A stretch of DNA of 59,432 nt. It comes from a virus. The translations under genes and the position numbers were made by a program. A model generated the notes under the pieces. It saw nothing but the letters and a program-made list of their open reading frames with translations. It was not told the origin of the DNA and did no database searches. This document shows, one piece after another, positions 1-59,432 of the stretch (position 1 is its first letter; every line of letters starts with the position of its first letter). The DNA lies in the IMG/VR virus record IMGVR_UViG_3300020205_002237, positions 1 to 59,432 of that record; one strand, written 5' to 3'.

Positions 1-39
1 AATTACATTGTCGCGTCTTGCTCTTTTACCACTTGCCAT
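1..39 (-). CDS. Start of an unidentified gene, cut by the window edge
   Basis: Only the first 13 codons are in the window: an ATG at 39 followed by MASGKRARRDNVI, open to position 1. An AAGGA ribosome binding site lies 5 nt upstream. The sigma70-type promoter at 82-110 would give a leader of about 36 nt. Four of the first nine residues are basic, which would suit a nucleic-acid-binding protein, but 13 residues are too few to assign anything. The gene is the first of the transcription unit that follows the lysis genes. Confidence 0.6.
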   Translation of the reverse strand, partial: MASGKRARRDNVI

Positions 40-81
40 AAACTTCCTTGTAAGGTTGATAAAATTGATCTGCCAACTTAT

Positions 82-110
82 ATTGTAGCAGACCTAGATA
101 TGCTTGTCAA
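82..110 (-). promoter_or_regulatory. Sigma70-type promoter (P4)
   Basis: Read on the minus strand, TTGACA (110-105) is followed by a 17-nt spacer and TACAAT (87-82). The spacer ends in TGC, an extended -10 TGn. Eleven of the twelve consensus bases match. It begins 8 nt after the stop codon of the last small gene (119-328) and points at the gene starting at 39. No terminator is visible between the two units, so upstream transcription may read through. It shares its architecture with the promoters near 32.9, 49.7 and 58.5 kb. Confidence 0.8.
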
Positions 111-118
111 ATATAAAT

Positions 119-328
119 TTACTTCTTCTTGGCGTCTTCAACTTTAGTACCTTCAAGTTTTTGGTGCACTTTAATAGTTTTACACTCTTCTTGAGGTTTG
201 CCTGCTTTGTCTAACACAGGTTTGCCAGCTTTATCTGTTTTTTCTTTACAGACTTTTTTGGTTTCTGCCTCAGCAAATGCCGACACAAGTGCAAAACTAG
301 CAATAATAGCTACAATAAAATTTTTCAT
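119..328 (-). CDS. Small exported Lys-rich protein of unknown function
   Basis: This is a 69-aa protein. It begins with a typical signal peptide (MKNFIVAIIASFALVSAFAEA) with a plausible signal peptidase I site after AFA or AEA. The mature part is about 48 residues, strongly basic, with two cysteines and a short internal repeat (DKAGKP twice), so it should be periplasmic or released. The ATG directly abuts the stop codon of the preceding membrane protein gene, and GGAG 7 nt upstream serves as ribosome binding site. It is the last gene of the lysis-end operon. A role in lysis or envelope modification is a guess from position; I do not recognise the family. Confidence 0.65.
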   Translation of the reverse strand: MKNFIVAIIASFALVSAFAEAETKKVCKEKTDKAGKPVLDKAGKPQEECKTIKVHQKLEGTKVEDAKKK

Positions 329-787
329 TTAAATCTCCGGATGAGGTGCTTGTTGTGGGGCGGGTTTGCCATTAATATAAATAATGCTAGTAGCAGGAGC
401 TGCTGAAGTTCCGTTAAAACCAGCAGTTGTTGAAAATCCAGGTGAAAATGTGGGCTCTATTTTAACTGGATTAGCTTTAGCATAAGTGTTTGAATTTTCT
501 TGTGCTTGCTTAATCATATCACGCTTCATTTCCATTTCTTCTTTGCTACCACCTGCTAACATAATTCCTGACAATGTACCAGTTAAAAAAGTAGCAATTG
601 GAATAATCATTTCAAAAAATTTTTGGTCAATTGGACTAATAGCGTTTAGTGGCTGAGTAATGAAAATAATTGAGTATAGTACTACAAATACAATACCAGT
701 TAGTGTAAGAGCTAAACAAATGCCAATAAAAAATTTTAGGCGCGCCATTAGCTGATCTTCAGTATAGATAATTGTGTTACTTTCCAC
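329..787 (-). CDS. Two-TM membrane protein, holin candidate
   Basis: A 152-aa protein when started at the GTG at 787. That start has a perfect AAGGAG site (799-794) at 6-nt spacing and overlaps the upstream gene by only 11 nt. The longer form from the ATG at 865 has no ribosome binding site and would overlap by 89 nt. Two hydrophobic helices lie at about residues 18-42 and 60-80 of the short form, followed by a charged segment and a Pro/Ala/Gly-rich tail ending in APQQAPHPEI. Two membrane helices and placement among spanin and endolysin genes fit a class II-like holin, but the long C-terminal tail is unusual and no family was recognised. Confidence 0.65.
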   Translation of the reverse strand: MESNTIIYTEDQLMARLKFFIGICLALTLTGIVFVVLYSIIFITQPLNAISPIDQKFFEMIIPIATFLTGTLSGIMLAGGSKEEMEMKRDMIKQAQENSNTYAKANPVKIEPTFSPGFSTTAGFNGTSAAPATSIIYINGKPAPQQAPHPEI

Positions 788-1082
788 AGTTAGCTCCTTG
801 TGTTTGTTGTGCCACGCACGCACCCATTGGTGCAGGTGATTGATTAAATGTTTGAGTTTGTCCATCTTTGGGAGGTCCTAGTCTTGGATCGCGTTGGCCT
901 TTAAAAATGTGTTCTGGGCAAGTTCTGGTAACATCACAGATTGGTATTTTACAGAAATCTTTATCCCAGTTTGTGGGGTCTTGACAAGGGTAACGAAAGC
1001 TATCTTTACCACAAAACGCTAGTCCTACAGGAAATAATAGTAGTATTATTGCCCATTTAAATAGTTTTAAATCATTGTGCAT
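777..1082 (-). CDS. Small Cys-rich membrane-anchored or exported protein
   Basis: A 101-aa protein with one hydrophobic segment at residues 9-23 and then at least six cysteines in a soluble domain (YPCQD, DFCKIPICDVTRTCPEH, GACVAQ, ANCGK). The spaced cysteines suggest disulfides in the periplasm. The segment ends in LAFC, which resembles a lipobox except for the bulky Phe before Cys, so lipidation is uncertain. The ATG at 1082 immediately follows the TAG of the 49-aa gene upstream, suggesting coupled translation. The pattern reminds me of small proteins in other aquatic phages, but I cannot name a family. Position suggests a lysis or envelope role. Confidence 0.6.
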   Translation of the reverse strand: MHNDLKLFKWAIILLLFPVGLAFCGKDSFRYPCQDPTNWDKDFCKIPICDVTRTCPEHIFKGQRDPRLGPPKDGQTQTFNQSPAPMGACVAQQTQGANCGK

Positions 1083-1232
1083 CTATAATCCAACTTTTCC
1101 TAGTAATAAAGCAACGATTTTATTTGATAAATCGTCTGGTAAAAATTTTAAAAATCCCAAAAACCAAAGCGCAACGCATCCGTATATGAATATTTTTAAT
1201 GCTAAATCAAAAGTTTTTTGGTATTCGTTCAT
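1083..1232 (-). CDS. 49-aa single-TM protein
   Basis: A 49-codon frame runs from the ATG at 1232 to the TAG at 1085-1083. The ATG overlaps the stop codon of the upstream gene as TAATG, and the TAG is followed at once by the ATG of the next gene, so it fills the gap exactly. The product starts MNEYQKTFDLALKIF, has one hydrophobic helix (about residues 13-31) and ends in a short amphipathic tail (SNKIVALLLGKVGL). Such tight packing is typical of a real gene. Candidate functions are a small holin, antiholin or lysis accessory protein, by position only. Confidence 0.6.
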   Translation of the reverse strand: MNEYQKTFDLALKIFIYGCVALWFLGFLKFLPDDLSNKIVALLLGKVGL

Positions 1233-1729
1233 TAGTGACCACACCTATTACCTGTTTGACAGTATTGCATTAGTTCGTAGCCACCAACAAACATTAAGAA
1301 TAAAACAAAACTAGCTCCACCAATTATCATTGCCCATTCGTTTAGTTCTTCTTCTTTTTGTTTGCGTTTGCGTTCTTGAGCATTAAAAAGTCTTATTTCC
1401 TGAGCGTCATCTGCATCCATTTGCTCTTGGCGGGCTTTAATTTTATTCCAAACATCTATTTTACCAGTTTGCATAAACAACATTTTAAGCTCTTCTTCAA
1501 ATGCTCTGGCTTGTTCTAGTGCCATTTCAATTTGTAGAGCAGTGCCCATGTTGTTGCCTTTGCCAGACTTCTTTGCTTCCATTAAAGCTTTAGTTGCCGT
1601 GCTTTTAGCATCAAACATTTTGCCAATCATTGGAGCCAGCGACCCTAAATCGTTAGCAACTGCGCTTGCTTTTTTGACCATAGAAATGGCCGATTGTATC
1701 CCCGCTAGTGCGGTTAGTGGATCTATCAT
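1232..1729 (-). CDS. Conserved phage coiled-coil protein with C-terminal TM
   Basis: 165 aa. The N-terminus (MIDPLTALAGIQSAISMVKKA) is a hydrophobic/amphipathic stretch, the middle (about residues 50-130) is a highly charged helical region rich in Glu, Lys, Arg and Gln, and one membrane helix lies at about 133-155 (AMIIGGASFVLFLMFVGGYEL). The MIDPxxA start and C-terminal anchor match a family I recall from T4-like cyanophages and pelagiphages, where function is unknown. Translation starts from the ATG at 1729 with GGAGG at a 5-nt spacing. It sits between the endolysin and the small membrane proteins, so a lysis-associated envelope role is possible. Confidence 0.65.
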   Translation of the reverse strand: MIDPLTALAGIQSAISMVKKASAVANDLGSLAPMIGKMFDAKSTATKALMEAKKSGKGNNMGTALQIEMALEQARAFEEELKMLFMQTGKIDVWNKIKARQEQMDADDAQEIRLFNAQERKRKQKEEELNEWAMIIGGASFVLFLMFVGGYELMQYCQTGNRCGH

Positions 1730-1738
1730 ACTTACCTC

Positions 1739-1876
1739 CTATTGGCGCTTTTTACGCCATTCTAAACAAATTACTTTTCTTGAGTACACGTCTCCAGTCC
1801 ATGCCCACCTAACACATTTATATTGGTCAGGTTTAGCATAACTTAATGTTATTGAAATTAGCCAAGCGGTAAACAC
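1739..1876 (-). CDS. 45-aa exported protein
   Basis: A short frame from the GTG at 1876 to the TAG at 1741-1739 fills the gap between the endolysin gene and the coiled-coil gene. The product begins with a short hydrophobic leader (MFTAWLISITLSYA), followed by KPDQYKCVRWAWTGDVYSRK and a basic tail with a second cysteine. The two cysteines and Trp-rich RWAWTGDVYSRKVICLEW core look like a compact periplasmic domain, and I recall similar small proteins in aquatic phages. GGAG lies 8 nt before the GTG. The start codon sits in a perfect 7-bp inverted repeat (1864-1881). Function unknown. Confidence 0.6.
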   Translation of the reverse strand: MFTAWLISITLSYAKPDQYKCVRWAWTGDVYSRKVICLEWRKKRQ

Positions 1877-1881
1877 CGCTT
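1864..1881 (-). promoter_or_regulatory. Hairpin over the start codon of the 45-aa gene
   Basis: A perfect inverted repeat AAGCGGT-4 nt-ACCGCTT overlaps the endolysin stop codon and contains the GTG start (1876-1874) of the next gene. In the mRNA the start would be partly sequestered in the stem, so ribosomes arriving from the endolysin gene could be needed to open it. It has no T-run and is not a terminator. Confidence 0.35.
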
Positions 1882-2494
1882 AGGCTCCTAGTACATGCTT
1901 AGCATGTTCATAATGTTTTTTACGATCTTCAAGGCCAATAGTACCACCGTTAATACGTTTGGTTAAGGTTAAAATGTCGTCTTTGTCGGCCCACTGATTT
2001 AGGTTGTTTGTTTCCCAGAACCAGCAAGCTGACTGCGCAGCTCCTTCAAAAGTCTCCATATATTCGGATGCCTCTTCAGGACTAATTTGTAAACTAGCAG
2101 CAAACCAAAAATAGTTATCTTTGCCTGTGAGTTGAATTAATCCGCGACCGCAGTAACGATAACCATCGTTAGACTCTTCAGGACCATTGCCCATTCGGTT
2201 ACAGTATACTTTATTTGCAATTGCTTGTGGCTTGTTTGCAAATTGTGCTGCCATTTCGTCTGTGGGAAAATACTTAGGAAAGATTTTACGTAAGGTAACT
2301 GCACGATAGTTTAAGTTTTCTTTAATTGCTCGAAACCCGCCGCTTTCATGAGCGCATTGAGCTAAAAATGCTGCCATACGCTGTGGAGTATTAATCTCGT
2401 ATTCGGGCAGTAATTGCACAAGTGCTTTGTGCCAGTATTCTATGTGTGGATTTTTTTCAACAATTTGTTTTAGTTGTTCAAGTTTTAATTCCAT
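1880..2494 (-). CDS. Endolysin, GH19 chitinase-like muramidase
   Basis: A 204-aa single-domain glycoside hydrolase of the GH19 family, expected to cleave the glycan strands of peptidoglycan at the end of infection. Recognisable parts are FLAQCAHESGGF with catalytic Glu50, ENLNYRA just after it, ANKVYCNRMGNG, and YRYCGRGLIQLTGKDNY, the strongly conserved substrate-cleft motif of phage GH19 endolysins. There is no signal peptide or SAR helix and no separate cell-wall-binding domain, so release to the periplasm should need a holin. Its ATG overlaps the o-spanin stop codon (TAATG). Confidence 0.93.
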   Translation of the reverse strand: MELKLEQLKQIVEKNPHIEYWHKALVQLLPEYEINTPQRMAAFLAQCAHESGGFRAIKENLNYRAVTLRKIFPKYFPTDEMAAQFANKPQAIANKVYCNRMGNGPEESNDGYRYCGRGLIQLTGKDNYFWFAASLQISPEEASEYMETFEGAAQSACWFWETNNLNQWADKDDILTLTKRINGGTIGLEDRKKHYEHAKHVLGA

Positions 2495-2760
2495 TACTTT
2501 AATCCTTCATAAATGATTTTTTGTTCTCGATACCAACGTTGCCAAGCTTCTAGCTTAATAGCGCACATATAGTATTCTGAATAATTAACTGTTACAGTTT
2601 TTGCCACATCTGACAGTTTAGCTTGTTCTTCTAGCTTTTTAAGGTCAGGACACGGTTCTTGTACTAGTGTACCTGGTGCAGCTGGAAATTTTGCTGTAAC
2701 TGGAACAGTTGTGGAGCAAGCACTTAGTGTGAGTGCTATTGCAATCGCTAAAAATTTCAT
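2494..2760 (-). CDS. o-spanin (Rz1-like lipoprotein)
   Basis: An 88-aa outer-membrane lipoprotein when started at the ATG at 2760. It begins MKFLAIAIALTLSACSTTVP, a signal peptide with a clear lipobox (L-S-A-C, Cys15). The mature part is short with a charged C-terminal half. It overlaps the i-spanin by 4 nt (ATGA), the classic two-gene spanin arrangement, and GGAGG lies about 10 nt upstream. A longer in-frame form from 2820 would bury the signal peptide, so the internal start is preferred. With the i-spanin it should bridge both membranes and fuse them in the last step of lysis. It is less Pro-rich than many Rz1 proteins. Confidence 0.82.
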   Translation of the reverse strand: MKFLAIAIALTLSACSTTVPVTAKFPAAPGTLVQEPCPDLKKLEEQAKLSDVAKTVTVNYSEYYMCAIKLEAWQRWYREQKIIYEGLK

Positions 2761-3176
2761 TTCTTTGGTGCCTCCGCTGCACGATTGTGTGTAGTTACAA
2801 ACTCTTTGGGAATTACGCAATTAGCGTCAAACTTAACTACTTCACGGTCTACGTAACGAACTATGTCTTGACCACGTTCTTTTATTACTTGTGTTTTTAC
2901 TACTGTTTTTTCTACAATATTAGTGTTTGCGGTTGCTGATTTAGCTTCTGCCTCAACTACTTTGACTTCTAAGTCTTTTACACGAGCCAACCACGCATCA
3001 TTATTGCTTATAGCACCTATCATGTAAATGCTAAATAGTACTACAACAATACTACCCATCTGAATTAGTTTTGCTTGAGGCAATACTTTAACAAAGTGCG
3101 TAACTAAAACTGTTATTATACCAGCTAAACATAACACATAAAAAATCCAGTTGGGTAAGAATTGTAGTATCCACAT
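2757..3176 (-). CDS. i-spanin (Rz-like)
   Basis: A 139-aa inner-membrane protein with two hydrophobic helices (about residues 5-28 and 38-56) followed by a periplasmic coiled coil (about 65-105) and a C-terminal segment FDANCVIPKEFVTTHNRAAE. The Cys-x-Ile-Pro-x-x-Phe-Val-x-x-His-Asn pattern is typical of Rz-like spanins of aquatic phages. Two membrane helices rather than one is a variant of the usual i-spanin layout. The gene is followed at a 4-nt overlap by the lipoprotein o-spanin, which supports the call. It starts 1 nt after the glycosyltransferase stop codon, with no clear ribosome binding site. Confidence 0.8.
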   Translation of the reverse strand: MWILQFLPNWIFYVLCLAGIITVLVTHFVKVLPQAKLIQMGSIVVVLFSIYMIGAISNNDAWLARVKDLEVKVVEAEAKSATANTNIVEKTVVKTQVIKERGQDIVRYVDREVVKFDANCVIPKEFVTTHNRAAEAPKK

Positions 3177-3177
3177 A

Positions 3178-4224
3178 TTATATCATGCTCTTTAGGTTGT
3201 TTAGCAGTCGAGTATCGTCTGGTGCAAACTCAATAGCTTTCTTTACTAATTCTACGGCTTCATCTTTTAAGCCAAGGTTCCAAGCAGCAATCGACCCTAA
3301 ATCGTAAGGACGCTCTGTCCAGACTGTTGGGTCCATTGTGTAAACTAGTGCCTTATCACGAATGTTTAGTGCAGATTTTGCAGCTGCATAACATTCAGTC
3401 CAATTACTAGTGCGGTAAGCAAGTGTGGCAAGTTCAACCCAAGGCTCACGTGTGCCGGGGGCTTCTGCTACTGCTAAGCGATACATTTTAATCGCTTGTT
3501 CCAAGTTACCTAATTCAGTATAACATTTACCTAGTAATCTGTAAGCATAGCAACGTTCGTTCTGCCAAGTAGCTTCAGGCATTGCTAAATATTTGTTTAA
3601 GTACTCAATAGCTTCTTTCCATCGACTATAAAAAGTTAGTTCGCGTGCGTGATAAAAAGCATTACGAGGACAGTGTGGATCTTCAGCAATTGCCAGTTCT
3701 AAGAGTGGCATATATTGACCACGAGACTTAGTATTATCTGGATGATGGCTTACTAAAAGCATATCTGTATGTGCATACAGTTCTTTGGTACGATTATCGG
3801 GTCTGGGATATTCATGCACAGGATGATGCCAGTGATAGCCTGTGCGATGATGAATTTTTTCGTAAAAGAAACTAATACCTTGACCCCAGTCAAATTTGTA
3901 ACGCAGTCTGGTAGTTTCTGCGGTCCAAACTCGTTCAATTTCTTCTCGCCAGCCAGGTTCTAAGATTTCGTCTAAGTCTAGGCTAATGCAAACATCGTAG
4001 TCACCTGGAATCAAGTTAAGGGCTGTGTCACGAGCTTTGTCAAAACGCCAAGGACGTACAGAAATATTGTATACCTCGGCACCGTATTTTTTGGCTTCTG
4101 CAACTGTGTTGTCTGTTGATCCTGTGTCTGCAATTAAAATTAAATCAGCGTCTATTGCTGACTTGCAGAATCGTTCAACAAATTGTTCTTCGTTTTTACT
4201 GATAGCGTATACTGCTATTTTCAT
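3178..4224 (-). CDS. GT-A family 2 glycosyltransferase with TPR repeats
   Basis: 348 aa. Residues 1-115 form a nucleotide-sugar-binding domain of the glycosyltransferase 2 (WaaE-like) type: MKIAVYAISKNEE, then IADTGSTDNT, and a DxD metal motif in SLDLDE (Asp83, Asp85). Residues about 165-345 carry helical tetratricopeptide-like repeats such as YRLLGKCYTELGNLEQAIKM and WNLGLKDEAVELVKKAIEFA, probably for protein contact. The enzyme should transfer a sugar in the cytoplasm. It lies between the adhesin array and the spanins. Possible targets are phage fibre proteins or host surface glycans; the collagen-like GPT repeats upstream are an attractive but untested substrate. Confidence 0.85.
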   Translation of the reverse strand: MKIAVYAISKNEEQFVERFCKSAIDADLILIADTGSTDNTVAEAKKYGAEVYNISVRPWRFDKARDTALNLIPGDYDVCISLDLDEILEPGWREEIERVWTAETTRLRYKFDWGQGISFFYEKIHHRTGYHWHHPVHEYPRPDNRTKELYAHTDMLLVSHHPDNTKSRGQYMPLLELAIAEDPHCPRNAFYHARELTFYSRWKEAIEYLNKYLAMPEATWQNERCYAYRLLGKCYTELGNLEQAIKMYRLAVAEAPGTREPWVELATLAYRTSNWTECYAAAKSALNIRDKALVYTMDPTVWTERPYDLGSIAAWNLGLKDEAVELVKKAIEFAPDDTRLLNNLKSMI

Positions 4225-4229
4225 GTGGA

Positions 4230-4748
4230 TTAAAAGTTAAATGGTTTAGTGGGCCAGCCAAGACCTTGAGCTGGTTGAGTTAAATCGTAGTGTTGCGTTA
4301 AATCGCGTAATTCTTGTTTGTATAGTAATAAACTATATAGTTGTTCTTCTGATAGTGTGGTCGTAACACCACGTAATATTTGTTCTTGATGACGTTGCAC
4401 TAACCAGTCGGTATCAGCAAGATACTGTGCTCGTTGCATTAAAGCTGTTACTATCGGTTTATCTGATTCTATTAATTGTTCAATAATTGATAGTAAATTA
4501 TACTTGGTATCAATAAACCACTGTATTTCAGGTTGTTCAATTCCTACACATAATTCTTTAGTATCTTTTCTTTCAACATGATATATTTCTCTGTGTGGTT
4601 CATAAGAAACATATGCAGTAGTGTCTGCAAAAGGATACCCAGTATCTGATATAAATTTACTTAACTCTTGCCAGTAGTATTCTTTACCATCAACTCGTAA
4701 GAAAAAATGTAAATTATAAAAATCAAGTGATGCTATGTTATTATTCAA
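4230..4748 (-). CDS. Tail fibre assembly chaperone-like protein
   Basis: 172 aa. The C-terminal half (TDWLVQRHQEQ, then LSEEQLYSLLLYKQELRDLT and GWPTKPFNF) follows the pattern common to phage tail-fibre-assembly/XkdW-like proteins: an aspartate-tryptophan motif, a helix with YxQxLRDL, and a Trp-Pro-x-x-Pro end. Such proteins are usually encoded directly after a fibre gene and help it trimerise. Here it follows the His-rich fibre gene 4745-5899 with a 4-nt overlap, which supports that pairing. The N-terminal half (residues 1-95) is not recognised. Confidence 0.6.
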   Translation of the reverse strand: MNNNIASLDFYNLHFFLRVDGKEYYWQELSKFISDTGYPFADTTAYVSYEPHREIYHVERKDTKELCVGIEQPEIQWFIDTKYNLLSIIEQLIESDKPIVTALMQRAQYLADTDWLVQRHQEQILRGVTTTLSEEQLYSLLLYKQELRDLTQHYDLTQPAQGLGWPTKPFNF

Positions 4749-5899
4749 GGTATTATTCCTTTATACTGTATAAATGCAACACCAATTCGTGGTGGTACAT
4801 ATGCTATTCCTGAAGCGGAAATATTAGAGTGTGTATGTGACCAAGCATAGTTGTTGTGCTGAGCACTTGGGCCGGAAACATTGGCTGTACTTGCGTACCC
4901 GCTACTGTGATAGTGAGGTACATATGCACTATTTATAGTTGCTGTTCCAGTATTATTAGCATTAACAAGAATATTCCATTGATTATCACTATAACCTATA
5001 ACATAACTGCCTAAATTAGTAGTGCCATTGTTACCGTTACACAAATACCAAGGAGCAGGTATACTGCTTATAGCTCCTACATACATAACAATCATGTCTG
5101 TTTCAGGTCTACCTCCTATTACCATTTGCCATAAATTTAATAATTTACTTAAAATAGCTGATTGACTAAAAGTAACAGTACCTGTATGACTGTGTGATCC
5201 ACCACTAGTATAGTTGTAATTGCGAAGATATGCACCAGTTACATAAGGTTTATACGCACTACTTGTTCCAGCGTGTATATGACTAGAAGCAGTACTAGTA
5301 GACAGGGAGCCTGAACTGCTAAAAGGAGTGCCTGCTGTAAATGTTTGACTATCTAATGCACCTACTAAATAGTTATTTCCTGTTCTTGTAAAGGCCGTGC
5401 AGTTTGCAGGACTAGTTTGTTTAACAACTAGTGCATTTTGAGGCAATCTAACTACAGATCTAACAGCTCGTAGAAATGTTATATTTTGCCTATTTACCAT
5501 TGATGGTGTTGCAGCACCAGCAGATGAACCAGATAAACTATGATTATGAGATCCACCACTACCATTTTGATAGGCTAAACTACCTCCAGTACCTAAAGCA
5601 CCGTTAAGATTTTGGGTAAACGCAGGCCCACTGTGAGCCCCATCAGTAGTAGTAGTAGTGCTAATAGAGCCTCCACCACTTACAGCAGCCAGTGCTACAC
5701 CTACTTGCGTAGGTGCTACAGTACTGTAAATAAACTTACCATCTGCGGCACTATATCTTTCCCAATCTGAAAGAACAGGAGTGTTCCCATAATAAGGAAT
5801 TAATGTATTAGCAGGAAATTTAAATGTTTCTGGTACAAATTCTCCTCCTGCAAATGCAAAATTACTGGTTGTACTTGATACAATGGATATTGGAGGCAT
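4745..5899 (-). CDS. His-rich tail fibre / collar-type receptor-binding protein
   Basis: 384 aa. The sequence alternates Gly/Ser/Thr-rich beta stretches with His-x-His motifs (SHNHSLSG, SHSHTGTV, WSHTHSN) like those that coordinate metal in short tail fibres such as T4 gp12. It includes a tail-collar-like segment, PAPWYLCNGNNGTTNLGSY, leading to IGYSDNQW. Together these suggest a trimeric, metal-knitted fibre tip. The next gene is a fibre-assembly chaperone-like protein overlapping by 4 nt. It has AAGGA ahead of the ATG at 5899. Host receptor identity cannot be read from the sequence. Confidence 0.7.
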   Translation of the reverse strand: MPPISIVSSTTSNFAFAGGEFVPETFKFPANTLIPYYGNTPVLSDWERYSAADGKFIYSTVAPTQVGVALAAVSGGGSISTTTTTDGAHSGPAFTQNLNGALGTGGSLAYQNGSGGSHNHSLSGSSAGAATPSMVNRQNITFLRAVRSVVRLPQNALVVKQTSPANCTAFTRTGNNYLVGALDSQTFTAGTPFSSSGSLSTSTASSHIHAGTSSAYKPYVTGAYLRNYNYTSGGSHSHTGTVTFSQSAILSKLLNLWQMVIGGRPETDMIVMYVGAISSIPAPWYLCNGNNGTTNLGSYVIGYSDNQWNILVNANNTGTATINSAYVPHYHSSGYASTANVSGPSAQHNNYAWSHTHSNISASGIAYVPPRIGVAFIQYKGIIP

Positions 5900-5909
5900 T
5901 TAAAAATCC

Positions 5910-6392
5910 TTATGCGTATTTAGTTTGCGAAATGTATACACTCCACGTATTAGCTGCAGTTTTAATTAAATATACTACATATACATCAGTACAACTAGAG
6001 TTACCTGCTGCAATTGGGGTTGCATTTTGATATTTTATAGTACGTGTACCTGCTCCGCCATCCACAGTTAAGTTACTAAGATAATAAGGAACTAATCCAT
6101 TTGGAACAAATAATGTAATTCCAACAGATTCACCTACATTAAGCAAGGTGTTTAAGGCAGTAGAAGAATCTCCGCGAACATTCAAAATAAAATTTTGTGT
6201 AGTTGTATTATACACCACAATTGATTGTGTGGCAACATCAAAATCTACTATGCCCCCTGGTGCTGCACCTGTAATGGTAACAGGTTCTTTAACTACTTTA
6301 AGTGTTTTGTTTGCAATAACCTGGCTACCCGTTAAGGTAGCCAGTGAATTATATAGCGTTGGATCTAGAGTGTTTTGAACGACTAGGGTCAT
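5910..6392 (-). CDS. Beta-rich fibre-associated virion protein
   Basis: 160 aa. The sequence is dominated by short beta strands with alternating Thr/Val (VTITGAAPGGIVDFDVATQS, then FILNVRGDSSTALNTLLNVG and SVYISQTKYA at the end). I recall this domain from tail-fibre regions of T4-like aquatic phages, where it occurs alone or as a fibre domain; its precise role is unknown. The N-terminus (LVVQNTLDPTLYNSLATLTG) suggests a coupling segment. It lies between the LamG protein and the His-rich fibre, so a structural or adhesin-accessory role is the best guess. Confidence 0.55.
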   Translation of the reverse strand: MTLVVQNTLDPTLYNSLATLTGSQVIANKTLKVVKEPVTITGAAPGGIVDFDVATQSIVVYNTTTQNFILNVRGDSSTALNTLLNVGESVGITLFVPNGLVPYYLSNLTVDGGAGTRTIKYQNATPIAAGNSSCTDVYVVYLIKTAANTWSVYISQTKYA

Positions 6393-6409
6393 GTGATTCC
6401 TTTATAAGA

Positions 6410-9400
6410 TTACCAGGTGGGTAACAGTTTTGTTGGTAATGCAGGTGTATTTGTGCCTTCATGTACCATTGTACTAACGCCATTAATAACTTTAGTAGTA
6501 TATCTAGCGGCCATTGTCATTCGTATGTCTTGTAAGAACCCGCACCAAGATTTATCTTGAATCTCGTTGTAGTTAGTTCCAAACTTAAAGTTTTCTATAT
6601 TATAGTAAAGAGGATTAAAATAGTCCGTAGCACTTAAACTACCTGTTGTATATGTTCCAGGATTTCCTGCCCAAATGCGTGCTTTTTCAACTCCATTTAT
6701 ATAACAATAGAAGTTCCCTGCTCGGCGTACGTATGCAATATGATCCATAGTACCGCTAGTTTTAGTAGCTGCTACTACGTCAGTTGTAATTAAGTGGTAA
6801 TCTGTATAAGACTCACCCAATACAAACTGCCAAAATCCACTGCTATTTACACGAACTTGAAAATTATTTTGGTAATGGCTGGCAACTCTGTAAGTAGGAA
6901 TAGACTGTCCACCAGAAGCCGCATCCCATACAGAGGCCCAAAACTCTACGGTAAAGTCCTGAGCTTGACCACTCATGTGTTGAACACCCCAGTAGTTGTA
7001 GGCATACTGCATCCTATTAATAAGGGTAGTATCTCGGTTAGTAAACTTTAAACTGCCATTTCCAAACTTTTTAACATCTGAACTAGGTGTAACTCCATAC
7101 TGCCAAACAAGTGAAGCCATAGAACTGTCTTGAACTGGATTAGACATTTTCTGACTAAAGTGTGTGTGCTGATCATAAACATAACCAGATGTTGGTACTG
7201 TGTAAGTAGTTGCATCATTATCATAACGAGCCGTAGTACTTAAACGTACTCCGCCGTTTGGACTTCCACTAAGTAGTGGATACGTGTTATAAGTTTTTGT
7301 ACCTGGGCTAAAAGCTGCCTGAACAACTTTTCTAACACCATTTACAAAAAGTGCAACTTTATTGGTTTTTGTAGGATCATAGCATATAGCTATGTGATTC
7401 CAACAATGTCCTTTAAATGTAGTAGGATTAGTGTCTGTTGTATTTAACCACTGCACTGTGGCATTATGTTCAGTATAAAAGCCAAAACTTACATTGCCGT
7501 AAGAATTAGCTCCTGCTCCATAATGGTTGCGTATCATCCAGCCTTCGTGCCCAGCAGTTGAGGCAGTATAGATTGGAGACCACACACTATCAACACCATT
7601 TGGATTAGTCTGCTGTGAATACATAAAGCACTCAATAGTCCAAGGACCACTCATGCGAGTTATATAAGAGTTTTCTTGACGGGATCCATCGCCTGTAAAA
7701 GTAGATGCCTCCTGAAAACTATTACTAGTATCACTGGTATCGCCAATAATTTCTGCATCTGGGTCCCAAGGTGCGGTAGGCAAGTACGGACTCATGTTAG
7801 AAGCATACACATCCCAGTTACCGCCATTTGGATAGTCATCTCGTGGATAATCTATTTGATTGTTTCTGCCAGAAAAATCTCGTAAGTTTGAATTGTTTAG
7901 CGTTAATAAAACCGTGTTGGTTATTGCAGTTAATGGTTTAGTTGGCACAGAGATAGAATCTGGATTATTAGTTCCATTACTATAAGCTCCTGAACCTTTT
8001 ACAATTCTTAAGTCTGCCATCCAAGCAGGAAAAGTTCTCCAGTTTCTAACACTTTTTGAGCCGTTAAATAAGTGCATTCGGCCTTGCGGAGCAGAAATAG
8101 TAGAAGTAAACATGACTTCTCGTGACATTCTGCCGTTTACATATAATGCTAGTTTTCCACTAGTTCTTTGTATACAAATATGGCCCCACTGTCCAATAGC
8201 AAAATCAACATTATTTTCAGATAAAATTGGAGTGTTGTTGGTGGTAACGTAAAACCCTTTGCTATGACTAATAAACTCTAAGCATATTCCAGTATCATTA
8301 AAATACTGGCGAGTGTCGAACAATACCCAGCTTTCATTGCCGTACCCAGTCATAAACTCATAGCGCGGTCTAAACCACACTTCAATACTAAAATCACCCG
8401 TGCCAAAATCAAAGTCACCTTGCGTGGTTTTGGCTACTGCACAAGTATTCGTCTCCCCATAGTTGTAGTAACTACCGCCACGACCACGAGATGTAGGGTG
8501 ATGTTGACCATATCGAGGCCCACTACTACGGCGCCAAAGCGCAGTTCTAGAAGTGCCTTCATTTACCCACTGTGCAATATCTGTGTTTGCCTTACCTGAT
8601 GCCATAGTAGCTATCAACAACGAAGTATTTGAATCGTTTGTAGCCACAGTGTCTAGATTGGGGGTAAATACAACAGTACCTACTGTAGTACTTGAAGTTG
8701 TATACCGTGCAGTTTTAGATAGTTTTAAGCAACTGATACTACCATGTAAGTTAACACCATTGTCTCTGGTAGTAAATAAACGTAGTGGTCCAGTAGCGGT
8801 AAAGTTAGTGCTGCAAGTTCCAACATGTACTAATGCACCGTCAATGTACATTTTAAACCCGTTGGCACTGGTGTTTTCACGAACAGCGCAAAGATGGTGC
8901 CAACCTTGATACATGTTTTTGATAGTTGTACTTGTATATGCAGTACCAGCATCAACAAACACAATAGAGTTGCTGTTAGCATAAAAACTCCAGCCTGTGC
9001 CAGTTGTTTCAGCTTTGCCTGTTATACCACCGCCACCAGCGTTACTAACATAAAGCCAGCACTCTACTGTAAAAGCACTTGAGCCTAGCTGTAAACTAGT
9101 GTTACTGGGTTTACGATCTTCTATTTTAGTATAGTGCCCATTGTAAGGTACATTAATACTTGTTGCACCGTGACCTTGTAGCAACGTCGTCTTATCGATA
9201 AAAGGACTGTCAATAATTCTGGCAACACTGTTATATCTTTCTACATTTAGACCTTGTGGCTGCGTAAATCTGTTTACGCCATTGTTGTAGCTAGTAAGGC
9301 TTAATGAATAAGCGCTGCCTGACATATCCAATGCAGCCGTGGGTTTTGAAAAATTAGCAGAGTACTGCGCTGATTTCTTAATACGTATGTCAGTTATTTT

Positions 9401-10177
9401 TCCACCAAAAAAGGTCTCGGCTGTGCCAACTCGGTCACGCCCAATAAACATAGGCCGATCTACGTCATTAAAATTACCCGAACTAGTAAAAGTTGCTTCT
9501 GCTGTACCATCAATGTAAATTTTTGTACTACTAGCAGCAGTACTGGTACGCACAATGGCAACATGATACCAAGTATCGCGTTTTAATTCCGTAGTAGCAG
9601 TTCCTGAAGTATTAGCTACAGCATCATAAAAACCTAGTCTATAGCTAGAATTAACGAAAACTGTCCAACCTGTTCCCGAACCTACTGCAGCAGTATTGCC
9701 ACGACCCATAATATAGTGTTGAGTAGCATCTTGACGACATAGTTTTACCCAAAACTCAATAGTATACGCACCTGTACCAAGTGCAAGAGTTCCTGTTGGG
9801 TCTTCTACGTATAGGTATCCATCATTATGAAAAGTAGTGCACCAGTCAGTATAGCGTGGACCAAAGTACGTTGGCGACTGTTGGTGATGATATTCTGAAG
9901 GTGTTACAAAGTCGCCCCAGTTGTTGGAACTTTTGTCTTTCATTAACCAGTCACTGTAGCTAAGATCGCTGGTATGAAAACATACTTGGTTGTAATAAGG
10001 ATCCTGCTCATTTGCTTGCCAAGATTCTTTTCGCAAAGTACGATTTGCGGAAACTTTTACTTTGGCTTTTTCTCGTATTCCGTATACTTCTTCAGTACTA
10101 AATACACCTGACGGTCTAATGCTTTCAGGTGTTTTATTATCTGGGCCAATAATGCCGCCGTTTTTTCTTCTAGCCAT
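6410..10177 (-). CDS. Giant adhesin with five LamG/concanavalin-like domains
   Basis: 1255 aa. A short Gly-containing anchor (MARRKNGGIIGPDNKTPESI, to about residue 50) is followed by five LamG/ConA-like lectin domains. Each is marked by a strand such as GAYTIEFWVKL, AFTVECWLYV, DFSIEVWFRP, GPWTIECFMY or DFTVEFWASV, then a HIAIxR strand and a KIYIDG-type strand. Such domains bind glycans in host recognition. It is the third gene of the stalk/partner/adhesin unit 10841-6410; its ATG overlaps the partner stop codon (10177). The repeats are well diverged from each other, so this is an old expansion. Confidence 0.8.
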   Translation of the reverse strand: MARRKNGGIIGPDNKTPESIRPSGVFSTEEVYGIREKAKVKVSANRTLRKESWQANEQDPYYNQVCFHTSDLSYSDWLMKDKSSNNWGDFVTPSEYHHQQSPTYFGPRYTDWCTTFHNDGYLYVEDPTGTLALGTGAYTIEFWVKLCRQDATQHYIMGRGNTAAVGSGTGWTVFVNSSYRLGFYDAVANTSGTATTELKRDTWYHVAIVRTSTAASSTKIYIDGTAEATFTSSGNFNDVDRPMFIGRDRVGTAETFFGGKITDIRIKKSAQYSANFSKPTAALDMSGSAYSLSLTSYNNGVNRFTQPQGLNVERYNSVARIIDSPFIDKTTLLQGHGATSINVPYNGHYTKIEDRKPSNTSLQLGSSAFTVECWLYVSNAGGGGITGKAETTGTGWSFYANSNSIVFVDAGTAYTSTTIKNMYQGWHHLCAVRENTSANGFKMYIDGALVHVGTCSTNFTATGPLRLFTTRDNGVNLHGSISCLKLSKTARYTTSSTTVGTVVFTPNLDTVATNDSNTSLLIATMASGKANTDIAQWVNEGTSRTALWRRSSGPRYGQHHPTSRGRGGSYYNYGETNTCAVAKTTQGDFDFGTGDFSIEVWFRPRYEFMTGYGNESWVLFDTRQYFNDTGICLEFISHSKGFYVTTNNTPILSENNVDFAIGQWGHICIQRTSGKLALYVNGRMSREVMFTSTISAPQGRMHLFNGSKSVRNWRTFPAWMADLRIVKGSGAYSNGTNNPDSISVPTKPLTAITNTVLLTLNNSNLRDFSGRNNQIDYPRDDYPNGGNWDVYASNMSPYLPTAPWDPDAEIIGDTSDTSNSFQEASTFTGDGSRQENSYITRMSGPWTIECFMYSQQTNPNGVDSVWSPIYTASTAGHEGWMIRNHYGAGANSYGNVSFGFYTEHNATVQWLNTTDTNPTTFKGHCWNHIAICYDPTKTNKVALFVNGVRKVVQAAFSPGTKTYNTYPLLSGSPNGGVRLSTTARYDNDATTYTVPTSGYVYDQHTHFSQKMSNPVQDSSMASLVWQYGVTPSSDVKKFGNGSLKFTNRDTTLINRMQYAYNYWGVQHMSGQAQDFTVEFWASVWDAASGGQSIPTYRVASHYQNNFQVRVNSSGFWQFVLGESYTDYHLITTDVVAATKTSGTMDHIAYVRRAGNFYCYINGVEKARIWAGNPGTYTTGSLSATDYFNPLYYNIENFKFGTNYNEIQDKSWCGFLQDIRMTMAARYTTKVINGVSTMVHEGTNTPALPTKLLPTW

Positions 10178-10533
10178 TAGTTTACTTCCTCATATACTAC
10201 TGTTATATTTAGAGCTGAGGCAGTGCTAGACAAAATTCTTAAAACGTCACCTTCTTCCATATAAAGAGGGGTGTCTTTGCCTAGGACTACAAGAGTTGAC
10301 TTGGTTGGTACAGTAATACCAAAAGCTAGTGGAAATGAAGTGCTTGATCTAAAAATATCAACCGTTACATCTGCAAAGTCTGTACTTCTGTTAACTGCAA
10401 GTATGCTATTTACTTTTAATACTTTTCCAGATGCGGCAGCGTTAGTAATAATAGCTGTAGCTGAAGTAGTTGCTAGTTGGTGTGCTGATTTAGCTATACA
10501 GACGGTTGCTGTAAATATATTGGGTGCTGCCAT
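10177..10533 (-). CDS. Small beta-rich partner protein, paralogue 1 of 3
   Basis: 118 aa. It shares a pattern with two other proteins in this window (12304-12675 and 24206-24577): MAxPN, then TTSATxxIxNxxxSGKxxKVNxIxxxN, a strand with V/T alternation, xxSTLxVxxK, YxEExxxL, and a C-terminal VxYEEx. All three directly follow a collagen-like stalk gene and precede a large adhesive protein, so the protein may join stalk and adhesin or cap the stalk. Its ribosome binding site GGAGGG is encoded by the last two Gly codons of the stalk gene. Function is inferred from context only. Confidence 0.65.
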   Translation of the reverse strand: MAAPNIFTATVCIAKSAHQLATTSATAIITNAAASGKVLKVNSILAVNRSTDFADVTVDIFRSSTSFPLAFGITVPTKSTLVVLGKDTPLYMEEGDVLRILSSTASALNITVVYEEVN

Positions 10534-10535
10534 GA

Positions 10536-10841
10536 TTACCCTCCAAAAAATAGATTAACAAAATAAGCTCCGGCTACTCCACCACCTTCGGCAGCTTCTC
10601 CTGCTGGGCCTGTAGGTCCTGTTGGACCTGTGGTGCCGTTAACACCAATAGTACCGTTTGCTCCAGCAGGACCTGTTGGCCCTGCAAGACCGCTTTGACT
10701 TACCCAGGCAGTACCATTTGACATTAGTAAATTACCTGTGGGTCCTGGGCCTGTAACTCCAGTACCACCTTTAGACGGTCCTAGGATACCTTGTGCGCTT
10801 AGGCCTTGTGCTAGCTTACCTAAATATGCTGCTATACTCAT
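10536..10841 (-). CDS. Short collagen-like stalk protein with anchor A
   Basis: 101 aa. Residues 1-30 (MSIAAYLGKLAQGLSAQGIL, then PSKGGTG) form the anchor shared with the genes at 12685, 13075 and 18928. SNGTAWVSQ follows, and a collagen-like Gly-x-Y tract ([14 protein letters not shown]..., about residues 53-82) leads to a hydrophobic tip (AYFVNLFFGG). The same tip style ends the giant stalk at 24579. Gly-x-Y tracts form triple helices, so a trimeric rod is expected. It is the first gene of the third stalk/partner/adhesin unit. Confidence 0.7.
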   Translation of the reverse strand: MSIAAYLGKLAQGLSAQGILGPSKGGTGVTGPGPTGNLLMSNGTAWVSQSGLAGPTGPAGANGTIGVNGTTGPTGPTGPAGEAAEGGGVAGAYFVNLFFGG

Positions 10842-10875
10842 AGTGTTCCTTTAAATACCTAGGATATATATCCGA

Positions 10876-11118
10876 TTATTGTGCCGACTGTAGTGCGGAT
10901 AGTTGAACTTCTAAAGCTGTTTTATGCAATTGTGCTTTACGTTGTTCTAATTGACTAAAAGCAATTACTCGTAGTATATGTGCTTTATATTCTGTCATAG
11001 TAGCATCGTCTCCAATATTATCAACAACATGTTGGTTTGTTGTAATATCCAATCCATAACGATCTATTTCTTCACTACGTGCTTCAATAGCACTTGTTAA
11101 ATATTCGATCTTATTCAT
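10876..11118 (-). CDS. Small helical protein of unknown function
   Basis: 80 aa, almost entirely predicted alpha-helical with heptad-like spacing (YLTSAIEARSEEI, then LEQRKAQLHKTALEVQLSAL), suggesting a coiled coil. No signal peptide or membrane segment. It lies between the beta-propeller gene and the third collagen stalk gene, and TTCCTT-type complement upstream gives an AAGGAA ribosome binding site. It could be an assembly factor or a coiled-coil piece of a fibre; I do not recognise it. Confidence 0.6.
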   Translation of the reverse strand: MNKIEYLTSAIEARSEEIDRYGLDITTNQHVVDNIGDDATMTEYKAHILRVIAFSQLEQRKAQLHKTALEVQLSALQSAQ

Positions 11119-11130
11119 TAATTTTCCTTG

Positions 11131-12294
11131 TTAATTTGTTACTGTACCAAAGGCTACAGTATGTGCATTAGCTAAACCTACTGGCATAGTAGTAACACTG
11201 CCAAACCCTGTGGTATTATCCCATGCTAAAGCTACATCTGAACCACCTCCAGTGCTAGCGCTGTTAAATACTAGTAATTTATCGTCAGGAGAGATTTCTA
11301 CATTTGCAGTAGTGCCTCCACTCCAAGTAAATCCGCCTGTATCAGCAAATTTAGCACCTATTCCATTTGTATCGTCCCATTGATAAGCTACTATAGGTAT
11401 TGCATTACTAGTTAAGAAGAATATAACGTTGCCAGCATTGTTCCAAAATATTCTATACGTTGTGCTAAGAGGTGTGCTATAGTTGGCATAACTATACTCA
11501 GCACCATAATAAGTATCAGCGCTCCACCTAAATATTCTGATTCTAGGGTTTCCTGAACCTAGTCCTATACCTATAGCGGCTCCACTAGGACTCCAGGAAA
11601 CATTATACGTATTTCCTCCTGTACTACTAATACTAGCAGGGGTTGGAACACTACCACTACTAGTGCCATCACTATTTATTCTGTATAAGTATACTATACC
11701 ACCACTAGCACTATTTCCGCTGCCATAAAAATTACCGTCTGGGGATATACTTGGGCGCTTATCACCACTGGATGGATAATTGTTAAGATTAGCAGCTTGT
11801 GAAAAAGTACCAAATGTTTTAGCTACTGGATCATATGAAATACTACATAACCTACCTTGAATATCTGAACTCCACCACCATAATCTGTCTGCTATAGGCG
11901 ATGCTTTTAAAGTACTACCTCCTGGTGGATAGGTAATAGTAGGGGTAGCATACGTCGAAACTATGCCACCTGCTTTTGTAAATTCATATCCAATAACATT
12001 TCCACTTGTTGCAAAGAATAAGGCTCTACCAGCTCGGTCCCAGGTACTGCCTCTAAACGCATTAGTTGCAGGAGGTGTATAAGTACTATAAGCAAGAGCA
12101 GAGCCTGTCCATGCAAATAGTAAAGTAGGGCTAGTTTGTTGAGATATATGTAATACTGTGTAAAATTCTTGTGGCCATTTACGTTGAGTTTGATATTGTG
12201 TAATTTGGTTTTGTGTCCACGAACCTTTGCCATTTAAAAAAGTTACTGTAGGAGCAGTAGTTCGGATATATCCACCAGGTCTTGTTAGTGCCAT
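11131..12294 (-). CDS. Beta-propeller-like adhesin
   Basis: 387 aa. After a basic, Gln-rich N-terminus the chain shows at least six WD40/Kelch-like blades: each has a small-residue strand, a turn such as SPDGN, SPSGA, NNAGN or SPDDK, a hydrophobic strand (YVSWSP-like, RIFRWS, LVFNSA) and an aromatic strand (VALAWDNTTGFG, VAYQWDDTNGIG). Xaa-Trp-Asp-Asp/Asn-Thr and GxGxxF repeats mark blade ends. Phage propellers of this kind are expected at virion surfaces. It follows a collagen stalk and a partner protein (second unit), which argues for a tip-located adhesin. No catalytic motif was seen. Confidence 0.65.
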   Translation of the reverse strand: MALTRPGGYIRTTAPTVTFLNGKGSWTQNQITQYQTQRKWPQEFYTVLHISQQTSPTLLFAWTGSALAYSTYTPPATNAFRGSTWDRAGRALFFATSGNVIGYEFTKAGGIVSTYATPTITYPPGGSTLKASPIADRLWWWSSDIQGRLCSISYDPVAKTFGTFSQAANLNNYPSSGDKRPSISPDGNFYGSGNSASGGIVYLYRINSDGTSSGSVPTPASISSTGGNTYNVSWSPSGAAIGIGLGSGNPRIRIFRWSADTYYGAEYSYANYSTPLSTTYRIFWNNAGNVIFFLTSNAIPIVAYQWDDTNGIGAKFADTGGFTWSGGTTANVEISPDDKLLVFNSASTGGGSDVALAWDNTTGFGSVTTMPVGLANAHTVAFGTVTN

Positions 12295-12303
12295 ACATGC
12301 TCC

Positions 12304-12675
12304 TTAACTGATTTCTTCCCAACTAGCTACAATTGTCAAGTAGTTAGCTGAGGCTGCTGTCACGCCAATAGATTGATTTTCTAATAAGTATATAGAGTTT
12401 GATTTATCTATTAACAACATTGCAGCATTAGCAGGAATACCAATTGCATTAACTAATAAATAATTTGTTCCGCCTAGTGCAGCTGCACTGTTAAGGTTAA
12501 TAGTTAAATTTACTGTACTAGTATGACTGTTAGCCGCATTAATTAAGTTGATTTTAAAAATCTTACCGCTTCCTGCGGGATTACTAATTAATTGTGTTGC
12601 TGAAGTAGTTGTTAAACTTACATAACCATTGTTGCCATATAAGTTTGTTGCAGAAGCTATATTTGGATTAGCCAT
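12304..12675 (-). CDS. Small beta-rich partner protein, paralogue 2 of 3
   Basis: 123 aa (MANPNIASATNLYGNNGYVS...). It aligns by eye with the 24206 and 10177 products: SLTTTSATQLISNPAGSGKI, an Asn-rich strand (INAANSHTSTVNLTI), AALGGTNYL, IPANAAMLLIDKSN, YLLENQSIG, and a final ASWEEIS. The closest match is 24206-24577 (shared TTTSAT, AALGGTxF/Y, DKSxxxYLEExSxG). It lies between the short collagen stalk (12685) and the beta-propeller (11131), the same position as its paralogues in their units. AAGGAA precedes the ATG at 12675. Confidence 0.65.
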   Translation of the reverse strand: MANPNIASATNLYGNNGYVSLTTTSATQLISNPAGSGKIFKINLINAANSHTSTVNLTINLNSAAALGGTNYLLVNAIGIPANAAMLLIDKSNSIYLLENQSIGVTAASANYLTIVASWEEIS

Positions 12676-12684
12676 GTATGTTCC

Positions 12685-13065
12685 TTAAATATTTAAAATA
12701 TAGTATTTTAAGCCTCCGCCACCACCGCCCGCTGCAGCGGGACCTGTTGGCCCTGTTATTCCTGCGGGCCCGGTGGGTCCTGTTGCACCGTCAACGCCTA
12801 TTGTACCATTTGTTCCTTGTGGACCTGTGGGCCCAGTAGGACCTGTTGCTCCATCAACACCTATTGTGCCATTTGTTCCTTGAGGGCCTGTTGGACCGGT
12901 AGGGCCCATAGCCCCACCTTGACTTACCCAAGCACTTCCGTTAGAAACTAATACATTTCCGCTAGCACCTGGGCTTGTTACACCTGTGCCACCTTTTGAG
13001 GGGGGCACTACGCCGTCAGCACTAAGCACTGAGGCGAGTTTTGATAAGTATCTTGCTATACCCAT
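12685..13065 (-). CDS. Short collagen-like stalk protein with anchor A
   Basis: 126 aa. It begins [20 protein letters not shown] followed by [16 protein letters not shown] and SNGSAWVSQ, the same anchor as 10536. The collagen-like part holds two almost identical blocks ([20 protein letters not shown]) separated by a few triplets, then a Gly-rich run and a tip LKYYILNI. The duplicated block indicates recent tandem duplication. It heads the second stalk/partner/adhesin unit. Confidence 0.7.
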
Positions 13066-13074
13066 TTGTGATCC

Positions 13075-16000
13075 TTATTTTGTTAACAATGCCGATGAGG
13101 GCGGTGTAAAGTTTGCTGTGTAACGTGCAAAACGGCTAATGCGTAAATCGTCAATATAACCATTTAAAAAGTTAGTTGTGCTGCCCCTAGAACCAACATA
13201 CAGTGGTTTTGTAGCATCACCTAATGTTCCGGAAAAAGTCAGGGGAGTGCCAACAGATACTCCGTCAACATATAATTTTAAAGAAGTTCCATTTCTAACT
13301 CCAGCAATATGATACCAAGTATTAACAACAGGAGTAGGACCAGTGATATATGAATTAGCACTACTAGGATAAAACTGAAACGTACCGTTTGCCGTTTTTA
13401 ATATCATCCAATCTGTACCAACATTAGAAATATAATTACCAACAATATCCACTTCAGTTGATACACTATTAAAATATACCCAAAATTCAACAGTATAATC
13501 TCCCGTATACTGAAAATTAGGACTAGCGGGTATTCTTAAAGTATCACCAGTTCCATCAAAATACATCGAACTTGAGCCGTATTTTTTTACCGCAGTTGAA
13601 ATTCTAGCATCACCCACAGTTTCCAACACAGTTTTACCTGACTTGTCACTAACCGCAGATCTTTCACCATTTATTAGCAAAACAGTGTTAGTACCAGCTT
13701 GAAGTGGTGTTTGTGGTGGTACAAAGTTGCTGGTATAAAGTGCTTGACCTTTGGTAATACGCAGGTCGGTGATAAAACCGCCCCAAGGACTGCCAGTGCC
13801 TTCACCACCAATGTTTAGTGTACCAGCACTATAATCTGTACTGACAGTTGCAGTTGCTACATTTACTCCATTAACATATCCTGTAAGTGTAGTTCCGGTT
13901 CGCACAAATGCTATGTGATTCCAACTATTACTAGGAATAATTGCGCTTACTGCCCACTGATTTGAGGCACCAACCCAAAACTCAAGCCCACCGCTAGCAT
14001 TTACAAATATACGCAGACCACTTCCGCTACTATAAGATATAATAGTATCAAATGTAGTTGAACGTTTGTATATCCAGCACTCAATAGTAAAGTTGCCTGT
14101 ACCTATTAAGTATGCTGGCGATGTTGGCAGTGCTAGGTAATCGCTACCTCCATCAAAGTATGCCGAACCGCCAAAAGTAGTGGGTGTGTAATCTTGTGCG
14201 CTTGAAGTTGTTGACCCAAATGGGTTTTGACGACGTGGTTTTGCATCACCGAACGCATTTACGGTAAATTGATTAGCACTGTTGTCTATTAATGTTGATG
14301 ATTGGCAAGTTAATAGTTGCGTATTTGTAACGGCGGTTAATGGTGTTGTAGGGGGTGTAAAGTTGGTTGTATAAATTGCAGTGCCTTTGACAGCTCGTAC
14401 ATTTGAAAAATATCCAGTATTGTAAGTTGCGCCACCGGGGTTTTTACCAATCCAGACAGCATTACCGCCACAAAGAAAATTAGTACTGTTTGTCACTGAG
14501 CCTGACTGCACACCATTAATAAACATTTTTAAAGTTGTACTACTTCTAGCAACCGCAATGTGATTCCACGCATTTAAAGTTAACGCTATAGATGAAGTTA
14601 TAAATACGGTTACATTATCATTAACAGTGGGTGTTAATCCTGAAGTTTGTTGGTCTATTCTAAAATCACCACTATTAGCTCCAGTACCAAAATATCCGCA
14701 AAATGCAGGTTGCGTTGCTGTGGGGTAAACCCACATTTCAACTGTAAAATCTCCAGTACCAAACGCTAAAGCAGCACTACCTGTAGTTGGATTTAAATAA
14801 TCTCCGTTACCATCAAAATACACACTGTGTGACAGTGGAGTTTGCGTAACCAAGCTAAATGGTGAGAACTTTTGTATGCTTGTGTCACCGACTTTTGTGA
14901 TAGTAAAGTTGTTTATACTGTCATCAATAACACGATTGTTTGCACAGGTTAATAAACTTGTATTTGTGATAGTGGTTAAAGGAGAAGTTGGAACAGTCAA
15001 TGTTGTTAGTGTTGGATCATAAACGGCAGTGCCTTTAACAAGTCTAATATTACTTATGTGCCCACTAAAGAAAATAGCTGCTGATCGTTCTGTACCAATG
15101 AGTATTTGATTAGCTGTATTACTATACGTAGTAGAATTTCCTGTTATTGCAGAAATACGAGTTCCGTTTTGGAATAAGCTTACATTTGTTCCACTTTTAA
15201 CTATTGCTAGATGCACCCATTGGTTGTTAGGAAGAGTAGTGCTTGGAGAGAAAAATAATGTACTGCCAGACACTTCAACATTTACTGAGTTATTAACTAT
15301 TACCATTTGCCAACCTGTAGCGGCACCGCCACCTTTTGCAACAAGACCGGTATAGTTGGTCTGATTTCCAGTTGAGTACACCCACATTTCAATAGTAAAA
15401 TTTCCAACCCATAAATCTAAGGCAGTATTGTGGGGTACGCTTAAATAATCTCCACTACCATCAAAGTAGTTAGACCAATTGGCTCCATATGGACTAAACG
15501 AACCTTGTGTGGTGTTGCCAAAACGTGTGATTGGGCCACTAAGTGTTGAGTTATCAACAAATTGACTATTGTTTGTGGGTTGATGGGTTTGGCAGGTTAG
15601 TAACTGTGTGTTTGTGATGGCTGTTAATGGTTGAGTTGGCGGTGTAAATGCCGCCGTATAAACAGCAGTTCCTTTAACTATACGTGCATTAGAGATATAT
15701 CCTGTTACGTACTCAAAATTACCTGCGCCGTTACGACCAATAGCTACCGTCTCAGTTGAGTCAGTTATTACTAGTGCACCCATGTTTACATCTGGGCCTT
15801 TAACACCGTTAACGTATACGTTTACCATTGCACCATTGCGAACTCCAGCAAGGTGATACCATTGATTAGTTACTAGTGCTGTACCAAAAGTAGAAGTGTA
15901 CATTGATCCACCATAACCTACTGATGCTGTTGGAAATGCTGTACCATTTAAACCAAGTATAAAACTCATTGAGCCTTGACTACCTGCAGCATTACAAGTG

Positions 16001-17850
16001 CCGATGAATACTTGTTGAGCTAGACCTGTTAAATAAACCCAACATTCAATAGTAAAGTCTCCAGCTCCCATTGTAAAAGCCGGATTATCAGGCACGCTTA
16101 AATAATCACCAGTACCATCAAAATGTGCACTACCGTATGCGGCATACGTTGCATTAGGAGTAAACGGTTGAAATCCGCTAACAGCCACATCACCAGTTTT
16201 GGTAAGAACAAATGCATTAGTTGAGTTATCCACAAAACGATTTGACTGGCAAGTTAACAAACTTGTACCACTAATAGCAGTTAGTGGTGCTATAGGCGGT
16301 GTAAAGTTAGCAGTATAAACTGCAGTACCTTTTACAATACGAAGATTGCTTAAATACCCAGTAGTACCATATGATACACCATCATAACCGTTAGCAAACA
16401 AAATAGGTCTGTTTGTTTGAGCAGGATAATTTAGTGTATCTGCATAAGTACTACCAACTTGAGTACCGTTTACATATAGTTTTGTTTGGTTGGTAGACTT
16501 AACTAGCGCTACATGAGTCCATTGTTTTCCAACAACTGCTCCAGCACTGGAAGCAATAAGCACAGTAGCACCCTGATAGGTTACATACCTTATAGTTCCG
16601 TCACTTGTTACGTCAATATAAATTCGGTTTGTTGCCGACGCAACTCCACCAGGATTCGTGTCTAGTATTACAATTGGCAAAGTGCTTGCATAAAACCAAG
16701 TTTCAATCGTAAAGTCAGCAGTTCCAAAGTTTATACAACTACCATTTCCAGTTACCACCAAACTATCACCAGCACCATCTCCATAATATGAGTAATAACC
16801 AGGCGTATAAGGATTAAATTTAGTAGGCTTTGCGTCACCAAAAACTGTTACAGGAAAGTTGTTTGTTGAAGCATCTGTTGCAAAGGGTACTAGGTCATTT
16901 TCTGCATTTAATAACAGTGTGGTCAGCGGAAAGTATGTGTCCGCAGCAATTGAAACAGTCCAAGTAATAGTTTGTTGTGCAGTTTTACCAGTAACTGCAG
17001 CTGTAGCAGTTGCTGTAGTAATAGTTGCGCCAGCCACAGTAGGAGTTCCACTAACGGTTGTACCACTAAGTGTTAAACCTGTGGGCAATGTATCCACAGC
17101 ATAGCTTACAGTTTGACCAGCAGCCGATGTGGCTGCAAGCGTTGTTGTTGAAGCAACATTTTGTGGTAGTGATATGGTATTTGCGCTAGACCAAGAGACC
17201 ACATCTGGGTTAATGGTTAAACTGAACTGTCTGTCCGTGTCTTGATTTTCTGCATCAGTAGCACGAACTGTAAATGTATAAGTTGTAGAACCGCCTACTA
17301 GGGGGCTTGTGCCCGAAATAGTTCCCGAGGCGTTGATTGTAACGCCCGATGGCAATGTGCCTGATACAACTGAATAAGTTACAGCTGAATCGCTGGTAGC
17401 ACTCACAGTTGTAGAAACTGCTGAAGTTTCGTAACCGGTGCCAAGTGTACCTGCAGCTGTTGACCAGGCTGGAACGCCCGAATACTGAATACCAGGCACT
17501 GCAATTGCAGTTGATCCATCTAAGTTAACCACATACAAAATATAGCTACCTGCAGCTAAGGCAGGTGCTGTGAATGTGATTTGTGTTGCACTCACAACTG
17601 TGACAACACTGACTTGGGTTAAATTGATCAGAACCTTAGCACCTGAAGCAAAATTTGTACCTGTTAGGGTAATTGTGGCTCCGCCAGCTGGGTTGGTTGC
17701 GGTATCATCGCCCAAATACCCGATTGCGGAGATTGTGGGAGTACTACTACCTGCTCCTGTTGTGGTACCGGTACCGCCTTTGGCAGCACTTAATATTCCC
17801 TCAGCACTTAAGCCGTCTGATAAATTTACTAGTCGTTGTGCTATGCTCAT
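13075..17850 (-). CDS. Giant adhesin: anchor A, IPT/TIG, two Ig-like and six LamG domains
   Basis: 1591 aa. Residues 1-30 are anchor A (MSIAQRLVNLSDGLSAEGIL, KGGTG). Residues 38-124 look like an IPT/TIG Ig fold (GGATITLTGTNFASGAKVLI). Residues 126-214 and 217-302 are putative cadherin-like Ig (He_PIG) domains (LPSGVTINASGTISGTS; LPTGLTLSGTTVSGTP). From about 303 come six LamG/ConA domains with FDGxGDxL and DFTIExW strands, separated by linkers such as IVKGTAVYTANFTPP. A long chain of sugar-binding-type domains on a short anchor suggests a filamentous adhesin on the tail. The LamG units here are more alike than those of 6410-10177. Confidence 0.8.
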   Translation of the reverse strand: MSIAQRLVNLSDGLSAEGILSAAKGGTGTTTGAGSSTPTISAIGYLGDDTATNPAGGATITLTGTNFASGAKVLINLTQVSVVTVVSATQITFTAPALAAGSYILYVVNLDGSTAIAVPGIQYSGVPAWSTAAGTLGTGYETSAVSTTVSATSDSAVTYSVVSGTLPSGVTINASGTISGTSPLVGGSTTYTFTVRATDAENQDTDRQFSLTINPDVVSWSSANTISLPQNVASTTTLAATSAAGQTVSYAVDTLPTGLTLSGTTVSGTPTVAGATITTATATAAVTGKTAQQTITWTVSIAADTYFPLTTLLLNAENDLVPFATDASTNNFPVTVFGDAKPTKFNPYTPGYYSYYGDGAGDSLVVTGNGSCINFGTADFTIETWFYASTLPIVILDTNPGGVASATNRIYIDVTSDGTIRYVTYQGATVLIASSAGAVVGKQWTHVALVKSTNQTKLYVNGTQVGSTYADTLNYPAQTNRPILFANGYDGVSYGTTGYLSNLRIVKGTAVYTANFTPPIAPLTAISGTSLLTCQSNRFVDNSTNAFVLTKTGDVAVSGFQPFTPNATYAAYGSAHFDGTGDYLSVPDNPAFTMGAGDFTIECWVYLTGLAQQVFIGTCNAAGSQGSMSFILGLNGTAFPTASVGYGGSMYTSTFGTALVTNQWYHLAGVRNGAMVNVYVNGVKGPDVNMGALVITDSTETVAIGRNGAGNFEYVTGYISNARIVKGTAVYTAAFTPPTQPLTAITNTQLLTCQTHQPTNNSQFVDNSTLSGPITRFGNTTQGSFSPYGANWSNYFDGSGDYLSVPHNTALDLWVGNFTIEMWVYSTGNQTNYTGLVAKGGGAATGWQMVIVNNSVNVEVSGSTLFFSPSTTLPNNQWVHLAIVKSGTNVSLFQNGTRISAITGNSTTYSNTANQILIGTERSAAIFFSGHISNIRLVKGTAVYDPTLTTLTVPTSPLTTITNTSLLTCANNRVIDDSINNFTITKVGDTSIQKFSPFSLVTQTPLSHSVYFDGNGDYLNPTTGSAALAFGTGDFTVEMWVYPTATQPAFCGYFGTGANSGDFRIDQQTSGLTPTVNDNVTVFITSSIALTLNAWNHIAVARSSTTLKMFINGVQSGSVTNSTNFLCGGNAVWIGKNPGGATYNTGYFSNVRAVKGTAIYTTNFTPPTTPLTAVTNTQLLTCQSSTLIDNSANQFTVNAFGDAKPRRQNPFGSTTSSAQDYTPTTFGGSAYFDGGSDYLALPTSPAYLIGTGNFTIECWIYKRSTTFDTIISYSSGSGLRIFVNASGGLEFWVGASNQWAVSAIIPSNSWNHIAFVRTGTTLTGYVNGVNVATATVSTDYSAGTLNIGGEGTGSPWGGFITDLRITKGQALYTSNFVPPQTPLQAGTNTVLLINGERSAVSDKSGKTVLETVGDARISTAVKKYGSSSMYFDGTGDTLRIPASPNFQYTGDYTVEFWVYFNSVSTEVDIVGNYISNVGTDWMILKTANGTFQFYPSSANSYITGPTPVVNTWYHIAGVRNGTSLKLYVDGVSVGTPLTFSGTLGDATKPLYVGSRGSTTNFLNGYIDDLRISRFARYTANFTPPSSALLTK

Positions 17851-17866
17851 ATTTTAATTCCTTTTA

Positions 17867-18925
17867 TTAGGCTACAAATGAGCCACTTGTGGTAAATACG
17901 TGTGTGGTATAACCATTAGCAGTACTTGCTGTGCCGCCTGTGCCTTTTTGAGCACCTAAATACCGAATGATAACAATACCAGAACCACCAGCTCCGCCTA
18001 TACCACTACCATTACCGCCACCGCCTCCACCACCGCCTGTGTTTGCTGTACCCGCTGTACCGCTTGTAGAGCCGCTACCTCCATTGCCACCGCCGCCAGT
18101 ACCGCCAGTACCGCCTGCAACATCATAGCTACCGCCAGCACCACCGCCTGCATAGTATACAGAAGATCCTGAAAAAGTAGAAATTGTACCTATTCCACCA
18201 TTACCAGTAGAACCAGATGCACCTATGGCTCCAGAACCTCCGCCACCTCCACCTCGATTAGCAATCGCTGTACCACCATCATAACCTTGACCAGCAGTGC
18301 CAGTACCACCAGCACTGCTACTGTGTCCACCGCCACCAGCAGATCCGCCATTAGCACCAGTGGCAGCTTTTGTGCCACCACCTCCGCCGCCTAAGGCAAT
18401 AGCAATAGTGCCTAACGAACTATTAAATCCAGAAGTTCCTCTAGTACCGGTTGGTGTAGTATTAGGTGCGGCTGGGCCTCCGGCACCTACTGTAATTGTT
18501 ATAGGTGTTCCAGGAGCTATTAAATATCCAGTTGATGTTAATAGGCCTCCGGCTCCACCACCACCTGCACCGTCATAACCACCTCCACCACCACCTGCAA
18601 CAACTAAATAATCTATAGTATAAGATCCGCTACTTGAAAATCCAAACCATGACGAATAATTTTCACTATACCACTCAGGATAACCTAAAGTAGTATTCAT
18701 TCTAACCATGCCGGTATTTGGAGATACGGGTCGTTGAGCAGTTGTACCTGCAGGCAAATCAAAATATCCTGTACTGGTATTAGCCTGATCACTTACTGCA
18801 CTAGGGGTAGATGCTCCACCACTTGCTCCTGCTTTGGACCAAGCAGTCCCATTGTAGGTCCAAGTAATTGAATTATATGTATAGGTTTGATTTAGTGTTG
18901 GATTTAAAGGAAATGAAATTGCCAT
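17867..18925 (-). CDS. Glycine-rich tip protein with anchor B
   Basis: 352 aa. Anchor B (MAISFPLNPTLNQTYTYNSI, then TWTYNGTAWSK) occupies residues 1-33. A linker module follows (VSDQANTSTGYFDLPAGTTA, then QRPVSPNTGMVRMNTT). From about residue 105 the chain is a Gly-rich domain opening with IDYLVVAGGGGGG and closing with GGSGIVIIRY, plus a C-terminal extension ending in HVFTTSGSFVA. Gly-rich tips of this kind occur in phage adhesins that bind outer-membrane proteins (compare T-even gp38, by analogy only). The same modules recur in the next four large genes. Confidence 0.68.
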   Translation of the reverse strand: MAISFPLNPTLNQTYTYNSITWTYNGTAWSKAGASGGASTPSAVSDQANTSTGYFDLPAGTTAQRPVSPNTGMVRMNTTLGYPEWYSENYSSWFGFSSSGSYTIDYLVVAGGGGGGYDGAGGGGAGGLLTSTGYLIAPGTPITITVGAGGPAAPNTTPTGTRGTSGFNSSLGTIAIALGGGGGGTKAATGANGGSAGGGGHSSSAGGTGTAGQGYDGGTAIANRGGGGGGSGAIGASGSTGNGGIGTISTFSGSSVYYAGGGAGGSYDVAGGTGGTGGGGNGGSGSTSGTAGTANTGGGGGGGGNGSGIGGAGGSGIVIIRYLGAQKGTGGTASTANGYTTHVFTTSGSFVA

Positions 18926-18927
18926 AG

Positions 18928-20280
18928 TTATTGAAACCTATATCTAATTATTACAACACCGGAACCGCCAGCACGATTGCTTCCGCCATTACCAGTATTA
19001 GCAATACCAGCAGTTGCATTTGCACCCCGAGCACCAGCTGCATAAGTAACAACGGTACCAGTAATGGAATTTGCTAAACCAGGGCCTGGAAGCCACGAAT
19101 TAGCAGCACCTCCGGCTCCGCCACCGGCACCTACGTCCCAGCCATTATTTGAGTTTCCTCCTGGTGCGGCACCTCCAGCATAGCCTTGGCCTGTAGTTCC
19201 AGTACCTCCAGCCCCACCAAAGTCACCGCCTCCACCACCTGATCCACCAGATCCGCCGTTTTGGTTTCGTGTTCCGCCATATCCACCACCAATTGTAGTT
19301 AAACCAAATGCTGATGAATTTCCGCCTTGTGTTCCATTTGAACCTGCTCCAGCATTAGTAACATCTGGTCCAGTACCTTGTGCACCACCTGCACCAACTG
19401 TAATTGTGTATGTTTGAGCAGTAGGAGTAATTGTTCCAGTTAAAAGACCGCCAGCACCGCCACCGCCACCCACGTCCATGTCTGTTCCACCGCCTCCTCC
19501 GCCTGCAACTATTAAATAATCAATAGTTGTACCTATAGGTACGATGCTTGGCGTAAAAGTTCCACTACTAGTAAAAGTTAAAACTCTATAATTACCATCA
19601 GCAGTAGCTGTTGCTCCACTATACGTTGCAGTCATCATTGCGCCTGCATATTGTAGTTGTACCCAGTTACCACTATTATAAATCTCTAAATAATCAGTAG
19701 TAGTATTAAGTCTCATTGAGCCAATTGCTGGTGAACTAGGACGTTGCGCTGTAGTTCCTGACGCTATTGGCAAATAACTTGTAGCTGTGGCTATTTTTGC
19801 TGGAGTAACTGCGCTATCTGCTAGCATAGCAGTTGTAATAGAGCCATCCGCAGGAGTAGAACTTCCACCGCCACCGCCTGCTAAAATCCAAGCACCGCCT
19901 GCATATATATTTAAATCGCCTGTTTCTGAATTTAACCAAAAAGCCCCATCAGTAGGGCTTGCAGGAGCAGATGCTGAAACTGTTGCTGCTCCACCCCCTA
20001 AACCTGTCCAACTAGTACCGTTATATGTTTCTACAATACTTAATGTACTGTTATAACGAACCATACCTGTATGGGCAGATCCAGGGCGCTGTCCAGTTGT
20101 TCCACTAGGCAAATCAAAGTAACCAGTACTAGTATTAGTCTGATCACTAACTCCTGCAGGAGTAGCACTAGTAACTACAGCAGCTAAACTAGTAGCTCCG
20201 GTTCCACCTTTGTCAGCACTTAAAACTCCATTTGAGTCTAAGCCTTCTGCTAATTTTGCTAATCTAGATGCTGTACTCAT
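18928..20280 (-). CDS. Glycine-rich tip protein with anchor A
   Basis: 450 aa. It carries anchor A (MSTASRLAKLAEGLDSNGVL, KGGTGATS) rather than anchor B, then the VSDQTNTSTGYFDLPSGTTG module, an APASPTDGAFWLNSETGDL module, a second QRPSSPAIGSMRLNTTTDYL module, and the Gly-rich domain (IDYLVVAGGGGGG to GSGVVIIRYRFQ). It is therefore a chimera of the anchor used by the collagen stalks and the tip used by its neighbours. The C-terminal YRFQ is shared with the two genes encoded at 20659 and 21894. Confidence 0.68.
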   Translation of the reverse strand: MSTASRLAKLAEGLDSNGVLSADKGGTGATSLAAVVTSATPAGVSDQTNTSTGYFDLPSGTTGQRPGSAHTGMVRYNSTLSIVETYNGTSWTGLGGGAATVSASAPASPTDGAFWLNSETGDLNIYAGGAWILAGGGGGSSTPADGSITTAMLADSAVTPAKIATATSYLPIASGTTAQRPSSPAIGSMRLNTTTDYLEIYNSGNWVQLQYAGAMMTATYSGATATADGNYRVLTFTSSGTFTPSIVPIGTTIDYLIVAGGGGGGTDMDVGGGGGAGGLLTGTITPTAQTYTITVGAGGAQGTGPDVTNAGAGSNGTQGGNSSAFGLTTIGGGYGGTRNQNGGSGGSGGGGGDFGGAGGTGTTGQGYAGGAAPGGNSNNGWDVGAGGGAGGAANSWLPGPGLANSITGTVVTYAAGARGANATAGIANTGNGGSNRAGGSGVVIIRYRFQ

Positions 20281-20296
20281 AGTACTCCTTTACTTA

Positions 20297-20659
20297 TTAT
20301 TGTGCCGCTGGTGCTGGAATCTCGTCCCAAGCTTGTGTAGTTTCATTCCAACGATACATCTTTTCATCTGTTGGCATTGCTACAGGAGGTTGCCATAAGC
20401 ACGTTTGAGTGTCTAAGGTCCACGATTGATATGGTTTTGGAGGTACAAAACAATCTTCTGCGGCATTGTAACTGTACCCAATACCAGCAAAATTTTTACG
20501 AAGTGGTGTACCGCCTTGTAGGTGCACTCCACCATGTGTGTTGTATGATGTTTGAATCCATTGACCAGGACTTGTGTCCACGAATGTTTCGAAAAATTCT
20601 GGCTCAGCAACGATTACTTGTGTTACTACGCCATCTGTTACTTTTGCAAAATGTGCCAT
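20297..20659 (-). CDS. Conserved small phage protein (MAHFAKV family)
   Basis: 120 aa. The sequence starts MAHFAKVTDGVVTQVIVAEP and includes WIQTSYNTHGGVHLQGGTPL, RKNFAGIGYSYNAAEDCF and PPKPYQSWTLDTQTCLWQPP. I recall this family from cyanophage and other T4-like aquatic phage fibre regions, where it is a conserved protein of unknown function. The Trp/Tyr/Pro-rich pattern suggests a compact beta domain. Its ATG overlaps the upstream stop codon (TAATG), so it is translated together with the Gly-rich protein gene 20659-21891. Confidence 0.7.
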   Translation of the reverse strand: MAHFAKVTDGVVTQVIVAEPEFFETFVDTSPGQWIQTSYNTHGGVHLQGGTPLRKNFAGIGYSYNAAEDCFVPPKPYQSWTLDTQTCLWQPPVAMPTDEKMYRWNETTQAWDEIPAPAAQ

Positions 20660-21891
20660 TATTGAAACCTATATTTAATTACTACGATACCGGAACCACC
20701 TGGTGCTCCGGGTCCAATTGAGTGAGATCCACCCCCTCCGCCACCGCCGGTATTGGCTCCACCAGCACCTCCACCAACGTTTGGTCCTCCACCAGTGCCA
20801 CCAGCTATACCGTCTACGCCGTTGTTTATACCACCAGTACCGCCTAGACCAGTGCTTCCTCCTCTAGGGCCTCCGCCTCCGCCTCCGCCCTGACCGCCGT
20901 TACCGCCATACACAGAGTAACCGCCTCCGCCACCACCGCCACCCCAGTAATAGCTGGTACCGGTAATGGTATTAATTACGCCTATTCCACCATTGGCTGG
21001 ATTTGTTGTACCTGCAGCACCAGCACCACCACCGCCACCTGGATACCATTGACCAATTGAGTTTCCACCAGGATTACCTTGACCAGATGTACCTAATCCA
21101 CGATTTGTATTCTGGCCAGATGCTCCACCGCCTGAACCACCGTCTGCAGCTGGAGCTCCGGTTCCATTATGAATGGATGCTCCACCACCTCCACCAATAG
21201 AAGTAACTAGGGCTGAGCCTGATGTTATTGTTGAGTTTGTTCCACTTACTCCCCGTACAGTTGGTGTACCTGCAGCACCGCCAGCACCTACTGTAATAGT
21301 GTACAAACCTGGAGTTATTACTAATCCAGAGCCGGCTAAAACACCTCCGGCACCTCCACCTCCACCCATGTCACCACCGCCTCCACCACCACCGCCTACT
21401 ACAAGATATTCGATTGTTGCATTACTTGGAGCAGATACTACTTGGAAATTTCCACTAGACAAAAATGTGTGAATTTTATAGTCGCCTTGAATAGTAGCTA
21501 CACCACCAGTTGCTGAAATATATCCAAAGTATTGAACTGGATTCCAGGCACTAGCACTATATACTTCTAGTGAATTATTAGTTGTGTTTATTCGAGTGTA
21601 TCCTGTACTAGGGCTTGCAGGACGTTGTGCAGTTGTACCTGATGGTAAATCAAAGTAACCTGTGCTTGAATTGTCTTGATCACTTACTGCTGTGGGTGTT
21701 GTAGTTATTGTACCCCAACTAGTACTAGTGCCGTTTGTTGTTAAATATTTTCCGGAATTACCAGTTTGTGTTGGAAAAGCTGAAGCAGCTGTAGGGGATT
21801 TTGTCCAGCCCTTACCATTATACGTCCAAGTTACTGAGTTATAAGTATAAGTCTGGTTTAATGTGGGATTTAAAGGAAATGAAATCGGCAT
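20659..21891 (-). CDS. Glycine-rich tip protein with anchor B
   Basis: 410 aa. Anchor B (MPISFPLNPTLNQTYTYNSV, TWTYNGKGW) is followed by a short linker, the VSDQDNSSTGYFDLPSGTTA module, RINTTNNSLEVYSASAWNPV, then QYFGYISATGG, and a Gly-rich domain from IEYLVVGGGGGGG to SGIVVIKYRFQ. The module region is nearly identical at DNA level to that of the upstream gene 21894-23252, including 98 identical bases, so the two arose by recent duplication or exchange a segment. The Gly-rich parts differ more. Confidence 0.7.
   Translation of the reverse strand: MPISFPLNPTLNQTYTYNSVTWTYNGKGWTKSPTAASAFPTQTGNSGKYLTTNGTSTSWGTITTTPTAVSDQDNSSTGYFDLPSGTTAQRPASPSTGYTRINTTNNSLEVYSASAWNPVQYFGYISATGGVATIQGDYKIHTFLSSGNFQVVSAPSNATIEYLVVGGGGGGGGDMGGGGGAGGVLAGSGLVITPGLYTITVGAGGAAGTPTVRGVSGTNSTITSGSALVTSIGGGGGASIHNGTGAPAADGGSGGGASGQNTNRGLGTSGQGNPGGNSIGQWYPGGGGGAGAAGTTNPANGGIGVINTITGTSYYWGGGGGGGGYSVYGGNGGQGGGGGGGPRGGSTGLGGTGGINNGVDGIAGGTGGGPNVGGGAGGANTGGGGGGGSHSIGPGAPGGSGIVVIKYRFQ
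21557..21654 (-). repeat. 98-bp direct repeat, copy 1
   Basis: By eye this stretch is identical to 22816-22913, 1259 bp away in the same orientation. It encodes the RINTTNNSLEVYSA/QRPASPSTG module shared by two neighbouring Gly-rich protein genes. Similarity continues at lower identity on both sides, including a 34-base match over the segment encoding YFGYISATGG. Confidence 0.85.
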
Positions 21892-21893
21892 AA

Positions 21894-23252
21894 TTATTGA
21901 AACCTATACTTAATTATTACGATACCAGATCCACCAGTACCACCGTAGTTGTTTGAATTGTAGTGTGCACCACCGCCTCCACCACCTCCAGTATTGGCTC
22001 CGCCATTACCGCCAGGAACGTTTGTTTGTGAATTTAGTGATCCTACTGTACCAGGAAGTCCTGGATTAAGTCCACCAGTGCCTCCATTACCAGTAGTGCC
22101 GCCTTTAGGCGCTCCACCTCCACCACCACCTTGACCGCCATTACCACCATAAGTACTATAGCCACCACCACCACCGCCACCGCCCCAATAGTAATTTGTA
22201 CCATTGATTGCGTTTTGAATTCCAATACCGCCATTAGCAGGATTATTTGTACCAGCTCCACCAGCACCACCACCACCACCTGGATAATAATCGCCAGCAC
22301 CTATGCTACCGTTATAACCCTGTCCAGCAGTACCTAATCCAAAAGATGTAGATGCAGATCCTGCGGCACCACCGCCACTACCCCCACTGCCTGCTGGAGA
22401 ATTATTATTTGAATATTCGGAAGCTCCGCCACCTCCGCCAAGTGCAGTTACAAACGAGCTACCTCCACTGGCACCGATAACACTATTTGAGCCATTAGTG
22501 CCGCGTACTTGACTAATACCTGCCGGGCCGCCTGCTCCGCCTGCCCCTATTGTAATATAATACATAGCTGCGGATACTACTAGGTTGTTTGCTGCTAACA
22601 CGCCTCCAGCACCACCTCCGCCACCCATGTCACTTCCACCCCCACCGCCACCCGCAACTACAAGATATTCAATTACTGCATTAGCAGGAGCACTAGTAAC
22701 AGTAAAATTATCGCTAGATAAAAAAGTATGGAGTTTATAGTCGCCAATAGTAGTAATTACACCGCCAGTTGCTGAAATATATCCAAAGTATTGAACTGCA
22801 TTCCATGCATTAGCGCTATATACTTCTAGTGAATTATTAGTTGTGTTTATTCGAGTGTATCCTGTACTAGGGCTTGCAGGACGTTGTGCAGTTGTACCTG
22901 ATGGTAAATCAAAAGCTCCTGTACTTGTGTTATTTTGGTCGCTAACAGCTGAAGGGACTACACTAGTTATAGTCGGTTTATCTGTTAAGTCGTTGTAACT
23001 ACCGCTGAAACTTGGCCCAGAATTAATACCTGTTAAAATCCAGTTTCCGCCACCGTATACATAAAGATCGCCACTTTCGTTTTCTAACCACATTGCCCCA
23101 TCTGTGGGACTTGCGGGTGCTGTAGCGCTTGCTGTAACTGAAGCTCCGCCAGTAGAATCTTTAGCCCAACCTTTACCATTAAACTTCCAAATATTACTAT
23201 TAAATGTGTATGTTTGATTTAGTGTTGGGTTACTAGGGAATGAAAAAGCCAT
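21894..23252 (-). CDS. Glycine-rich tip protein with anchor B
   Basis: 452 aa. Anchor B in a more diverged form (MAFSFPSNPTLNQTYTFNSN, then WKFNGKGWAK), an ATAPASPTDGAMWLENESGD module also seen in 18928-20280, a short PSFSGSYNDLTDKPTITSVV linker, the VSDQNNTSTGAFDLPSGTTA module, YFGYISATGG, and the Gly-rich domain IEYLVVAGGGGGG to SGIVIIKYRFQ. SYNDLTDKPTI is a common phage fibre linker. It combines modules found separately in its neighbours, which is evidence of module shuffling. Confidence 0.7.
   Translation of the reverse strand: MAFSFPSNPTLNQTYTFNSNIWKFNGKGWAKDSTGGASVTASATAPASPTDGAMWLENESGDLYVYGGGNWILTGINSGPSFSGSYNDLTDKPTITSVVPSAVSDQNNTSTGAFDLPSGTTAQRPASPSTGYTRINTTNNSLEVYSANAWNAVQYFGYISATGGVITTIGDYKLHTFLSSDNFTVTSAPANAVIEYLVVAGGGGGGSDMGGGGGAGGVLAANNLVVSAAMYYITIGAGGAGGPAGISQVRGTNGSNSVIGASGGSSFVTALGGGGGASEYSNNNSPAGSGGSGGGAAGSASTSFGLGTAGQGYNGSIGAGDYYPGGGGGAGGAGTNNPANGGIGIQNAINGTNYYWGGGGGGGGYSTYGGNGGQGGGGGGAPKGGTTGNGGTGGLNPGLPGTVGSLNSQTNVPGGNGGANTGGGGGGGAHYNSNNYGGTGGSGIVIIKYRFQ
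22816..22913 (-). repeat. 98-bp direct repeat, copy 2
   Basis: This is the partner of 21557-21654, with no mismatch seen. It lies in the matching position of the upstream paralogous gene. Homologous recombination between the copies would delete or duplicate one gene length (1259 bp) and leave a chimeric gene. 1259 is not a multiple of 3, but both copies are in frame within their own genes, so the chimera would be in frame. Confidence 0.85.
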
Positions 23253-23267
23253 ATTTATCCTTTATTA

Positions 23268-24206
23268 TCAGCCACTAAAACTTAAGGTGCCAGATGAAGT
23301 AAATGCATAGTAATAATATCCACTGGATATTGTTAAAGTGGGAGCTCCTGTTACGGTAGCCGCAGGAAAAGTAGTAGGGTAACGAATTACTACTAAGCCG
23401 CTGCCGCCTGGACTGCCGATATTACCTTCAGTCTGTCCACCACCGCCACCGCCACCTGTATTAGTTAATCCAGATGTTGATATATCTGGGCCGCCTCCTC
23501 TGCCGCCTCCACCAATTCCGCCTGGTCCATTGCCTCGAATATACCAGTGGCCACCACCTCCACCGCCACCGTAATAACCTTTACCTGACACAGAAGCGTT
23601 TGAATTACTTACATCAGTTCCATACATATTAAAAGCCGAAACTAATACTCCAGGGCCACCTTGACGAGGATAAGTAGCATCACCATAGGAATATCCTTCA
23701 CCGCCTGCACCACCGCCAGAGCTACCCCAACCATTGCCTGCCCACCCTGCGCCTGGCCCATAACCGTTTCCAGATGTGCCACCGGCACCTGCGGCATTTG
23801 CACCACCAGTTCCACCAGTTGCTGTATTAACAGTAGTTGCACCGCCGTATAAAATTGAGGAGTTTCCACCTGAAGTAGAACTACTACCACTAGTGCCACC
23901 TGCAGCCACAGTGATCACTAAAGTTTGCGTTAGTGGCAATTCTTGAGAAAACGTTCCAGTATTTACACCACCACCGCCTCCGCCACCACCGCCATAAAAA
24001 GTACCGCTGCCCTGGCCACCACCGCCACCGCCACCAACAACTAAATAATTGATTGATGTTGGAGCAGGAGGTACTAAGGGAGCTGCAGATAATTTTCTTA
24101 CTACCTTTATACCAGCTCTAGCCATATTCCAGATACCGTTGGCAGCAAAAAGACTTAAAGCACTTGTGCTTGTGTTTAACAACCCACCACGATATCTTTT
24201 AGTCAT
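23268..24206 (-). CDS. Glycine-rich tip protein with a third anchor type
   Basis: 312 aa. The N-terminus (MTKRYRGGLLNTSTSALSLF, then AANGIWNMARAGIKVVRK) differs from anchors A and B but resembles a GG-x-S/T-x-GIW phage fibre start. There is no linker module: the Gly-rich domain begins at about residue 52 (INYLVVGGGGGGG), runs to GSGLVVIRYPTTF and is followed by an extension ending in YYAFTSSGTLSFSG. That extension resembles the C-terminus of 17867-18925. It is the third gene of the first stalk/partner/adhesin unit; its ATG overlaps the partner stop codon as TAATG. Confidence 0.68.
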   Translation of the reverse strand: MTKRYRGGLLNTSTSALSLFAANGIWNMARAGIKVVRKLSAAPLVPPAPTSINYLVVGGGGGGGQGSGTFYGGGGGGGGGVNTGTFSQELPLTQTLVITVAAGGTSGSSSTSGGNSSILYGGATTVNTATGGTGGANAAGAGGTSGNGYGPGAGWAGNGWGSSGGGAGGEGYSYGDATYPRQGGPGVLVSAFNMYGTDVSNSNASVSGKGYYGGGGGGGHWYIRGNGPGGIGGGGRGGGPDISTSGLTNTGGGGGGGQTEGNIGSPGGSGLVVIRYPTTFPAATVTGAPTLTISSGYYYYAFTSSGTLSFSG

Positions 24207-24577
24207 TAGCTTATATCCTCATAACTTACTGTTACTACAAGTGCATTTGCCGTTCCAGCAGTAGCACCTAAACTAGAATTTTCTTCTAGGTAGTATTGAC
24301 TTGACTTATCAATTACATTGATTGTTGAATTTGCTGCCACAGACAGTGTGCCTACAATTGCAAAACTAGTTCCGCCTAAGGCAGCTCCCGTGTTAAATAC
24401 AACTGTTACAGTTGCTGCCGTACCTGTGGTGTTACTTACGTTTAAAGTATTAACTTTTAAACATTTACCACTACTAGCGGCATTACTTAGCACACTAGTG
24501 GCACTAGTTGTTGTTAAACTAGTGCCACTTGTTTTGCCTGTTATTGTTGTTGCTCCAATTAAATTTGGTGCTGCCAT
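24206..24577 (-). CDS. Small beta-rich partner protein, paralogue 3 of 3
   Basis: 123 aa from the ATG at 24577 (MAAPNLIGATTITGKTSGTS). This start has GGAGG at a 5-nt spacing; a TTG four codons upstream would overlap the stalk gene and is unlikely. Shared family features are SLTTTSATSVLSNAASSGKC, AALGGTSFAIVGTL, VAANSTINVIDKSSQYYLEE and a final VSYEDIS. It follows the giant collagen stalk and precedes a Gly-rich adhesin. The ribosome binding site lies inside the last codons (Gly-Gly) of the stalk gene, so the two are tightly coupled. Confidence 0.68.
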   Translation of the reverse strand: MAAPNLIGATTITGKTSGTSLTTTSATSVLSNAASSGKCLKVNTLNVSNTTGTAATVTVVFNTGAALGGTSFAIVGTLSVAANSTINVIDKSSQYYLEENSSLGATAGTANALVVTVSYEDIS

Positions 24578-24578
24578 G

Positions 24579-27500
24579 TTATCCTCCAAATATCAGCGAG
24601 TAACCTATTGCTCTTGCTGTTGTAGTGCCTGGACCTGTTGGGCCTATTGCTCCGGTTGATCCGGTTGCTCCGGTTGCTCCGTTTGTTCCAGCCGGACCTT
24701 GTGGTCCTTGACTACCAGAAGCTCCAACGGCAATAACCCACTCAGTGCCTGTGTATATAAAAAATTCGCCAGTAGTAGAATCCAGCCAAAACTGACCAGA
24801 AGTAGGAGTAGCTGGTGCAGTATCTCCTACATAGGCTGTCCCGTTTGCTCCAGCAGGACCTGTTGCTCCAGTTGGACCTGTTGAGCCTGCTGTACCATTA
24901 GTACCTGCTGGACCTGTAGGACCGCCTGCTGGTCCTGGGGCACCTGTTGGACCTACCGGACCGTCGCCCATCATTTCGCGAACTACAATCTCTTGACCAG
25001 CTTCTGGTGCAACTAAAAATGTTAGTGTAGTTCCGCTTAATGTGTAATCACTAGTAGGTTTAAGCAAAGAACCGTTAGCTACAACTAAAAGACTGTCTAC
25101 AGTATATCCACTATTAATAGTAAATGCTGTTGTAGTGCCATTTCCAGTAAAGCTTTCTGTTACTACTTGGAAAGGTAAACCTGTTCCACTAATACCTTGT
25201 GGGCCTGTGGCTCCTGTTGGACCTGTAGCTCCATTAACCCCAACAGTTCCATTAGTTCCTGCTGGACCTGTTGGACCATCACCACGCATTTCACGCACAA
25301 CAATGTCTTGAGAATTACCAGGTGCAATAGTAAATGTTAATGTTGATCCGCTAACAGTATAATCACTGGTTGGTTTTAACACAACTCCGCTAACGGTAAC
25401 CAGTATATTATCTACTGTGTATCCGCTGTTAATTGTAAAGTTTGTAGTACTTCCATTACCTACAAAACTTTCAGTAACTACAGTAAATGTAGTACCAATA
25501 GCTCCTGGACCTGTTGGACCTGCTGTACCTTGCGTACCTTGTATACCTTGTATACCTTGCACGCCTTGAGAACCTGTTGGCCCAGCAACTCCTGTGGGAC
25601 CTGCAATACCTTGAGGACCTGTTGGACCTGTGGCACCATCAACACCTATAGTGCCGTTAGTACCTTGAGCACCTGTAGGGCCTGCAACACCTGTTGGGCC
25701 TGTAACGCCTTGAATACCTTGAGCACCTGTAGGACCTACAACACCTTGAGTACCTGTTGGACCTGCAACACCTTGTGAACCTGTTGGTCCTACAATTTGG
25801 CCTACATCTAAATAAGCACTTCCTGTCCAAGTATAGAGGTTACCGTCAGCAGTAACAATATAAGCATCTCCAACGCTAGCTCCACCTGGTAATGCACCAA
25901 CTGTAGCTACTTCGCCTTTGATATTTACTGAAGTTCCTGGTGCCCCTGTTGAGCCTGTTGGTCCTACAATACCTTGTGAGCCTGTAGGACCTGTAGTACC
26001 TTGTAAGCCCTGTGAGCCTGTTGGTCCTGCAATACCTTGAGGACCTGTTGGACCTGTGGCACCATCAACACCTATAGTGCCGTTAGTACCTTGAGCACCT
26101 GTAGGACCTGCAGCACCTGCTGAACCTGTGGGACCTACAACGCCTTGAATACCTTGAATACCTTGAATACCCTGTACACCTTGAGCACCTGTTGGACCTG
26201 CAGCACCTGTTGGACCTGCAGCACCTTGAGAACCCGTTGGGCCTGTAGCACCATCGCCCATCATTTCACGTACTACTATTTCGTGACCAGTTTTAGGCGC
26301 TGTAATAAATGTTAGAGTGCTACCGCTTAGTGTATAATCTGTTGTGGCTTTTAGTACAATACCGTTAACTACAACTAAAAGATTGTCTATAGTATATCCA
26401 CTATCAATTGCAAAATTGACTGTAGTATTATCCCCAGTAAAGTTTTTAGTTATAACAGTAAAAGGTAGTCCTGTACCACTTGCACCTTGTGGACCTGTTG
26501 GGCCAGTGCCACCTAGAATACCATTGGAACCTGCTGGACCTGTAGGACCTGCTACAGTTGAGGCAGCGCCTGTAGGACCTGTAGAACCTGTAGAGCCTGT
26601 TGGTCCGGTTGCTCCGTCTAAGCCAGCCGTACCATTAGTACCTTGTGGACCTGTTGCACCTTGAATACCTTGAATACCTTGAGAACCCGTTGGACCTGTA
26701 GCACCTTGAATACCCTGGATGCCTTGAGCACCTGTAGGACCTGTAAGACCTGTTGTACCTTGTGGGCCTGTAGGTCCATCACCAGTTAATTCGCGTACTA
26801 CAATTTCGTCGCCACTATAAGGCGTAACACCAAATGTTAATGTAGTTCCGCTTAGTGTATAATCTGTTGTGGGTTTTAGTAAAGATCCGTTGATTGTTAC
26901 TAGTATACTATCTAGCGTATATCCGCTGTTAACAGTAAAAGCTGATGCACTACCATCGCCAGTAAATGACTGAGTAGTCATTATAAAAGGAAAACCAGTA
27001 CCGCTTGGTCCTTGTGGACCTGTAGCACCTGTTGGTCCTAATGAACCTGTAGGTCCAGGTACTGTTGATGCAGCACCTGTAGTACCCTGTACGCCTTGTA
27101 CACCTTGAATACCTTGGGGACCTGTTGGTCCCACGTTACCTTGTATACCTTGTGAACCACTAGCACCTGTAGGTCCTATGGAACCTGTAGGACCCGCTAT
27201 TGTAGAATCAGCACCTGTTGGTCCTGTGTTACCTGTGTTACCTTGAACACCTGTTGGTCCTGCTACACCTTGAATACCTTGAATACCTTGTGTACCTTGT
27301 GCACCTGTAGGTCCTGCTACACCTTGAATACCTTGCGCACCTGTAGGACCTGTGGCACCGTCAACGCCTATAACACCGTTAGTACCCTGTGCACCTGTAG
27401 GTCCTTGAATACCTTGAATACCTTGTATCCCCTGTATACCTTGAATACCTTGTGCACCTGTAGGACCTGTAGCACCGTCAACACCTATAACACCGTTAGT

Positions 27501-29939
27501 ACCCTGTGCACCTGTGGGGCCTTGTGCACCTGTAGGACCTGTAACACCTTGAATACCTTGAGCACCTGTAGGTCCTGTAGCACCATCAACGCCTATAACA
27601 CCGTTGACGCCTTGAGCACCTGTAGGACCTGTTATACCTTGAATACCTTGAATACCCTGAATACCCTGAATACCCTGAATACCTTGTGCACCTGTAGGTC
27701 CTGTAGCACCATCAACGCCTATAACACCGTTGACGCCTTGAGCACCTGTAGGACCTGTAGGACCTACTGCACCTGTAGGGCCTGCGACGCCTTGAATACC
27801 TTGTGCACCTGTAGGGCCTGTAGCTCCATCAACGCCTATAACGCCGTTGACACCTTGAGCTCCTGTGGGTCCTGTAACGCCTTGAATACCTTGAGTACCT
27901 TGTGGTCCTTGTAGTCCGCTTGCTCCGCTAAGATCAATTGTATATGTATAGCTTGTGCCGTTCCATAAATACAGTCTAGAATCTTCTGGATTTTCTACGT
28001 TGCCTGTATTAATTACAGCAAACTGACCTGCAACAATTCCTGTAGGAGAGGTATCAGCTGTTAGTGCTGCTACGCTTGCGTAAGTTTTAGCAATTGCAAA
28101 TCCGAGACCTGTAGCACCTGTAGGGCCTGTAACGCCTTGAATACCTTGAACACCTTGTATGCCCTGAGCACCTGTGGGACCTGTAACACCTTGGATACCT
28201 TGAATACCTTGTGAACCTGTAGGACCTACTTCACCTTGAGCACCTGTTGGACCTGTAACGCCTTGAATACCTTGTGAACCTGTTGGGCCTGTAACACCTT
28301 GAATACCTTGTATACCTTGTATACCTTGTATACCTTGTATACCTTGTATACCTTGTGAACCTGTTGGCCCTACTTCACCTTGAATACCTTGAGCACCTGT
28401 TGGTCCTGTAACGCCTTGAATACCTTGTGCACCTGTTGGTCCTGTAACGCCTTGAATACCTTGAATACCTTGGATGCCCTGAATACCTTGAGCACCTGTA
28501 GGGCCTGTAACGCCTTGAATACCTTGTGCACCTGTAGGGCCGATATCACCTTGAATACCTTGTATACCTTGGGCACCTGTTGGGCCTACTTCACCTTGTA
28601 TACCTTGAACACCTGTTGAACCTGTAACACCTTGGATACCTTGAGCACCTGTAGGGCCTGTAACGCCTTGTATACCCTGTATACCTTGGATACCCTGGTC
28701 ACCAGTAGGTCCTGTAACACCTTGTATACCTTGAGGCCCTGTTGGACCTGTAACGCCTTGTATACCTTGTGAACCTGTTGGTCCTACTTCGCCTTGAATA
28801 CCTTGGATACCTTGGATACCTTGGATACCTTGTGAACCTGTAGGTCCTACTTCGCCTTGAATACCTTGAGCACCTGTTGGACCTGTAACACCTTGGATAC
28901 CTTGAGCACCTGTAGGACCTGTTGGGCCTACAACACCTTGTATACCCTGGATACCTTGATCACCTGTTGGACCTGTAACGCCCTGAATACCTTGTACGCC
29001 TTGTATACCCTGAATACCTTGAGCACCTGTTGGTCCTACAACGCCTTGAATACCTTGAATACCTTGATCACCTGTAGGTCCTTGCGGTCCTTGTGGACCA
29101 TCTGCTCCAGCTACACCAGCGGGTCCTGTTGGGCCGTCACCACCTTGTGGTCCTGGTACTGTAGATGCAGCACCTTGGACGCCAGATACACCAGCTGGAC
29201 CTGTTGGACCTGTGGGTCCTGTTGCTCCGTAACCAATACTTTGGCCGTCAACAACTAAGAATCCGCCACTAGCTGAAATAGGTGTACCACCCAAATCAAT
29301 TGTGTTAGCGCTAAAGTAGCCAGTTCTCCAACGTTTTGTTTGTGAACCAAGATCATATGTTTGATCTACAGCAGGTATTAAACTACCTGTTATAGTAGCA
29401 ATATTAATACCAGGATCGCCTGGATCACCTTTTGGACCTTGAAGTCCTGTACCAACTAAGTGGCCTGTTAGTTCCTTAATAACGATTTTTAGACCGCTAG
29501 GAGGTGCGCTAACAAAAGTAATGTATCCACTAGCTATCGAAAAATCAGTATTAGCATCTTGCGAAATACCACCAACAAATACTAAGAAACTTTCAGCGGT
29601 TATTCCTGGTGTAACTATATATGTAGTAGTACTACCATTACCAGTATAATATCTGGTATTGGCATTAAAAGCAGTACCACCTGGAGCTGCATTAACCCAG
29701 TTACTGCCGTTATATACTAGTGCCTGTCCGTTGACAGGGCTTGCGACTGTTACGTCTGATAAATTATCTAAGCTAATACTAGCTAAGTCTTTGAAAAACT
29801 TTACTGAATTATCAGATGCTTTAAAATAAATTCTGCCATCAGCATAATTAATGGCTAACTCGCCATACTCGAGATCACTTGTAACAGGAACTTTGCCTAC
29901 TACCGATGATTTCTTAAGAATAATCTTATTTGTTGCCAT
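24579..29939 (-). CDS. Giant collagen-like tail fibre
   Basis: 1786 aa. Residues 1-90 are a phage fibre N-terminus ([20 protein letters not shown], then [12 protein letters not shown]). Most of the rest is Gly-x-Y collagen-like sequence, chiefly GPTGxQ and GIQ triplets. At least five copies of a globular beta module interrupt it (for example [20 protein letters not shown] ... [13 protein letters not shown] ... EIVVRE), with one SVAALTAD ... [11 protein letters not shown] module, one [20 protein letters not shown] module and a [20 protein letters not shown] module near the end. The tip is [10 protein letters not shown]. Triple-helical rods joined by globular knobs are expected. The Thr-rich GPT triplets resemble those glycosylated in Bacillus BclA. 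Confidence 0.85.
28297..28353 (-). repeat. 9-bp tandem repeat run (Gly-Ile-Gln codons)
   Basis: Six successive 9-bp units encode GIQ repeated in the collagen-like fibre; five of the units are identical. Shorter runs occur throughout 25.5-29.1 kb. Because the unit is three codons, gain or loss of units keeps the frame and changes only rod length. Confidence 0.8.
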
Positions 29940-29960
29940 AGTTAGCCCTAAAAAGGAATA

Positions 29961-29982
29961 GGGAAACTTATAGAAGTTTCCC
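29961..29982 (-). terminator. Inverted repeat, possible weak terminator
   Basis: A perfect 9-bp stem (GGGAAACTT / AAGTTTCCC) with a 4-nt loop lies just after the stop codon at 29988, in the 48-bp gap before the giant collagen gene. On the minus strand the stem is followed by TATTCCTTTTT rather than a clean T-run, so termination would be partial. It could limit expression of the collagen fibre and the array behind it, or protect mRNA ends. On the plus strand the downstream sequence is TTTTATT, a better T-run, but no plus-strand gene reaches it. Confidence 0.4.
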
Positions 29983-29987
29983 TTTTA

Positions 29988-31523
29988 TTAATACGCTCCG
30001 CCGTCAACTTGAGTAATAGTTACTGCACCTGACGTAATTGAAAACTGTGTAGAGTCGAAACTTGCTAAACCTTTAGTTGTCGTACTAGCAAAAGGAATTG
30101 GTGCAGATCCTGCTGCAGTGATTAGACCCTTGGCATTAACTGTAAAGTTAGGAACTGTTACTGAATCTCCGTAACTACCAATATTAGTAGGATTAACTGT
30201 TGCCAGCGTAAGTGCTATAGCAGTTACATTTTCACTACCGTCAGTATTAAAAGTACCACCTACATCTGCACCAGAAAATTGAATTGTTCTTGCGGTTGCC
30301 CATTTTGTAGCAGTATCAGCATTACCTTTTAATGCACCATAAACATTAGCTACATTTAAATCTTTGTTAAAGTTCCAGCGATTATTACTTTGAGTATAAA
30401 CTAATGAAGGGGCAATAAATCCTGTACCACTATTATTAACACCAACTAATAAACCTCCACTATCAGCTAAAACGTCAGAATTTGCAGCTGGAGCTAGTTG
30501 TAAGTTTTTATCAGCAATTGTAACTGTTGTAGAGTTTACAGTAGTAGTAACACCCTTAACTGTTAAATTTCCTTCGATTACTGCACTACCGTTAACTTGA
30601 AGGTCAAATCCTTCTAGGTTACCAGTTGCTGTAATATTAGTAACAGATGTAATTGCGTTTGCAGCTAGTGTTCCTGTTAAGGTCAAATTGGTAAATGTTG
30701 CTGCACCTGACAATCCAATTGTAAGTGTATTTGTAGCGTCGTTAAAGCTGGTAGTAACACCGGTTGCGGCAGCAATAGTAAGTGTCTCGTCTAATAAATT
30801 TACGGAACCAACTGTACCGGTACTACCAATAATACTTAATGTAGTGGCAACACTAGCAGTTGATACAGCAGTTACTAAACCTTTTGAATTAACTGTTATA
30901 ACAGGAATTAATGTAGTTGAACCATACGGAGTTCCGTTTGCACCTGCTGCTGCATTAACGTCCCGCAATGTAAGATATGTAGTTGGATTAGTACTACCAT
31001 CTATACTAAAACTACCTGTTGCATCGGAAATATTTTGACCAACTGTAGCAAAAGTAACTGTACGAGCATCTAACCATTTACTAGCAGTTGCGGCGTTACC
31101 AATTACAGCACCAGTATGAGTACCACTGGTATTACCAGTTAAATTACCACTTACATTACCAGTTAGATTACCAGTTACATCTCCAGTAACAGGACCACTA
31201 AAATTACCACTAACATCACCAGTTACGTTACCTAGTACGTTACCTACAATATCCAAGTAAGCTGCGCCATCATTATTACGCTTTACTAAAGTATTTGCTG
31301 TTTTTAGTGCGGTGGCAGCAGTAACCATATCGGTAAAGAATTTACCACCGATTACAACGTGATTTACAGCATTGCCAGCAGTTTCATTACCTGTACCAAT
31401 GTAAAGACGATCACCACCATTTGACCCATTATTTGGTAAAGCTGAGTAAGCTAATTCACCTGCACCGAGTACGGCTGGGTTACCGCTTAACTCGCTACGT
31501 TTAATTCTTAAAATAGAAGCCAT
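29988..31523 (-). CDS. Tail fibre protein with GNVTG-type repeats
   Basis: 511 aa. The N-terminus (MASILRIKRSELSGNPAVLG, then AGELAYSALPNN and DRLYIGTGNE) is a common fibre attachment segment in T4-like aquatic phages. Residues about 92-140 are short repeats of the form GNVTGDVSGNFSGPVTGDVT, which fold as a narrow beta-prism or beta-solenoid shaft. ATASKWLDARTVTFA and DTATKWATARTIQFS are duplicated motifs, and VIEGNLTVKGVTTTVNSTTV is a typical fibre segment. It likely forms a trimeric shaft next to the collagen fibre encoded after it. Confidence 0.78.
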   Translation of the reverse strand: MASILRIKRSELSGNPAVLGAGELAYSALPNNGSNGGDRLYIGTGNETAGNAVNHVVIGGKFFTDMVTAATALKTANTLVKRNNDGAAYLDIVGNVLGNVTGDVSGNFSGPVTGDVTGNLTGNVSGNLTGNTSGTHTGAVIGNAATASKWLDARTVTFATVGQNISDATGSFSIDGSTNPTTYLTLRDVNAAAGANGTPYGSTTLIPVITVNSKGLVTAVSTASVATTLSIIGSTGTVGSVNLLDETLTIAAATGVTTSFNDATNTLTIGLSGAATFTNLTLTGTLAANAITSVTNITATGNLEGFDLQVNGSAVIEGNLTVKGVTTTVNSTTVTIADKNLQLAPAANSDVLADSGGLLVGVNNSGTGFIAPSLVYTQSNNRWNFNKDLNVANVYGALKGNADTATKWATARTIQFSGADVGGTFNTDGSENVTAIALTLATVNPTNIGSYGDSVTVPNFTVNAKGLITAAGSAPIPFASTTTKGLASFDSTQFSITSGAVTITQVDGGAY

Positions 31524-31533
31524 TTTTTATCCT

Positions 31534-31797
31534 TTAAAACTGACCGGACTCAAAAACCTGCTGTTCCAGCGTGTTTGTTGCGTGCCATTTTTCTGTTCCG
31601 GCATTATAAACTAATAAGCTTCCTGCCGCTAATTGGGTTAGATCTAAATCTTGTAGCCCTTTTATTGTCGTAGCTGTGGGGCCAATCATGCCACCTACAA
31701 CCACTTTAGTTTGTGATTGAGAAGAAACAACAACAGGTTCCTTCTTTTCTATAATAACTGTATTATTAATCTCAGTTACAATTATTTCAGTTGTCAT
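31534..31797 (-). CDS. Small baseplate/fibre-linked virion protein
   Basis: 87 aa. The C-terminal half (IKGLQDLDLTQLAAGSLLVY, then NAGTEKWHATNTLEQQVFES) follows a pattern common in phage fibre-proximal proteins: a short helix, LVYN, then KWxAT and a Phe/Gly end. The N-terminal half is beta-type and charged. It overlaps the preceding gene by 4 nt (ATGA) and precedes the fibre gene, so it may connect fibre and tail tip. Function unproven. Confidence 0.62.
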   Translation of the reverse strand: MTTEIIVTEINNTVIIEKKEPVVVSSQSQTKVVVGGMIGPTATTIKGLQDLDLTQLAAGSLLVYNAGTEKWHATNTLEQQVFESGQF

Positions 31798-32390
31798 CTT
31801 GTGACCTCTTTTACTAGACTAATACTTCCTGTTAAGAAAGGTATTACGTTACCTTGATTATCTGTTAATTCACAGGAATATACTGCTGCGTCAAAATTAA
31901 ATGTTCCTGTTACAGCAGCAGAAATTTTTAGTGTAATTGTAAAGTTAACAGGATCTATAACGATGCCATTATTAGCTGTTGACAATTCATGAAGTACTGT
32001 AGTAGATTCTAAAGTCTCACGGATTTGCATTTGTGCACTGTATCCCGTAATAGGAATCGGTGTGTTATATTCTACAACTCCACCTGATGTATAAGCTCCA
32101 TAAGCTGCTGAATTAACCTGGTTTAGGGTTAATGTATTAGCTGTCTTGCCAGTAACTAAATAATATGCATCATCACTAATAGTATTAATATCCTTCATAC
32201 CAGTTACACCAGTTACACGGACTCTCCAATTTATTGGCACACCGTGAGCACTGCTAGTAGTAATTACACAGGGAGCGGCATTAGTAATAGCAGAAATTGG
32301 AGCATATTGTTTTGTTTCCGACTCCCAGCGCAATGTCTCTGCAAAAGTACTGCCTTGGTAAATTTTATAACTAATCTTTGCTGGTTCCAT
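31794..32390 (-). CDS. Conserved baseplate-type virion protein
   Basis: 198 aa. It begins KISYKIYQGSTFAETLRWES and contains VITTSSAHGVPINWRVRVTG (a beta domain with a short-lived HGV motif seen in several virion proteins), YSAQMQIRETLESTTVLHEL, and a C-terminus AVYSCELTDNQGNVIPFLTG. The N-terminal and C-terminal strands resemble the N-terminal domain of upper baseplate (BppU-like) proteins, and I recall close relatives in T4-like aquatic phages. It likely sits at the tail tip where the fibres attach. Not assigned more exactly. Confidence 0.62.
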   Translation of the reverse strand: MEPAKISYKIYQGSTFAETLRWESETKQYAPISAITNAAPCVITTSSAHGVPINWRVRVTGVTGMKDINTISDDAYYLVTGKTANTLTLNQVNSAAYGAYTSGGVVEYNTPIPITGYSAQMQIRETLESTTVLHELSTANNGIVIDPVNFTITLKISAAVTGTFNFDAAVYSCELTDNQGNVIPFLTGSISLVKEVTR

Positions 32391-32394
32391 TATT

Positions 32395-32745
32395 TTACCT
32401 TACTTTCTTTGCTGCTGCAAGTGTAGCCGACACTCTAAATTTATTTACTTCTTCTGTTAAAGCTACAACTTCGGTTTGTAGTTGCTGATTCTCAAGGCAC
32501 AACTGTGCTAGTTGTGCATTTAATAAAATCATTTCTTGTTGCAAGCGGTTTAATTCGGTTGCAAGTAAGCCATTCTGTTGGCTCATACGTTCTAGTTCTG
32601 TGTGCATTAAAGTAATAACACTAGTTTCCGCATTAGTACTTTTCCAGTCTTTTAACAATTTCTGTATTCCAACTGAGAAAGCAACAACTGCTAACGCAAC
32701 TAGTGAAACGGTCTGTATGAAACTGTGGTCGTTAATCTCCACCAT
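32395..32745 (-). CDS. Membrane-anchored coiled-coil protein
   Basis: 116 aa. A membrane helix at about residues 9-30 (FIQTVSLVALAVVAFSVGIQ) is followed by a long coiled coil (about 42-105) with Leu at heptad positions (LERMSQQNGLLATELNRLQQ, LLNAQLAQL, LQTEVVALTEEV). It is the first gene after the promoter at 32869-32897 and has a strong AAGGAG site 8 nt before its ATG. Being first on a fibre/lysis transcript and anchored in the membrane, it could be an assembly or lysis-timing factor, or resemble an i-spanin in form. Unrecognised. Confidence 0.62.
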   Translation of the reverse strand: MVEINDHSFIQTVSLVALAVVAFSVGIQKLLKDWKSTNAETSVITLMHTELERMSQQNGLLATELNRLQQEMILLNAQLAQLCLENQQLQTEVVALTEEVNKFRVSATLAAAKKVR

Positions 32746-32868
32746 AATCAGATCTCCTTATTAGCAGGTGTTTAATATTTAATTATATTCTAAACGGCAA
32801 GTCCGCCTTTTAGATATGGTTAAAAGCTTGTCAAGAAAAAATATTGGAATGTTCTGACATTTTGGTAT

Positions 32869-32897
32869 ATTATACCACAAGGGCGCTTAGTTGTCAA
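32869..32897 (-). promoter_or_regulatory. Perfect-consensus sigma70 promoter (P3)
   Basis: TTGACA (32897-32892), 17-nt spacer, TATAAT (32874-32869), with TGG directly before the -10 (extended -10 TGn). All twelve hexamer bases match the consensus. The leader to the first start codon (32745) is about 117 nt. The rest of the 205-bp gap holds only this promoter, the terminator below and an AT-rich leader; an extra TTGACA at 32834-32829 has no good -10 partner. The promoter drives the whole adhesin and lysis region. Confidence 0.9.
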
Positions 32898-32900
32898 TGC

Positions 32901-32935
32901 AAAAAAATACCCTGCCCAAAGAATGGACAGGGTAT
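32901..32935 (-). terminator. Strong intrinsic terminator behind the tail-tip operon
   Basis: A 12-bp stem (ATACCCTGTCCA / TGGGCAGGGTAT, one G-T wobble) with a 5-nt loop is followed on the minus strand by six T. It begins 16 nt after the stop codon at 32951 and ends 4 nt before the -35 box of the next promoter, so the old transcript ends exactly where the new one begins. Confidence 0.9.
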
Positions 32936-32950
32936 AGTTTTTGCGACGGT

Positions 32951-33637
32951 TTAGGGATTTGGTACAGGATCAGATATTAATTGAATAGTAGCAGAAGCTA
33001 CATACTCTTGATTATCTCTATGATTTAGTACTGTTTTTGCGTATATAGTGGCTTCACTATAACTAATTCCACCTGGATAAATTGGCCCAGTATATTTAGC
33101 TGTAGTATCGCCTAAGTACATTTCTAACTTTTCACCATTATTACCAGTAATTATAGTAGGTTTAAATAGTTCTGGTCCTACTGACTCATACTGTGATGGT
33201 AGATAAATACCAATGTTAGATGATGTATTTTGTAACATTATATTAACAAATGTGTTAGGCCCTACAGGCTTATCAAAAGTAACTATTGCTTCGATAGCTT
33301 CACCTATAAAATAAGTAGACTTTAATGGCTGTACAGATACTACTAGTGCAGGCGTTTCTGCAACTGTAGCTACATTTTGTTCTATATATTCCGTCGGAGA
33401 TTCTACTAGCGCAGTTAATCCTTCTGCTCCGGATATAGTTTGTATTAATATTGACCTGCTCTCATAAGGGATTGCTTGTATATACAAAGTTTGAATATAG
33501 TCGTCTAAAGCTTGTCCGGTTAGGTATGCTCCGTTTATAAACGGAGCATAAAATCCAAGAGCTTCATACCCTTCAAATTGTATTGCAATCAGGCCCTGTT
33601 GAGGGTCGAAGTTTATTATTTTATATTTATAAGTCAT
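32951..33637 (-). CDS. Virion protein of unknown function, last gene of the tail-tip operon
   Basis: 228 aa from the ATG at 33637, which overlaps the upstream stop codon as ATGA; a TTG four codons earlier is less likely. The first third (YKIINFDPQQGLIAIQFEGY, LTGQALDDYIQTLYIQ) resembles small phage proteins that track residue coverage at tail tips. Residues about 95-210 form a beta domain (VSVQPLKSTYFIGEAIEAIV, VTFDKPVGPNTF) like an Ig/Big fold. It is followed by the strong terminator at 32.9 kb. A fibre-accessory role is inferred from position. Confidence 0.58.
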   Translation of the reverse strand: MTYKYKIINFDPQQGLIAIQFEGYEALGFYAPFINGAYLTGQALDDYIQTLYIQAIPYESRSILIQTISGAEGLTALVESPTEYIEQNVATVAETPALVVSVQPLKSTYFIGEAIEAIVTFDKPVGPNTFVNIMLQNTSSNIGIYLPSQYESVGPELFKPTIITGNNGEKLEMYLGDTTAKYTGPIYPGGISYSEATIYAKTVLNHRDNQEYVASATIQLISDPVPNP

Positions 33638-36600
33638 CCATACCACCAAACTCTACCTTTAAATCCGGCACCGCCGGAACCGTTTAAACGACCACCACCA
33701 CCACCGCTACCTGTTTTAGTTGCGTTAGTTCCTGGCGAATTGCTAACACTGTACGAAGACCCGTAGCCTCCTCGACCAGCACCACAATCAAATCCTGTAT
33801 CTGTAATACCACCAAGGCCATAAATAACTTGTCCGCCGCCACCTCCACCGCCAGCTACTCGATAATCAACTCCATCTATGTTGAATTCTATACCCAGACC
33901 GCCATCGCCGCCTTCTCCGCCGCCCCCAGGATAGCCATCGCCTGCTGCGCCACCTCCACCGCCGCCTGAAGTAGCATTACCACTTCCGCCTCCAGGGGTA
34001 AGTCCAGACAAAGCATTAAACCCAGCACCACCACCAAAATTACCTCCTCCTGAATTTAACCCGCTTGCTGCGACTGCAACTATAGTACCATTTTTTGCCA
34101 TTGTAGTACTACTGCCAGAGGTATTTGCAGTACCTCCAGAACCTATTACAAAAGATAAAACGTCGCCTGGAGTTACCGCAAGTGAAGCAGCATAATAAAC
34201 ACCCCCTGCACCTCCGCCTCCACCAGTATTACTAATAGTACGGCCTCCACCGCCTCCACCAATCATAGCTAACGCTATACTTGTTGTACCTGTGGGTACT
34301 GTCCAGTTAGTATTAACTTCTGAATTACGCCACTGAGGTACTGATGGTGCTGTGTATCCACAAGTTGCAGAATTATTAGTGTCAACGTTGTATGTTCCGC
34401 CACTGCCATTAGCATAAACTTGTCTATAAGTATAGGGTGCAACTCCATTATTTAAACAAGATGCGCTAAGCAGTGTTCCATTAGCTGGCCAAAGTGAAGT
34501 ATCAGATATTACAATATCTGTAGTATCATAGGTTACACCGCCTACAGTTGCGCGTATTCTAAAATATTCATAACCTTCGGTGACTTGGTCAGCAACTGCG
34601 GAATAGTTTACACTAATAGATGAGGTTCCATTAGCTGTGCCACTTGTAGTACTTAATGTAATGTCTGAGACTCCACTTCTATAAGTACCCGTTGGAGCTA
34701 ATAATGCAAAAGTTACTGCAGCATTTACCGCATTAGTAAAGTTAAAACTCATTGTATTAGTAGCTGAATTTTCGTCTACATTGTCGACTCCACCCCATGA
34801 ATATGTAGCTGCAGGTAAACCAATAACAACACTATAGTTTGCTGTTGCTGTTTCACCAGTAGCTGTAGTTGCGTTTATAGTAAAGTTAAACGTACCTGAG
34901 GCTGAGGGGGTACCACTAAGTGTATAAGTTGAATAATATCCACCAGATAACCCAGTTTGAGTTAAACTTAGTCCAGTAGGTATAGTACCTGTCTGACTCC
35001 ATGTGGCTGTAGACGGTGTACCGTTAACTGCAACAGTAAAACTACTACTAAAAACAGTGCCTGAGGTTCCGGAAGTACTTCCAGTTCTAGATATACTAGT
35101 AGGTGATTTTGATGTATCACTAATACTTACGGTTAAAGTGTTACTTAAGTTATTATTTAGTTTAATTGAGAATACTTCAGTATTTTCTGTTACTGCATCA
35201 GCTTTTACATTGAACGTTCTTGTTCCGTTATTTGCTAAACTACCTGTTAAAGTAGTATCAGCACCTTCTAAGTCAGCAGAAGATATGCCAGTAACAGTAT
35301 ACGGAAAACTTCCGCTTTGATTAGTTGTAAGAGTAATTGTAAAACTATTACCTTCACTAGAGCTTGCTGGGTTAGCACTTAAAACGTAAGTTGGTGCTAC
35401 ATAGTTTGTAACTACTACACTGGTGGTGGCATCTACTACACCATTACTTCTACTACGACGTAATTCTAGTGTAACCGTAGTATCAGCTGTAACTGCTCCA
35501 ACATTCCAGTAAAGCGTAGTTGTAAAACTATTGCTGGTTACGGTAAAGCTAGTAGTTTGACAGGTTACCGCAGCATTATTAGATACAGGAAAGTAAGTAT
35601 ACCCGTTAACATTTGATAAAGTAATTGTTGTAGCCTCAGTAGTGTTTTCATCCCAAGGAGGATTAACAGCATTAATACCATACGAAGGAGTAAGACTAGT
35701 ATCATTAATTGTAATATCTTGGCTATAATAACTAGCGGTACCATTTATCTGTGCGTGTAGTCTAAAATATTCTGTAACTTCTGTGGTACTATCAGCTGTA
35801 ACTGAATAGCTTACACTAACAGATCCTGAAGAAAGAGTAGATCCAGTAGTAAAAGTAGTAGTATTTAGTACGCCGTCATTACTGGCTGAAGTACCAGATA
35901 GCGGTGTCGCAAAGTAAAAATTAATTACAGTATTTGCAGGAGCATTAGTATAATTAAACTGTAATGATTGAGTTTGTCCTTCATCAACCGTTAGTGGACT
36001 TGTAGCCCACGAATATACAGGGTTAGGGCTTGAAATAGTTATATACTTTGGAGCTATAAATTCTTCACCATTTTTAAGCCACAAACCTACATTTGCAAAC
36101 GTACCTGGATTAAGTGTTTTTGCTTGATATGTAGTAGTTGCAGTAAAATTACTACTGTTAACAGCCCAACTACTTGGGCTGCCGGCTTTTACATCTATTA
36201 CACTACTATCAATAGAATATAAGTTTACGGTTTTACCGAGTCCACCTATCACAGTAATACTAACAGTATTGTCTGTCCCTACTAGCCAATTATCAGCAGT
36301 AGTTATTGAAGATGTAGTAGTGTCGTTAACAGTAATATTAGAGGTATAGTATGAAATACCGTCTACCACAGCTTTAATACGAAAAGCCTCTACTCCTTCT
36401 AGTCTTAGGTCTGCTCTAGCATTAATAGTTACTCTAGTATACGTAGCTCCTGAGGGAATGCTTGGAGTTATGGTTATATCTGGATATGCAAACTCAAACT
36501 CAGTAGCTGTTGGAGGATCCGACACTTCAACAGTAAAAGTTACTGGGTAAGTGGCATCGTTGTACAAAGCATAAAAATCTGCATATATTGAAAAGCCTTC

Positions 36601-37767
36601 ATTTACTGAAGCTGCACTAAGCGCTGACCATCCAGGTGGACTTCTACTAGTATCTAAAATGGTGACGCTTACACTTTGACTTATACCATTAAGACTCAAC
36701 AGAAAAGTTTCTTGCCCTTCTGTAAAACTATCCGTTGCAACTGTAAAACTTATAGTTGCAGTATTACTTTGTACATTAAAGCTGCCAGTTAAATTGCCAG
36801 AGGTTAAGTCTGCGCTATCAATACCTGTAACAGTATAATAAACTAAAGTTCCATTAGTAACATTAAGGGTTGTTAGTGTTACAGTAAATGTTTTACTATT
36901 AGTTTCATTAACGGTAGCAAGGCTTGCACTTAACGAATATTGTGGATTTGTCGAACTTCCAGTGCCTGTGCCAGCAGCTTGATATAGGTCTCCGTTTGCT
37001 GACAATATGCTTTTATATCCACTAAGGCCTGAATCAAATTGACGTATAGCGCTTATAGTCCCCGCAATACTAGTTCTATAAGTAGATATTTGTTTACTGT
37101 ATATAGTTGAACCAAATCGTTTATACACATTATCTCGTAATATTTGGCTTATTTGACCTGGAGTAGTATAAGAGTTATATTCATATATTGTATACGCTTT
37201 AGGCAATAAATATATAGCGTTAGTAGGGCTTGATATACTTATAGTAGCCGTACTACTAATATTAGCTAACGTAAATAAGTCTGAAATATCATGAGGCACT
37301 AATTGAGTAAAGCTACTGTCAAAAGTTTTTGCTTGAGAAGAATTATACATTCTTAGTGCAAAACCAGTACTAGACAGCGTAGATAAACTACCAGTATCTG
37401 TGGCAAATATATACGCAGTAGGTAAGGTAAATGTTCCAGTGACACCAGAATATACTTCACAAGTTAGTGACCTATTAACATCCATAACTGATGTTGGAAA
37501 ATTATAGTAAACATCAACATTACCATTGTCTGGTAGTTTCCATAGTACAATGTAAGTACCGGTATTTAATAAAATTGTTGCTGTAGTATATTCTCGTTTA
37601 TAATAACCAGCGTGTAAGTTATCTATTGAATCTCCTGTAACTATTCCGGTTGCTGTAGACGTGGGTGTAGTGTTAAATTCTAATGTTCGTACAAATGTGG
37701 GATTAACATAATCGCTATCTATTAGTAGTTCTGATTCATCATTTATAATTCTTAGTCCATATGCCAT
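33634..37767 (-). CDS. Giant tail-tip adhesin: Calx-beta/Ig repeats and glycine-rich tip
   Basis: 1377 aa. It begins MAYGLRIINDESELLIDSDY, a start shared with the next upstream gene (37777-38112). The middle, about residues 280-1150, repeats Calx-beta-like units with the signature EGxxxTxxLTT ... NTExFxIxL ... VSISDTS (for example YSLSASLATVNETNSKTFTV; LSANPASSSEGNSFTITLTT; DTSKSPTS), plus a putative Ig domain (GLSLTQTGLSGGYYSTYTLS). From about 1200 a Gly-rich tip (SIALAMIGGGGGGRTISNTG) runs to FKGRVWWYG. The layout is anchor, extended stalk of Ig-type domains, adhesive tip. Confidence 0.72.
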   Translation of the reverse strand: MAYGLRIINDESELLIDSDYVNPTFVRTLEFNTTPTSTATGIVTGDSIDNLHAGYYKREYTTATILLNTGTYIVLWKLPDNGNVDVYYNFPTSVMDVNRSLTCEVYSGVTGTFTLPTAYIFATDTGSLSTLSSTGFALRMYNSSQAKTFDSSFTQLVPHDISDLFTLANISSTATISISSPTNAIYLLPKAYTIYEYNSYTTPGQISQILRDNVYKRFGSTIYSKQISTYRTSIAGTISAIRQFDSGLSGYKSILSANGDLYQAAGTGTGSSTNPQYSLSASLATVNETNSKTFTVTLTTLNVTNGTLVYYTVTGIDSADLTSGNLTGSFNVQSNTATISFTVATDSFTEGQETFLLSLNGISQSVSVTILDTSRSPPGWSALSAASVNEGFSIYADFYALYNDATYPVTFTVEVSDPPTATEFEFAYPDITITPSIPSGATYTRVTINARADLRLEGVEAFRIKAVVDGISYYTSNITVNDTTTSSITTADNWLVGTDNTVSITVIGGLGKTVNLYSIDSSVIDVKAGSPSSWAVNSSNFTATTTYQAKTLNPGTFANVGLWLKNGEEFIAPKYITISSPNPVYSWATSPLTVDEGQTQSLQFNYTNAPANTVINFYFATPLSGTSASNDGVLNTTTFTTGSTLSSGSVSVSYSVTADSTTEVTEYFRLHAQINGTASYYSQDITINDTSLTPSYGINAVNPPWDENTTEATTITLSNVNGYTYFPVSNNAAVTCQTTSFTVTSNSFTTTLYWNVGAVTADTTVTLELRRSRSNGVVDATTSVVVTNYVAPTYVLSANPASSSEGNSFTITLTTNQSGSFPYTVTGISSADLEGADTTLTGSLANNGTRTFNVKADAVTENTEVFSIKLNNNLSNTLTVSISDTSKSPTSISRTGSTSGTSGTVFSSSFTVAVNGTPSTATWSQTGTIPTGLSLTQTGLSGGYYSTYTLSGTPSASGTFNFTINATTATGETATANYSVVIGLPAATYSWGGVDNVDENSATNTMSFNFTNAVNAAVTFALLAPTGTYRSGVSDITLSTTSGTANGTSSISVNYSAVADQVTEGYEYFRIRATVGGVTYDTTDIVISDTSLWPANGTLLSASCLNNGVAPYTYRQVYANGSGGTYNVDTNNSATCGYTAPSVPQWRNSEVNTNWTVPTGTTSIALAMIGGGGGGRTISNTGGGGGAGGVYYAASLAVTPGDVLSFVIGSGGTANTSGSSTTMAKNGTIVAVAASGLNSGGGNFGGGAGFNALSGLTPGGGSGNATSGGGGGGAAGDGYPGGGGEGGDGGLGIEFNIDGVDYRVAGGGGGGGQVIYGLGGITDTGFDCGAGRGGYGSSYSVSNSPGTNATKTGSGGGGGRLNGSGGAGFKGRVWWYG

Positions 37768-37776
37768 GAAGTTACC

Positions 37777-38112
37777 TTATTTAACGAATATGTATACAAT
37801 AGTATTGCCGACAACAAATCTAGGATCTGTTAAAGTTGAAGATGGATTAATTATACTAAAATCAATTACATTCAATCCATTTCCTGTAACACCTGCGTTC
37901 CATACAGCATTGCCTGTTTTAAGTTGAATAACTCTAATAGTTCTGCCAGCATATTCAGGGAATTCTTTACGATACTCGTTACTAATAGAAGGGGAAGCAA
38001 TTGCATCGGCCGGTGTAAGAGTATAGGTTCTAGCAAAGACCCCACTTTTATTAGAATTTTGCAAAACTATAGTTGAGTTATCGGCTTTAACTGTTTTTAT
38101 TCCGTATGCCAT
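37777..38112 (-). CDS. Small tail protein with the MAYG start domain
   Basis: 111 aa. MAYGIKTVKADNSTIVLQNS parallels the first 20 residues of the giant adhesin encoded next (MAYGLRIINDESELL), and both continue with an RTxxLxP/N strand. The rest is beta-type (FVVGNTIVYIFVK at the end). It may be a stand-alone copy of the attachment domain that docks the adhesin at the tail tip, or the product of duplication. Unrecognised otherwise. Confidence 0.58.
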   Translation of the reverse strand: MAYGIKTVKADNSTIVLQNSNKSGVFARTYTLTPADAIASPSISNEYRKEFPEYAGRTIRVIQLKTGNAVWNAGVTGNGLNVIDFSIINPSSTLTDPRFVVGNTIVYIFVK

Positions 38113-38113
38113 A

Positions 38114-40519
38114 TTATAATAAACCTAATTTAACTCGTGGAACTGAACTATTATAGATAATAATATTGTCTGGAGTAATTAATATGCCGTTAGTAGTACT
38201 GGCAGTACTACCTACTTTAATTGTACCAGTTACTGTTAAGTTACCAGTATTGGTTTGTATAGCTTCTAAAGTTCCTGCTTTAAAATAACTTATGTAAGGA
38301 ATACTCCAAGTGGTAGTAGTACTACCTGCAGCAGTTATTCCGTCTGTTTGATATTGAGCATTATTATCAGTTACTGAAACAGGAGAAAGCGACCATATTT
38401 CAGAACTACCATCACGAGCAGTTGGAGCTGCCCCATTTGTTGTCGAAGTTGGAGCGCTAGTAAACGTAGTATTAGCGGGAAAGGACTTATAAGCTCTGTG
38501 AGTAGATGCACCTGTTTGGCCTGGTACAACTGAATTTTGACCGGCCCTGGACTTACTAAAAGTCTGTGTTTGTGTAGTGGAGAACGATACTCCAGTCGAA
38601 CTTTTGCCAGTTATAGTATATGTAATTGCAGAGCTATCTGTGCCTGCAAGTACTCCGCTATGTACTCCAATAGTTGCGAAAGTCCCGCTATCAGTAATGC
38701 TACCTACAGTTATATTACTTGGTGTACCAGTACTAAAAGTCCACGTACCGTTACTAGTACCTACTCCGTCATAAGAAAGTTCTGTGGCACCTTCATATAC
38801 ACGTAGTTGAGTACCGCTATTTGTATATGAAGTAACATTACCGTCTTTATCTGCTGGAAACGTATGCGCTCCATTACTAAGGACCGGATTTATGGCTGAA
38901 TTACCTGTAGCTCCCGGGACACCTTTATATACAACATTAATAAACTGTGTGTCTAGTAATGTTGCTCCGCTAACAGTCGCTTGATTATACATTCTTGCTG
39001 TATAACTAGATTTTCCAGAAGTACTTGCGGGAGTTAGTGTAATAACAGCACTTGCTGTATTTGTAGCCGTTGTAGCTTCCGAATCTCCGTTTGCAGTAAC
39101 AGTTAGCCAACCAAAATTAGTAGTAACATTACCGTCGTACTTCTTACCTTGAAAAGTAATAGTTGAGTATGTACCAGTAGTAGCAGCATCCGGTGCATCT
39201 TTAACAATTACTGGAGTGTTTGTGACTATATCGTAAACTAGAGATGATGTTCCTACTACTCCATCTAAAGACTTATTAACATTAAATCTTTTAGTAATAC
39301 TTGTATAACCAGCTTTGCTTGCAGTAAGGTCTATAAATCCTGACAAACCTGGTAAAGCTGTTATGGTTTGAGTACGCCCAATAGGACTACCACTAGAAGT
39401 TGAACTAAGATTATTTATATTGGCTGAATATGTCCAATTAGCGCTATCGTCTGTGGCGCCAATAAACACACTCATAGTGGTTTCAGCACCTGCAAACGTA
39501 GCTACTACACCTGCACTATTTGCAGGAACAGTTGCACTTTCGTTGCTTAATACAGCGGTAACAGTATCTGTGCCATCAAACACTACAGGTATAAATTGTT
39601 CATCAATCTTACTAACTGTTCCACCTGCTAAATAAAGTTCTGCTTTTATACTTGTAATATTTGCGGAACTTGGAGAATACGTATAACTTGATTGATCTGA
39701 TGCAGAAATATAGCTTGCTGTAGCACTGCCATTTTCATATATTTTAAATCTACCGGCATAAAGAGCAGGAGTTGTTATGCCTACTGCAAAATATCCGTAT
39801 ACGGTAATACTTGCTGGATTTAAAACACCTAGTTTACTTTTTTGAATAGCTGCTGCTGAAACAACTAAACCGTACGCGGTTGCATTTTGCCCGTCATTAA
39901 CAACTGCCATAACAATTGTTTTTGTTAGGGGCGTAGATATTCCTGTACCTGTTACACTTAAGGTAACAGTTACAGAAGTTGTTGATATTGTGGCTGGTTT
40001 TACGCTTATAGAAGCAGTACCAGTAGCTGTAGTTGAAATGCCATCAAGCAGCGTTCCATTTGTAATTGTCCAAGTATACCCAGGGCTAGCAATACCGTTT
40101 AGAACTGCTGTTAAGGTAACAGAAGTTGGAGTAAATGTAGTACCGGCGCTGTTTTTAACAAAAGCACTGTATCCAGAAATATCAATTGATTGTGCAGAAG
40201 CCGCTACTGGAGTAGCCGTTAATTGAGTAGAAACAGTAAATACATCTACTTGAATGTCACTTACAAAAGCGTACTTAACATAATAAGTAGTACCTGCAAC
40301 TAATGCTGTACCATCATTTAATTTTGGAATAATTATAGATAAACTTAATCCATCGAATACAAGAGTATTACTTAAAGGAACAGCAGGTATTGGTGAAGCC
40401 GAACACCATACTAGTACTTTAACTAAATCATCACGGATATCCGTTGTTCTAATAGTATCGTACGGCGTATCTAATTTTAATATTAACGAATTTACGCCCG
40501 CTGATAAGGTTGCTGCCAT
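38114..40519 (-). CDS. Central tail fibre / tip attachment protein, gpJ C-terminal-like
   Basis: 801 aa. It is mostly beta-type, with Ig-like repeats in the middle (TPTSVTLTAVLNGIASPGYT, LTPASTSGKSSYTARMYNQA). The last 40 residues (TIKVGSTASTTNGILITPDN, IIIYNSSVPRVKLGLL) match the C-terminal pattern of lambda gpJ-type host-specificity proteins and central fibres. It follows the NlpC/gpI/gpJ-like fusion gene by 8 nt, consistent with a split of the gpJ role over two genes. Which part touches the host is unknown. Confidence 0.65.
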   Translation of the reverse strand: MAATLSAGVNSLILKLDTPYDTIRTTDIRDDLVKVLVWCSASPIPAVPLSNTLVFDGLSLSIIIPKLNDGTALVAGTTYYVKYAFVSDIQVDVFTVSTQLTATPVAASAQSIDISGYSAFVKNSAGTTFTPTSVTLTAVLNGIASPGYTWTITNGTLLDGISTTATGTASISVKPATISTTSVTVTLSVTGTGISTPLTKTIVMAVVNDGQNATAYGLVVSAAAIQKSKLGVLNPASITVYGYFAVGITTPALYAGRFKIYENGSATASYISASDQSSYTYSPSSANITSIKAELYLAGGTVSKIDEQFIPVVFDGTDTVTAVLSNESATVPANSAGVVATFAGAETTMSVFIGATDDSANWTYSANINNLSSTSSGSPIGRTQTITALPGLSGFIDLTASKAGYTSITKRFNVNKSLDGVVGTSSLVYDIVTNTPVIVKDAPDAATTGTYSTITFQGKKYDGNVTTNFGWLTVTANGDSEATTATNTASAVITLTPASTSGKSSYTARMYNQATVSGATLLDTQFINVVYKGVPGATGNSAINPVLSNGAHTFPADKDGNVTSYTNSGTQLRVYEGATELSYDGVGTSNGTWTFSTGTPSNITVGSITDSGTFATIGVHSGVLAGTDSSAITYTITGKSSTGVSFSTTQTQTFSKSRAGQNSVVPGQTGASTHRAYKSFPANTTFTSAPTSTTNGAAPTARDGSSEIWSLSPVSVTDNNAQYQTDGITAAGSTTTTWSIPYISYFKAGTLEAIQTNTGNLTVTGTIKVGSTASTTNGILITPDNIIIYNSSVPRVKLGLL

Positions 40520-40527
40520 ATTTGTCC

Positions 40528-43500
40528 TTAAACAATTGTTTTAATCTTTAAAGAAGCTAGTACGCTTGTATCACTATAGTTATCATGAATATCTACGGTT
40601 CTACAGGCTACTCTATAAGTTATACCGGCTTCTGAAAGACGTGGGGCGGTAAAATCTAGTAAACTTTGTCTAGTTGCACCGGTTGACTTTACTACTTTTA
40701 TTTCATTTGTACTATCTGGAACTAAATTCCAGAAATCTGTTGTACCACTATCTCTGTATATTCTGTACTCATAGTGCTTAAATAAAGAAGGATTAATAGC
40801 AGTATTAGATATAGCGTTCATATCTAAAAAATGGGTATTAAGGTCAAGATATATACTATCAACAGTTGAATAAGTTTTAAAAGTTCCTACTGTATGCGTA
40901 AACTCACTAGTCCATGGGCCTGTTCTGCCGTCTATGGCTACGTATCTTACTTTTATTTTATATACCTGACTTTTTTCTACGCCAGATATATAGATAGAGC
41001 CAGAGTTATATTTTTCTTTAAAAGTTGTAGTATTTATTAAAGTGCTAGTATTTTGTAAATAATAACTACACTCAATCATGTCCGTACCTTTAGGTAGTTC
41101 TTGTGGATTAGTATAACTTATTTTTATTCTTTGTTCATAGTTACCAGTAGAAAGCAATCTAGCTGCAGATTCATCACTTACAATTAAAGTAACATTAGGC
41201 ACGTCTGTGCTGGTAAAACTTGTTCTTAAATCTTGTCCTGGCAAAGTGATTTTTGTTTCAAAAACTGTACTCGCTGTTAGAGTGGTATAATCGGTAAATA
41301 TGTTGTAAGTACTAGTAACTCCGTAGTCGACTAAAGTAATTGATGCGGATTTATTTGAACTAGGCTCAATACTTAGTACAATTAAATCCTGTGATTCTTG
41401 CCCCAGTTCACCAAACATATACAAATCACTACTATTTATCTGTACAGAAGTTGCGGCTACAAGTATCTTAACACTAGTATAATAACCTGAAGATAACCCG
41501 GTTTTGTCTACTTCTCTTTCAATACTTGCACCTGTTGAAGATCTAACTCTAATCGTATAGCGTTTAGAAACGTCAATATATACTTGCTCGTCTAGGGTAA
41601 ATTCAGTAGCGCTTATACGATTTTTAATCCTGCCAGTTCCACCACCCCACATAGGTACATCATGACTTACTTTTACACGATCTCCGCGATTACAAACCAA
41701 ATATTCAATATCTGTATTTAATCTGTATGCTTCTGGACGCAATTTTGCTTGGGCAAAATGCCAACGAGCATGGTCAATTACTAGTGATTTTTTTGTAACT
41801 CCAGGTAATTGAATACTTTCAAATAACTCTGCATTACTTTCAGATTTTCCTGCATTATAGACAATAACTTCTGCTTGTTGGTAATCTTGATCTTCATCAA
41901 TATAAGTTACTTTTAAACCATCAGGCATTTTAACTAATGCTTTTGAAGATTCAAATCCCCAACTATTATGTGGAGTAAAGTGCTGTACAATATTTGGTTT
42001 AGGCTCGTCAATTACTACTGACCACTTTCCATCTACCATAGCAGGGCTTGCTCTACCAGCAGCACAAATATCTCGTAATACTTCTAATATGCTACGTTGT
42101 GAGGCTAGTATGCTATTATAAGTGAATCCTTTTAGGCCACAGTAATAGTGCCAATACTGAATTTGTGCTAAATCTACCTTAGTACTAACATCTGTATCTT
42201 TTACTCTTTGAGGATTAGCTGGGTGTTTTAAAACATATAAAAACAAGTCGGCAGGATTATTAGTTGCCATAGTTGTCCAGTTAGTACCATCCCACGATGG
42301 AGCCCAAGTTTGCACAATAGCATTAATACCTTCAATTTGTCCATTAAGCTGGTCATTTGCTTTAATTTTTAAAGCAGTTCCTGCAAGACTACAATTAACT
42401 GGCTCCTTTATAGGAAACATATTACGTAAAAAAGTAGTTTGTAACAATATTACTTGTCCGTAGATCTGTGCTTTAGCATAGCCGTTAGCTGCTTTTGTCC
42501 ACTCAGCATCAGCACCAGTTTTTCTACGAACTCTAACTTGTACTTCGTTATAAGAATTTAATCCATAATAAGTTTTATTTACTGTAAATGCATCTTTTTT
42601 AACTGTACCATCTCCAAGTCCAAAATCTTGCCAAGTTGTCCAAGGTCCGGTGCCGTCTTTTACTTGAATCTCAATAGCTACAAAAACAGACTCTTCTTTT
42701 CCAGATTCTTTGCCTTCTGCAAAGATTCTACGCAAACCTTGAGGTAAATGTAATGAAACAGTAAATTGACTAACTGGCACTACAGCTCCACTAGTATTAG
42801 TAGTTGGTGGACCACTGCTTGCAGTTATAAAGGGGCCGTATGTACCTTCTGTTAGTACTGCATTATACTGGCCTGGACAAGTTAAAGTAATACCACTAGC
42901 AACAACTTTTACGTCTTGCCCATATATAGCATTAAAATCTAATACTTGCTGTGCTGTAGGAGCAATTTTTCTATCTAAAGTTACTGGCGCTACAGGTAGT
43001 GTGTAGTCTGTTAGAGCAACGTTACCGATTTTAAAAGTTGCGGCATCAATATTAAGAGGACCATATCCCCATAATAGGAGCATTGATAAGTAACTTTCAG
43101 TTTCGTTTTCATAAGTAAGATAATTAACAGCGCCAAGTGGTGGAGTGTATTTAATTTTACCTAAAACTACTGGTATTGCTTCATACGGATGTATTTGGTT
43201 AGCCCCTCCCGTAACCATGTACTGCTGAATAGTAGATCCAGGACTATTAATATCAGGTGGACGAATTGGTGAAATAGCATTAATTAGCGCTCCACCTGCA
43301 ATTGTAAAAGCAACAGTAGCGGCAGCATTAGCTACTAGCATAGAAGTAGTTACTGCTGTTCCGCCAGCCGCTGCTGTTGCAGCAGCAGCAGTATATCCCG
43401 TCATTTGTCCTGCTAAATATGGTGCAACATACGCTACTATTAAAGTAAGTATTAGTCTTGAAGTATTACCTTTTCCAGGTACTGCACGATATTCAACACG

Positions 43501-44100
43501 ATCTGTATCTTTTAAAGCAGTAGTATGCCAGCTTTTTGGATCTGCTACAACACCATTAACCATAATGGTAATTTTGCTTGCTAATTCATCAGCAATTTTA
43601 TACTCAAACTTAATCCAGGCTGCCAACTTATCTAAAGTTGTGCCTGGTAAAATAGGTACAGTAAAACGCTCAGTACGTAGTGGGTGTGGCACTACGTTTA
43701 AAATTGCACTTTTGTTTTCACTGTACTTATAAAATCCCGTAATACGGTTCTTCCAACCCACAGAGTCAAAAGATTCTATTGCGCTATCGCGACGATCACG
43801 CGCATGCAAAAAATGAGTACTGCTAACAGCAATACCCATGTGTGATTCTACACCCAAAATATTAAATAGTACGATGCAGCCTTCTGTTGGAGTATCTATT
43901 TTTTCCCAACCTTCTTTGTACTGGGCAAGCAAATCTTTCATCTGCTCAACATCGTCAGCTTCGTAATTAGTACTAAAATTAGGTAGATCTATATTATATT
44001 CTTGCTTATAAACAAGGCGAACTAATCCCCAGCAATCAATGCCGTTTGTATCTCTACCCTTGTCTAGGAAAGGTATGCCTATATATTTATTGTGCCACAT
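40528..44100 (-). CDS. Fused tail-tip protein: NlpC/P60 peptidase + gpI-like + gpJ-like
   Basis: 1190 aa. Residues 1-140 are an NlpC/P60 cysteine peptidase: NGIDCWGL with nucleophile Cys23, ESHMGI with His87 and HFLHA with His99 as likely triad, which could cut peptidoglycan peptides during DNA entry. Residues about 150-220 resemble the ubiquitin-like part of lambda gpI, followed by a hydrophobic Ala/Gly-rich stretch (about 220-285). From about 290 (GANQIHPYEAIPVVLGKIKY) the chain resembles the gpJ hub, including fibronectin-like parts near the C-terminus. In lambda K, I and J are three genes; here one polypeptide carries all three. Confidence 0.82.
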   Translation of the reverse strand: MWHNKYIGIPFLDKGRDTNGIDCWGLVRLVYKQEYNIDLPNFSTNYEADDVEQMKDLLAQYKEGWEKIDTPTEGCIVLFNILGVESHMGIAVSSTHFLHARDRRDSAIESFDSVGWKNRITGFYKYSENKSAILNVVPHPLRTERFTVPILPGTTLDKLAAWIKFEYKIADELASKITIMVNGVVADPKSWHTTALKDTDRVEYRAVPGKGNTSRLILTLIVAYVAPYLAGQMTGYTAAAATAAAGGTAVTTSMLVANAAATVAFTIAGGALINAISPIRPPDINSPGSTIQQYMVTGGANQIHPYEAIPVVLGKIKYTPPLGAVNYLTYENETESYLSMLLLWGYGPLNIDAATFKIGNVALTDYTLPVAPVTLDRKIAPTAQQVLDFNAIYGQDVKVVASGITLTCPGQYNAVLTEGTYGPFITASSGPPTTNTSGAVVPVSQFTVSLHLPQGLRRIFAEGKESGKEESVFVAIEIQVKDGTGPWTTWQDFGLGDGTVKKDAFTVNKTYYGLNSYNEVQVRVRRKTGADAEWTKAANGYAKAQIYGQVILLQTTFLRNMFPIKEPVNCSLAGTALKIKANDQLNGQIEGINAIVQTWAPSWDGTNWTTMATNNPADLFLYVLKHPANPQRVKDTDVSTKVDLAQIQYWHYYCGLKGFTYNSILASQRSILEVLRDICAAGRASPAMVDGKWSVVIDEPKPNIVQHFTPHNSWGFESSKALVKMPDGLKVTYIDEDQDYQQAEVIVYNAGKSESNAELFESIQLPGVTKKSLVIDHARWHFAQAKLRPEAYRLNTDIEYLVCNRGDRVKVSHDVPMWGGGTGRIKNRISATEFTLDEQVYIDVSKRYTIRVRSSTGASIEREVDKTGLSSGYYTSVKILVAATSVQINSSDLYMFGELGQESQDLIVLSIEPSSNKSASITLVDYGVTSTYNIFTDYTTLTASTVFETKITLPGQDLRTSFTSTDVPNVTLIVSDESAARLLSTGNYEQRIKISYTNPQELPKGTDMIECSYYLQNTSTLINTTTFKEKYNSGSIYISGVEKSQVYKIKVRYVAIDGRTGPWTSEFTHTVGTFKTYSTVDSIYLDLNTHFLDMNAISNTAINPSLFKHYEYRIYRDSGTTDFWNLVPDSTNEIKVVKSTGATRQSLLDFTAPRLSEAGITYRVACRTVDIHDNYSDTSVLASLKIKTIV

Positions 44101-44621
44101 TAGAACATTCCTGGAAAATATGCTGGAGTAAACGAGTGCATTGGAAATGGTTCACGCTCATAATCTATCATTGATAAATCGGCTGTTACTGAATCAGCAT
44201 TATAGCTAAAACTACTAATATAAAAGCCATTAAAAGTAGCTTCTACTATCTCAGGTGTTTTTGATAGTACTAGTTCCATCTTTACTTTAGGAGGCCCTAC
44301 AATAGTTCTAACTATAGGTATTACATATTTAGTAACATCACGCAAAACTATTGAACATCTTGGAGCTTGTGCTTCTTCTTCAGTTGGTAATGAAATTTCC
44401 ATGGGTAGAAAAATAAAGTCTTGGCTACGGCTTGTTACACCATAAATTATTTCATCTGCAGTTTCACTAATACGTTTTGTGAAACCATCAGCAAGTCTGG
44501 TTATAACAGTAACTCCGTCTGCTGGATCATATACAGTTAATAAAAATAATAAATCACTATCAGCTTCAGGCGAAAATATAGCCTTAATAGCTTCCGGTGA
44601 CATTGTTGTTAATCTACTCAT
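44100..44621 (-). CDS. Minor tail protein, DUF1833/gpL-like
   Basis: 173 aa. PEADSDLLFLLTVYDP near the N-terminus and FNGFYISSFSYNADSVTADL, SMIDYEREPFP near the C-terminus fit the DUF1833 family of siphovirus tail-tip proteins. It occupies the lambda gpL position between the gpM-like and the NlpC/gpJ-like genes. It should form part of the tail tip below the tape measure. It overlaps the next gene as TAATG. Confidence 0.75.
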   Translation of the reverse strand: MSRLTTMSPEAIKAIFSPEADSDLLFLLTVYDPADGVTVITRLADGFTKRISETADEIIYGVTSRSQDFIFLPMEISLPTEEEAQAPRCSIVLRDVTKYVIPIVRTIVGPPKVKMELVLSKTPEIVEATFNGFYISSFSYNADSVTADLSMIDYEREPFPMHSFTPAYFPGMF

Positions 44622-44983
44622 GGTAATATTTCAAACTGTAAAGACACGTTACAAAAACCTGGAGCAAGGTACGCAGCAGTAAAAAGGGCACCATCTCCTT
44701 GAGGTACTATACGTGCTTCTACTACAGTACTTTTGCGAGGATGTGGAAAACCAAATCTAGCTGTACCACGTAGTGTATTTGTAATCCACGTCTCTAAAGT
44801 TGCTACTTGTACATTTGTCATAATAAAGGTTAGTTGCATAGTATCAGATCTGCGACCACGGTATCGTTGCTTTGCAGGCCCTGCATCCATAGGAGTCCTT
44901 AATATAAGTGCTCCTATGGATTCTGAAAAACCTTTTTGAGGTACTTGTGGAAGTGTTGGCTCCCAAACATAGCTATATGCCAT
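44618..44983 (-). CDS. Minor tail / distal tail-like protein (gpM position)
   Basis: 121 aa. The core QRYRGRRSDTMQLTFIMTNV, then LETWITNTLRGTARFGFPHP and FCNVSLQFEILP is typical of small distal-tail proteins with a beta-sandwich fold, in the position of lambda gpM directly after the tape measure. It likely forms the first ring of the tail tip. It overlaps the DUF1833 gene by 4 nt. Confidence 0.7.
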   Translation of the reverse strand: MAYSYVWEPTLPQVPQKGFSESIGALILRTPMDAGPAKQRYRGRRSDTMQLTFIMTNVQVATLETWITNTLRGTARFGFPHPRKSTVVEARIVPQGDGALFTAAYLAPGFCNVSLQFEILP

Positions 44984-44985
44984 AA

Positions 44986-47900
44986 TTATCTCCTAATTAA
45001 CTGAGGCTGAAGTCCGAAAGTTCCTCGTATAGCTTTTTGCGAAGCACTACCATTTCTAGAAATTTCACCTGCAGTCATATCTCCTATAACAACTTCAATT
45101 TTACGATTGCCTCGGCTATCAACAGTTTCTTTAGTTTCTGCTTGTGCAGTAGAATAGTTGTTAACAACTACGTCAACATTTCCGCCACTGCCAGCTGCAC
45201 GAACTCCAAGATTACCGTTGCTATCACGTTTTAGCGGCATAATAGCTTCTGGTCCTGCTTCACCCATTAAACCAGTGCCTTGTGCAAATTTGAATAGTGT
45301 AGGTTGATTTACAACTGAATTAGTAAACATTCCGCCTTTGGCAAAAGTTTTTAGCCCGGTGTCGTATACACTACCTTTAGCAGAAGCTACAGGCCCTGCC
45401 ATAGTTCCAGTCATAGATCCTGTATTACCCATGTTTCCAAAAATACTACCAATAAAATTCATAAATCCTGGTTTAAATGCTGCTGACATCATTATAGCTT
45501 GTTGCTGCATTTCATAACGAATTAAACCTTCAATAAAACTGTCTATCATACCTTTAAAGTTAAGCTTACCAGTTTTGGTAAACTCAATAACGGCATCGGC
45601 CATACCCTCAAAACTATTTTTAAGTATGTCTCCGTATTTAAGCTGCCTGTCAGTTAAGTAGTCGTCCAAAGTTTTAGTTTTTTGTTTTGCTTCATATACT
45701 TTATTTACTCCTTCAACTTCTAGTAAATAGGCTTGGGAAGCTGCTTCAGCTTTAGCATTAATAGAATCAATATCGCCAGCATTTTTAGGATCAAGCAATT
45801 GCTTAGCTAAATCTAAACGTGTTGCAATAAGACTATTTTGTAACTGCTCTAGTTTAATATCACGTTCTTTGATTGTTTGCATTTTATTAATTGTTAGAAG
45901 CTGTTCACGATAGTTATCTGTAGTAATCGTGCCTAAGTCAAGTTGATTCTGCAAAACTTCTTTTTGTATATCAACTAAAGCATTTTCAGTTTCATTTAGT
46001 ATGCGCGTTAAGTTTACTTGAGTTTCTAAAGTTTGTGAGATTTGACCCATTGTTTGTAAGGTAATGGCTAGTGCGTTTTTACGTTCACGTTCTGCGTCAG
46101 TTATACCTTTAGCAGTATTAAATTGATTATCTGAAACTTTAAATTGCTCTTTTGCAGTAATTACACCTTTAGCAGCAATTCCAGCAATTTCACCCCACTT
46201 GCGCTCTTGTGCTTCAAGCTGAACAGTAGTTGAAACAGCAATTTCTTTTTGAATTTCTAAGCCATTTATAGCTCGTTTAACAGCATCTTCTTGCAAAACG
46301 TATTTGTCAACAATTTCATTTTGTTTTTCTAAACTTAAAGTTTGAAATGCTAGGCTCTCGGTTTCTTCCTTGCGAGCATTTCCAATATCTTTTAATGAAC
46401 TGTCGAAAGTTTTTCTTGCTTGATCAAATGCTGATTGTACTTTAACAATTTCTGCATTAATTAAGTTCATCTTTTTCTGCTCATTTAGCTGACCAACTTG
46501 TGCCATAGTACCTTGCTGTTCTTGCATAGCTTTTAAAGCTTCAGGTGATTTTTCTATATCTCCTGCTTTAATACTGTTGCTAATGTTAGTACTACTAAGT
46601 AACTTCATTCTCCTATCTATTTCAGATATTCTTGTATCTGATTTTACTGATTCAGCTGCTCGAGCACTAGCATCGTCTTTTAAGAGAGCTAAAGCTGCGT
46701 CTCTTCGAGTTTCTATAAACTGCTTCTCGCTTTGTAAACGGCTTAATTCCATTTCTTTAATTAAGCGTTGAGTTTCAGTTAACTGCTTAATTTGTAAATC
46801 AATCTTTTGATTTTCTATTTGAGCCCCAAGCTTTGCTGTTTCTGCTGTTTGTGGCAGTTTGTCTAGTAAGTTCTTTTGTGATCCTAGTACTGTTTCTGCC
46901 ATTTTACGAGTAAAACTGCCTTCAACAAGTTCGAAACCTTTTACAATTGAAGCTTTTGCTGCCGCTTCAAAAGATTTTCCTAAAACTAACATTTCTTGCC
47001 TAGTGGCGTCTAATTTTGCTTTTGCTTCTTTTGAAGCTTCTTTTTCTTTTGCAACTGCTGGGCTATCGGCGCTACCAGGAGTTTCAAGTCTTCTAGAACC
47101 AGGGTTGAATGCTAGTCCGTAGCCGGCAAGATTACGTTGCGCAGAATTTAGTTTTTCAATTTTAGCTTGTGATTCACTAAGCTGTGTTTCATAACTTTTT
47201 GCCGTATTTATTAAAGCAATATATGCATCACGATTTTGCATAATAATTGCTTGTGATTCTGGGGCAAGCAATTTAATTTTACTAATATCAGTTAGTAGAT
47301 CTCTTAATGTAGCTAAATTTGCTATAGGGTCTTTTAATGCTTCTGCAAAATTAAAACCTTGTGTGGCTAAATCTTTTCCAAAAACGGATAGCGGGTCTTT
47401 TTGTATTAAAGTGTTAGATAAGTCTGTATAGCTTTTTTGTAAGCCTACAAAACCATCCTTAACTCCTGCTAAGACTGCACTAGTTTTTTGCCCTGCTTTG
47501 GAAGCATATTCAAATACATCGGCTATTTCTGCACCAACTGCAGTTAATCTAGAAGTACTCATACTGCTTAAAGACTGCTTTATAGTATCTTCTGTAAGCT
47601 CACCAACATTTAGTATACTCTTTAATCTTTCTCGTGTGTCTTTTTGCATAGAAGGATCTAAGATACCGTTTAATCCTTTCGATAGTTGCTTACCCAAACT
47701 TTTTGCAAAATCATCTTCTAAACTTTGTCCAAATAGGCCCTTAATGCTATTTACAGCATTATCCCAGCCATTAGCTTGTTGAGTGGCTTCTTTGAAACTT
47801 GCAGCGGTTTCTTTAAGGTTGTCAGATAAGTTCTGAAAAGCTGTAGTAATAGCTACAACTGAAGCTGTAGACAGCGAGTTTTTATACTTATCATAACTAG

Positions 47901-49659
47901 CAGTTAAAGCTCTGGTATTGTCGTCTCCGAGTTCTAAATTTTTATTAAATTTTTGTACTTCTTTATCGTTATTGCCAAAAGCATAGTTTAGTGCTTGAAA
48001 CGTGCCAACTAATACTCCAATTGCCATTCCAATATTACCTAGAGTACCTATAAAACCCATAAGTCGTGTAGTTGCTGCAGTAGCAGTAGCAGTTATTCCT
48101 GTAAACACAGATCTAACTACCCCTAATTTTTCAGTTTTAAGACTATCTACCATTTCGCTAAAGGCAGCTCTAAATCCTACTAAACTAGCAGTATCTGCTG
48201 CGTTACTAATAATTGAGTTTGAAATTGAACGCTTACGTTGTTCTTCTGCACCTATTTGTAGTCTACCTAGTGCTGTTGTTTTTCCTACGGGGGCATCTGC
48301 TTCTGCTTTTAGCTCTGCTTGTTTTTTATTAAAATCGTCCTGCGCTACTTTAGCTGCACGTATAGCCTTAGCTAGCTCATCGTAAATATACTTATTTTTT
48401 GTTAAGCCTTTACCAGCAGCTTCAATTCTTTGTATTTCTTTTTCTGTAATATCTTGAATTCCGCGAGTTGGTGTAAGAATCTCTGCAATATCTTTGCGAA
48501 TACGTCCACCACTAAGTGCCTTTAATTTTGCTTCTAGTTTGTCAATAACTGCTGCTTTGTCGTCTGCGGCCTTATCTTGTTTTGCTAAAATATCTGCTCG
48601 GTTTTTTGCAAGCATTGTTTCTGCGGTATTAATTTTATCAGAACTTACCTGCCTACTAAGTTCTGCAGTTTTTCGTAATTCATCCCTGTAGTTAACAATA
48701 CTAGGAATTGCTTGCTTAACAATCATTGATCCAAGCGCAGCTATACCAGCAGTTAAAGCTGCAGGGCTGGCGCTTAATAAATCTACTAAAGGTACAAAAG
48801 CTTTATTTAAAACTTCTAATATAGTTTGTGCAATGTTTTTAAGCGAAGCTAATAGCTTGTCATAAGGATTAGTAGGAATATTGATTTCATTAAACTTATC
48901 GATACCTTCTTTTAAAACGGCATTAGCAAAAGCTTGACGCTTTTCAAAGTCGGTTAAACTATCTACACTTTTGCCTACACTACGGGCATAGTCTTCTGAT
49001 GATTTACCTACTTTTGTAAATAATCCCAGTTCGTCTAATAGTTCTGGTTCTAATTTAGTAATACCGCGAGTTAAACGACTAACAGCGTCGCTCATATTAA
49101 CGCCAAGCGCTTGAGAAGCCTTTTTAGCTACATCACCAAGCTGTAAAAACTGTTTCTGAGTCATACCACTACTAATAGCTTTGGCGGTAGCTTCCATTGA
49201 TTCACGTAAACTTATAGCTCCGCCACTAGCTTCTGTGAACTGTTTGGCTAAGGCTCCCATTGCGACACCGCTGGCAGCTCCTAATTGATCCAGACCTTTA
49301 ACCATGTTACTGGTATCCATAGCATTACTTAATGCGCTAAAAGCGGCACTTACTGCGAATACGTTGGCAGCATAAGTAGCATATAGACGCACTAATCCAC
49401 CAAGACCTTGTGCTTGGTTTGCAAAATCTCGGCCGCTTGCTCCAGTAGATCCCATAGATCCACGAGCACGTCCGTACTCTATATTTTCACCTGCGCCAAG
49501 GCTGGCTGCAGCTGCTCTACTACCAGACTTCGTACCGGTAGCTAAGTTCTGTGATTTTTGTAACTCTTTATTTAAATTTTTAACTTCATCAGTACGATTC
49601 TTTATACTATTCGACTGATCCTGTAAACTTAAATTAATATTAACTTGATTTGATGCCAT
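44986..49659 (-). CDS. Tape measure protein
   Basis: 1557 aa. Long helical, Lys/Glu/Gln-rich chain with hydrophobic segments at about residues 100-120, 300-325 and 530-565. The C-terminal region has the lambda-gpH-like sequence ILKNSFEGMADAVIEFTKTG and then GMIDSFIEGLIRYEMQQQAI, and close to the end FAKGGMFTNSV and GLMGEAGPEAIMPL, a signature of many tape measures. At about 0.15 nm per residue (general rule) the tail would be roughly 230 nm. It is the first gene after the promoter at 49.7 kb. Confidence 0.95.
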   Translation of the reverse strand: MASNQVNINLSLQDQSNSIKNRTDEVKNLNKELQKSQNLATGTKSGSRAAAASLGAGENIEYGRARGSMGSTGASGRDFANQAQGLGGLVRLYATYAANVFAVSAAFSALSNAMDTSNMVKGLDQLGAASGVAMGALAKQFTEASGGAISLRESMEATAKAISSGMTQKQFLQLGDVAKKASQALGVNMSDAVSRLTRGITKLEPELLDELGLFTKVGKSSEDYARSVGKSVDSLTDFEKRQAFANAVLKEGIDKFNEINIPTNPYDKLLASLKNIAQTILEVLNKAFVPLVDLLSASPAALTAGIAALGSMIVKQAIPSIVNYRDELRKTAELSRQVSSDKINTAETMLAKNRADILAKQDKAADDKAAVIDKLEAKLKALSGGRIRKDIAEILTPTRGIQDITEKEIQRIEAAGKGLTKNKYIYDELAKAIRAAKVAQDDFNKKQAELKAEADAPVGKTTALGRLQIGAEEQRKRSISNSIISNAADTASLVGFRAAFSEMVDSLKTEKLGVVRSVFTGITATATAATTRLMGFIGTLGNIGMAIGVLVGTFQALNYAFGNNDKEVQKFNKNLELGDDNTRALTASYDKYKNSLSTASVVAITTAFQNLSDNLKETAASFKEATQQANGWDNAVNSIKGLFGQSLEDDFAKSLGKQLSKGLNGILDPSMQKDTRERLKSILNVGELTEDTIKQSLSSMSTSRLTAVGAEIADVFEYASKAGQKTSAVLAGVKDGFVGLQKSYTDLSNTLIQKDPLSVFGKDLATQGFNFAEALKDPIANLATLRDLLTDISKIKLLAPESQAIIMQNRDAYIALINTAKSYETQLSESQAKIEKLNSAQRNLAGYGLAFNPGSRRLETPGSADSPAVAKEKEASKEAKAKLDATRQEMLVLGKSFEAAAKASIVKGFELVEGSFTRKMAETVLGSQKNLLDKLPQTAETAKLGAQIENQKIDLQIKQLTETQRLIKEMELSRLQSEKQFIETRRDAALALLKDDASARAAESVKSDTRISEIDRRMKLLSSTNISNSIKAGDIEKSPEALKAMQEQQGTMAQVGQLNEQKKMNLINAEIVKVQSAFDQARKTFDSSLKDIGNARKEETESLAFQTLSLEKQNEIVDKYVLQEDAVKRAINGLEIQKEIAVSTTVQLEAQERKWGEIAGIAAKGVITAKEQFKVSDNQFNTAKGITDAERERKNALAITLQTMGQISQTLETQVNLTRILNETENALVDIQKEVLQNQLDLGTITTDNYREQLLTINKMQTIKERDIKLEQLQNSLIATRLDLAKQLLDPKNAGDIDSINAKAEAASQAYLLEVEGVNKVYEAKQKTKTLDDYLTDRQLKYGDILKNSFEGMADAVIEFTKTGKLNFKGMIDSFIEGLIRYEMQQQAIMMSAAFKPGFMNFIGSIFGNMGNTGSMTGTMAGPVASAKGSVYDTGLKTFAKGGMFTNSVVNQPTLFKFAQGTGLMGEAGPEAIMPLKRDSNGNLGVRAAGSGGNVDVVVNNYSTAQAETKETVDSRGNRKIEVVIGDMTAGEISRNGSASQKAIRGTFGLQPQLIRR

Positions 49660-49714
49660 CGTTATTCCTCTTTAAGGTTGGTGGCTAAAACTTTTAATAG
49701 CTTGACTAGTGTAC

Positions 49715-49743
49715 ATTATAACATGCAACCATACTTTTGTCAA
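49715..49743 (-). promoter_or_regulatory. Perfect-consensus sigma70 promoter (P2)
   Basis: TTGACA (49743-49738), 17-nt spacer, TATAAT (49720-49715), spacer ending in TGT (extended -10). It lies 20 nt behind the terminator at 49763-49796 and would give a leader of about 50 nt before the tape measure ATG (49659), which has a GAGGA ribosome binding site. It separates tail-shaft and tip expression from the head/tube operon. Confidence 0.92.
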
Positions 49744-49762
49744 ACCAAAAAATTTTTAACGT

Positions 49763-49796
49763 AAAAAAGCCTGCCAATTTTTAGTTGGCAGGCTTT
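49763..49796 (-). terminator. Strong intrinsic terminator behind the tail chaperone gene
   Basis: A perfect 12-bp stem (AAAGCCTGCCAA / TTGGCAGGCTTT) with a 7-nt loop is followed by more T on the minus strand. The stop codon of the chaperone frame (49783-49781) lies in the loop, so translation to the end would briefly cover the 5' arm. The stem also has T-runs on the plus side and could act in both directions. Confidence 0.92.
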
Positions 49797-50131
49797 TCCA
49801 TTTTTTTCTTATTATTGATTTCGTCTGAGCGTACAGTATCAATCATACGTATTAGCATGATAATAAATTTCTGCTCAGACTGCTCAATCTCTGTTGCTTC
49901 TAAAACATCTTTTACACCTATCAAAGACTTGCCTAAGTAGCTACCATTCATAGTATCCCACTCATCTCGTAACATTCGATAAGCATTAAATGCTTGTTGT
50001 ACCTCAAATGGAAAATCTTCAAATTCCACGGGAATCTCAGAATCTAATGGCTCCGAGCCTAGCATTTCGCACATTTCAAAATACTGGTCTTTGTTCATAG
50101 ATACACTCATATTTTGAATGTAACTGACCAA
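49781..50131 (-). CDS. Tail assembly chaperone, frameshift (gpT-like) part
   Basis: 116 codons are open from 50131, but there is no plausible independent start: the first codon is TTG and no ribosome binding site is seen. The same frame continues upstream without a stop past the slippery site at 50173-50167. After a -1 slip there, translation adds 128 residues to the first 131 of the upstream frame, giving a 259-aa fusion. The part is acidic and helical (YFEMCEMLGSEPLDSEIPVE, FEVQQAFNAYRML), as expected for the lambda gpT-like part that recruits tape measure and tube protein. Confidence 0.85.
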   Translation of the reverse strand: MVSYIQNMSVSMNKDQYFEMCEMLGSEPLDSEIPVEFEDFPFEVQQAFNAYRMLRDEWDTMNGSYLGKSLIGVKDVLEATEIEQSEQKFIIMLIRMIDTVRSDEINNKKKMEKPAN

Positions 50132-50173
50132 CTGCGCATTTACTTGCTGGAGTTGGTCGTCGAAAAGTTTCCC
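50126..50173 (-). promoter_or_regulatory. -1 programmed ribosomal frameshift signal
   Basis: GGGAAAC at 50173-50167 is read in the zero frame as G GGA AAC (codons 130 and 131 of the upstream chaperone), a canonical X-XXY-YYZ slippery heptamer close to GGGAAAG of lambda G-GT. After an 8-nt spacer a perfect 8-bp stem (GACCAACT, 50158-50151 / AGTTGGTC, 50133-50126) encloses a 17-nt loop that contains the zero-frame stop TAA (50142-50140). Site, spacing and stem together fit a -1 frameshift that yields the longer chaperone in small amounts. Confidence 0.9.
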
Positions 50174-50559
50174 AGGTCTGATACTTGTTCGCTAATAAAC
50201 CCGTCAAAATTACTAGAATTTTTCATTAAGTACAAAGCGTTTTCAGCTGTATACTCTAATTCATCGTCCATATTTTGGCCTTTTAAATCAACAGGAGCTA
50301 GTTGCTCAAGATAACTTAATTTAAAGCCTTTCCACCCTTTGACAGCATTTTCAACATATAATTGCAAGAACAAGTCTTCATTAAATTCTTCTGCTGCTTG
50401 GCGGTTTTTAAAGCTAGTTTTAGTAGATTTCTTACGAATACTTAGAAGTGTTTCGCGAGATAAAAATGCTAAGTCAACAACAAAACCAGGCATACCAGGA
50501 TATTCTACCTGTACTGATTTGGAGGGAACTAACAGTGTTTTTAAAGAGAGAGTAGTCAT
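50140..50559 (-). CDS. Tail assembly chaperone (gpG-like)
   Basis: 139 aa. FVVDLAFLSRETLLSIRKKS and FNEDLFLQLYVENAVKGWKG resemble G-type tail chaperones of siphoviruses, which coat the tape measure before tube polymerisation. Its position between major tail protein and tape measure and the frameshift site 9 codons before its end support the call. No clear ribosome binding site precedes the ATG at 50559; it follows a terminator, which would keep its level well below that of the major tail protein. Confidence 0.85.
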   Translation of the reverse strand: MTTLSLKTLLVPSKSVQVEYPGMPGFVVDLAFLSRETLLSIRKKSTKTSFKNRQAAEEFNEDLFLQLYVENAVKGWKGFKLSYLEQLAPVDLKGQNMDDELEYTAENALYLMKNSSNFDGFISEQVSDLGNFSTTNSSK

Positions 50560-50576
50560 TTTATAATAATAAGTTT

Positions 50577-50608
50577 AAAAAGAGAGACTGGAGATCAGCC
50601 CAGTCTCT
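50577..50608 (-). terminator. Intrinsic terminator behind the major tail protein
   Basis: A 9-bp stem (AGAGACTGG / CCAGTCTCT) with an 8-nt loop is followed on the minus strand by CTTTTT. It starts about 20 nt after the stop of the major tail protein gene. No promoter is seen between it and the chaperone gene, so leaky termination probably sets the chaperone level. Confidence 0.85.
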
Positions 50609-50627
50609 ATAGAAATGCAGTGGTTAA

Positions 50628-52304
50628 TTAAACTGCTGCTCGGTAAACGATAGTTGCTTCGTTAGATTCTGTAATGTCGTAACTAGTACCTGCAAAACCC
50701 TGCGCTGTAAAGTTAATTGTTGTAGAAATAACTTGCTCTGTGTTAATTGTAGGAATCTGCAACATAGCTGCAGGCAACTTGATTTCAACACCAGTAGTAT
50801 TTGTACTAGGTCCACCCAGCTGTACATTAATTGTAAACTTAGGGTCAACTGTAGTTGCTGAACCAGCTATCAAGTCAGATAACAGTCCACCGCTTTCAAG
50901 ACTACCTGTTTTTAAGTATGCATTGATAGTACCAGTAATAGCACGTGTACCTGTGAAGTACGTAATTGGTAAGTTAACTGTACCTAAGTTAGCAGGTGTC
51001 AGATATGTTAGGTTATTAGCAAAAGTGATATTTCCGCCAGTTAAAGCGATTGTATAAACATTGCCAACATTAGCTGCAATTACGGTAGTAGCTGCAGCTC
51101 CGGAACCACCGCCACCAGTAATAGTAACTGCTGGAGCTACAGTATAGCCGTATCCTGCATTAGTAATAGCGATACCAGTAATAGTAGAACCAGTAATAGT
51201 TACTGCACCAAGACTAGCTCCAGTACCTGAACCTAAAGAGCCAAGAGTAGCTGTAGGAGCTGTAGTATATCCAGTACCAGCGGTTGTAATAACAATACCA
51301 GTTATTGCACCACCGCTAACTGTTACAGTACCAAGTGCAGTTACGCCGCCGGCAACTGTAGGAGGAGAGAATGTTATAGTTGGACTTGTGTATCCAGTTC
51401 CACCAGCAGCAACTGCTACGGCACTAACACCACCACCAGATAGTATTGCTGTACCAGTAGCTGTTACACCACCCGCAGGTGCGGCAGCAAAAGCTACTGT
51501 AGGAACAGATGTATATCCAGAACCAGCAGTACCAACTGTAACTGTAGTCACAGCACCACCAGCAGCGGCAACAAAGTCATTGATACCATCATTAACAACT
51601 AAAGTACTTAACTTATTAGTAATATAACGGGCAGTAGTATTTTTAGCTAATGCCTGGTCAGGGGATGTGTTGTCAAAATCTGTTCCCGAGAAAACAACTG
51701 GACTAGTCGTATTAGCTTGTGCGTCATTTAATACGCGGATTGCGGAACCTTTACCAGCCCAAGCTACTGCCGCAATAGCGTCAATACCAAAGTCAATAGT
51801 TGCAGAATCTAGTGCACAGTTATCAATAATATAACCAGCATTGTCAAACAATATAATTAAGCCAAAAGGCAGTAATTGATGTTTGTTAGAATTAGTAAAT
51901 CCTACAGTACTAGAAGAGGATCCGGCTGTCCAAGCAGCACCTGTGGCACCAATGTTAGCGGCACCGCCGAAAGCATTCCATAAATAAGCTTCTTCAGCAG
52001 TAATCAAACTACCGTTATTATGTGGGCGAATATATGTAGAGAAAGTAAAATCTACTGGCTCTAATGCAGTATTAAAGCTGCGCTGACCACGTACAGGGGC
52101 TGCCCCTGCTTCATTTAGTGTAACTGTATCTACAGTAGTATTTTGTGAAAAGCTCATGCCTTCCAATACTTGAAGTTCAAAACAGTTTGTTGTAGACATG
52201 CCGCTTGCTGCATCTTTTAATGCACCAATTTTTACACGGCCAAAACTGTCAAGGTTAGTAGTAAAGAAGACTCTACTATTACGAATTAAATTAACTGCTG
52301 CCAT
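50628..52304 (-). CDS. Major tail protein with inserted 41-residue repeats
   Basis: 558 aa, in the tube-protein position. The parts before about residue 245 and after about 415 look like a siphovirus tube protein (LEGMSFSQNTTVDTVTLNEA ... AQGFAGTSYDITESNEATIV). Between them lie four repeats with Tyr at 264, 305, 346 and 387, exactly 41 apart: GSGYTSVP, GTGYTSP, GTGYTTAP, GYGYTVAP, each with a GGxxAxG and a GGxxxxVxV strand. This is a beta-repeat insertion that would project from the tail surface. AGGA precedes the ATG and a terminator follows the gene. Confidence 0.85.
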   Translation of the reverse strand: MAAVNLIRNSRVFFTTNLDSFGRVKIGALKDAASGMSTTNCFELQVLEGMSFSQNTTVDTVTLNEAGAAPVRGQRSFNTALEPVDFTFSTYIRPHNNGSLITAEEAYLWNAFGGAANIGATGAAWTAGSSSSTVGFTNSNKHQLLPFGLIILFDNAGYIIDNCALDSATIDFGIDAIAAVAWAGKGSAIRVLNDAQANTTSPVVFSGTDFDNTSPDQALAKNTTARYITNKLSTLVVNDGINDFVAAAGGAVTTVTVGTAGSGYTSVPTVAFAAAPAGGVTATGTAILSGGGVSAVAVAAGGTGYTSPTITFSPPTVAGGVTALGTVTVSGGAITGIVITTAGTGYTTAPTATLGSLGSGTGASLGAVTITGSTITGIAITNAGYGYTVAPAVTITGGGGSGAAATTVIAANVGNVYTIALTGGNITFANNLTYLTPANLGTVNLPITYFTGTRAITGTINAYLKTGSLESGGLLSDLIAGSATTVDPKFTINVQLGGPSTNTTGVEIKLPAAMLQIPTINTEQVISTTINFTAQGFAGTSYDITESNEATIVYRAAV

Positions 52305-52376
52305 AGTTATTCCTTTTAGTTGGTAACCTAGGAGTACGCTTACTAGACATTTATCTGTATTGGTACTATTAGGTAA

Positions 52377-52814
52377 TTAGAGTGCGTAACGCACCTGTAA
52401 ATTTATTTCACCGACACCATAAGGACTTAGCAGACCTTCATCGGTTGTTATTGACTGAATTAATATTTCAGTAGTTGACAGATTATTAGTAGTATCATAT
52501 ACTAATACTCGGTTAGCATCTATTACGTTTTCTAAATCGTCTAGTAAGTCTTCAAGTAATTGTTGCGCTTCGCTTTCGCTACGAACATAAACTTTTACAC
52601 TAACATTCAGATATCCCCAGGTAAAATCCCCAGGCATATACTCTCTTAGTTCAGAACCTGGAGTAAGATATACAGCGGGAAAATCTTGAATCTCATCCCA
52701 GAATTTTAATTTAGGGTAGCTATTCTCAGATAAGTCACTTTTAAAGCTACCAGTTCCGTTTATTAATTTAAATTTTTCAGCTAAAGCTGTTACAATACTT
52801 GTTCTTCTTGTCAT
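52377..52814 (-). CDS. Tail terminator-like protein
   Basis: 145 aa. A helix-rich N-terminus (IVTALAEKFKLINGTGSFKS) is followed by FPAVYLTPGSELREYMPGDF, then YLNVSVKVYVRSESEAQQLL and EDLLDDLENVIDANRVL, a mixed alpha/beta plan typical of tail terminator/completion proteins that stop tube growth and join it to the head. Its position between neck and major tail protein fits. It overlaps the upstream gene by 4 nt (ATGA). A 72-bp gap to the major tail protein follows in which I see only a ribosome binding site. Confidence 0.68.
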   Translation of the reverse strand: MTRRTSIVTALAEKFKLINGTGSFKSDLSENSYPKLKFWDEIQDFPAVYLTPGSELREYMPGDFTWGYLNVSVKVYVRSESEAQQLLEDLLDDLENVIDANRVLVYDTTNNLSTTEILIQSITTDEGLLSPYGVGEINLQVRYAL

Positions 52815-54226
52815 AACGATACTGCCCTTAGTTTATTAGCTACTGCCTGTGCTGCAATATCTCTTATTGACTGAGATATTAGTAGCTTAGGATCTCTGCT
52901 TCTTGGATAGGCTTGACGTCCGCCTTCACTAAAAGTTGCGTAAGGGTTTTTCATATATGAGTAAAATACTGTGATCATACCTTCTCTACTCATAGTTGCG
53001 TGCTCAGCTTTAACAGTACTGGCAAATCTACCAGATCTATAATTTAAAACATTTTTAGCAGATCCATTACCCATATTAGCACTAATCACATCCTGTAACT
53101 GGCTATTAATTAAATTAGTCAAACTAAGTAAATTAGTTGAAGCAAGTGCTATACCTTTTACTTGATGTATATTATTTTTTTGCTTTTTAATCTGCTGTTT
53201 ATTTGCTTTAGCTTCTGTTAAAGTTTTCTTTAACTTTTTTCTATACTCAGATTTTGCCTTTTCATCTACATAAGCTATAATAATTTCATTAGGTAGCTTA
53301 ATTTTAGGACTTTTAATCTGTTTAGGGTTTTTACGTTTTACTCCAAGAGGCTCAAGTATTTCATCAACTATCAAGTCCATCATTGCAGGAGAGCTTTTAA
53401 AATCTAAAATTTCGCTAGTAGAAAAATTAGCATCTTTGCTTAATATATCTAGTATTCCTGCTAAAGCTTTAGCTTGCGTGGACTGAGGATTTACTAATGC
53501 ACGAATACCTGTGCTTCCGCCTTTTTGTCCAGACAATCTTTGAACTAACTTAGCACTAGCGGCATTGTCTGATTCTGACTGTAGTTCAATAAGAAAATTA
53601 GTAGCACTTTTATTATACTTTAAAAATACTGGACTAGTAAGTGTTTTTAGCTCAGCTGATTCAATATCTAGTTTTTGTAGATGAAGTATTAGATTGTCTA
53701 GGAATCCTACGGCGTAATCTGCCTCATCTTCTGACATAATAGGCATATCGCCTTTAGTCATATACTTGTATAGTTCGTCTCTTGCACCTAATACTGCTCC
53801 AGTCATCATACCGTATATGTGACCTTTAACCATGCCCATTTCTTTAAACTTAGCACTTGTACCGCTTCCAAGATACTTATCAAGAGTTCTTTCAACTCCG
53901 TCTTTAAATGGCGTTTCAGGAAATAGTATAAAAGTTTTACCGTCTACAACGTCTACAATAGGTTTTGAAATATCACTATTTCCAGTAAATTGTTTTTGTA
54001 AATTTTGAAATGCTTGGCTAACGCCTAGTTCTGCTGCTTTAGATTCGGATACTACAACTCCAACATTTCGGCTAAGGCCTTGCGCTTCAAGATCTGCACG
54101 ATTTTTGTTAAACCAAGTTTTATTTGTATTCACATAACGAGTATAGTCAGCATAGTCAGCTGCATCCTCAAAATTTCCACTCTTTTTCTTATCTCTAAAA
54201 AATTTAATGAAATTTTCTGCACTCAT
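52811..54226 (-). CDS. Neck protein (HK97 gp10-like end with long N-terminal region)
   Basis: 471 aa. The last 80 residues (VLNYRSGRFASTVKAEHATM, then FYSYMKNPYATFSEGGRQAY, PRSRDPKLLISQSIRD) resemble gp10-like head-tail joining proteins, with the YATFSEGG-type segment. The first 380 residues are much longer than usual, helical and Lys-rich, and not recognised (EVxSESKAAELGVSQAFQNL; DILSKDANFSTSEILDFKSS). A fusion of a neck protein with an extra domain is likely. It overlaps both neighbours by 4 nt. Confidence 0.6.
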   Translation of the reverse strand: MSAENFIKFFRDKKKSGNFEDAADYADYTRYVNTNKTWFNKNRADLEAQGLSRNVGVVVSESKAAELGVSQAFQNLQKQFTGNSDISKPIVDVVDGKTFILFPETPFKDGVERTLDKYLGSGTSAKFKEMGMVKGHIYGMMTGAVLGARDELYKYMTKGDMPIMSEDEADYAVGFLDNLILHLQKLDIESAELKTLTSPVFLKYNKSATNFLIELQSESDNAASAKLVQRLSGQKGGSTGIRALVNPQSTQAKALAGILDILSKDANFSTSEILDFKSSPAMMDLIVDEILEPLGVKRKNPKQIKSPKIKLPNEIIIAYVDEKAKSEYRKKLKKTLTEAKANKQQIKKQKNNIHQVKGIALASTNLLSLTNLINSQLQDVISANMGNGSAKNVLNYRSGRFASTVKAEHATMSREGMITVFYSYMKNPYATFSEGGRQAYPRSRDPKLLISQSIRDIAAQAVANKLRAVSL

Positions 54227-54789
54227 GTAAAGTCCGCTACATACTGGTCTAATATACGTTTAATTGGGGCAGGTAAGTTTGTAGACGAAACATAGTTAAT
54301 TTGCGTAGTATTAGGATTTAAATCTCTGCTACTATGAACTGTACCATTGTTTCGTGAATAATATTCTACTAAGTCTAATACGGCTAGTTTTAAATCACCT
54401 GGAATAGGATCGTAGCCACCAAAGTAGCTTACGCGATATCCGTTAATTAATTCTGGAAATCCGCTAGGTTCTAGACTAAATATAGAGTCACCTTTTATAA
54501 CCCAATCTGTAAACTTTACTAAATTTGTATAAGTTTTACCATAGTCTTCGCTATACTGTACTGATGCTACTGTTACAAGAGGACTTTCTTTTAGTAAAAG
54601 TTCTTTAAAGCCACCATCAAAATATTCAATCTTTATATCGCTGTAGAAGTCTACAAAAGTGCGACGGCAGTATGATTTTACCAAGTCACTGACTTTAGGT
54701 ATTAAGAAATCAATTTCTGAGTCTGAATTTGTGCTGGTAATCCCCATGTAAGTTTTGTATTCAGATTTTGTTACTAAATCTATTGCCAT
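54223..54789 (-). CDS. Head-tail connector protein (gp6-like)
   Basis: 188 aa from the ATG at 54789, chosen because GAGG lies just before it; the longer form from 54861 would read through the hairpins behind the capsid gene. MAIDLVTKSEYKTYMGITST, then IDFLIPKVSDLVKSYCRRTF is the usual start of siphovirus head-tail connectors (gp6-like adaptors), followed by FYSDIKIEYFDGGFKELLLK and a helical end. It should form a ring under the portal. It overlaps the neck gene by 4 nt. Confidence 0.78.
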   Translation of the reverse strand: MAIDLVTKSEYKTYMGITSTNSDSEIDFLIPKVSDLVKSYCRRTFVDFYSDIKIEYFDGGFKELLLKESPLVTVASVQYSEDYGKTYTNLVKFTDWVIKGDSIFSLEPSGFPELINGYRVSYFGGYDPIPGDLKLAVLDLVEYYSRNNGTVHSSRDLNPNTTQINYVSSTNLPAPIKRILDQYVADFT

Positions 54790-54799
54790 AAATACCTCA

Positions 54800-54838
54800 C
54801 TTGTTTTATAAAGGCACATAATGCCTTTATAAAACAAG
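54800..54838 (-). promoter_or_regulatory. Long hairpin before the connector gene, alternative to the terminator
   Basis: A perfect 17-bp inverted repeat (arms 54800-54816 and 54822-54838, 5-nt loop) lies directly upstream of the connector's GAGG site. Its 5' arm in the mRNA starts with CTTGTT, the same bases that make the 3' arm of the terminator hairpin at 54833-54856. Only one of the two stems can form fully at a time, as in a terminator/antiterminator pair. It could instead be an RNase III site or a stability element. Confidence 0.7.
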
Positions 54839-54856
54839 ACCCCGAAGGGTCTTGTT
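54833..54856 (-). terminator. Terminator with UUCG tetraloop behind the capsid gene
   Basis: A perfect 10-bp stem (AACAAGACCC / GGGTCTTGTT) closed by a TTCG tetraloop, followed by TTAT on the minus strand, 18 nt after the capsid stop codon. The extra-stable cUUCGg loop and TTTT at the stem base fit intrinsic termination, though the T-run is short. It should lower expression of neck and tail genes relative to capsid. It overlaps the hairpin at 54800-54838. Confidence 0.8.
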
Positions 54857-54874
54857 AACAATTACATTAGCAAA

Positions 54875-56815
54875 TCAGGTTGCTGTGTAAGTGTGCTTTG
54901 TAACAGAGTTACCTAAGTTAGTGGTAACACGTGTCATACCGGTACGGAGGCTAGCCACCATAACGCGACGCTGTGTTTCAACTAATTCTTGTGTATCAAT
55001 GCGGAGACCGCGTTGGTTACCAACAATAAAGTTACCTGGGTTTACGCAGATAGCACCAACAACAGTTGAAGCTGGAGCAGCGAATTCTGCAGAAACTAAC
55101 ACTGGGCTTCCACCGATTTGACCGATTTGACCAGTCAACAATGTAGCTTGTGTACCAACTTGATTCATTGTTTGGAAAGTTGTATCATCCAACAAGTTGT
55201 AATATGTATCGGTATTAACGATATAAATAACTTCAGCAGGATCAAGACCCCAAGCACCTAAACCTTGACGCAATGTACGCAGTTTAGCAACGTTCATACC
55301 AGCAGCAGTAGTGTTACCAGTAGCAGTTACGTTATTAGCCCAAGTAGCTAAACCAGTAACTGGGTCAGAACCTGCACCTGCACCACGCAAGAAAGCGCGA
55401 TCAACAGTACGAGCAACACGACGAACCATACCATCACGAATCATTGGCATCAAAGCCAACAAAGCATCTTCTTCTTCTTCATATGCAGTATACTCGTTAG
55501 TAGCAACTTTATATGCGTTCAAAGTGATTTCTTTAAGGGTATGTGTTCCAGCATCGCCGTTAGTACCAGTACGAGCAGCACCAGCACTAGCTGCAGCGCC
55601 GAAGTCACTATTGGAGATCCAAGTTGCCAAGCCGGCTTCTGGATTAACTGGAATAGTCATAACGTTGGTTTGCATAGCAATGTTGCGGAAAATAGGAGCA
55701 ACAACTAAGCGACGACGAACTTCATTTTCCATGTTCAATGAAACTTCAAGTTCCCATGTGGCTGAAGGTACGTGAGCACCATATTTCTGCACCATGTCGC
55801 GACCAAATTTTGTGCCTTCCAATGACTTACCAGCCATTTTAGCCAACATAACAGCCTTTTCTTTGTCAGCATAAGACATACCGTCTTTGGCTTCTTGGAA
55901 AGACATTTTTGATTTTGTGATTGCTTCGATTTCAGCAGCTTTTTCTTTCAAAGAAGCTTCTAAACCAGCGATAACTGATTTGCTTGAATCTTCAGCAGCA
56001 GCTAAACGCTTCTCAACTTCGGCCATCAAGCGCTCAGCACCTGTGTCACCTGTAGAGATAGAAGCAACAGCGGCTTTAACGCGTGCATCTAATTCAGCTT
56101 CTGTTTTGTCAGCAGCGGCTTTTTCGGCCAATGCTTTTGCCTGTGTATCGGCGATGGCTTTAGCAGTGAGCTCAGCCGCTTTGTTAGCTGCATCAGCCAA
56201 CATTTGTTCTAATTGTTTAGGATCCATTTCCCATTCCTTTTTAATTTCGCTGCTTGCTTCCGTTGAGGATTCTAGCCCTTTAGCTGAATCGCTGTCGGGT
56301 GCAAACTGCATTTTGAAAGATTTAAATTCTTCGGCTGTATCAAACGCCTTAGAAAGACTAAATAGTGTATTTTGATTAGCTGGTACTGACACTACTGAAA
56401 TTTCGTGCAGTTCTAGCTCTTTTACCACAAACAACTCTTTGGCTGCATCATATTCCGCATCTACGATTCGGAAGCCGATACTAAATGCCGTTAAGATGCC
56501 ATCTTTTACAAGATCAAACACTTCGCCAGCGGCTGAAGATATACGGGCTTTAACCCATAATCCTTTGCTGTCAACTCTGTGATCTACCATCCTACCAACT
56601 GGCTCGCTATGGTCATGATATGCCAAAATTACTGGATTCTTCAAATAATTTTGTATACCCTTTTTCCATACACTTGCTGGGACAATGTCGCCTTGTCTAT
56701 CAATGTCATCGGTACTTGCGTACCCTTCAATTGTTATACTAGTTGTCTTTTCGTCGGTGGTATCGCTCTTGATAAATGAACTGTTTAAAAACAGTACTTT
56801 ACTTTTATCTACCAT
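54875..56815 (-). CDS. Fused prohead protease, scaffold and major capsid protein (HK97 type)
   Basis: 646 aa. Residues 1-155 are an HK97-type prohead protease: GYASTDDIDRQGD, AYHDHSEPVG (His67/His69), TAFSIGF (Ser112) and LELHEISVVSVPANQNT. Residues about 197-310 are a charged coiled coil, like the HK97 delta/scaffold domain. Residues about 315-646 are an HK97-fold capsid protein (WELEVSLNMENEVRRRLVVA; then EAGLATWISNSDFGAAASAG and GGSPVLVSAEFAAP). In HK97 protease and capsid are separate genes; here they are one. An internal start at residue 197 may give scaffold-capsid alone. Confidence 0.92.
   Translation of the reverse strand: MVDKSKVLFLNSSFIKSDTTDEKTTSITIEGYASTDDIDRQGDIVPASVWKKGIQNYLKNPVILAYHDHSEPVGRMVDHRVDSKGLWVKARISSAAGEVFDLVKDGILTAFSIGFRIVDAEYDAAKELFVVKELELHEISVVSVPANQNTLFSLSKAFDTAEEFKSFKMQFAPDSDSAKGLESSTEASSEIKKEWEMDPKQLEQMLADAANKAAELTAKAIADTQAKALAEKAAADKTEAELDARVKAAVASISTGDTGAERLMAEVEKRLAAAEDSSKSVIAGLEASLKEKAAEIEAITKSKMSFQEAKDGMSYADKEKAVMLAKMAGKSLEGTKFGRDMVQKYGAHVPSATWELEVSLNMENEVRRRLVVAPIFRNIAMQTNVMTIPVNPEAGLATWISNSDFGAAASAGAARTGTNGDAGTHTLKEITLNAYKVATNEYTAYEEEEDALLALMPMIRDGMVRRVARTVDRAFLRGAGAGSDPVTGLATWANNVTATGNTTAAGMNVAKLRTLRQGLGAWGLDPAEVIYIVNTDTYYNLLDDTTFQTMNQVGTQATLLTGQIGQIGGSPVLVSAEFAAPASTVVGAICVNPGNFIVGNQRGLRIDTQELVETQRRVMVASLRTGMTRVTTNLGNSVTKHTYTAT
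56225..56241 (-). promoter_or_regulatory. Internal ribosome binding site and start in the capsid fusion
   Basis: Inside the fusion, AAGGA (56239-56235) lies 7 nt before an in-frame ATG (56227-56225; residue 197, MDPKQLEQML). The start falls exactly at the junction of the protease and the scaffold coiled coil. Use of it would make a 450-aa scaffold-capsid protein in excess over the protease fusion, the ratio a capsid needs. Confidence 0.65.
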
Positions 56816-56824
56816 ATTACCCCT

Positions 56825-58000
56825 TTATTGCTGATTATCTGTGGGCCTACCACCTTTCGACGGATCAGCAGCCGAACCCGCAATATTGGCGGGTATTCTT
56901 ATTTCGTCATGGCCATCGATAGACTCATAACGTAATTCTTTTCTTGCTTCATTAGCTGTAATGATGCCTGCATTGACTAATGTCGAATGGTAAGCAGCAA
57001 TGTCTTTTAATTCTGGTTGCATTGCCGACACTGAACTAGTAACTGCTTCAATATCGTACCCATAGTATCGTTCTAGGCTTGATGTAAACTTACGAACAAC
57101 TGGCATAACTGTTTCTAAATAAAATAATCGTAGATTAGGCGAAATATTTGCATTATTTCCACCAGCTAATAAAATAGGTGGGATGCCGATACATTGCATA
57201 ATTAGTTCGTTGTGTGTTTTAATTGATTGATCAAAGTCCATGTCTTTGAAGTTTTGATTTGATACTTGTGCAGGTTTAAGTCCCGAGTCTAAAATAACTG
57301 GGCGCTTACCACCTTGTTTAGTTGAATATTTTTGTAACCAGTATTGAATTGTTTTTTCTTTTGCAATCTGTGAAAGTGTATTTTCCGAAGTTAATACTAA
57401 TCCAAATACAGCTCCATTATCAAAGAAATTCTCTTGAAAATCTTTCATAGCGTATAGTGTAGTAATACTTCGTTGGGCTGCTTCTAAACGCGAAGCGCCT
57501 CGATATATTGATTGTGAGTTTAGGTCACGGAAGTGAAATACTTCCGGTTCTTTAAAATCAACCATTCCGTTGTAACGATAACCACGGATAAATGTTTTTG
57601 TGTCCGTTAAAATCTCTACATTTTGTGCTGGTAAGTGATACATAAATACACCATCAAAGTGTATGAATACATTTCCTTCCAAGATTAGATCTGTAAAGAT
57701 TGATTGACGAAATTCTTGGGTGCTTTGATAAGGATTAGGACGAAAGTTCAAAAGTGTGTTAAGAGACTTTTGACGAATTCCGGCTACAACGCCTTCATTG
57801 ATCTTATCTTTTACGTCGTAATCAAGTGAGCTAGCTGCATTAACAAGCATACTAACTGAACGATTAACTGACTCTAGCTTCTGAAAGGCTTGGCGATATG
57901 TTATCTTGCTTTCAGTTGAAATCTGTGTACCTGCTTCTTGAGCGATACGTGTTTGTGCTGGATTAAGTTTTTCAATAACCCAATCTGTAAATCTTGACAT
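56825..58000 (-). CDS. Portal protein, HK97 family
   Basis: 391 aa. It fits the HK97/phage_portal family: YRQAFQKLESVNRSVSMLVN near the start, LLNFRPNPYQSTQEFRQSIF, LILEGNVFIHFDG, YRGASRLEAAQRSI, NGAVFGLVLTS, and CIGIPPILLAGGNNANISPN, the conserved GIPPxLLG segment. It forms the dodecameric ring through which DNA enters and leaves the capsid. It follows the HNH gene by 9 nt with AAGGG before the ATG and precedes the protease-capsid fusion. Confidence 0.95.
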   Translation of the reverse strand: MSRFTDWVIEKLNPAQTRIAQEAGTQISTESKITYRQAFQKLESVNRSVSMLVNAASSLDYDVKDKINEGVVAGIRQKSLNTLLNFRPNPYQSTQEFRQSIFTDLILEGNVFIHFDGVFMYHLPAQNVEILTDTKTFIRGYRYNGMVDFKEPEVFHFRDLNSQSIYRGASRLEAAQRSITTLYAMKDFQENFFDNGAVFGLVLTSENTLSQIAKEKTIQYWLQKYSTKQGGKRPVILDSGLKPAQVSNQNFKDMDFDQSIKTHNELIMQCIGIPPILLAGGNNANISPNLRLFYLETVMPVVRKFTSSLERYYGYDIEAVTSSVSAMQPELKDIAAYHSTLVNAGIITANEARKELRYESIDGHDEIRIPANIAGSAADPSKGGRPTDNQQ

Positions 58001-58009
58001 AGTTTTCCC

Positions 58010-58441
58010 TTAGGTAAACTCTGAGAAAAAACTACCAAAGCTTTTTTTGGGAACAACTACTTCACCACCCGAATATTTTGCATGCTGCATCTCAATCCAA
58101 TGAGCCTGTTTCGGTTCTGAACCAGGTCGAGGAGCTTTACCATAAACGCTATGAAGCGCTACATGATGGCGATTACAAAGGGTGTAAACTTGGTCATATA
58201 ACTCAACACGATGCTCATCAATAAACTCATCTCTTACAGCTACAATGCCTTCATCTGTTGAAATGTCGTAACCTTTAGCTTCAGCCCATTTATCTAGGAG
58301 TATAGTAACTGAATGTAGGTGGTGCAGTTCTAGATCTGTGGTATCGCCACAAATACAACACTGCGTTTTCTTTTCGTAGGCTGCTTTAGCCCTGTCACGA
58401 ACCCACTTTACAGGGATTCGCTTATTTGTGTTTTTTGCCAT
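58010..58441 (-). CDS. HNH endonuclease next to the terminase
   Basis: 143 aa from the ATG at 58441. Zinc and active-site motifs are visible: CCICG (first CxxC), LELHHLHS with the paired His, and YTLCNRHHVALHSVYGKAPR, which carries the Cys and the last HNH histidines. HNH proteins beside TerL often assist cos or headful cleavage in HK97-like phages. A GTG six codons upstream (58459) is possible but lies only 4-8 nt from the predicted transcript start; the ATG has GGAG about 12 nt upstream. It is the first gene after promoter P1. Confidence 0.85.
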   Translation of the reverse strand: MAKNTNKRIPVKWVRDRAKAAYEKKTQCCICGDTTDLELHHLHSVTILLDKWAEAKGYDISTDEGIVAVRDEFIDEHRVELYDQVYTLCNRHHVALHSVYGKAPRPGSEPKQAHWIEMQHAKYSGGEVVVPKKSFGSFFSEFT

Positions 58442-58470
58442 TATTTCAAAGTACTCCACAATTACCTAGT

Positions 58471-58499
58471 ATTATAGCAGAACAGCAACAAAAAGTCAA
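58471..58499 (-). promoter_or_regulatory. Sigma70-type promoter (P1) for the head operon
   Basis: TTGACT (58499-58494), 17-nt spacer, TATAAT (58476-58471), with TGC before the -10 (extended -10). Eleven of twelve bases match the consensus. It lies between the terminase stop codon (58520) and the HNH gene and would drive HNH, portal, capsid and following genes. No convincing terminator separates it from the terminase gene. Confidence 0.88.
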
Positions 58500-58519
58500 T
58501 GCACAAATTTTTTGTGGCA

Positions 58520-59432
58520 TCAAACAGTATAGGTGTACAGCGCATAACGAACTGCGTCAGCCATGTGACTATAATCATCATGCATAGGGCGCTCACGTTG
58601 GAGCCCCTCACGTTGATCCCAGCGATACTGGTCAAACATAGCGCGTACGTTTGTACAATGTGGAGCTACCTTTAATCGACCTTGTTGTAGGAGTGTTTGT
58701 ACATAAGCAATACCAGGTAACACATCTTTTTTGGCTTTGGTTGTTGATATGTTGTATAAATAAGCAAGGTCACTAGCAAACTGTGCAGCAGCCGAGTCAA
58801 TAAACGTGACTTCAACGCCATGCTTTTCATTCATTGCCGTAAACGCTTCTGCATGTTCGGCAGTAGTCTTTTCTGACATTAGGTATTCATCGACAATATA
58901 AAAGCAATCACGGTTCCAATCGTACACGATAGCGCAATAAGCAGTAGCGTCTCGGTAACCAGGGTCGCATCCAGCAAATGCTTCGCCTTTAATATCTTCT
59001 GGAATTTCAATAACATCTGTATCCTGTAATGTGTAAATCTGACCCTCAAATACGGAAAATGAGGCTAAGTATTCTTGTTCGAACTCGGACTTTGACATAG
59101 ATCGACGTGCTTCGGCAACATCTGACTCAGCCATGCGAGTATTTTCAGTGTAATCAGCTTGCAAGCTAATCCACTCGGGGAAACCAGGATCAAAGCCACG
59201 ATTCCAAAATTGTGAAAACCAGTTGTTACGACCACGAGGTGTGGAAATAAAAATGGCTTTGGCTTGAGGCTTATCAAGAGTTGGACGCAGTGCCACATTA
59301 AAGGCGGCTTCACCGCCTTCGCCTAGGGCAGCTTCGTCAAATATGATTAGGTCATATGATCGACCAACAGTACTATCAACGGTACTAAGAGAACCCATAC
59401 GAATGGTAGAACCGTTGCTGAGTTCGATAATT
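58520..59432 (-). CDS. terL: Terminase large subunit, partial (N-terminus outside the window)
   Basis: About 303 residues are visible and the frame stays open to the right edge; the first visible residues are IIELSNGSTIRMGSLSTVDS, so the ATG at 59398 is internal. Walker B is in SYDLIIFDEAALG, and the coupling motif in IFISTPRG. The C-terminal nuclease domain shows the three acidic clusters: FAGCDPGYRDA, VTFIDSAAAQ and DDYSHMADAVRYAL. The Walker A motif lies outside. The enzyme packages DNA through the portal and cuts it. The gene precedes HNH and portal as in HK97-like phages. Confidence 0.95.
   Translation of the reverse strand, partial: IIELSNGSTIRMGSLSTVDSTVGRSYDLIIFDEAALGEGGEAAFNVALRPTLDKPQAKAIFISTPRGRNNWFSQFWNRGFDPGFPEWISLQADYTENTRMAESDVAEARRSMSKSEFEQEYLASFSVFEGQIYTLQDTDVIEIPEDIKGEAFAGCDPGYRDATAYCAIVYDWNRDCFYIVDEYLMSEKTTAEHAEAFTAMNEKHGVEVTFIDSAAAQFASDLAYLYNISTTKAKKDVLPGIAYVQTLLQQGRLKVAPHCTNVRAMFDQYRWDQREGLQRERPMHDDYSHMADAVRYALYTYTV

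Follow-up and report, generated by a model that had tools for sequence, protein, structure and literature searches.

A small protein as a putative joint between fibres and exchangeable heads in three gene units of a tailed phage

Introduction

In uncultivated phages, receptor-binding proteins are difficult to identify, as their heads have no sequence in common. The locus considered here lies in a 59,432-nt stretch of DNA (IMGVR_UViG_3300020205_002237; the whole stretch is referred to as the window) from a bacterial virus of tailed type. The initial annotation claimed that a collagen-like stalk, a partner of about 120 aa and an adhesin occur together three times, and proposed that they form a defined assembly in which heads can be exchanged on a conserved joint. 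The question is what the partner does: whether it connects a fibre to a separate head, assists folding, binds a receptor itself, or was simply copied along with its neighbours.

Results

All nine genes of the claimed arrangement were found, on the minus strand, and in 3/3 units the partner gene had a collagen-like stalk on one side and a putative adhesin on the other. The fibre of unit A (24579..29939) comprised 1786 aa with 367 Gly-X-Y triplets, in blocks broken by small beta domains. Its last 14 codons before the stop (24582..24623) encoded a terminal peptide of a class common to the related loci L001-L013. The partner of unit A (24206..24577, 123 aa; family matches) was followed by a head of 312 aa (23268..24206) containing a Gly_rich_2 domain (Pfam E 2e-19). 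This head gave no match to a solved structure in a PDB search up to E 0.1, including S16 gp38. Its N-terminal segment, MTKRYRGGLLNTSTSALSLFAANGIWNMARAG..., was encoded at 24087..24206.

Unit B comprised a short collagen stalk (12685..13065, 126 aa) with an N-terminal anchor ending ...SKGGTG, a partner (12304..12675, 123 aa) and a head (11131..12294, 387 aa). The C-terminal peptide of this stalk (12688..12720, 11 residues), with the letters LKYYILNI, was divergent and distant from the consensus. The head began with the segment GGYIRTTAPTVTFLNGKGSWTQNQITQYQTQRKWP (12172..12294). Unit C comprised a short collagen stalk (10536..10841, 101 aa) ending in the peptide GVAGAYFVNLFFGG (10539..10580), a partner (10177..10533, 118 aa) and a head of 1255 aa (6410..10177) with five LamG/ConA-like domains (Pfam E 2e-56) and the N-terminal segment MARRKNGGIIGPDNKTPESIRPSGVFSTEEVYGIREK (10058..10177). 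Short stalks B and C were 69% identical over 84 aa. The initial annotation had missed two features: every stalk of the three units has a C-terminal peptide, canonical or divergent, and the N-terminal segment of every head contains GG. Its claim that the adhesive fold differs in every unit held for the Gly_rich_2 head of A and the LamG head of C; the beta-propeller of B is plausible but unproven, because its matches were weak (PD40, 0.011; THO subunit 3 (THOC3) in the PDB, 0.2).

The three partners were paralogues, as had been proposed, with 31-45% pairwise identity (BLASTP E 1e-14 to 9e-25) and alignment scores 24-31 s.d. above those of 1000 shuffles. Across 84,980 genomes of bacteria and archaea, only six relatives were found, all on MAG contigs; the family is almost confined to viruses and appears to be common in those of aquatic habitats. 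Most related genomes, which included jumbo, T4-like, siphovirus-like and pelagiphage genomes, contained the triad once. Partners were found without collagen neighbours, and very rarely without an adhesin-like neighbour; the clear exception was S-CBWM1, which contained a lone partner copy without the unit's neighbours. Searched by sequence against solved structures, the partner had no homologue (best E 0.09). PHROG 16122 gave no match in any control phage, and Bellamy gp43, a candidate member of the family, scored only 8.5 bits by HMM.

The upstream protein closed with the terminal peptide, ~12 residues long (...GKAIAMAIVFG-stop or a variant of it). Of 72 nonredundant loci retrieved by their partner, 63 had a peptide-like ending on the upstream protein; among control ORFs the figure was 3/522. 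Within the partner-retrieved units, similarity among upstream proteins was 0.43 over the last 16 residues and 0.14-0.20 over the stretches before them. In a blind DNA scan of IMG/VR, 80/80 peptide matches were at the extreme C-terminus and the partner was the next gene in 77/79 testable cases; in a blind IMG/VR scan for the head motif GVWSLMEQ, the partner preceded the motif gene in 78/78 testable matches, all of these linkage counts being drawn from related sequences, with canonical peptide subtypes predominant in both pattern scans. Loci L093 and L118 had the peptide without a partner. At third positions of the peptide codons the entropy was 1.4-2.0 bits, close to random, apart from the Met codon; first and second positions were constrained, over a conserved core of about 11 codons. 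This free wobble variation indicates that selection acts on the protein rather than on a ribosome-binding site overlapping the peptide codons.

The head segment was a short N-terminus of the form GGxIG..., frequently continuing ...GVWSLxEQ...WP. It was less uniform than the peptide, with a strict GG.[ILV] in 87/139 heads. Distances among peptides and head segments were also compared with distances among partners as evidence of contact; the correlation was significant, but it was significant for flanking control segments too and so says nothing about contact.

Collagen did not define the stalk. The upstream protein was collagen-like in 10/72 related units and in 16/140 of the wider set, so that "stalk" is any fibre ending in the terminal peptide. 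The 140 nonredundant units comprised ~80 upstream clusters and ~90 head clusters in 125 combinations, with essentially one partner cluster. Among 95 heads, domains were assigned as Gly_rich_2 (47), fn3 (14), LamG (11) and RCC1 (3). The proposal of a conserved joint with exchangeable heads is accordingly well supported by comparative genomics, without its collagen component.

A sister phage contig contained partners 91% (A) and 76% (B) identical to those of the window, together with heads that had no BLAST match or, for head B, 30% identity. The N-terminal segment of head A was kept and the remainder of the head was not; the divergent peptide of unit B was retained. In unit C, both the partner and the LamG head were absent, and the orthologous stalk retained its collagen but had lost the terminal peptide with them. 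Unit C has been exchanged in the sister phage by cassette replacement.

AlphaFold models of the partner, including that of unit B, were confident beta-sandwiches (pLDDT 93-98). By Foldseek, the predicted fold may resemble trimeric phage and TNF/C1q-type jelly rolls, with similarity to the KHP40 trimeric cement protein, the Sf6/HS1 tail-needle knobs, the C1q-like domain of BclA, TNF and the lectin BC2L-C; for TNF/C1q-like jelly rolls the probability was 0.9-1.0, with a TM-score to target of only 0.3-0.6. In read-through chains of peptide, partner and head segment (window unit B and locus L060), modelled as monomers with linkers of 4-7 residues, the partner was confident and neither peptide docked (pLDDT ~50-65); in this format, absence of docking does not amount to a negative result.

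Remote homologues were found in cyanophages. PHROG 1276, consisting of ~110-aa cyanophage proteins, was matched by 9/77 construct rows; its members scored 27-37 bits against the partner by HMM (best shuffle 14), with an HHalign probability of 97.5. Members were located between a fibre gene and the next fibre or head gene in S-SCSM1 (gp26-27-28), S-SKS1 (SWZG_00012-11-10) and Microcystis phage MaMV-DC (ORF43-44-45), the ~112-aa homologue taking the position equivalent to the partner. Upstream proteins in T4-like cyanophages had hydrophobic-Gly endings (FILALGGN, LIIALG, VGLGLGG) like the terminal peptide. MaMV-DC ORF44 was flanked by a protein ending GLGLGG and a putatively LamG-like protein starting GGYIG...NWSILDVYNRQRRNLW, as in the window-type heads. 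S-TIM5 had the peptide and no recognised head. Unlike the window units, S-SCSM1 and S-SKS1 encode another fibre, not a lectin, as the next protein, and the T4-like cyanophage homologues are distant in sequence and functionally unannotated.

Discussion

We consider it probable (roughly 0.7) that the partner is a virion joint connecting the C-terminal peptide of a fibre to exchangeable, separately encoded heads. On this reading, the partner would be a small component of the virion with a jelly-roll-like fold, probably a trimer. It would cap a trimeric fibre at its C-terminus by binding the short peptide found there, while the opposite side of the partner would hold the N-terminal docking segment of the adhesin. 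Because the peptide and segment belong to it, the joint would be more than the partner alone. Both contacts would presumably be direct and physical. Since both would be made by short peptides, any fibre gaining the peptide could be combined with any lectin-like head gaining the segment, and receptor-binding heads could therefore be exchanged as cassettes. In the window phage, three joints in the virion would give three display arms, presumably acting in adsorption: one with a Gly-rich head, one with a possible beta-propeller and one with a LamG head.

An unlikely alternative, though the strongest of those considered, is that the partner helps the fibre or the head to assemble, as a chaperone of the Tfa, T4 gp38 or Pam3 gp25 type, and is outside the mature virion. 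The partner is small and encoded directly after a fibre, the genes of Tfa and Pam3 gp25 are likewise small and lie next to a fibre gene, and tail-fibre chaperones work on distal fibre ends. The binding domain of Pam3 gp25 is a beta-sandwich; the protein also has a C-terminal helical trimerisation domain, and is absent from virions (PMC9608196). The partner model shares the sandwich but lacks the helical domain, and the partner matched no chaperone family in Pfam or PHROGs. The remote homologue gp27 of S-SCSM1, whose virion proteome has been measured, is annotated "virion protein", which supports presence of the partner in virions only indirectly, and conserved segments on both neighbours suit a bridge better than a chaperone with one client.

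It is less probable still that the partner is a lectin, a second receptor-binding subunit merely co-transcribed with an independent adhesin. Two homologues are labelled "putative lectin" in GenBank, the modelled fold is similar to the N-terminal lectin of BC2L-C, and the S-CBWM1 copy stands alone; against this, every testable canonical-motif head was preceded by a partner, and heads diversify while the partner is conserved, the opposite of what is expected of a part in contact with a receptor. Recent tandem duplication of a local operon, with no defined assembly, would fit three paralogous sets in a single genome and the similarity of stalks B and C. This account is very improbable: the unit A fibre is unrelated, all three heads differ, and as sole explanation it is contradicted by the linkage of the triad, mostly in single copy, in unrelated genomes. 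Finally, the peptide might be retained because its DNA contains the site at which ribosomes bind to start the partner. In favour, the genes are often separated by 1-18 nt, and a Shine-Dalgarno-like tetramer immediately before 159/185 partner starts may overlap the terminal Gly codons. This account is nevertheless the least credible: the codon analysis contradicts it, with the last Gly codon as a possible exception.

The joint reading has partial parallels in known systems. In T-even phages and S16, a trimeric gp37 fibre carries the adhesin gp38, a separate and exchangeable protein with a polyglycine-rich domain, whose gene follows immediately downstream. S16-type adhesins are seated directly on gp37; the S16 structure is cited in PMC13243795. 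In T2 and S16 the adhesin gene adjoins the fibre gene, whereas in all three window units and their relatives the ~120-aa partner gene lies between; the window-type heads also include LamG, fn3 and RCC1 folds, unlike S16-type adhesins. In C1q and BclA a collagen stalk ends in a jelly-roll domain, but the partner is a separate polypeptide that would join a further head, and most fibres upstream of it are non-collagen.

The neck fibre of Anabaena phage A-1(L) is, like the window units, encoded by a three-gene operon, gp82-gp81-gp80, whose products (base, globular trimeric bead and distal carbohydrate-binding head) form a complex in vitro (PMC10966104). Unlike the partner, gp81 forms a ~14-fold polymer located on the neck (PMC10966104), and it was ruled out as a homologue (HMM 0.5 bits). 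The "novel 3-protein module" of LSH1 (PMC13243795) was rejected as an equivalent unit, being a beta-helix/GP4-like set. No description of the peptide strings or of the unit architecture was found in the literature searched, which covered only a minority of subscription journals.

Should the joint prove real, its signature of peptide, partner and segment would flag receptor-binding heads of any fold by position in hundreds of aquatic phages, provide a simple rule for exchanging heads between phages, and offer a small, testable peptide-protein-peptide connector. A broader proposition, about as likely as not, is that the ~110-125-aa jelly-roll joint superfamily acts generally as a snap connector in environmental phages. 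Such a connector would recognise the peptide at the C-terminus of the fibre before it and the N-terminal segment of the component that follows, would serve fibre-to-fibre (S-SKS1, S-SCSM1) as well as fibre-to-head junctions, and would let unrelated phages draw on a common market of receptor-binding heads that can be exchanged.

The window also encodes several single-chain adhesins beside the three units. An N-terminal anchor, MSIAxYLxKLAxGLSAxG...SKGGTG, is common to short stalks B and C and to the single-chain adhesins at 13075-17850 and 18928-20280.

Stalk, partner and head genes of the window

Three collagen stalk, partner and adhesin units had been proposed in the initial annotation, and the positions of the nine genes were correct. 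Unit A occupies 29939-23268, unit B 13065-11131 and unit C 10841-6410, with partners at 24206-24577, 12304-12675 and 10177-10533, respectively, on the minus strand. The partners are paralogues, as had been claimed; identity in full-length alignments was 31-45% (BLASTP E values of 1e-14 to 9e-25), and pairwise alignments lay 24-31 s.d. above shuffled sequences. Individually, they matched no family in Pfam or PHROG. The proposed difference in kind between the heads (the downstream putative adhesins) held for A, a Gly_rich_2 protein, and C, a five-LamG protein; the beta-propeller assigned to B corresponded to weak matches.

Relatives and copy number

A scan of IMG/VR returned at least 530 partner relatives. 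Six were recovered from 84,980 bacterial and archaeal genomes, every one on a MAG contig, which makes this essentially a family of viruses. Among annotated phage records, a partner is present in those of pelagiphage HTVC033P, cyanophages S-SKS1, Bellamy and S-CBWM1, and lake phage DSL-LC04, whose genome was assembled from a metagenome (PMC10611076). The proteins are labelled 'hypothetical protein' or 'putative lectin'. In a set of 26 additional virus records carrying a partner or the peptide described below, most had one partner. The sister phage contig G001 had two, and the 223-kb record G002 had four, each downstream of a different protein; three copies, as in the window, are thus unusual, not unique. 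All four units of G002 (L287, L288) are complete, and partner genes occur in tandem in L190. A solitary homologue, annotated as a putative lectin, lies in a metabolic gene region of S-CBWM1 (L085, 8001-8396) without fibre or adhesin neighbours. In L090 (9840-10450) an apparent cupredoxin-like domain is inserted into the partner, in the loop preceding the SNKVLKVN motif.

Linkage of the partner to a terminal peptide and a head segment

Collagen did not stand as the defining part of the stalk, since a collagen-like upstream gene was present in only 10 of 72 nonredundant partner-retrieved loci. More generally, the upstream protein ended in a short hydrophobic-Gly peptide (63/72 loci vs 3/522 other ORFs). 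As this regular expression was composed after the data had been seen, the linkage was tested in the reverse direction by independent DNA-pattern scans. All 80 matches to the peptide pattern lay at the extreme end of an ORF, and the partner gene was directly downstream in 77 of the 79 with enough sequence. Scanning for GVWSLMEQ, the commonest head motif, gave 80 matches (one, in L257, in a frameshifted reading frame), with a partner upstream in 78 of 78 with enough upstream sequence. Loci in both scans are related, so these counts are not independent events, but there is great variety among the proteins on either side of the partner. Linkage of the partner to both peptide and head segment is near-obligate.

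Across partner-retrieved units, mean normalised similarity was 0.43 for the last 16 upstream residues vs 0.14-0.20 for each preceding 16-residue block. Residues 1-12 of the heads scored 0.22, followed by 0.12-0.15. The head segment is looser than the peptide; strict GG.[ILV] was found in 87/139 heads, and this or a GVW-like core in 106/139. In L093 (1454-1485) and L118 (reverse strand, 2482) the terminal peptide GKAIAMSIVFGG was followed by no recognised partner; the ORFs after it resemble another structural family.

Exchange of fibres and heads

Grouping of 140 nonredundant units, using upstream bodies without the peptide and heads without their first 50 aa, gave approximately 80 upstream groups, 90 head groups and 125 distinct combinations around essentially one partner group, which fits the exchangeable heads initially proposed. 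Domains in 95 scanned heads were Gly_rich_2 (47), fn3 (14), LamG (11) and RCC1 (3).

The nearest relative, G001 (locus L289), provides a natural experiment in exchange. Compared with the window, partner A shows 91% and partner B 76% identity; head B is 30% identical, and head A gave no BLAST match. The first 40 or so residues of both heads are still recognisably alike. Where the window has unit C, G001 retains the same short stalk, with anchor and collagen aligning, but this stalk lacks the terminal peptide and continues into its own C-terminal domain, and three unrelated genes replace partner C and the LamG head. Peptide, partner and head were therefore lost together.

Fold and wider family

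AlphaFold2 was run on natural read-through chains with stop codons read as Gly (window unit B and locus L060), so that docking of the flanking peptides could be assessed. The partner was modelled as a beta-sandwich with approximately nine strands (pLDDT 93-98); the flanking peptides were undocked (pLDDT about 50-65) in these single chains, whose linkers are only 4-7 residues. Foldseek against the PDB returned jelly-roll proteins, many trimeric (TM to target 0.3-0.6), including KHP40 cement protein, Sf6 and HS1 tail-needle knobs, the BclA C1q-like domain, TNF and BC2L-C lectin. Against BFVD, the matches included many phage proteins of 105-125 aa (TM to target 0.8-0.9), of which several carry the name virion structural protein; these matches led to PHROG 1276.

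The partner profile scored 27-37 bits against S-SCSM1 gp27, S-SKS1 SWZG_00011, MaMV-DC ORF44 and an S-TIM5 protein (best of 1200 shuffles, 14). In S-SCSM1, gp27 lies between a long tail fibre ending FILALGGN and a tail fibre. S-SKS1 has a chain of fibre, joint, fibre, joint and LamG protein. In MaMV-DC, ORF44 follows a protein ending VGLGLGG and precedes one starting GGYIG that reads as LamG-like. These arrangements suggest a general joint that serves fibre-to-fibre connections as well as junctions with heads. For S-SCSM1, 45 virion proteins are reported from mass spectrometry (PMC9602691); gp27 would be among them, judging by its record's annotation as 'virion protein'.

Beside the partner unit of Bellamy, genes 42-44 (L296, 8551-10483) form a parallel trio. 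It comprises a fibre with TWLYGGG at its end, a protein of 120 aa that belongs to a different sequence family (8.5 bits with the partner profile) and is possibly a divergent joint, and a further protein.

Proposed mechanism

Most likely, a jelly-roll joint, itself probably a trimer, would bind the three C-terminal peptides of the fibre and in turn hold the N-terminal segment of the head. We infer this contact and stoichiometry, and a role in adsorption. Evidence against the main rival, that the partner is a chaperone, comes from the virion annotation of a remote homologue, from conservation on two sides (upstream peptide and head segment) and from the lack of a match to any chaperone family. 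Conservation of the peptide does not simply reflect a ribosome-binding site for the partner gene, because its third codon positions are almost random and the first and second constrained, indicating selection as protein.

In T2 and S16 (gp37/gp38), the adhesin on the fibre tip is known to be the product of a separate gene. A heteromeric fibre with a bead protein is likewise known, in the A-1(L) neck fibre (PMC10966104). The literature open to search, from which many subscription journals are missing, yielded no small family bridging arbitrary fibres to arbitrary heads via two peptides.

Other gene content of the window

The window, a virus record of 59 kb, comes from a long-tailed phage. In one large ORF (54875-56815, 646 aa), the N-terminal half matched families of head maturation proteases and a later part matched those of major head proteins; it may be a protease-capsid fusion. 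A distant T5-type major tail protein (50628-52304), a hub protein with NlpC/P60 and phage-tail_3 matches (40528-44100) and an endolysin (1880-2494) were also identified.

The adhesin region (about 6-30 kb, minus strand throughout) contains, besides the three units, one additional LamG protein with six domains (13075-17850) and four additional Gly-rich proteins (17867-23252). An N-terminal anchor of approximately 30 aa (MSxAxxLxKLAxGLxAxGxLxxxKGGTG) is common to four otherwise different proteins: the short stalks of C (10536-10841) and B (12685-13065) and two single-chain adhesins (13075-17850 and 18928-20280). Either a one-chain adhesin or a three-part arm could thus be mounted at one anchoring site, and the shared sequence suggests a common docking site for both in this phage. 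A 120-aa protein at 20297-20659 starts MAHFAKVTDGVVTQVIVAEPEFF; proteins similar to it adjoin adhesin genes in HTVC033P, L134, L141, L154, G002 and G001. Adjoining the adhesin region, 3178-4224 encodes TPR repeats fused to a family-2 glycosyltransferase.
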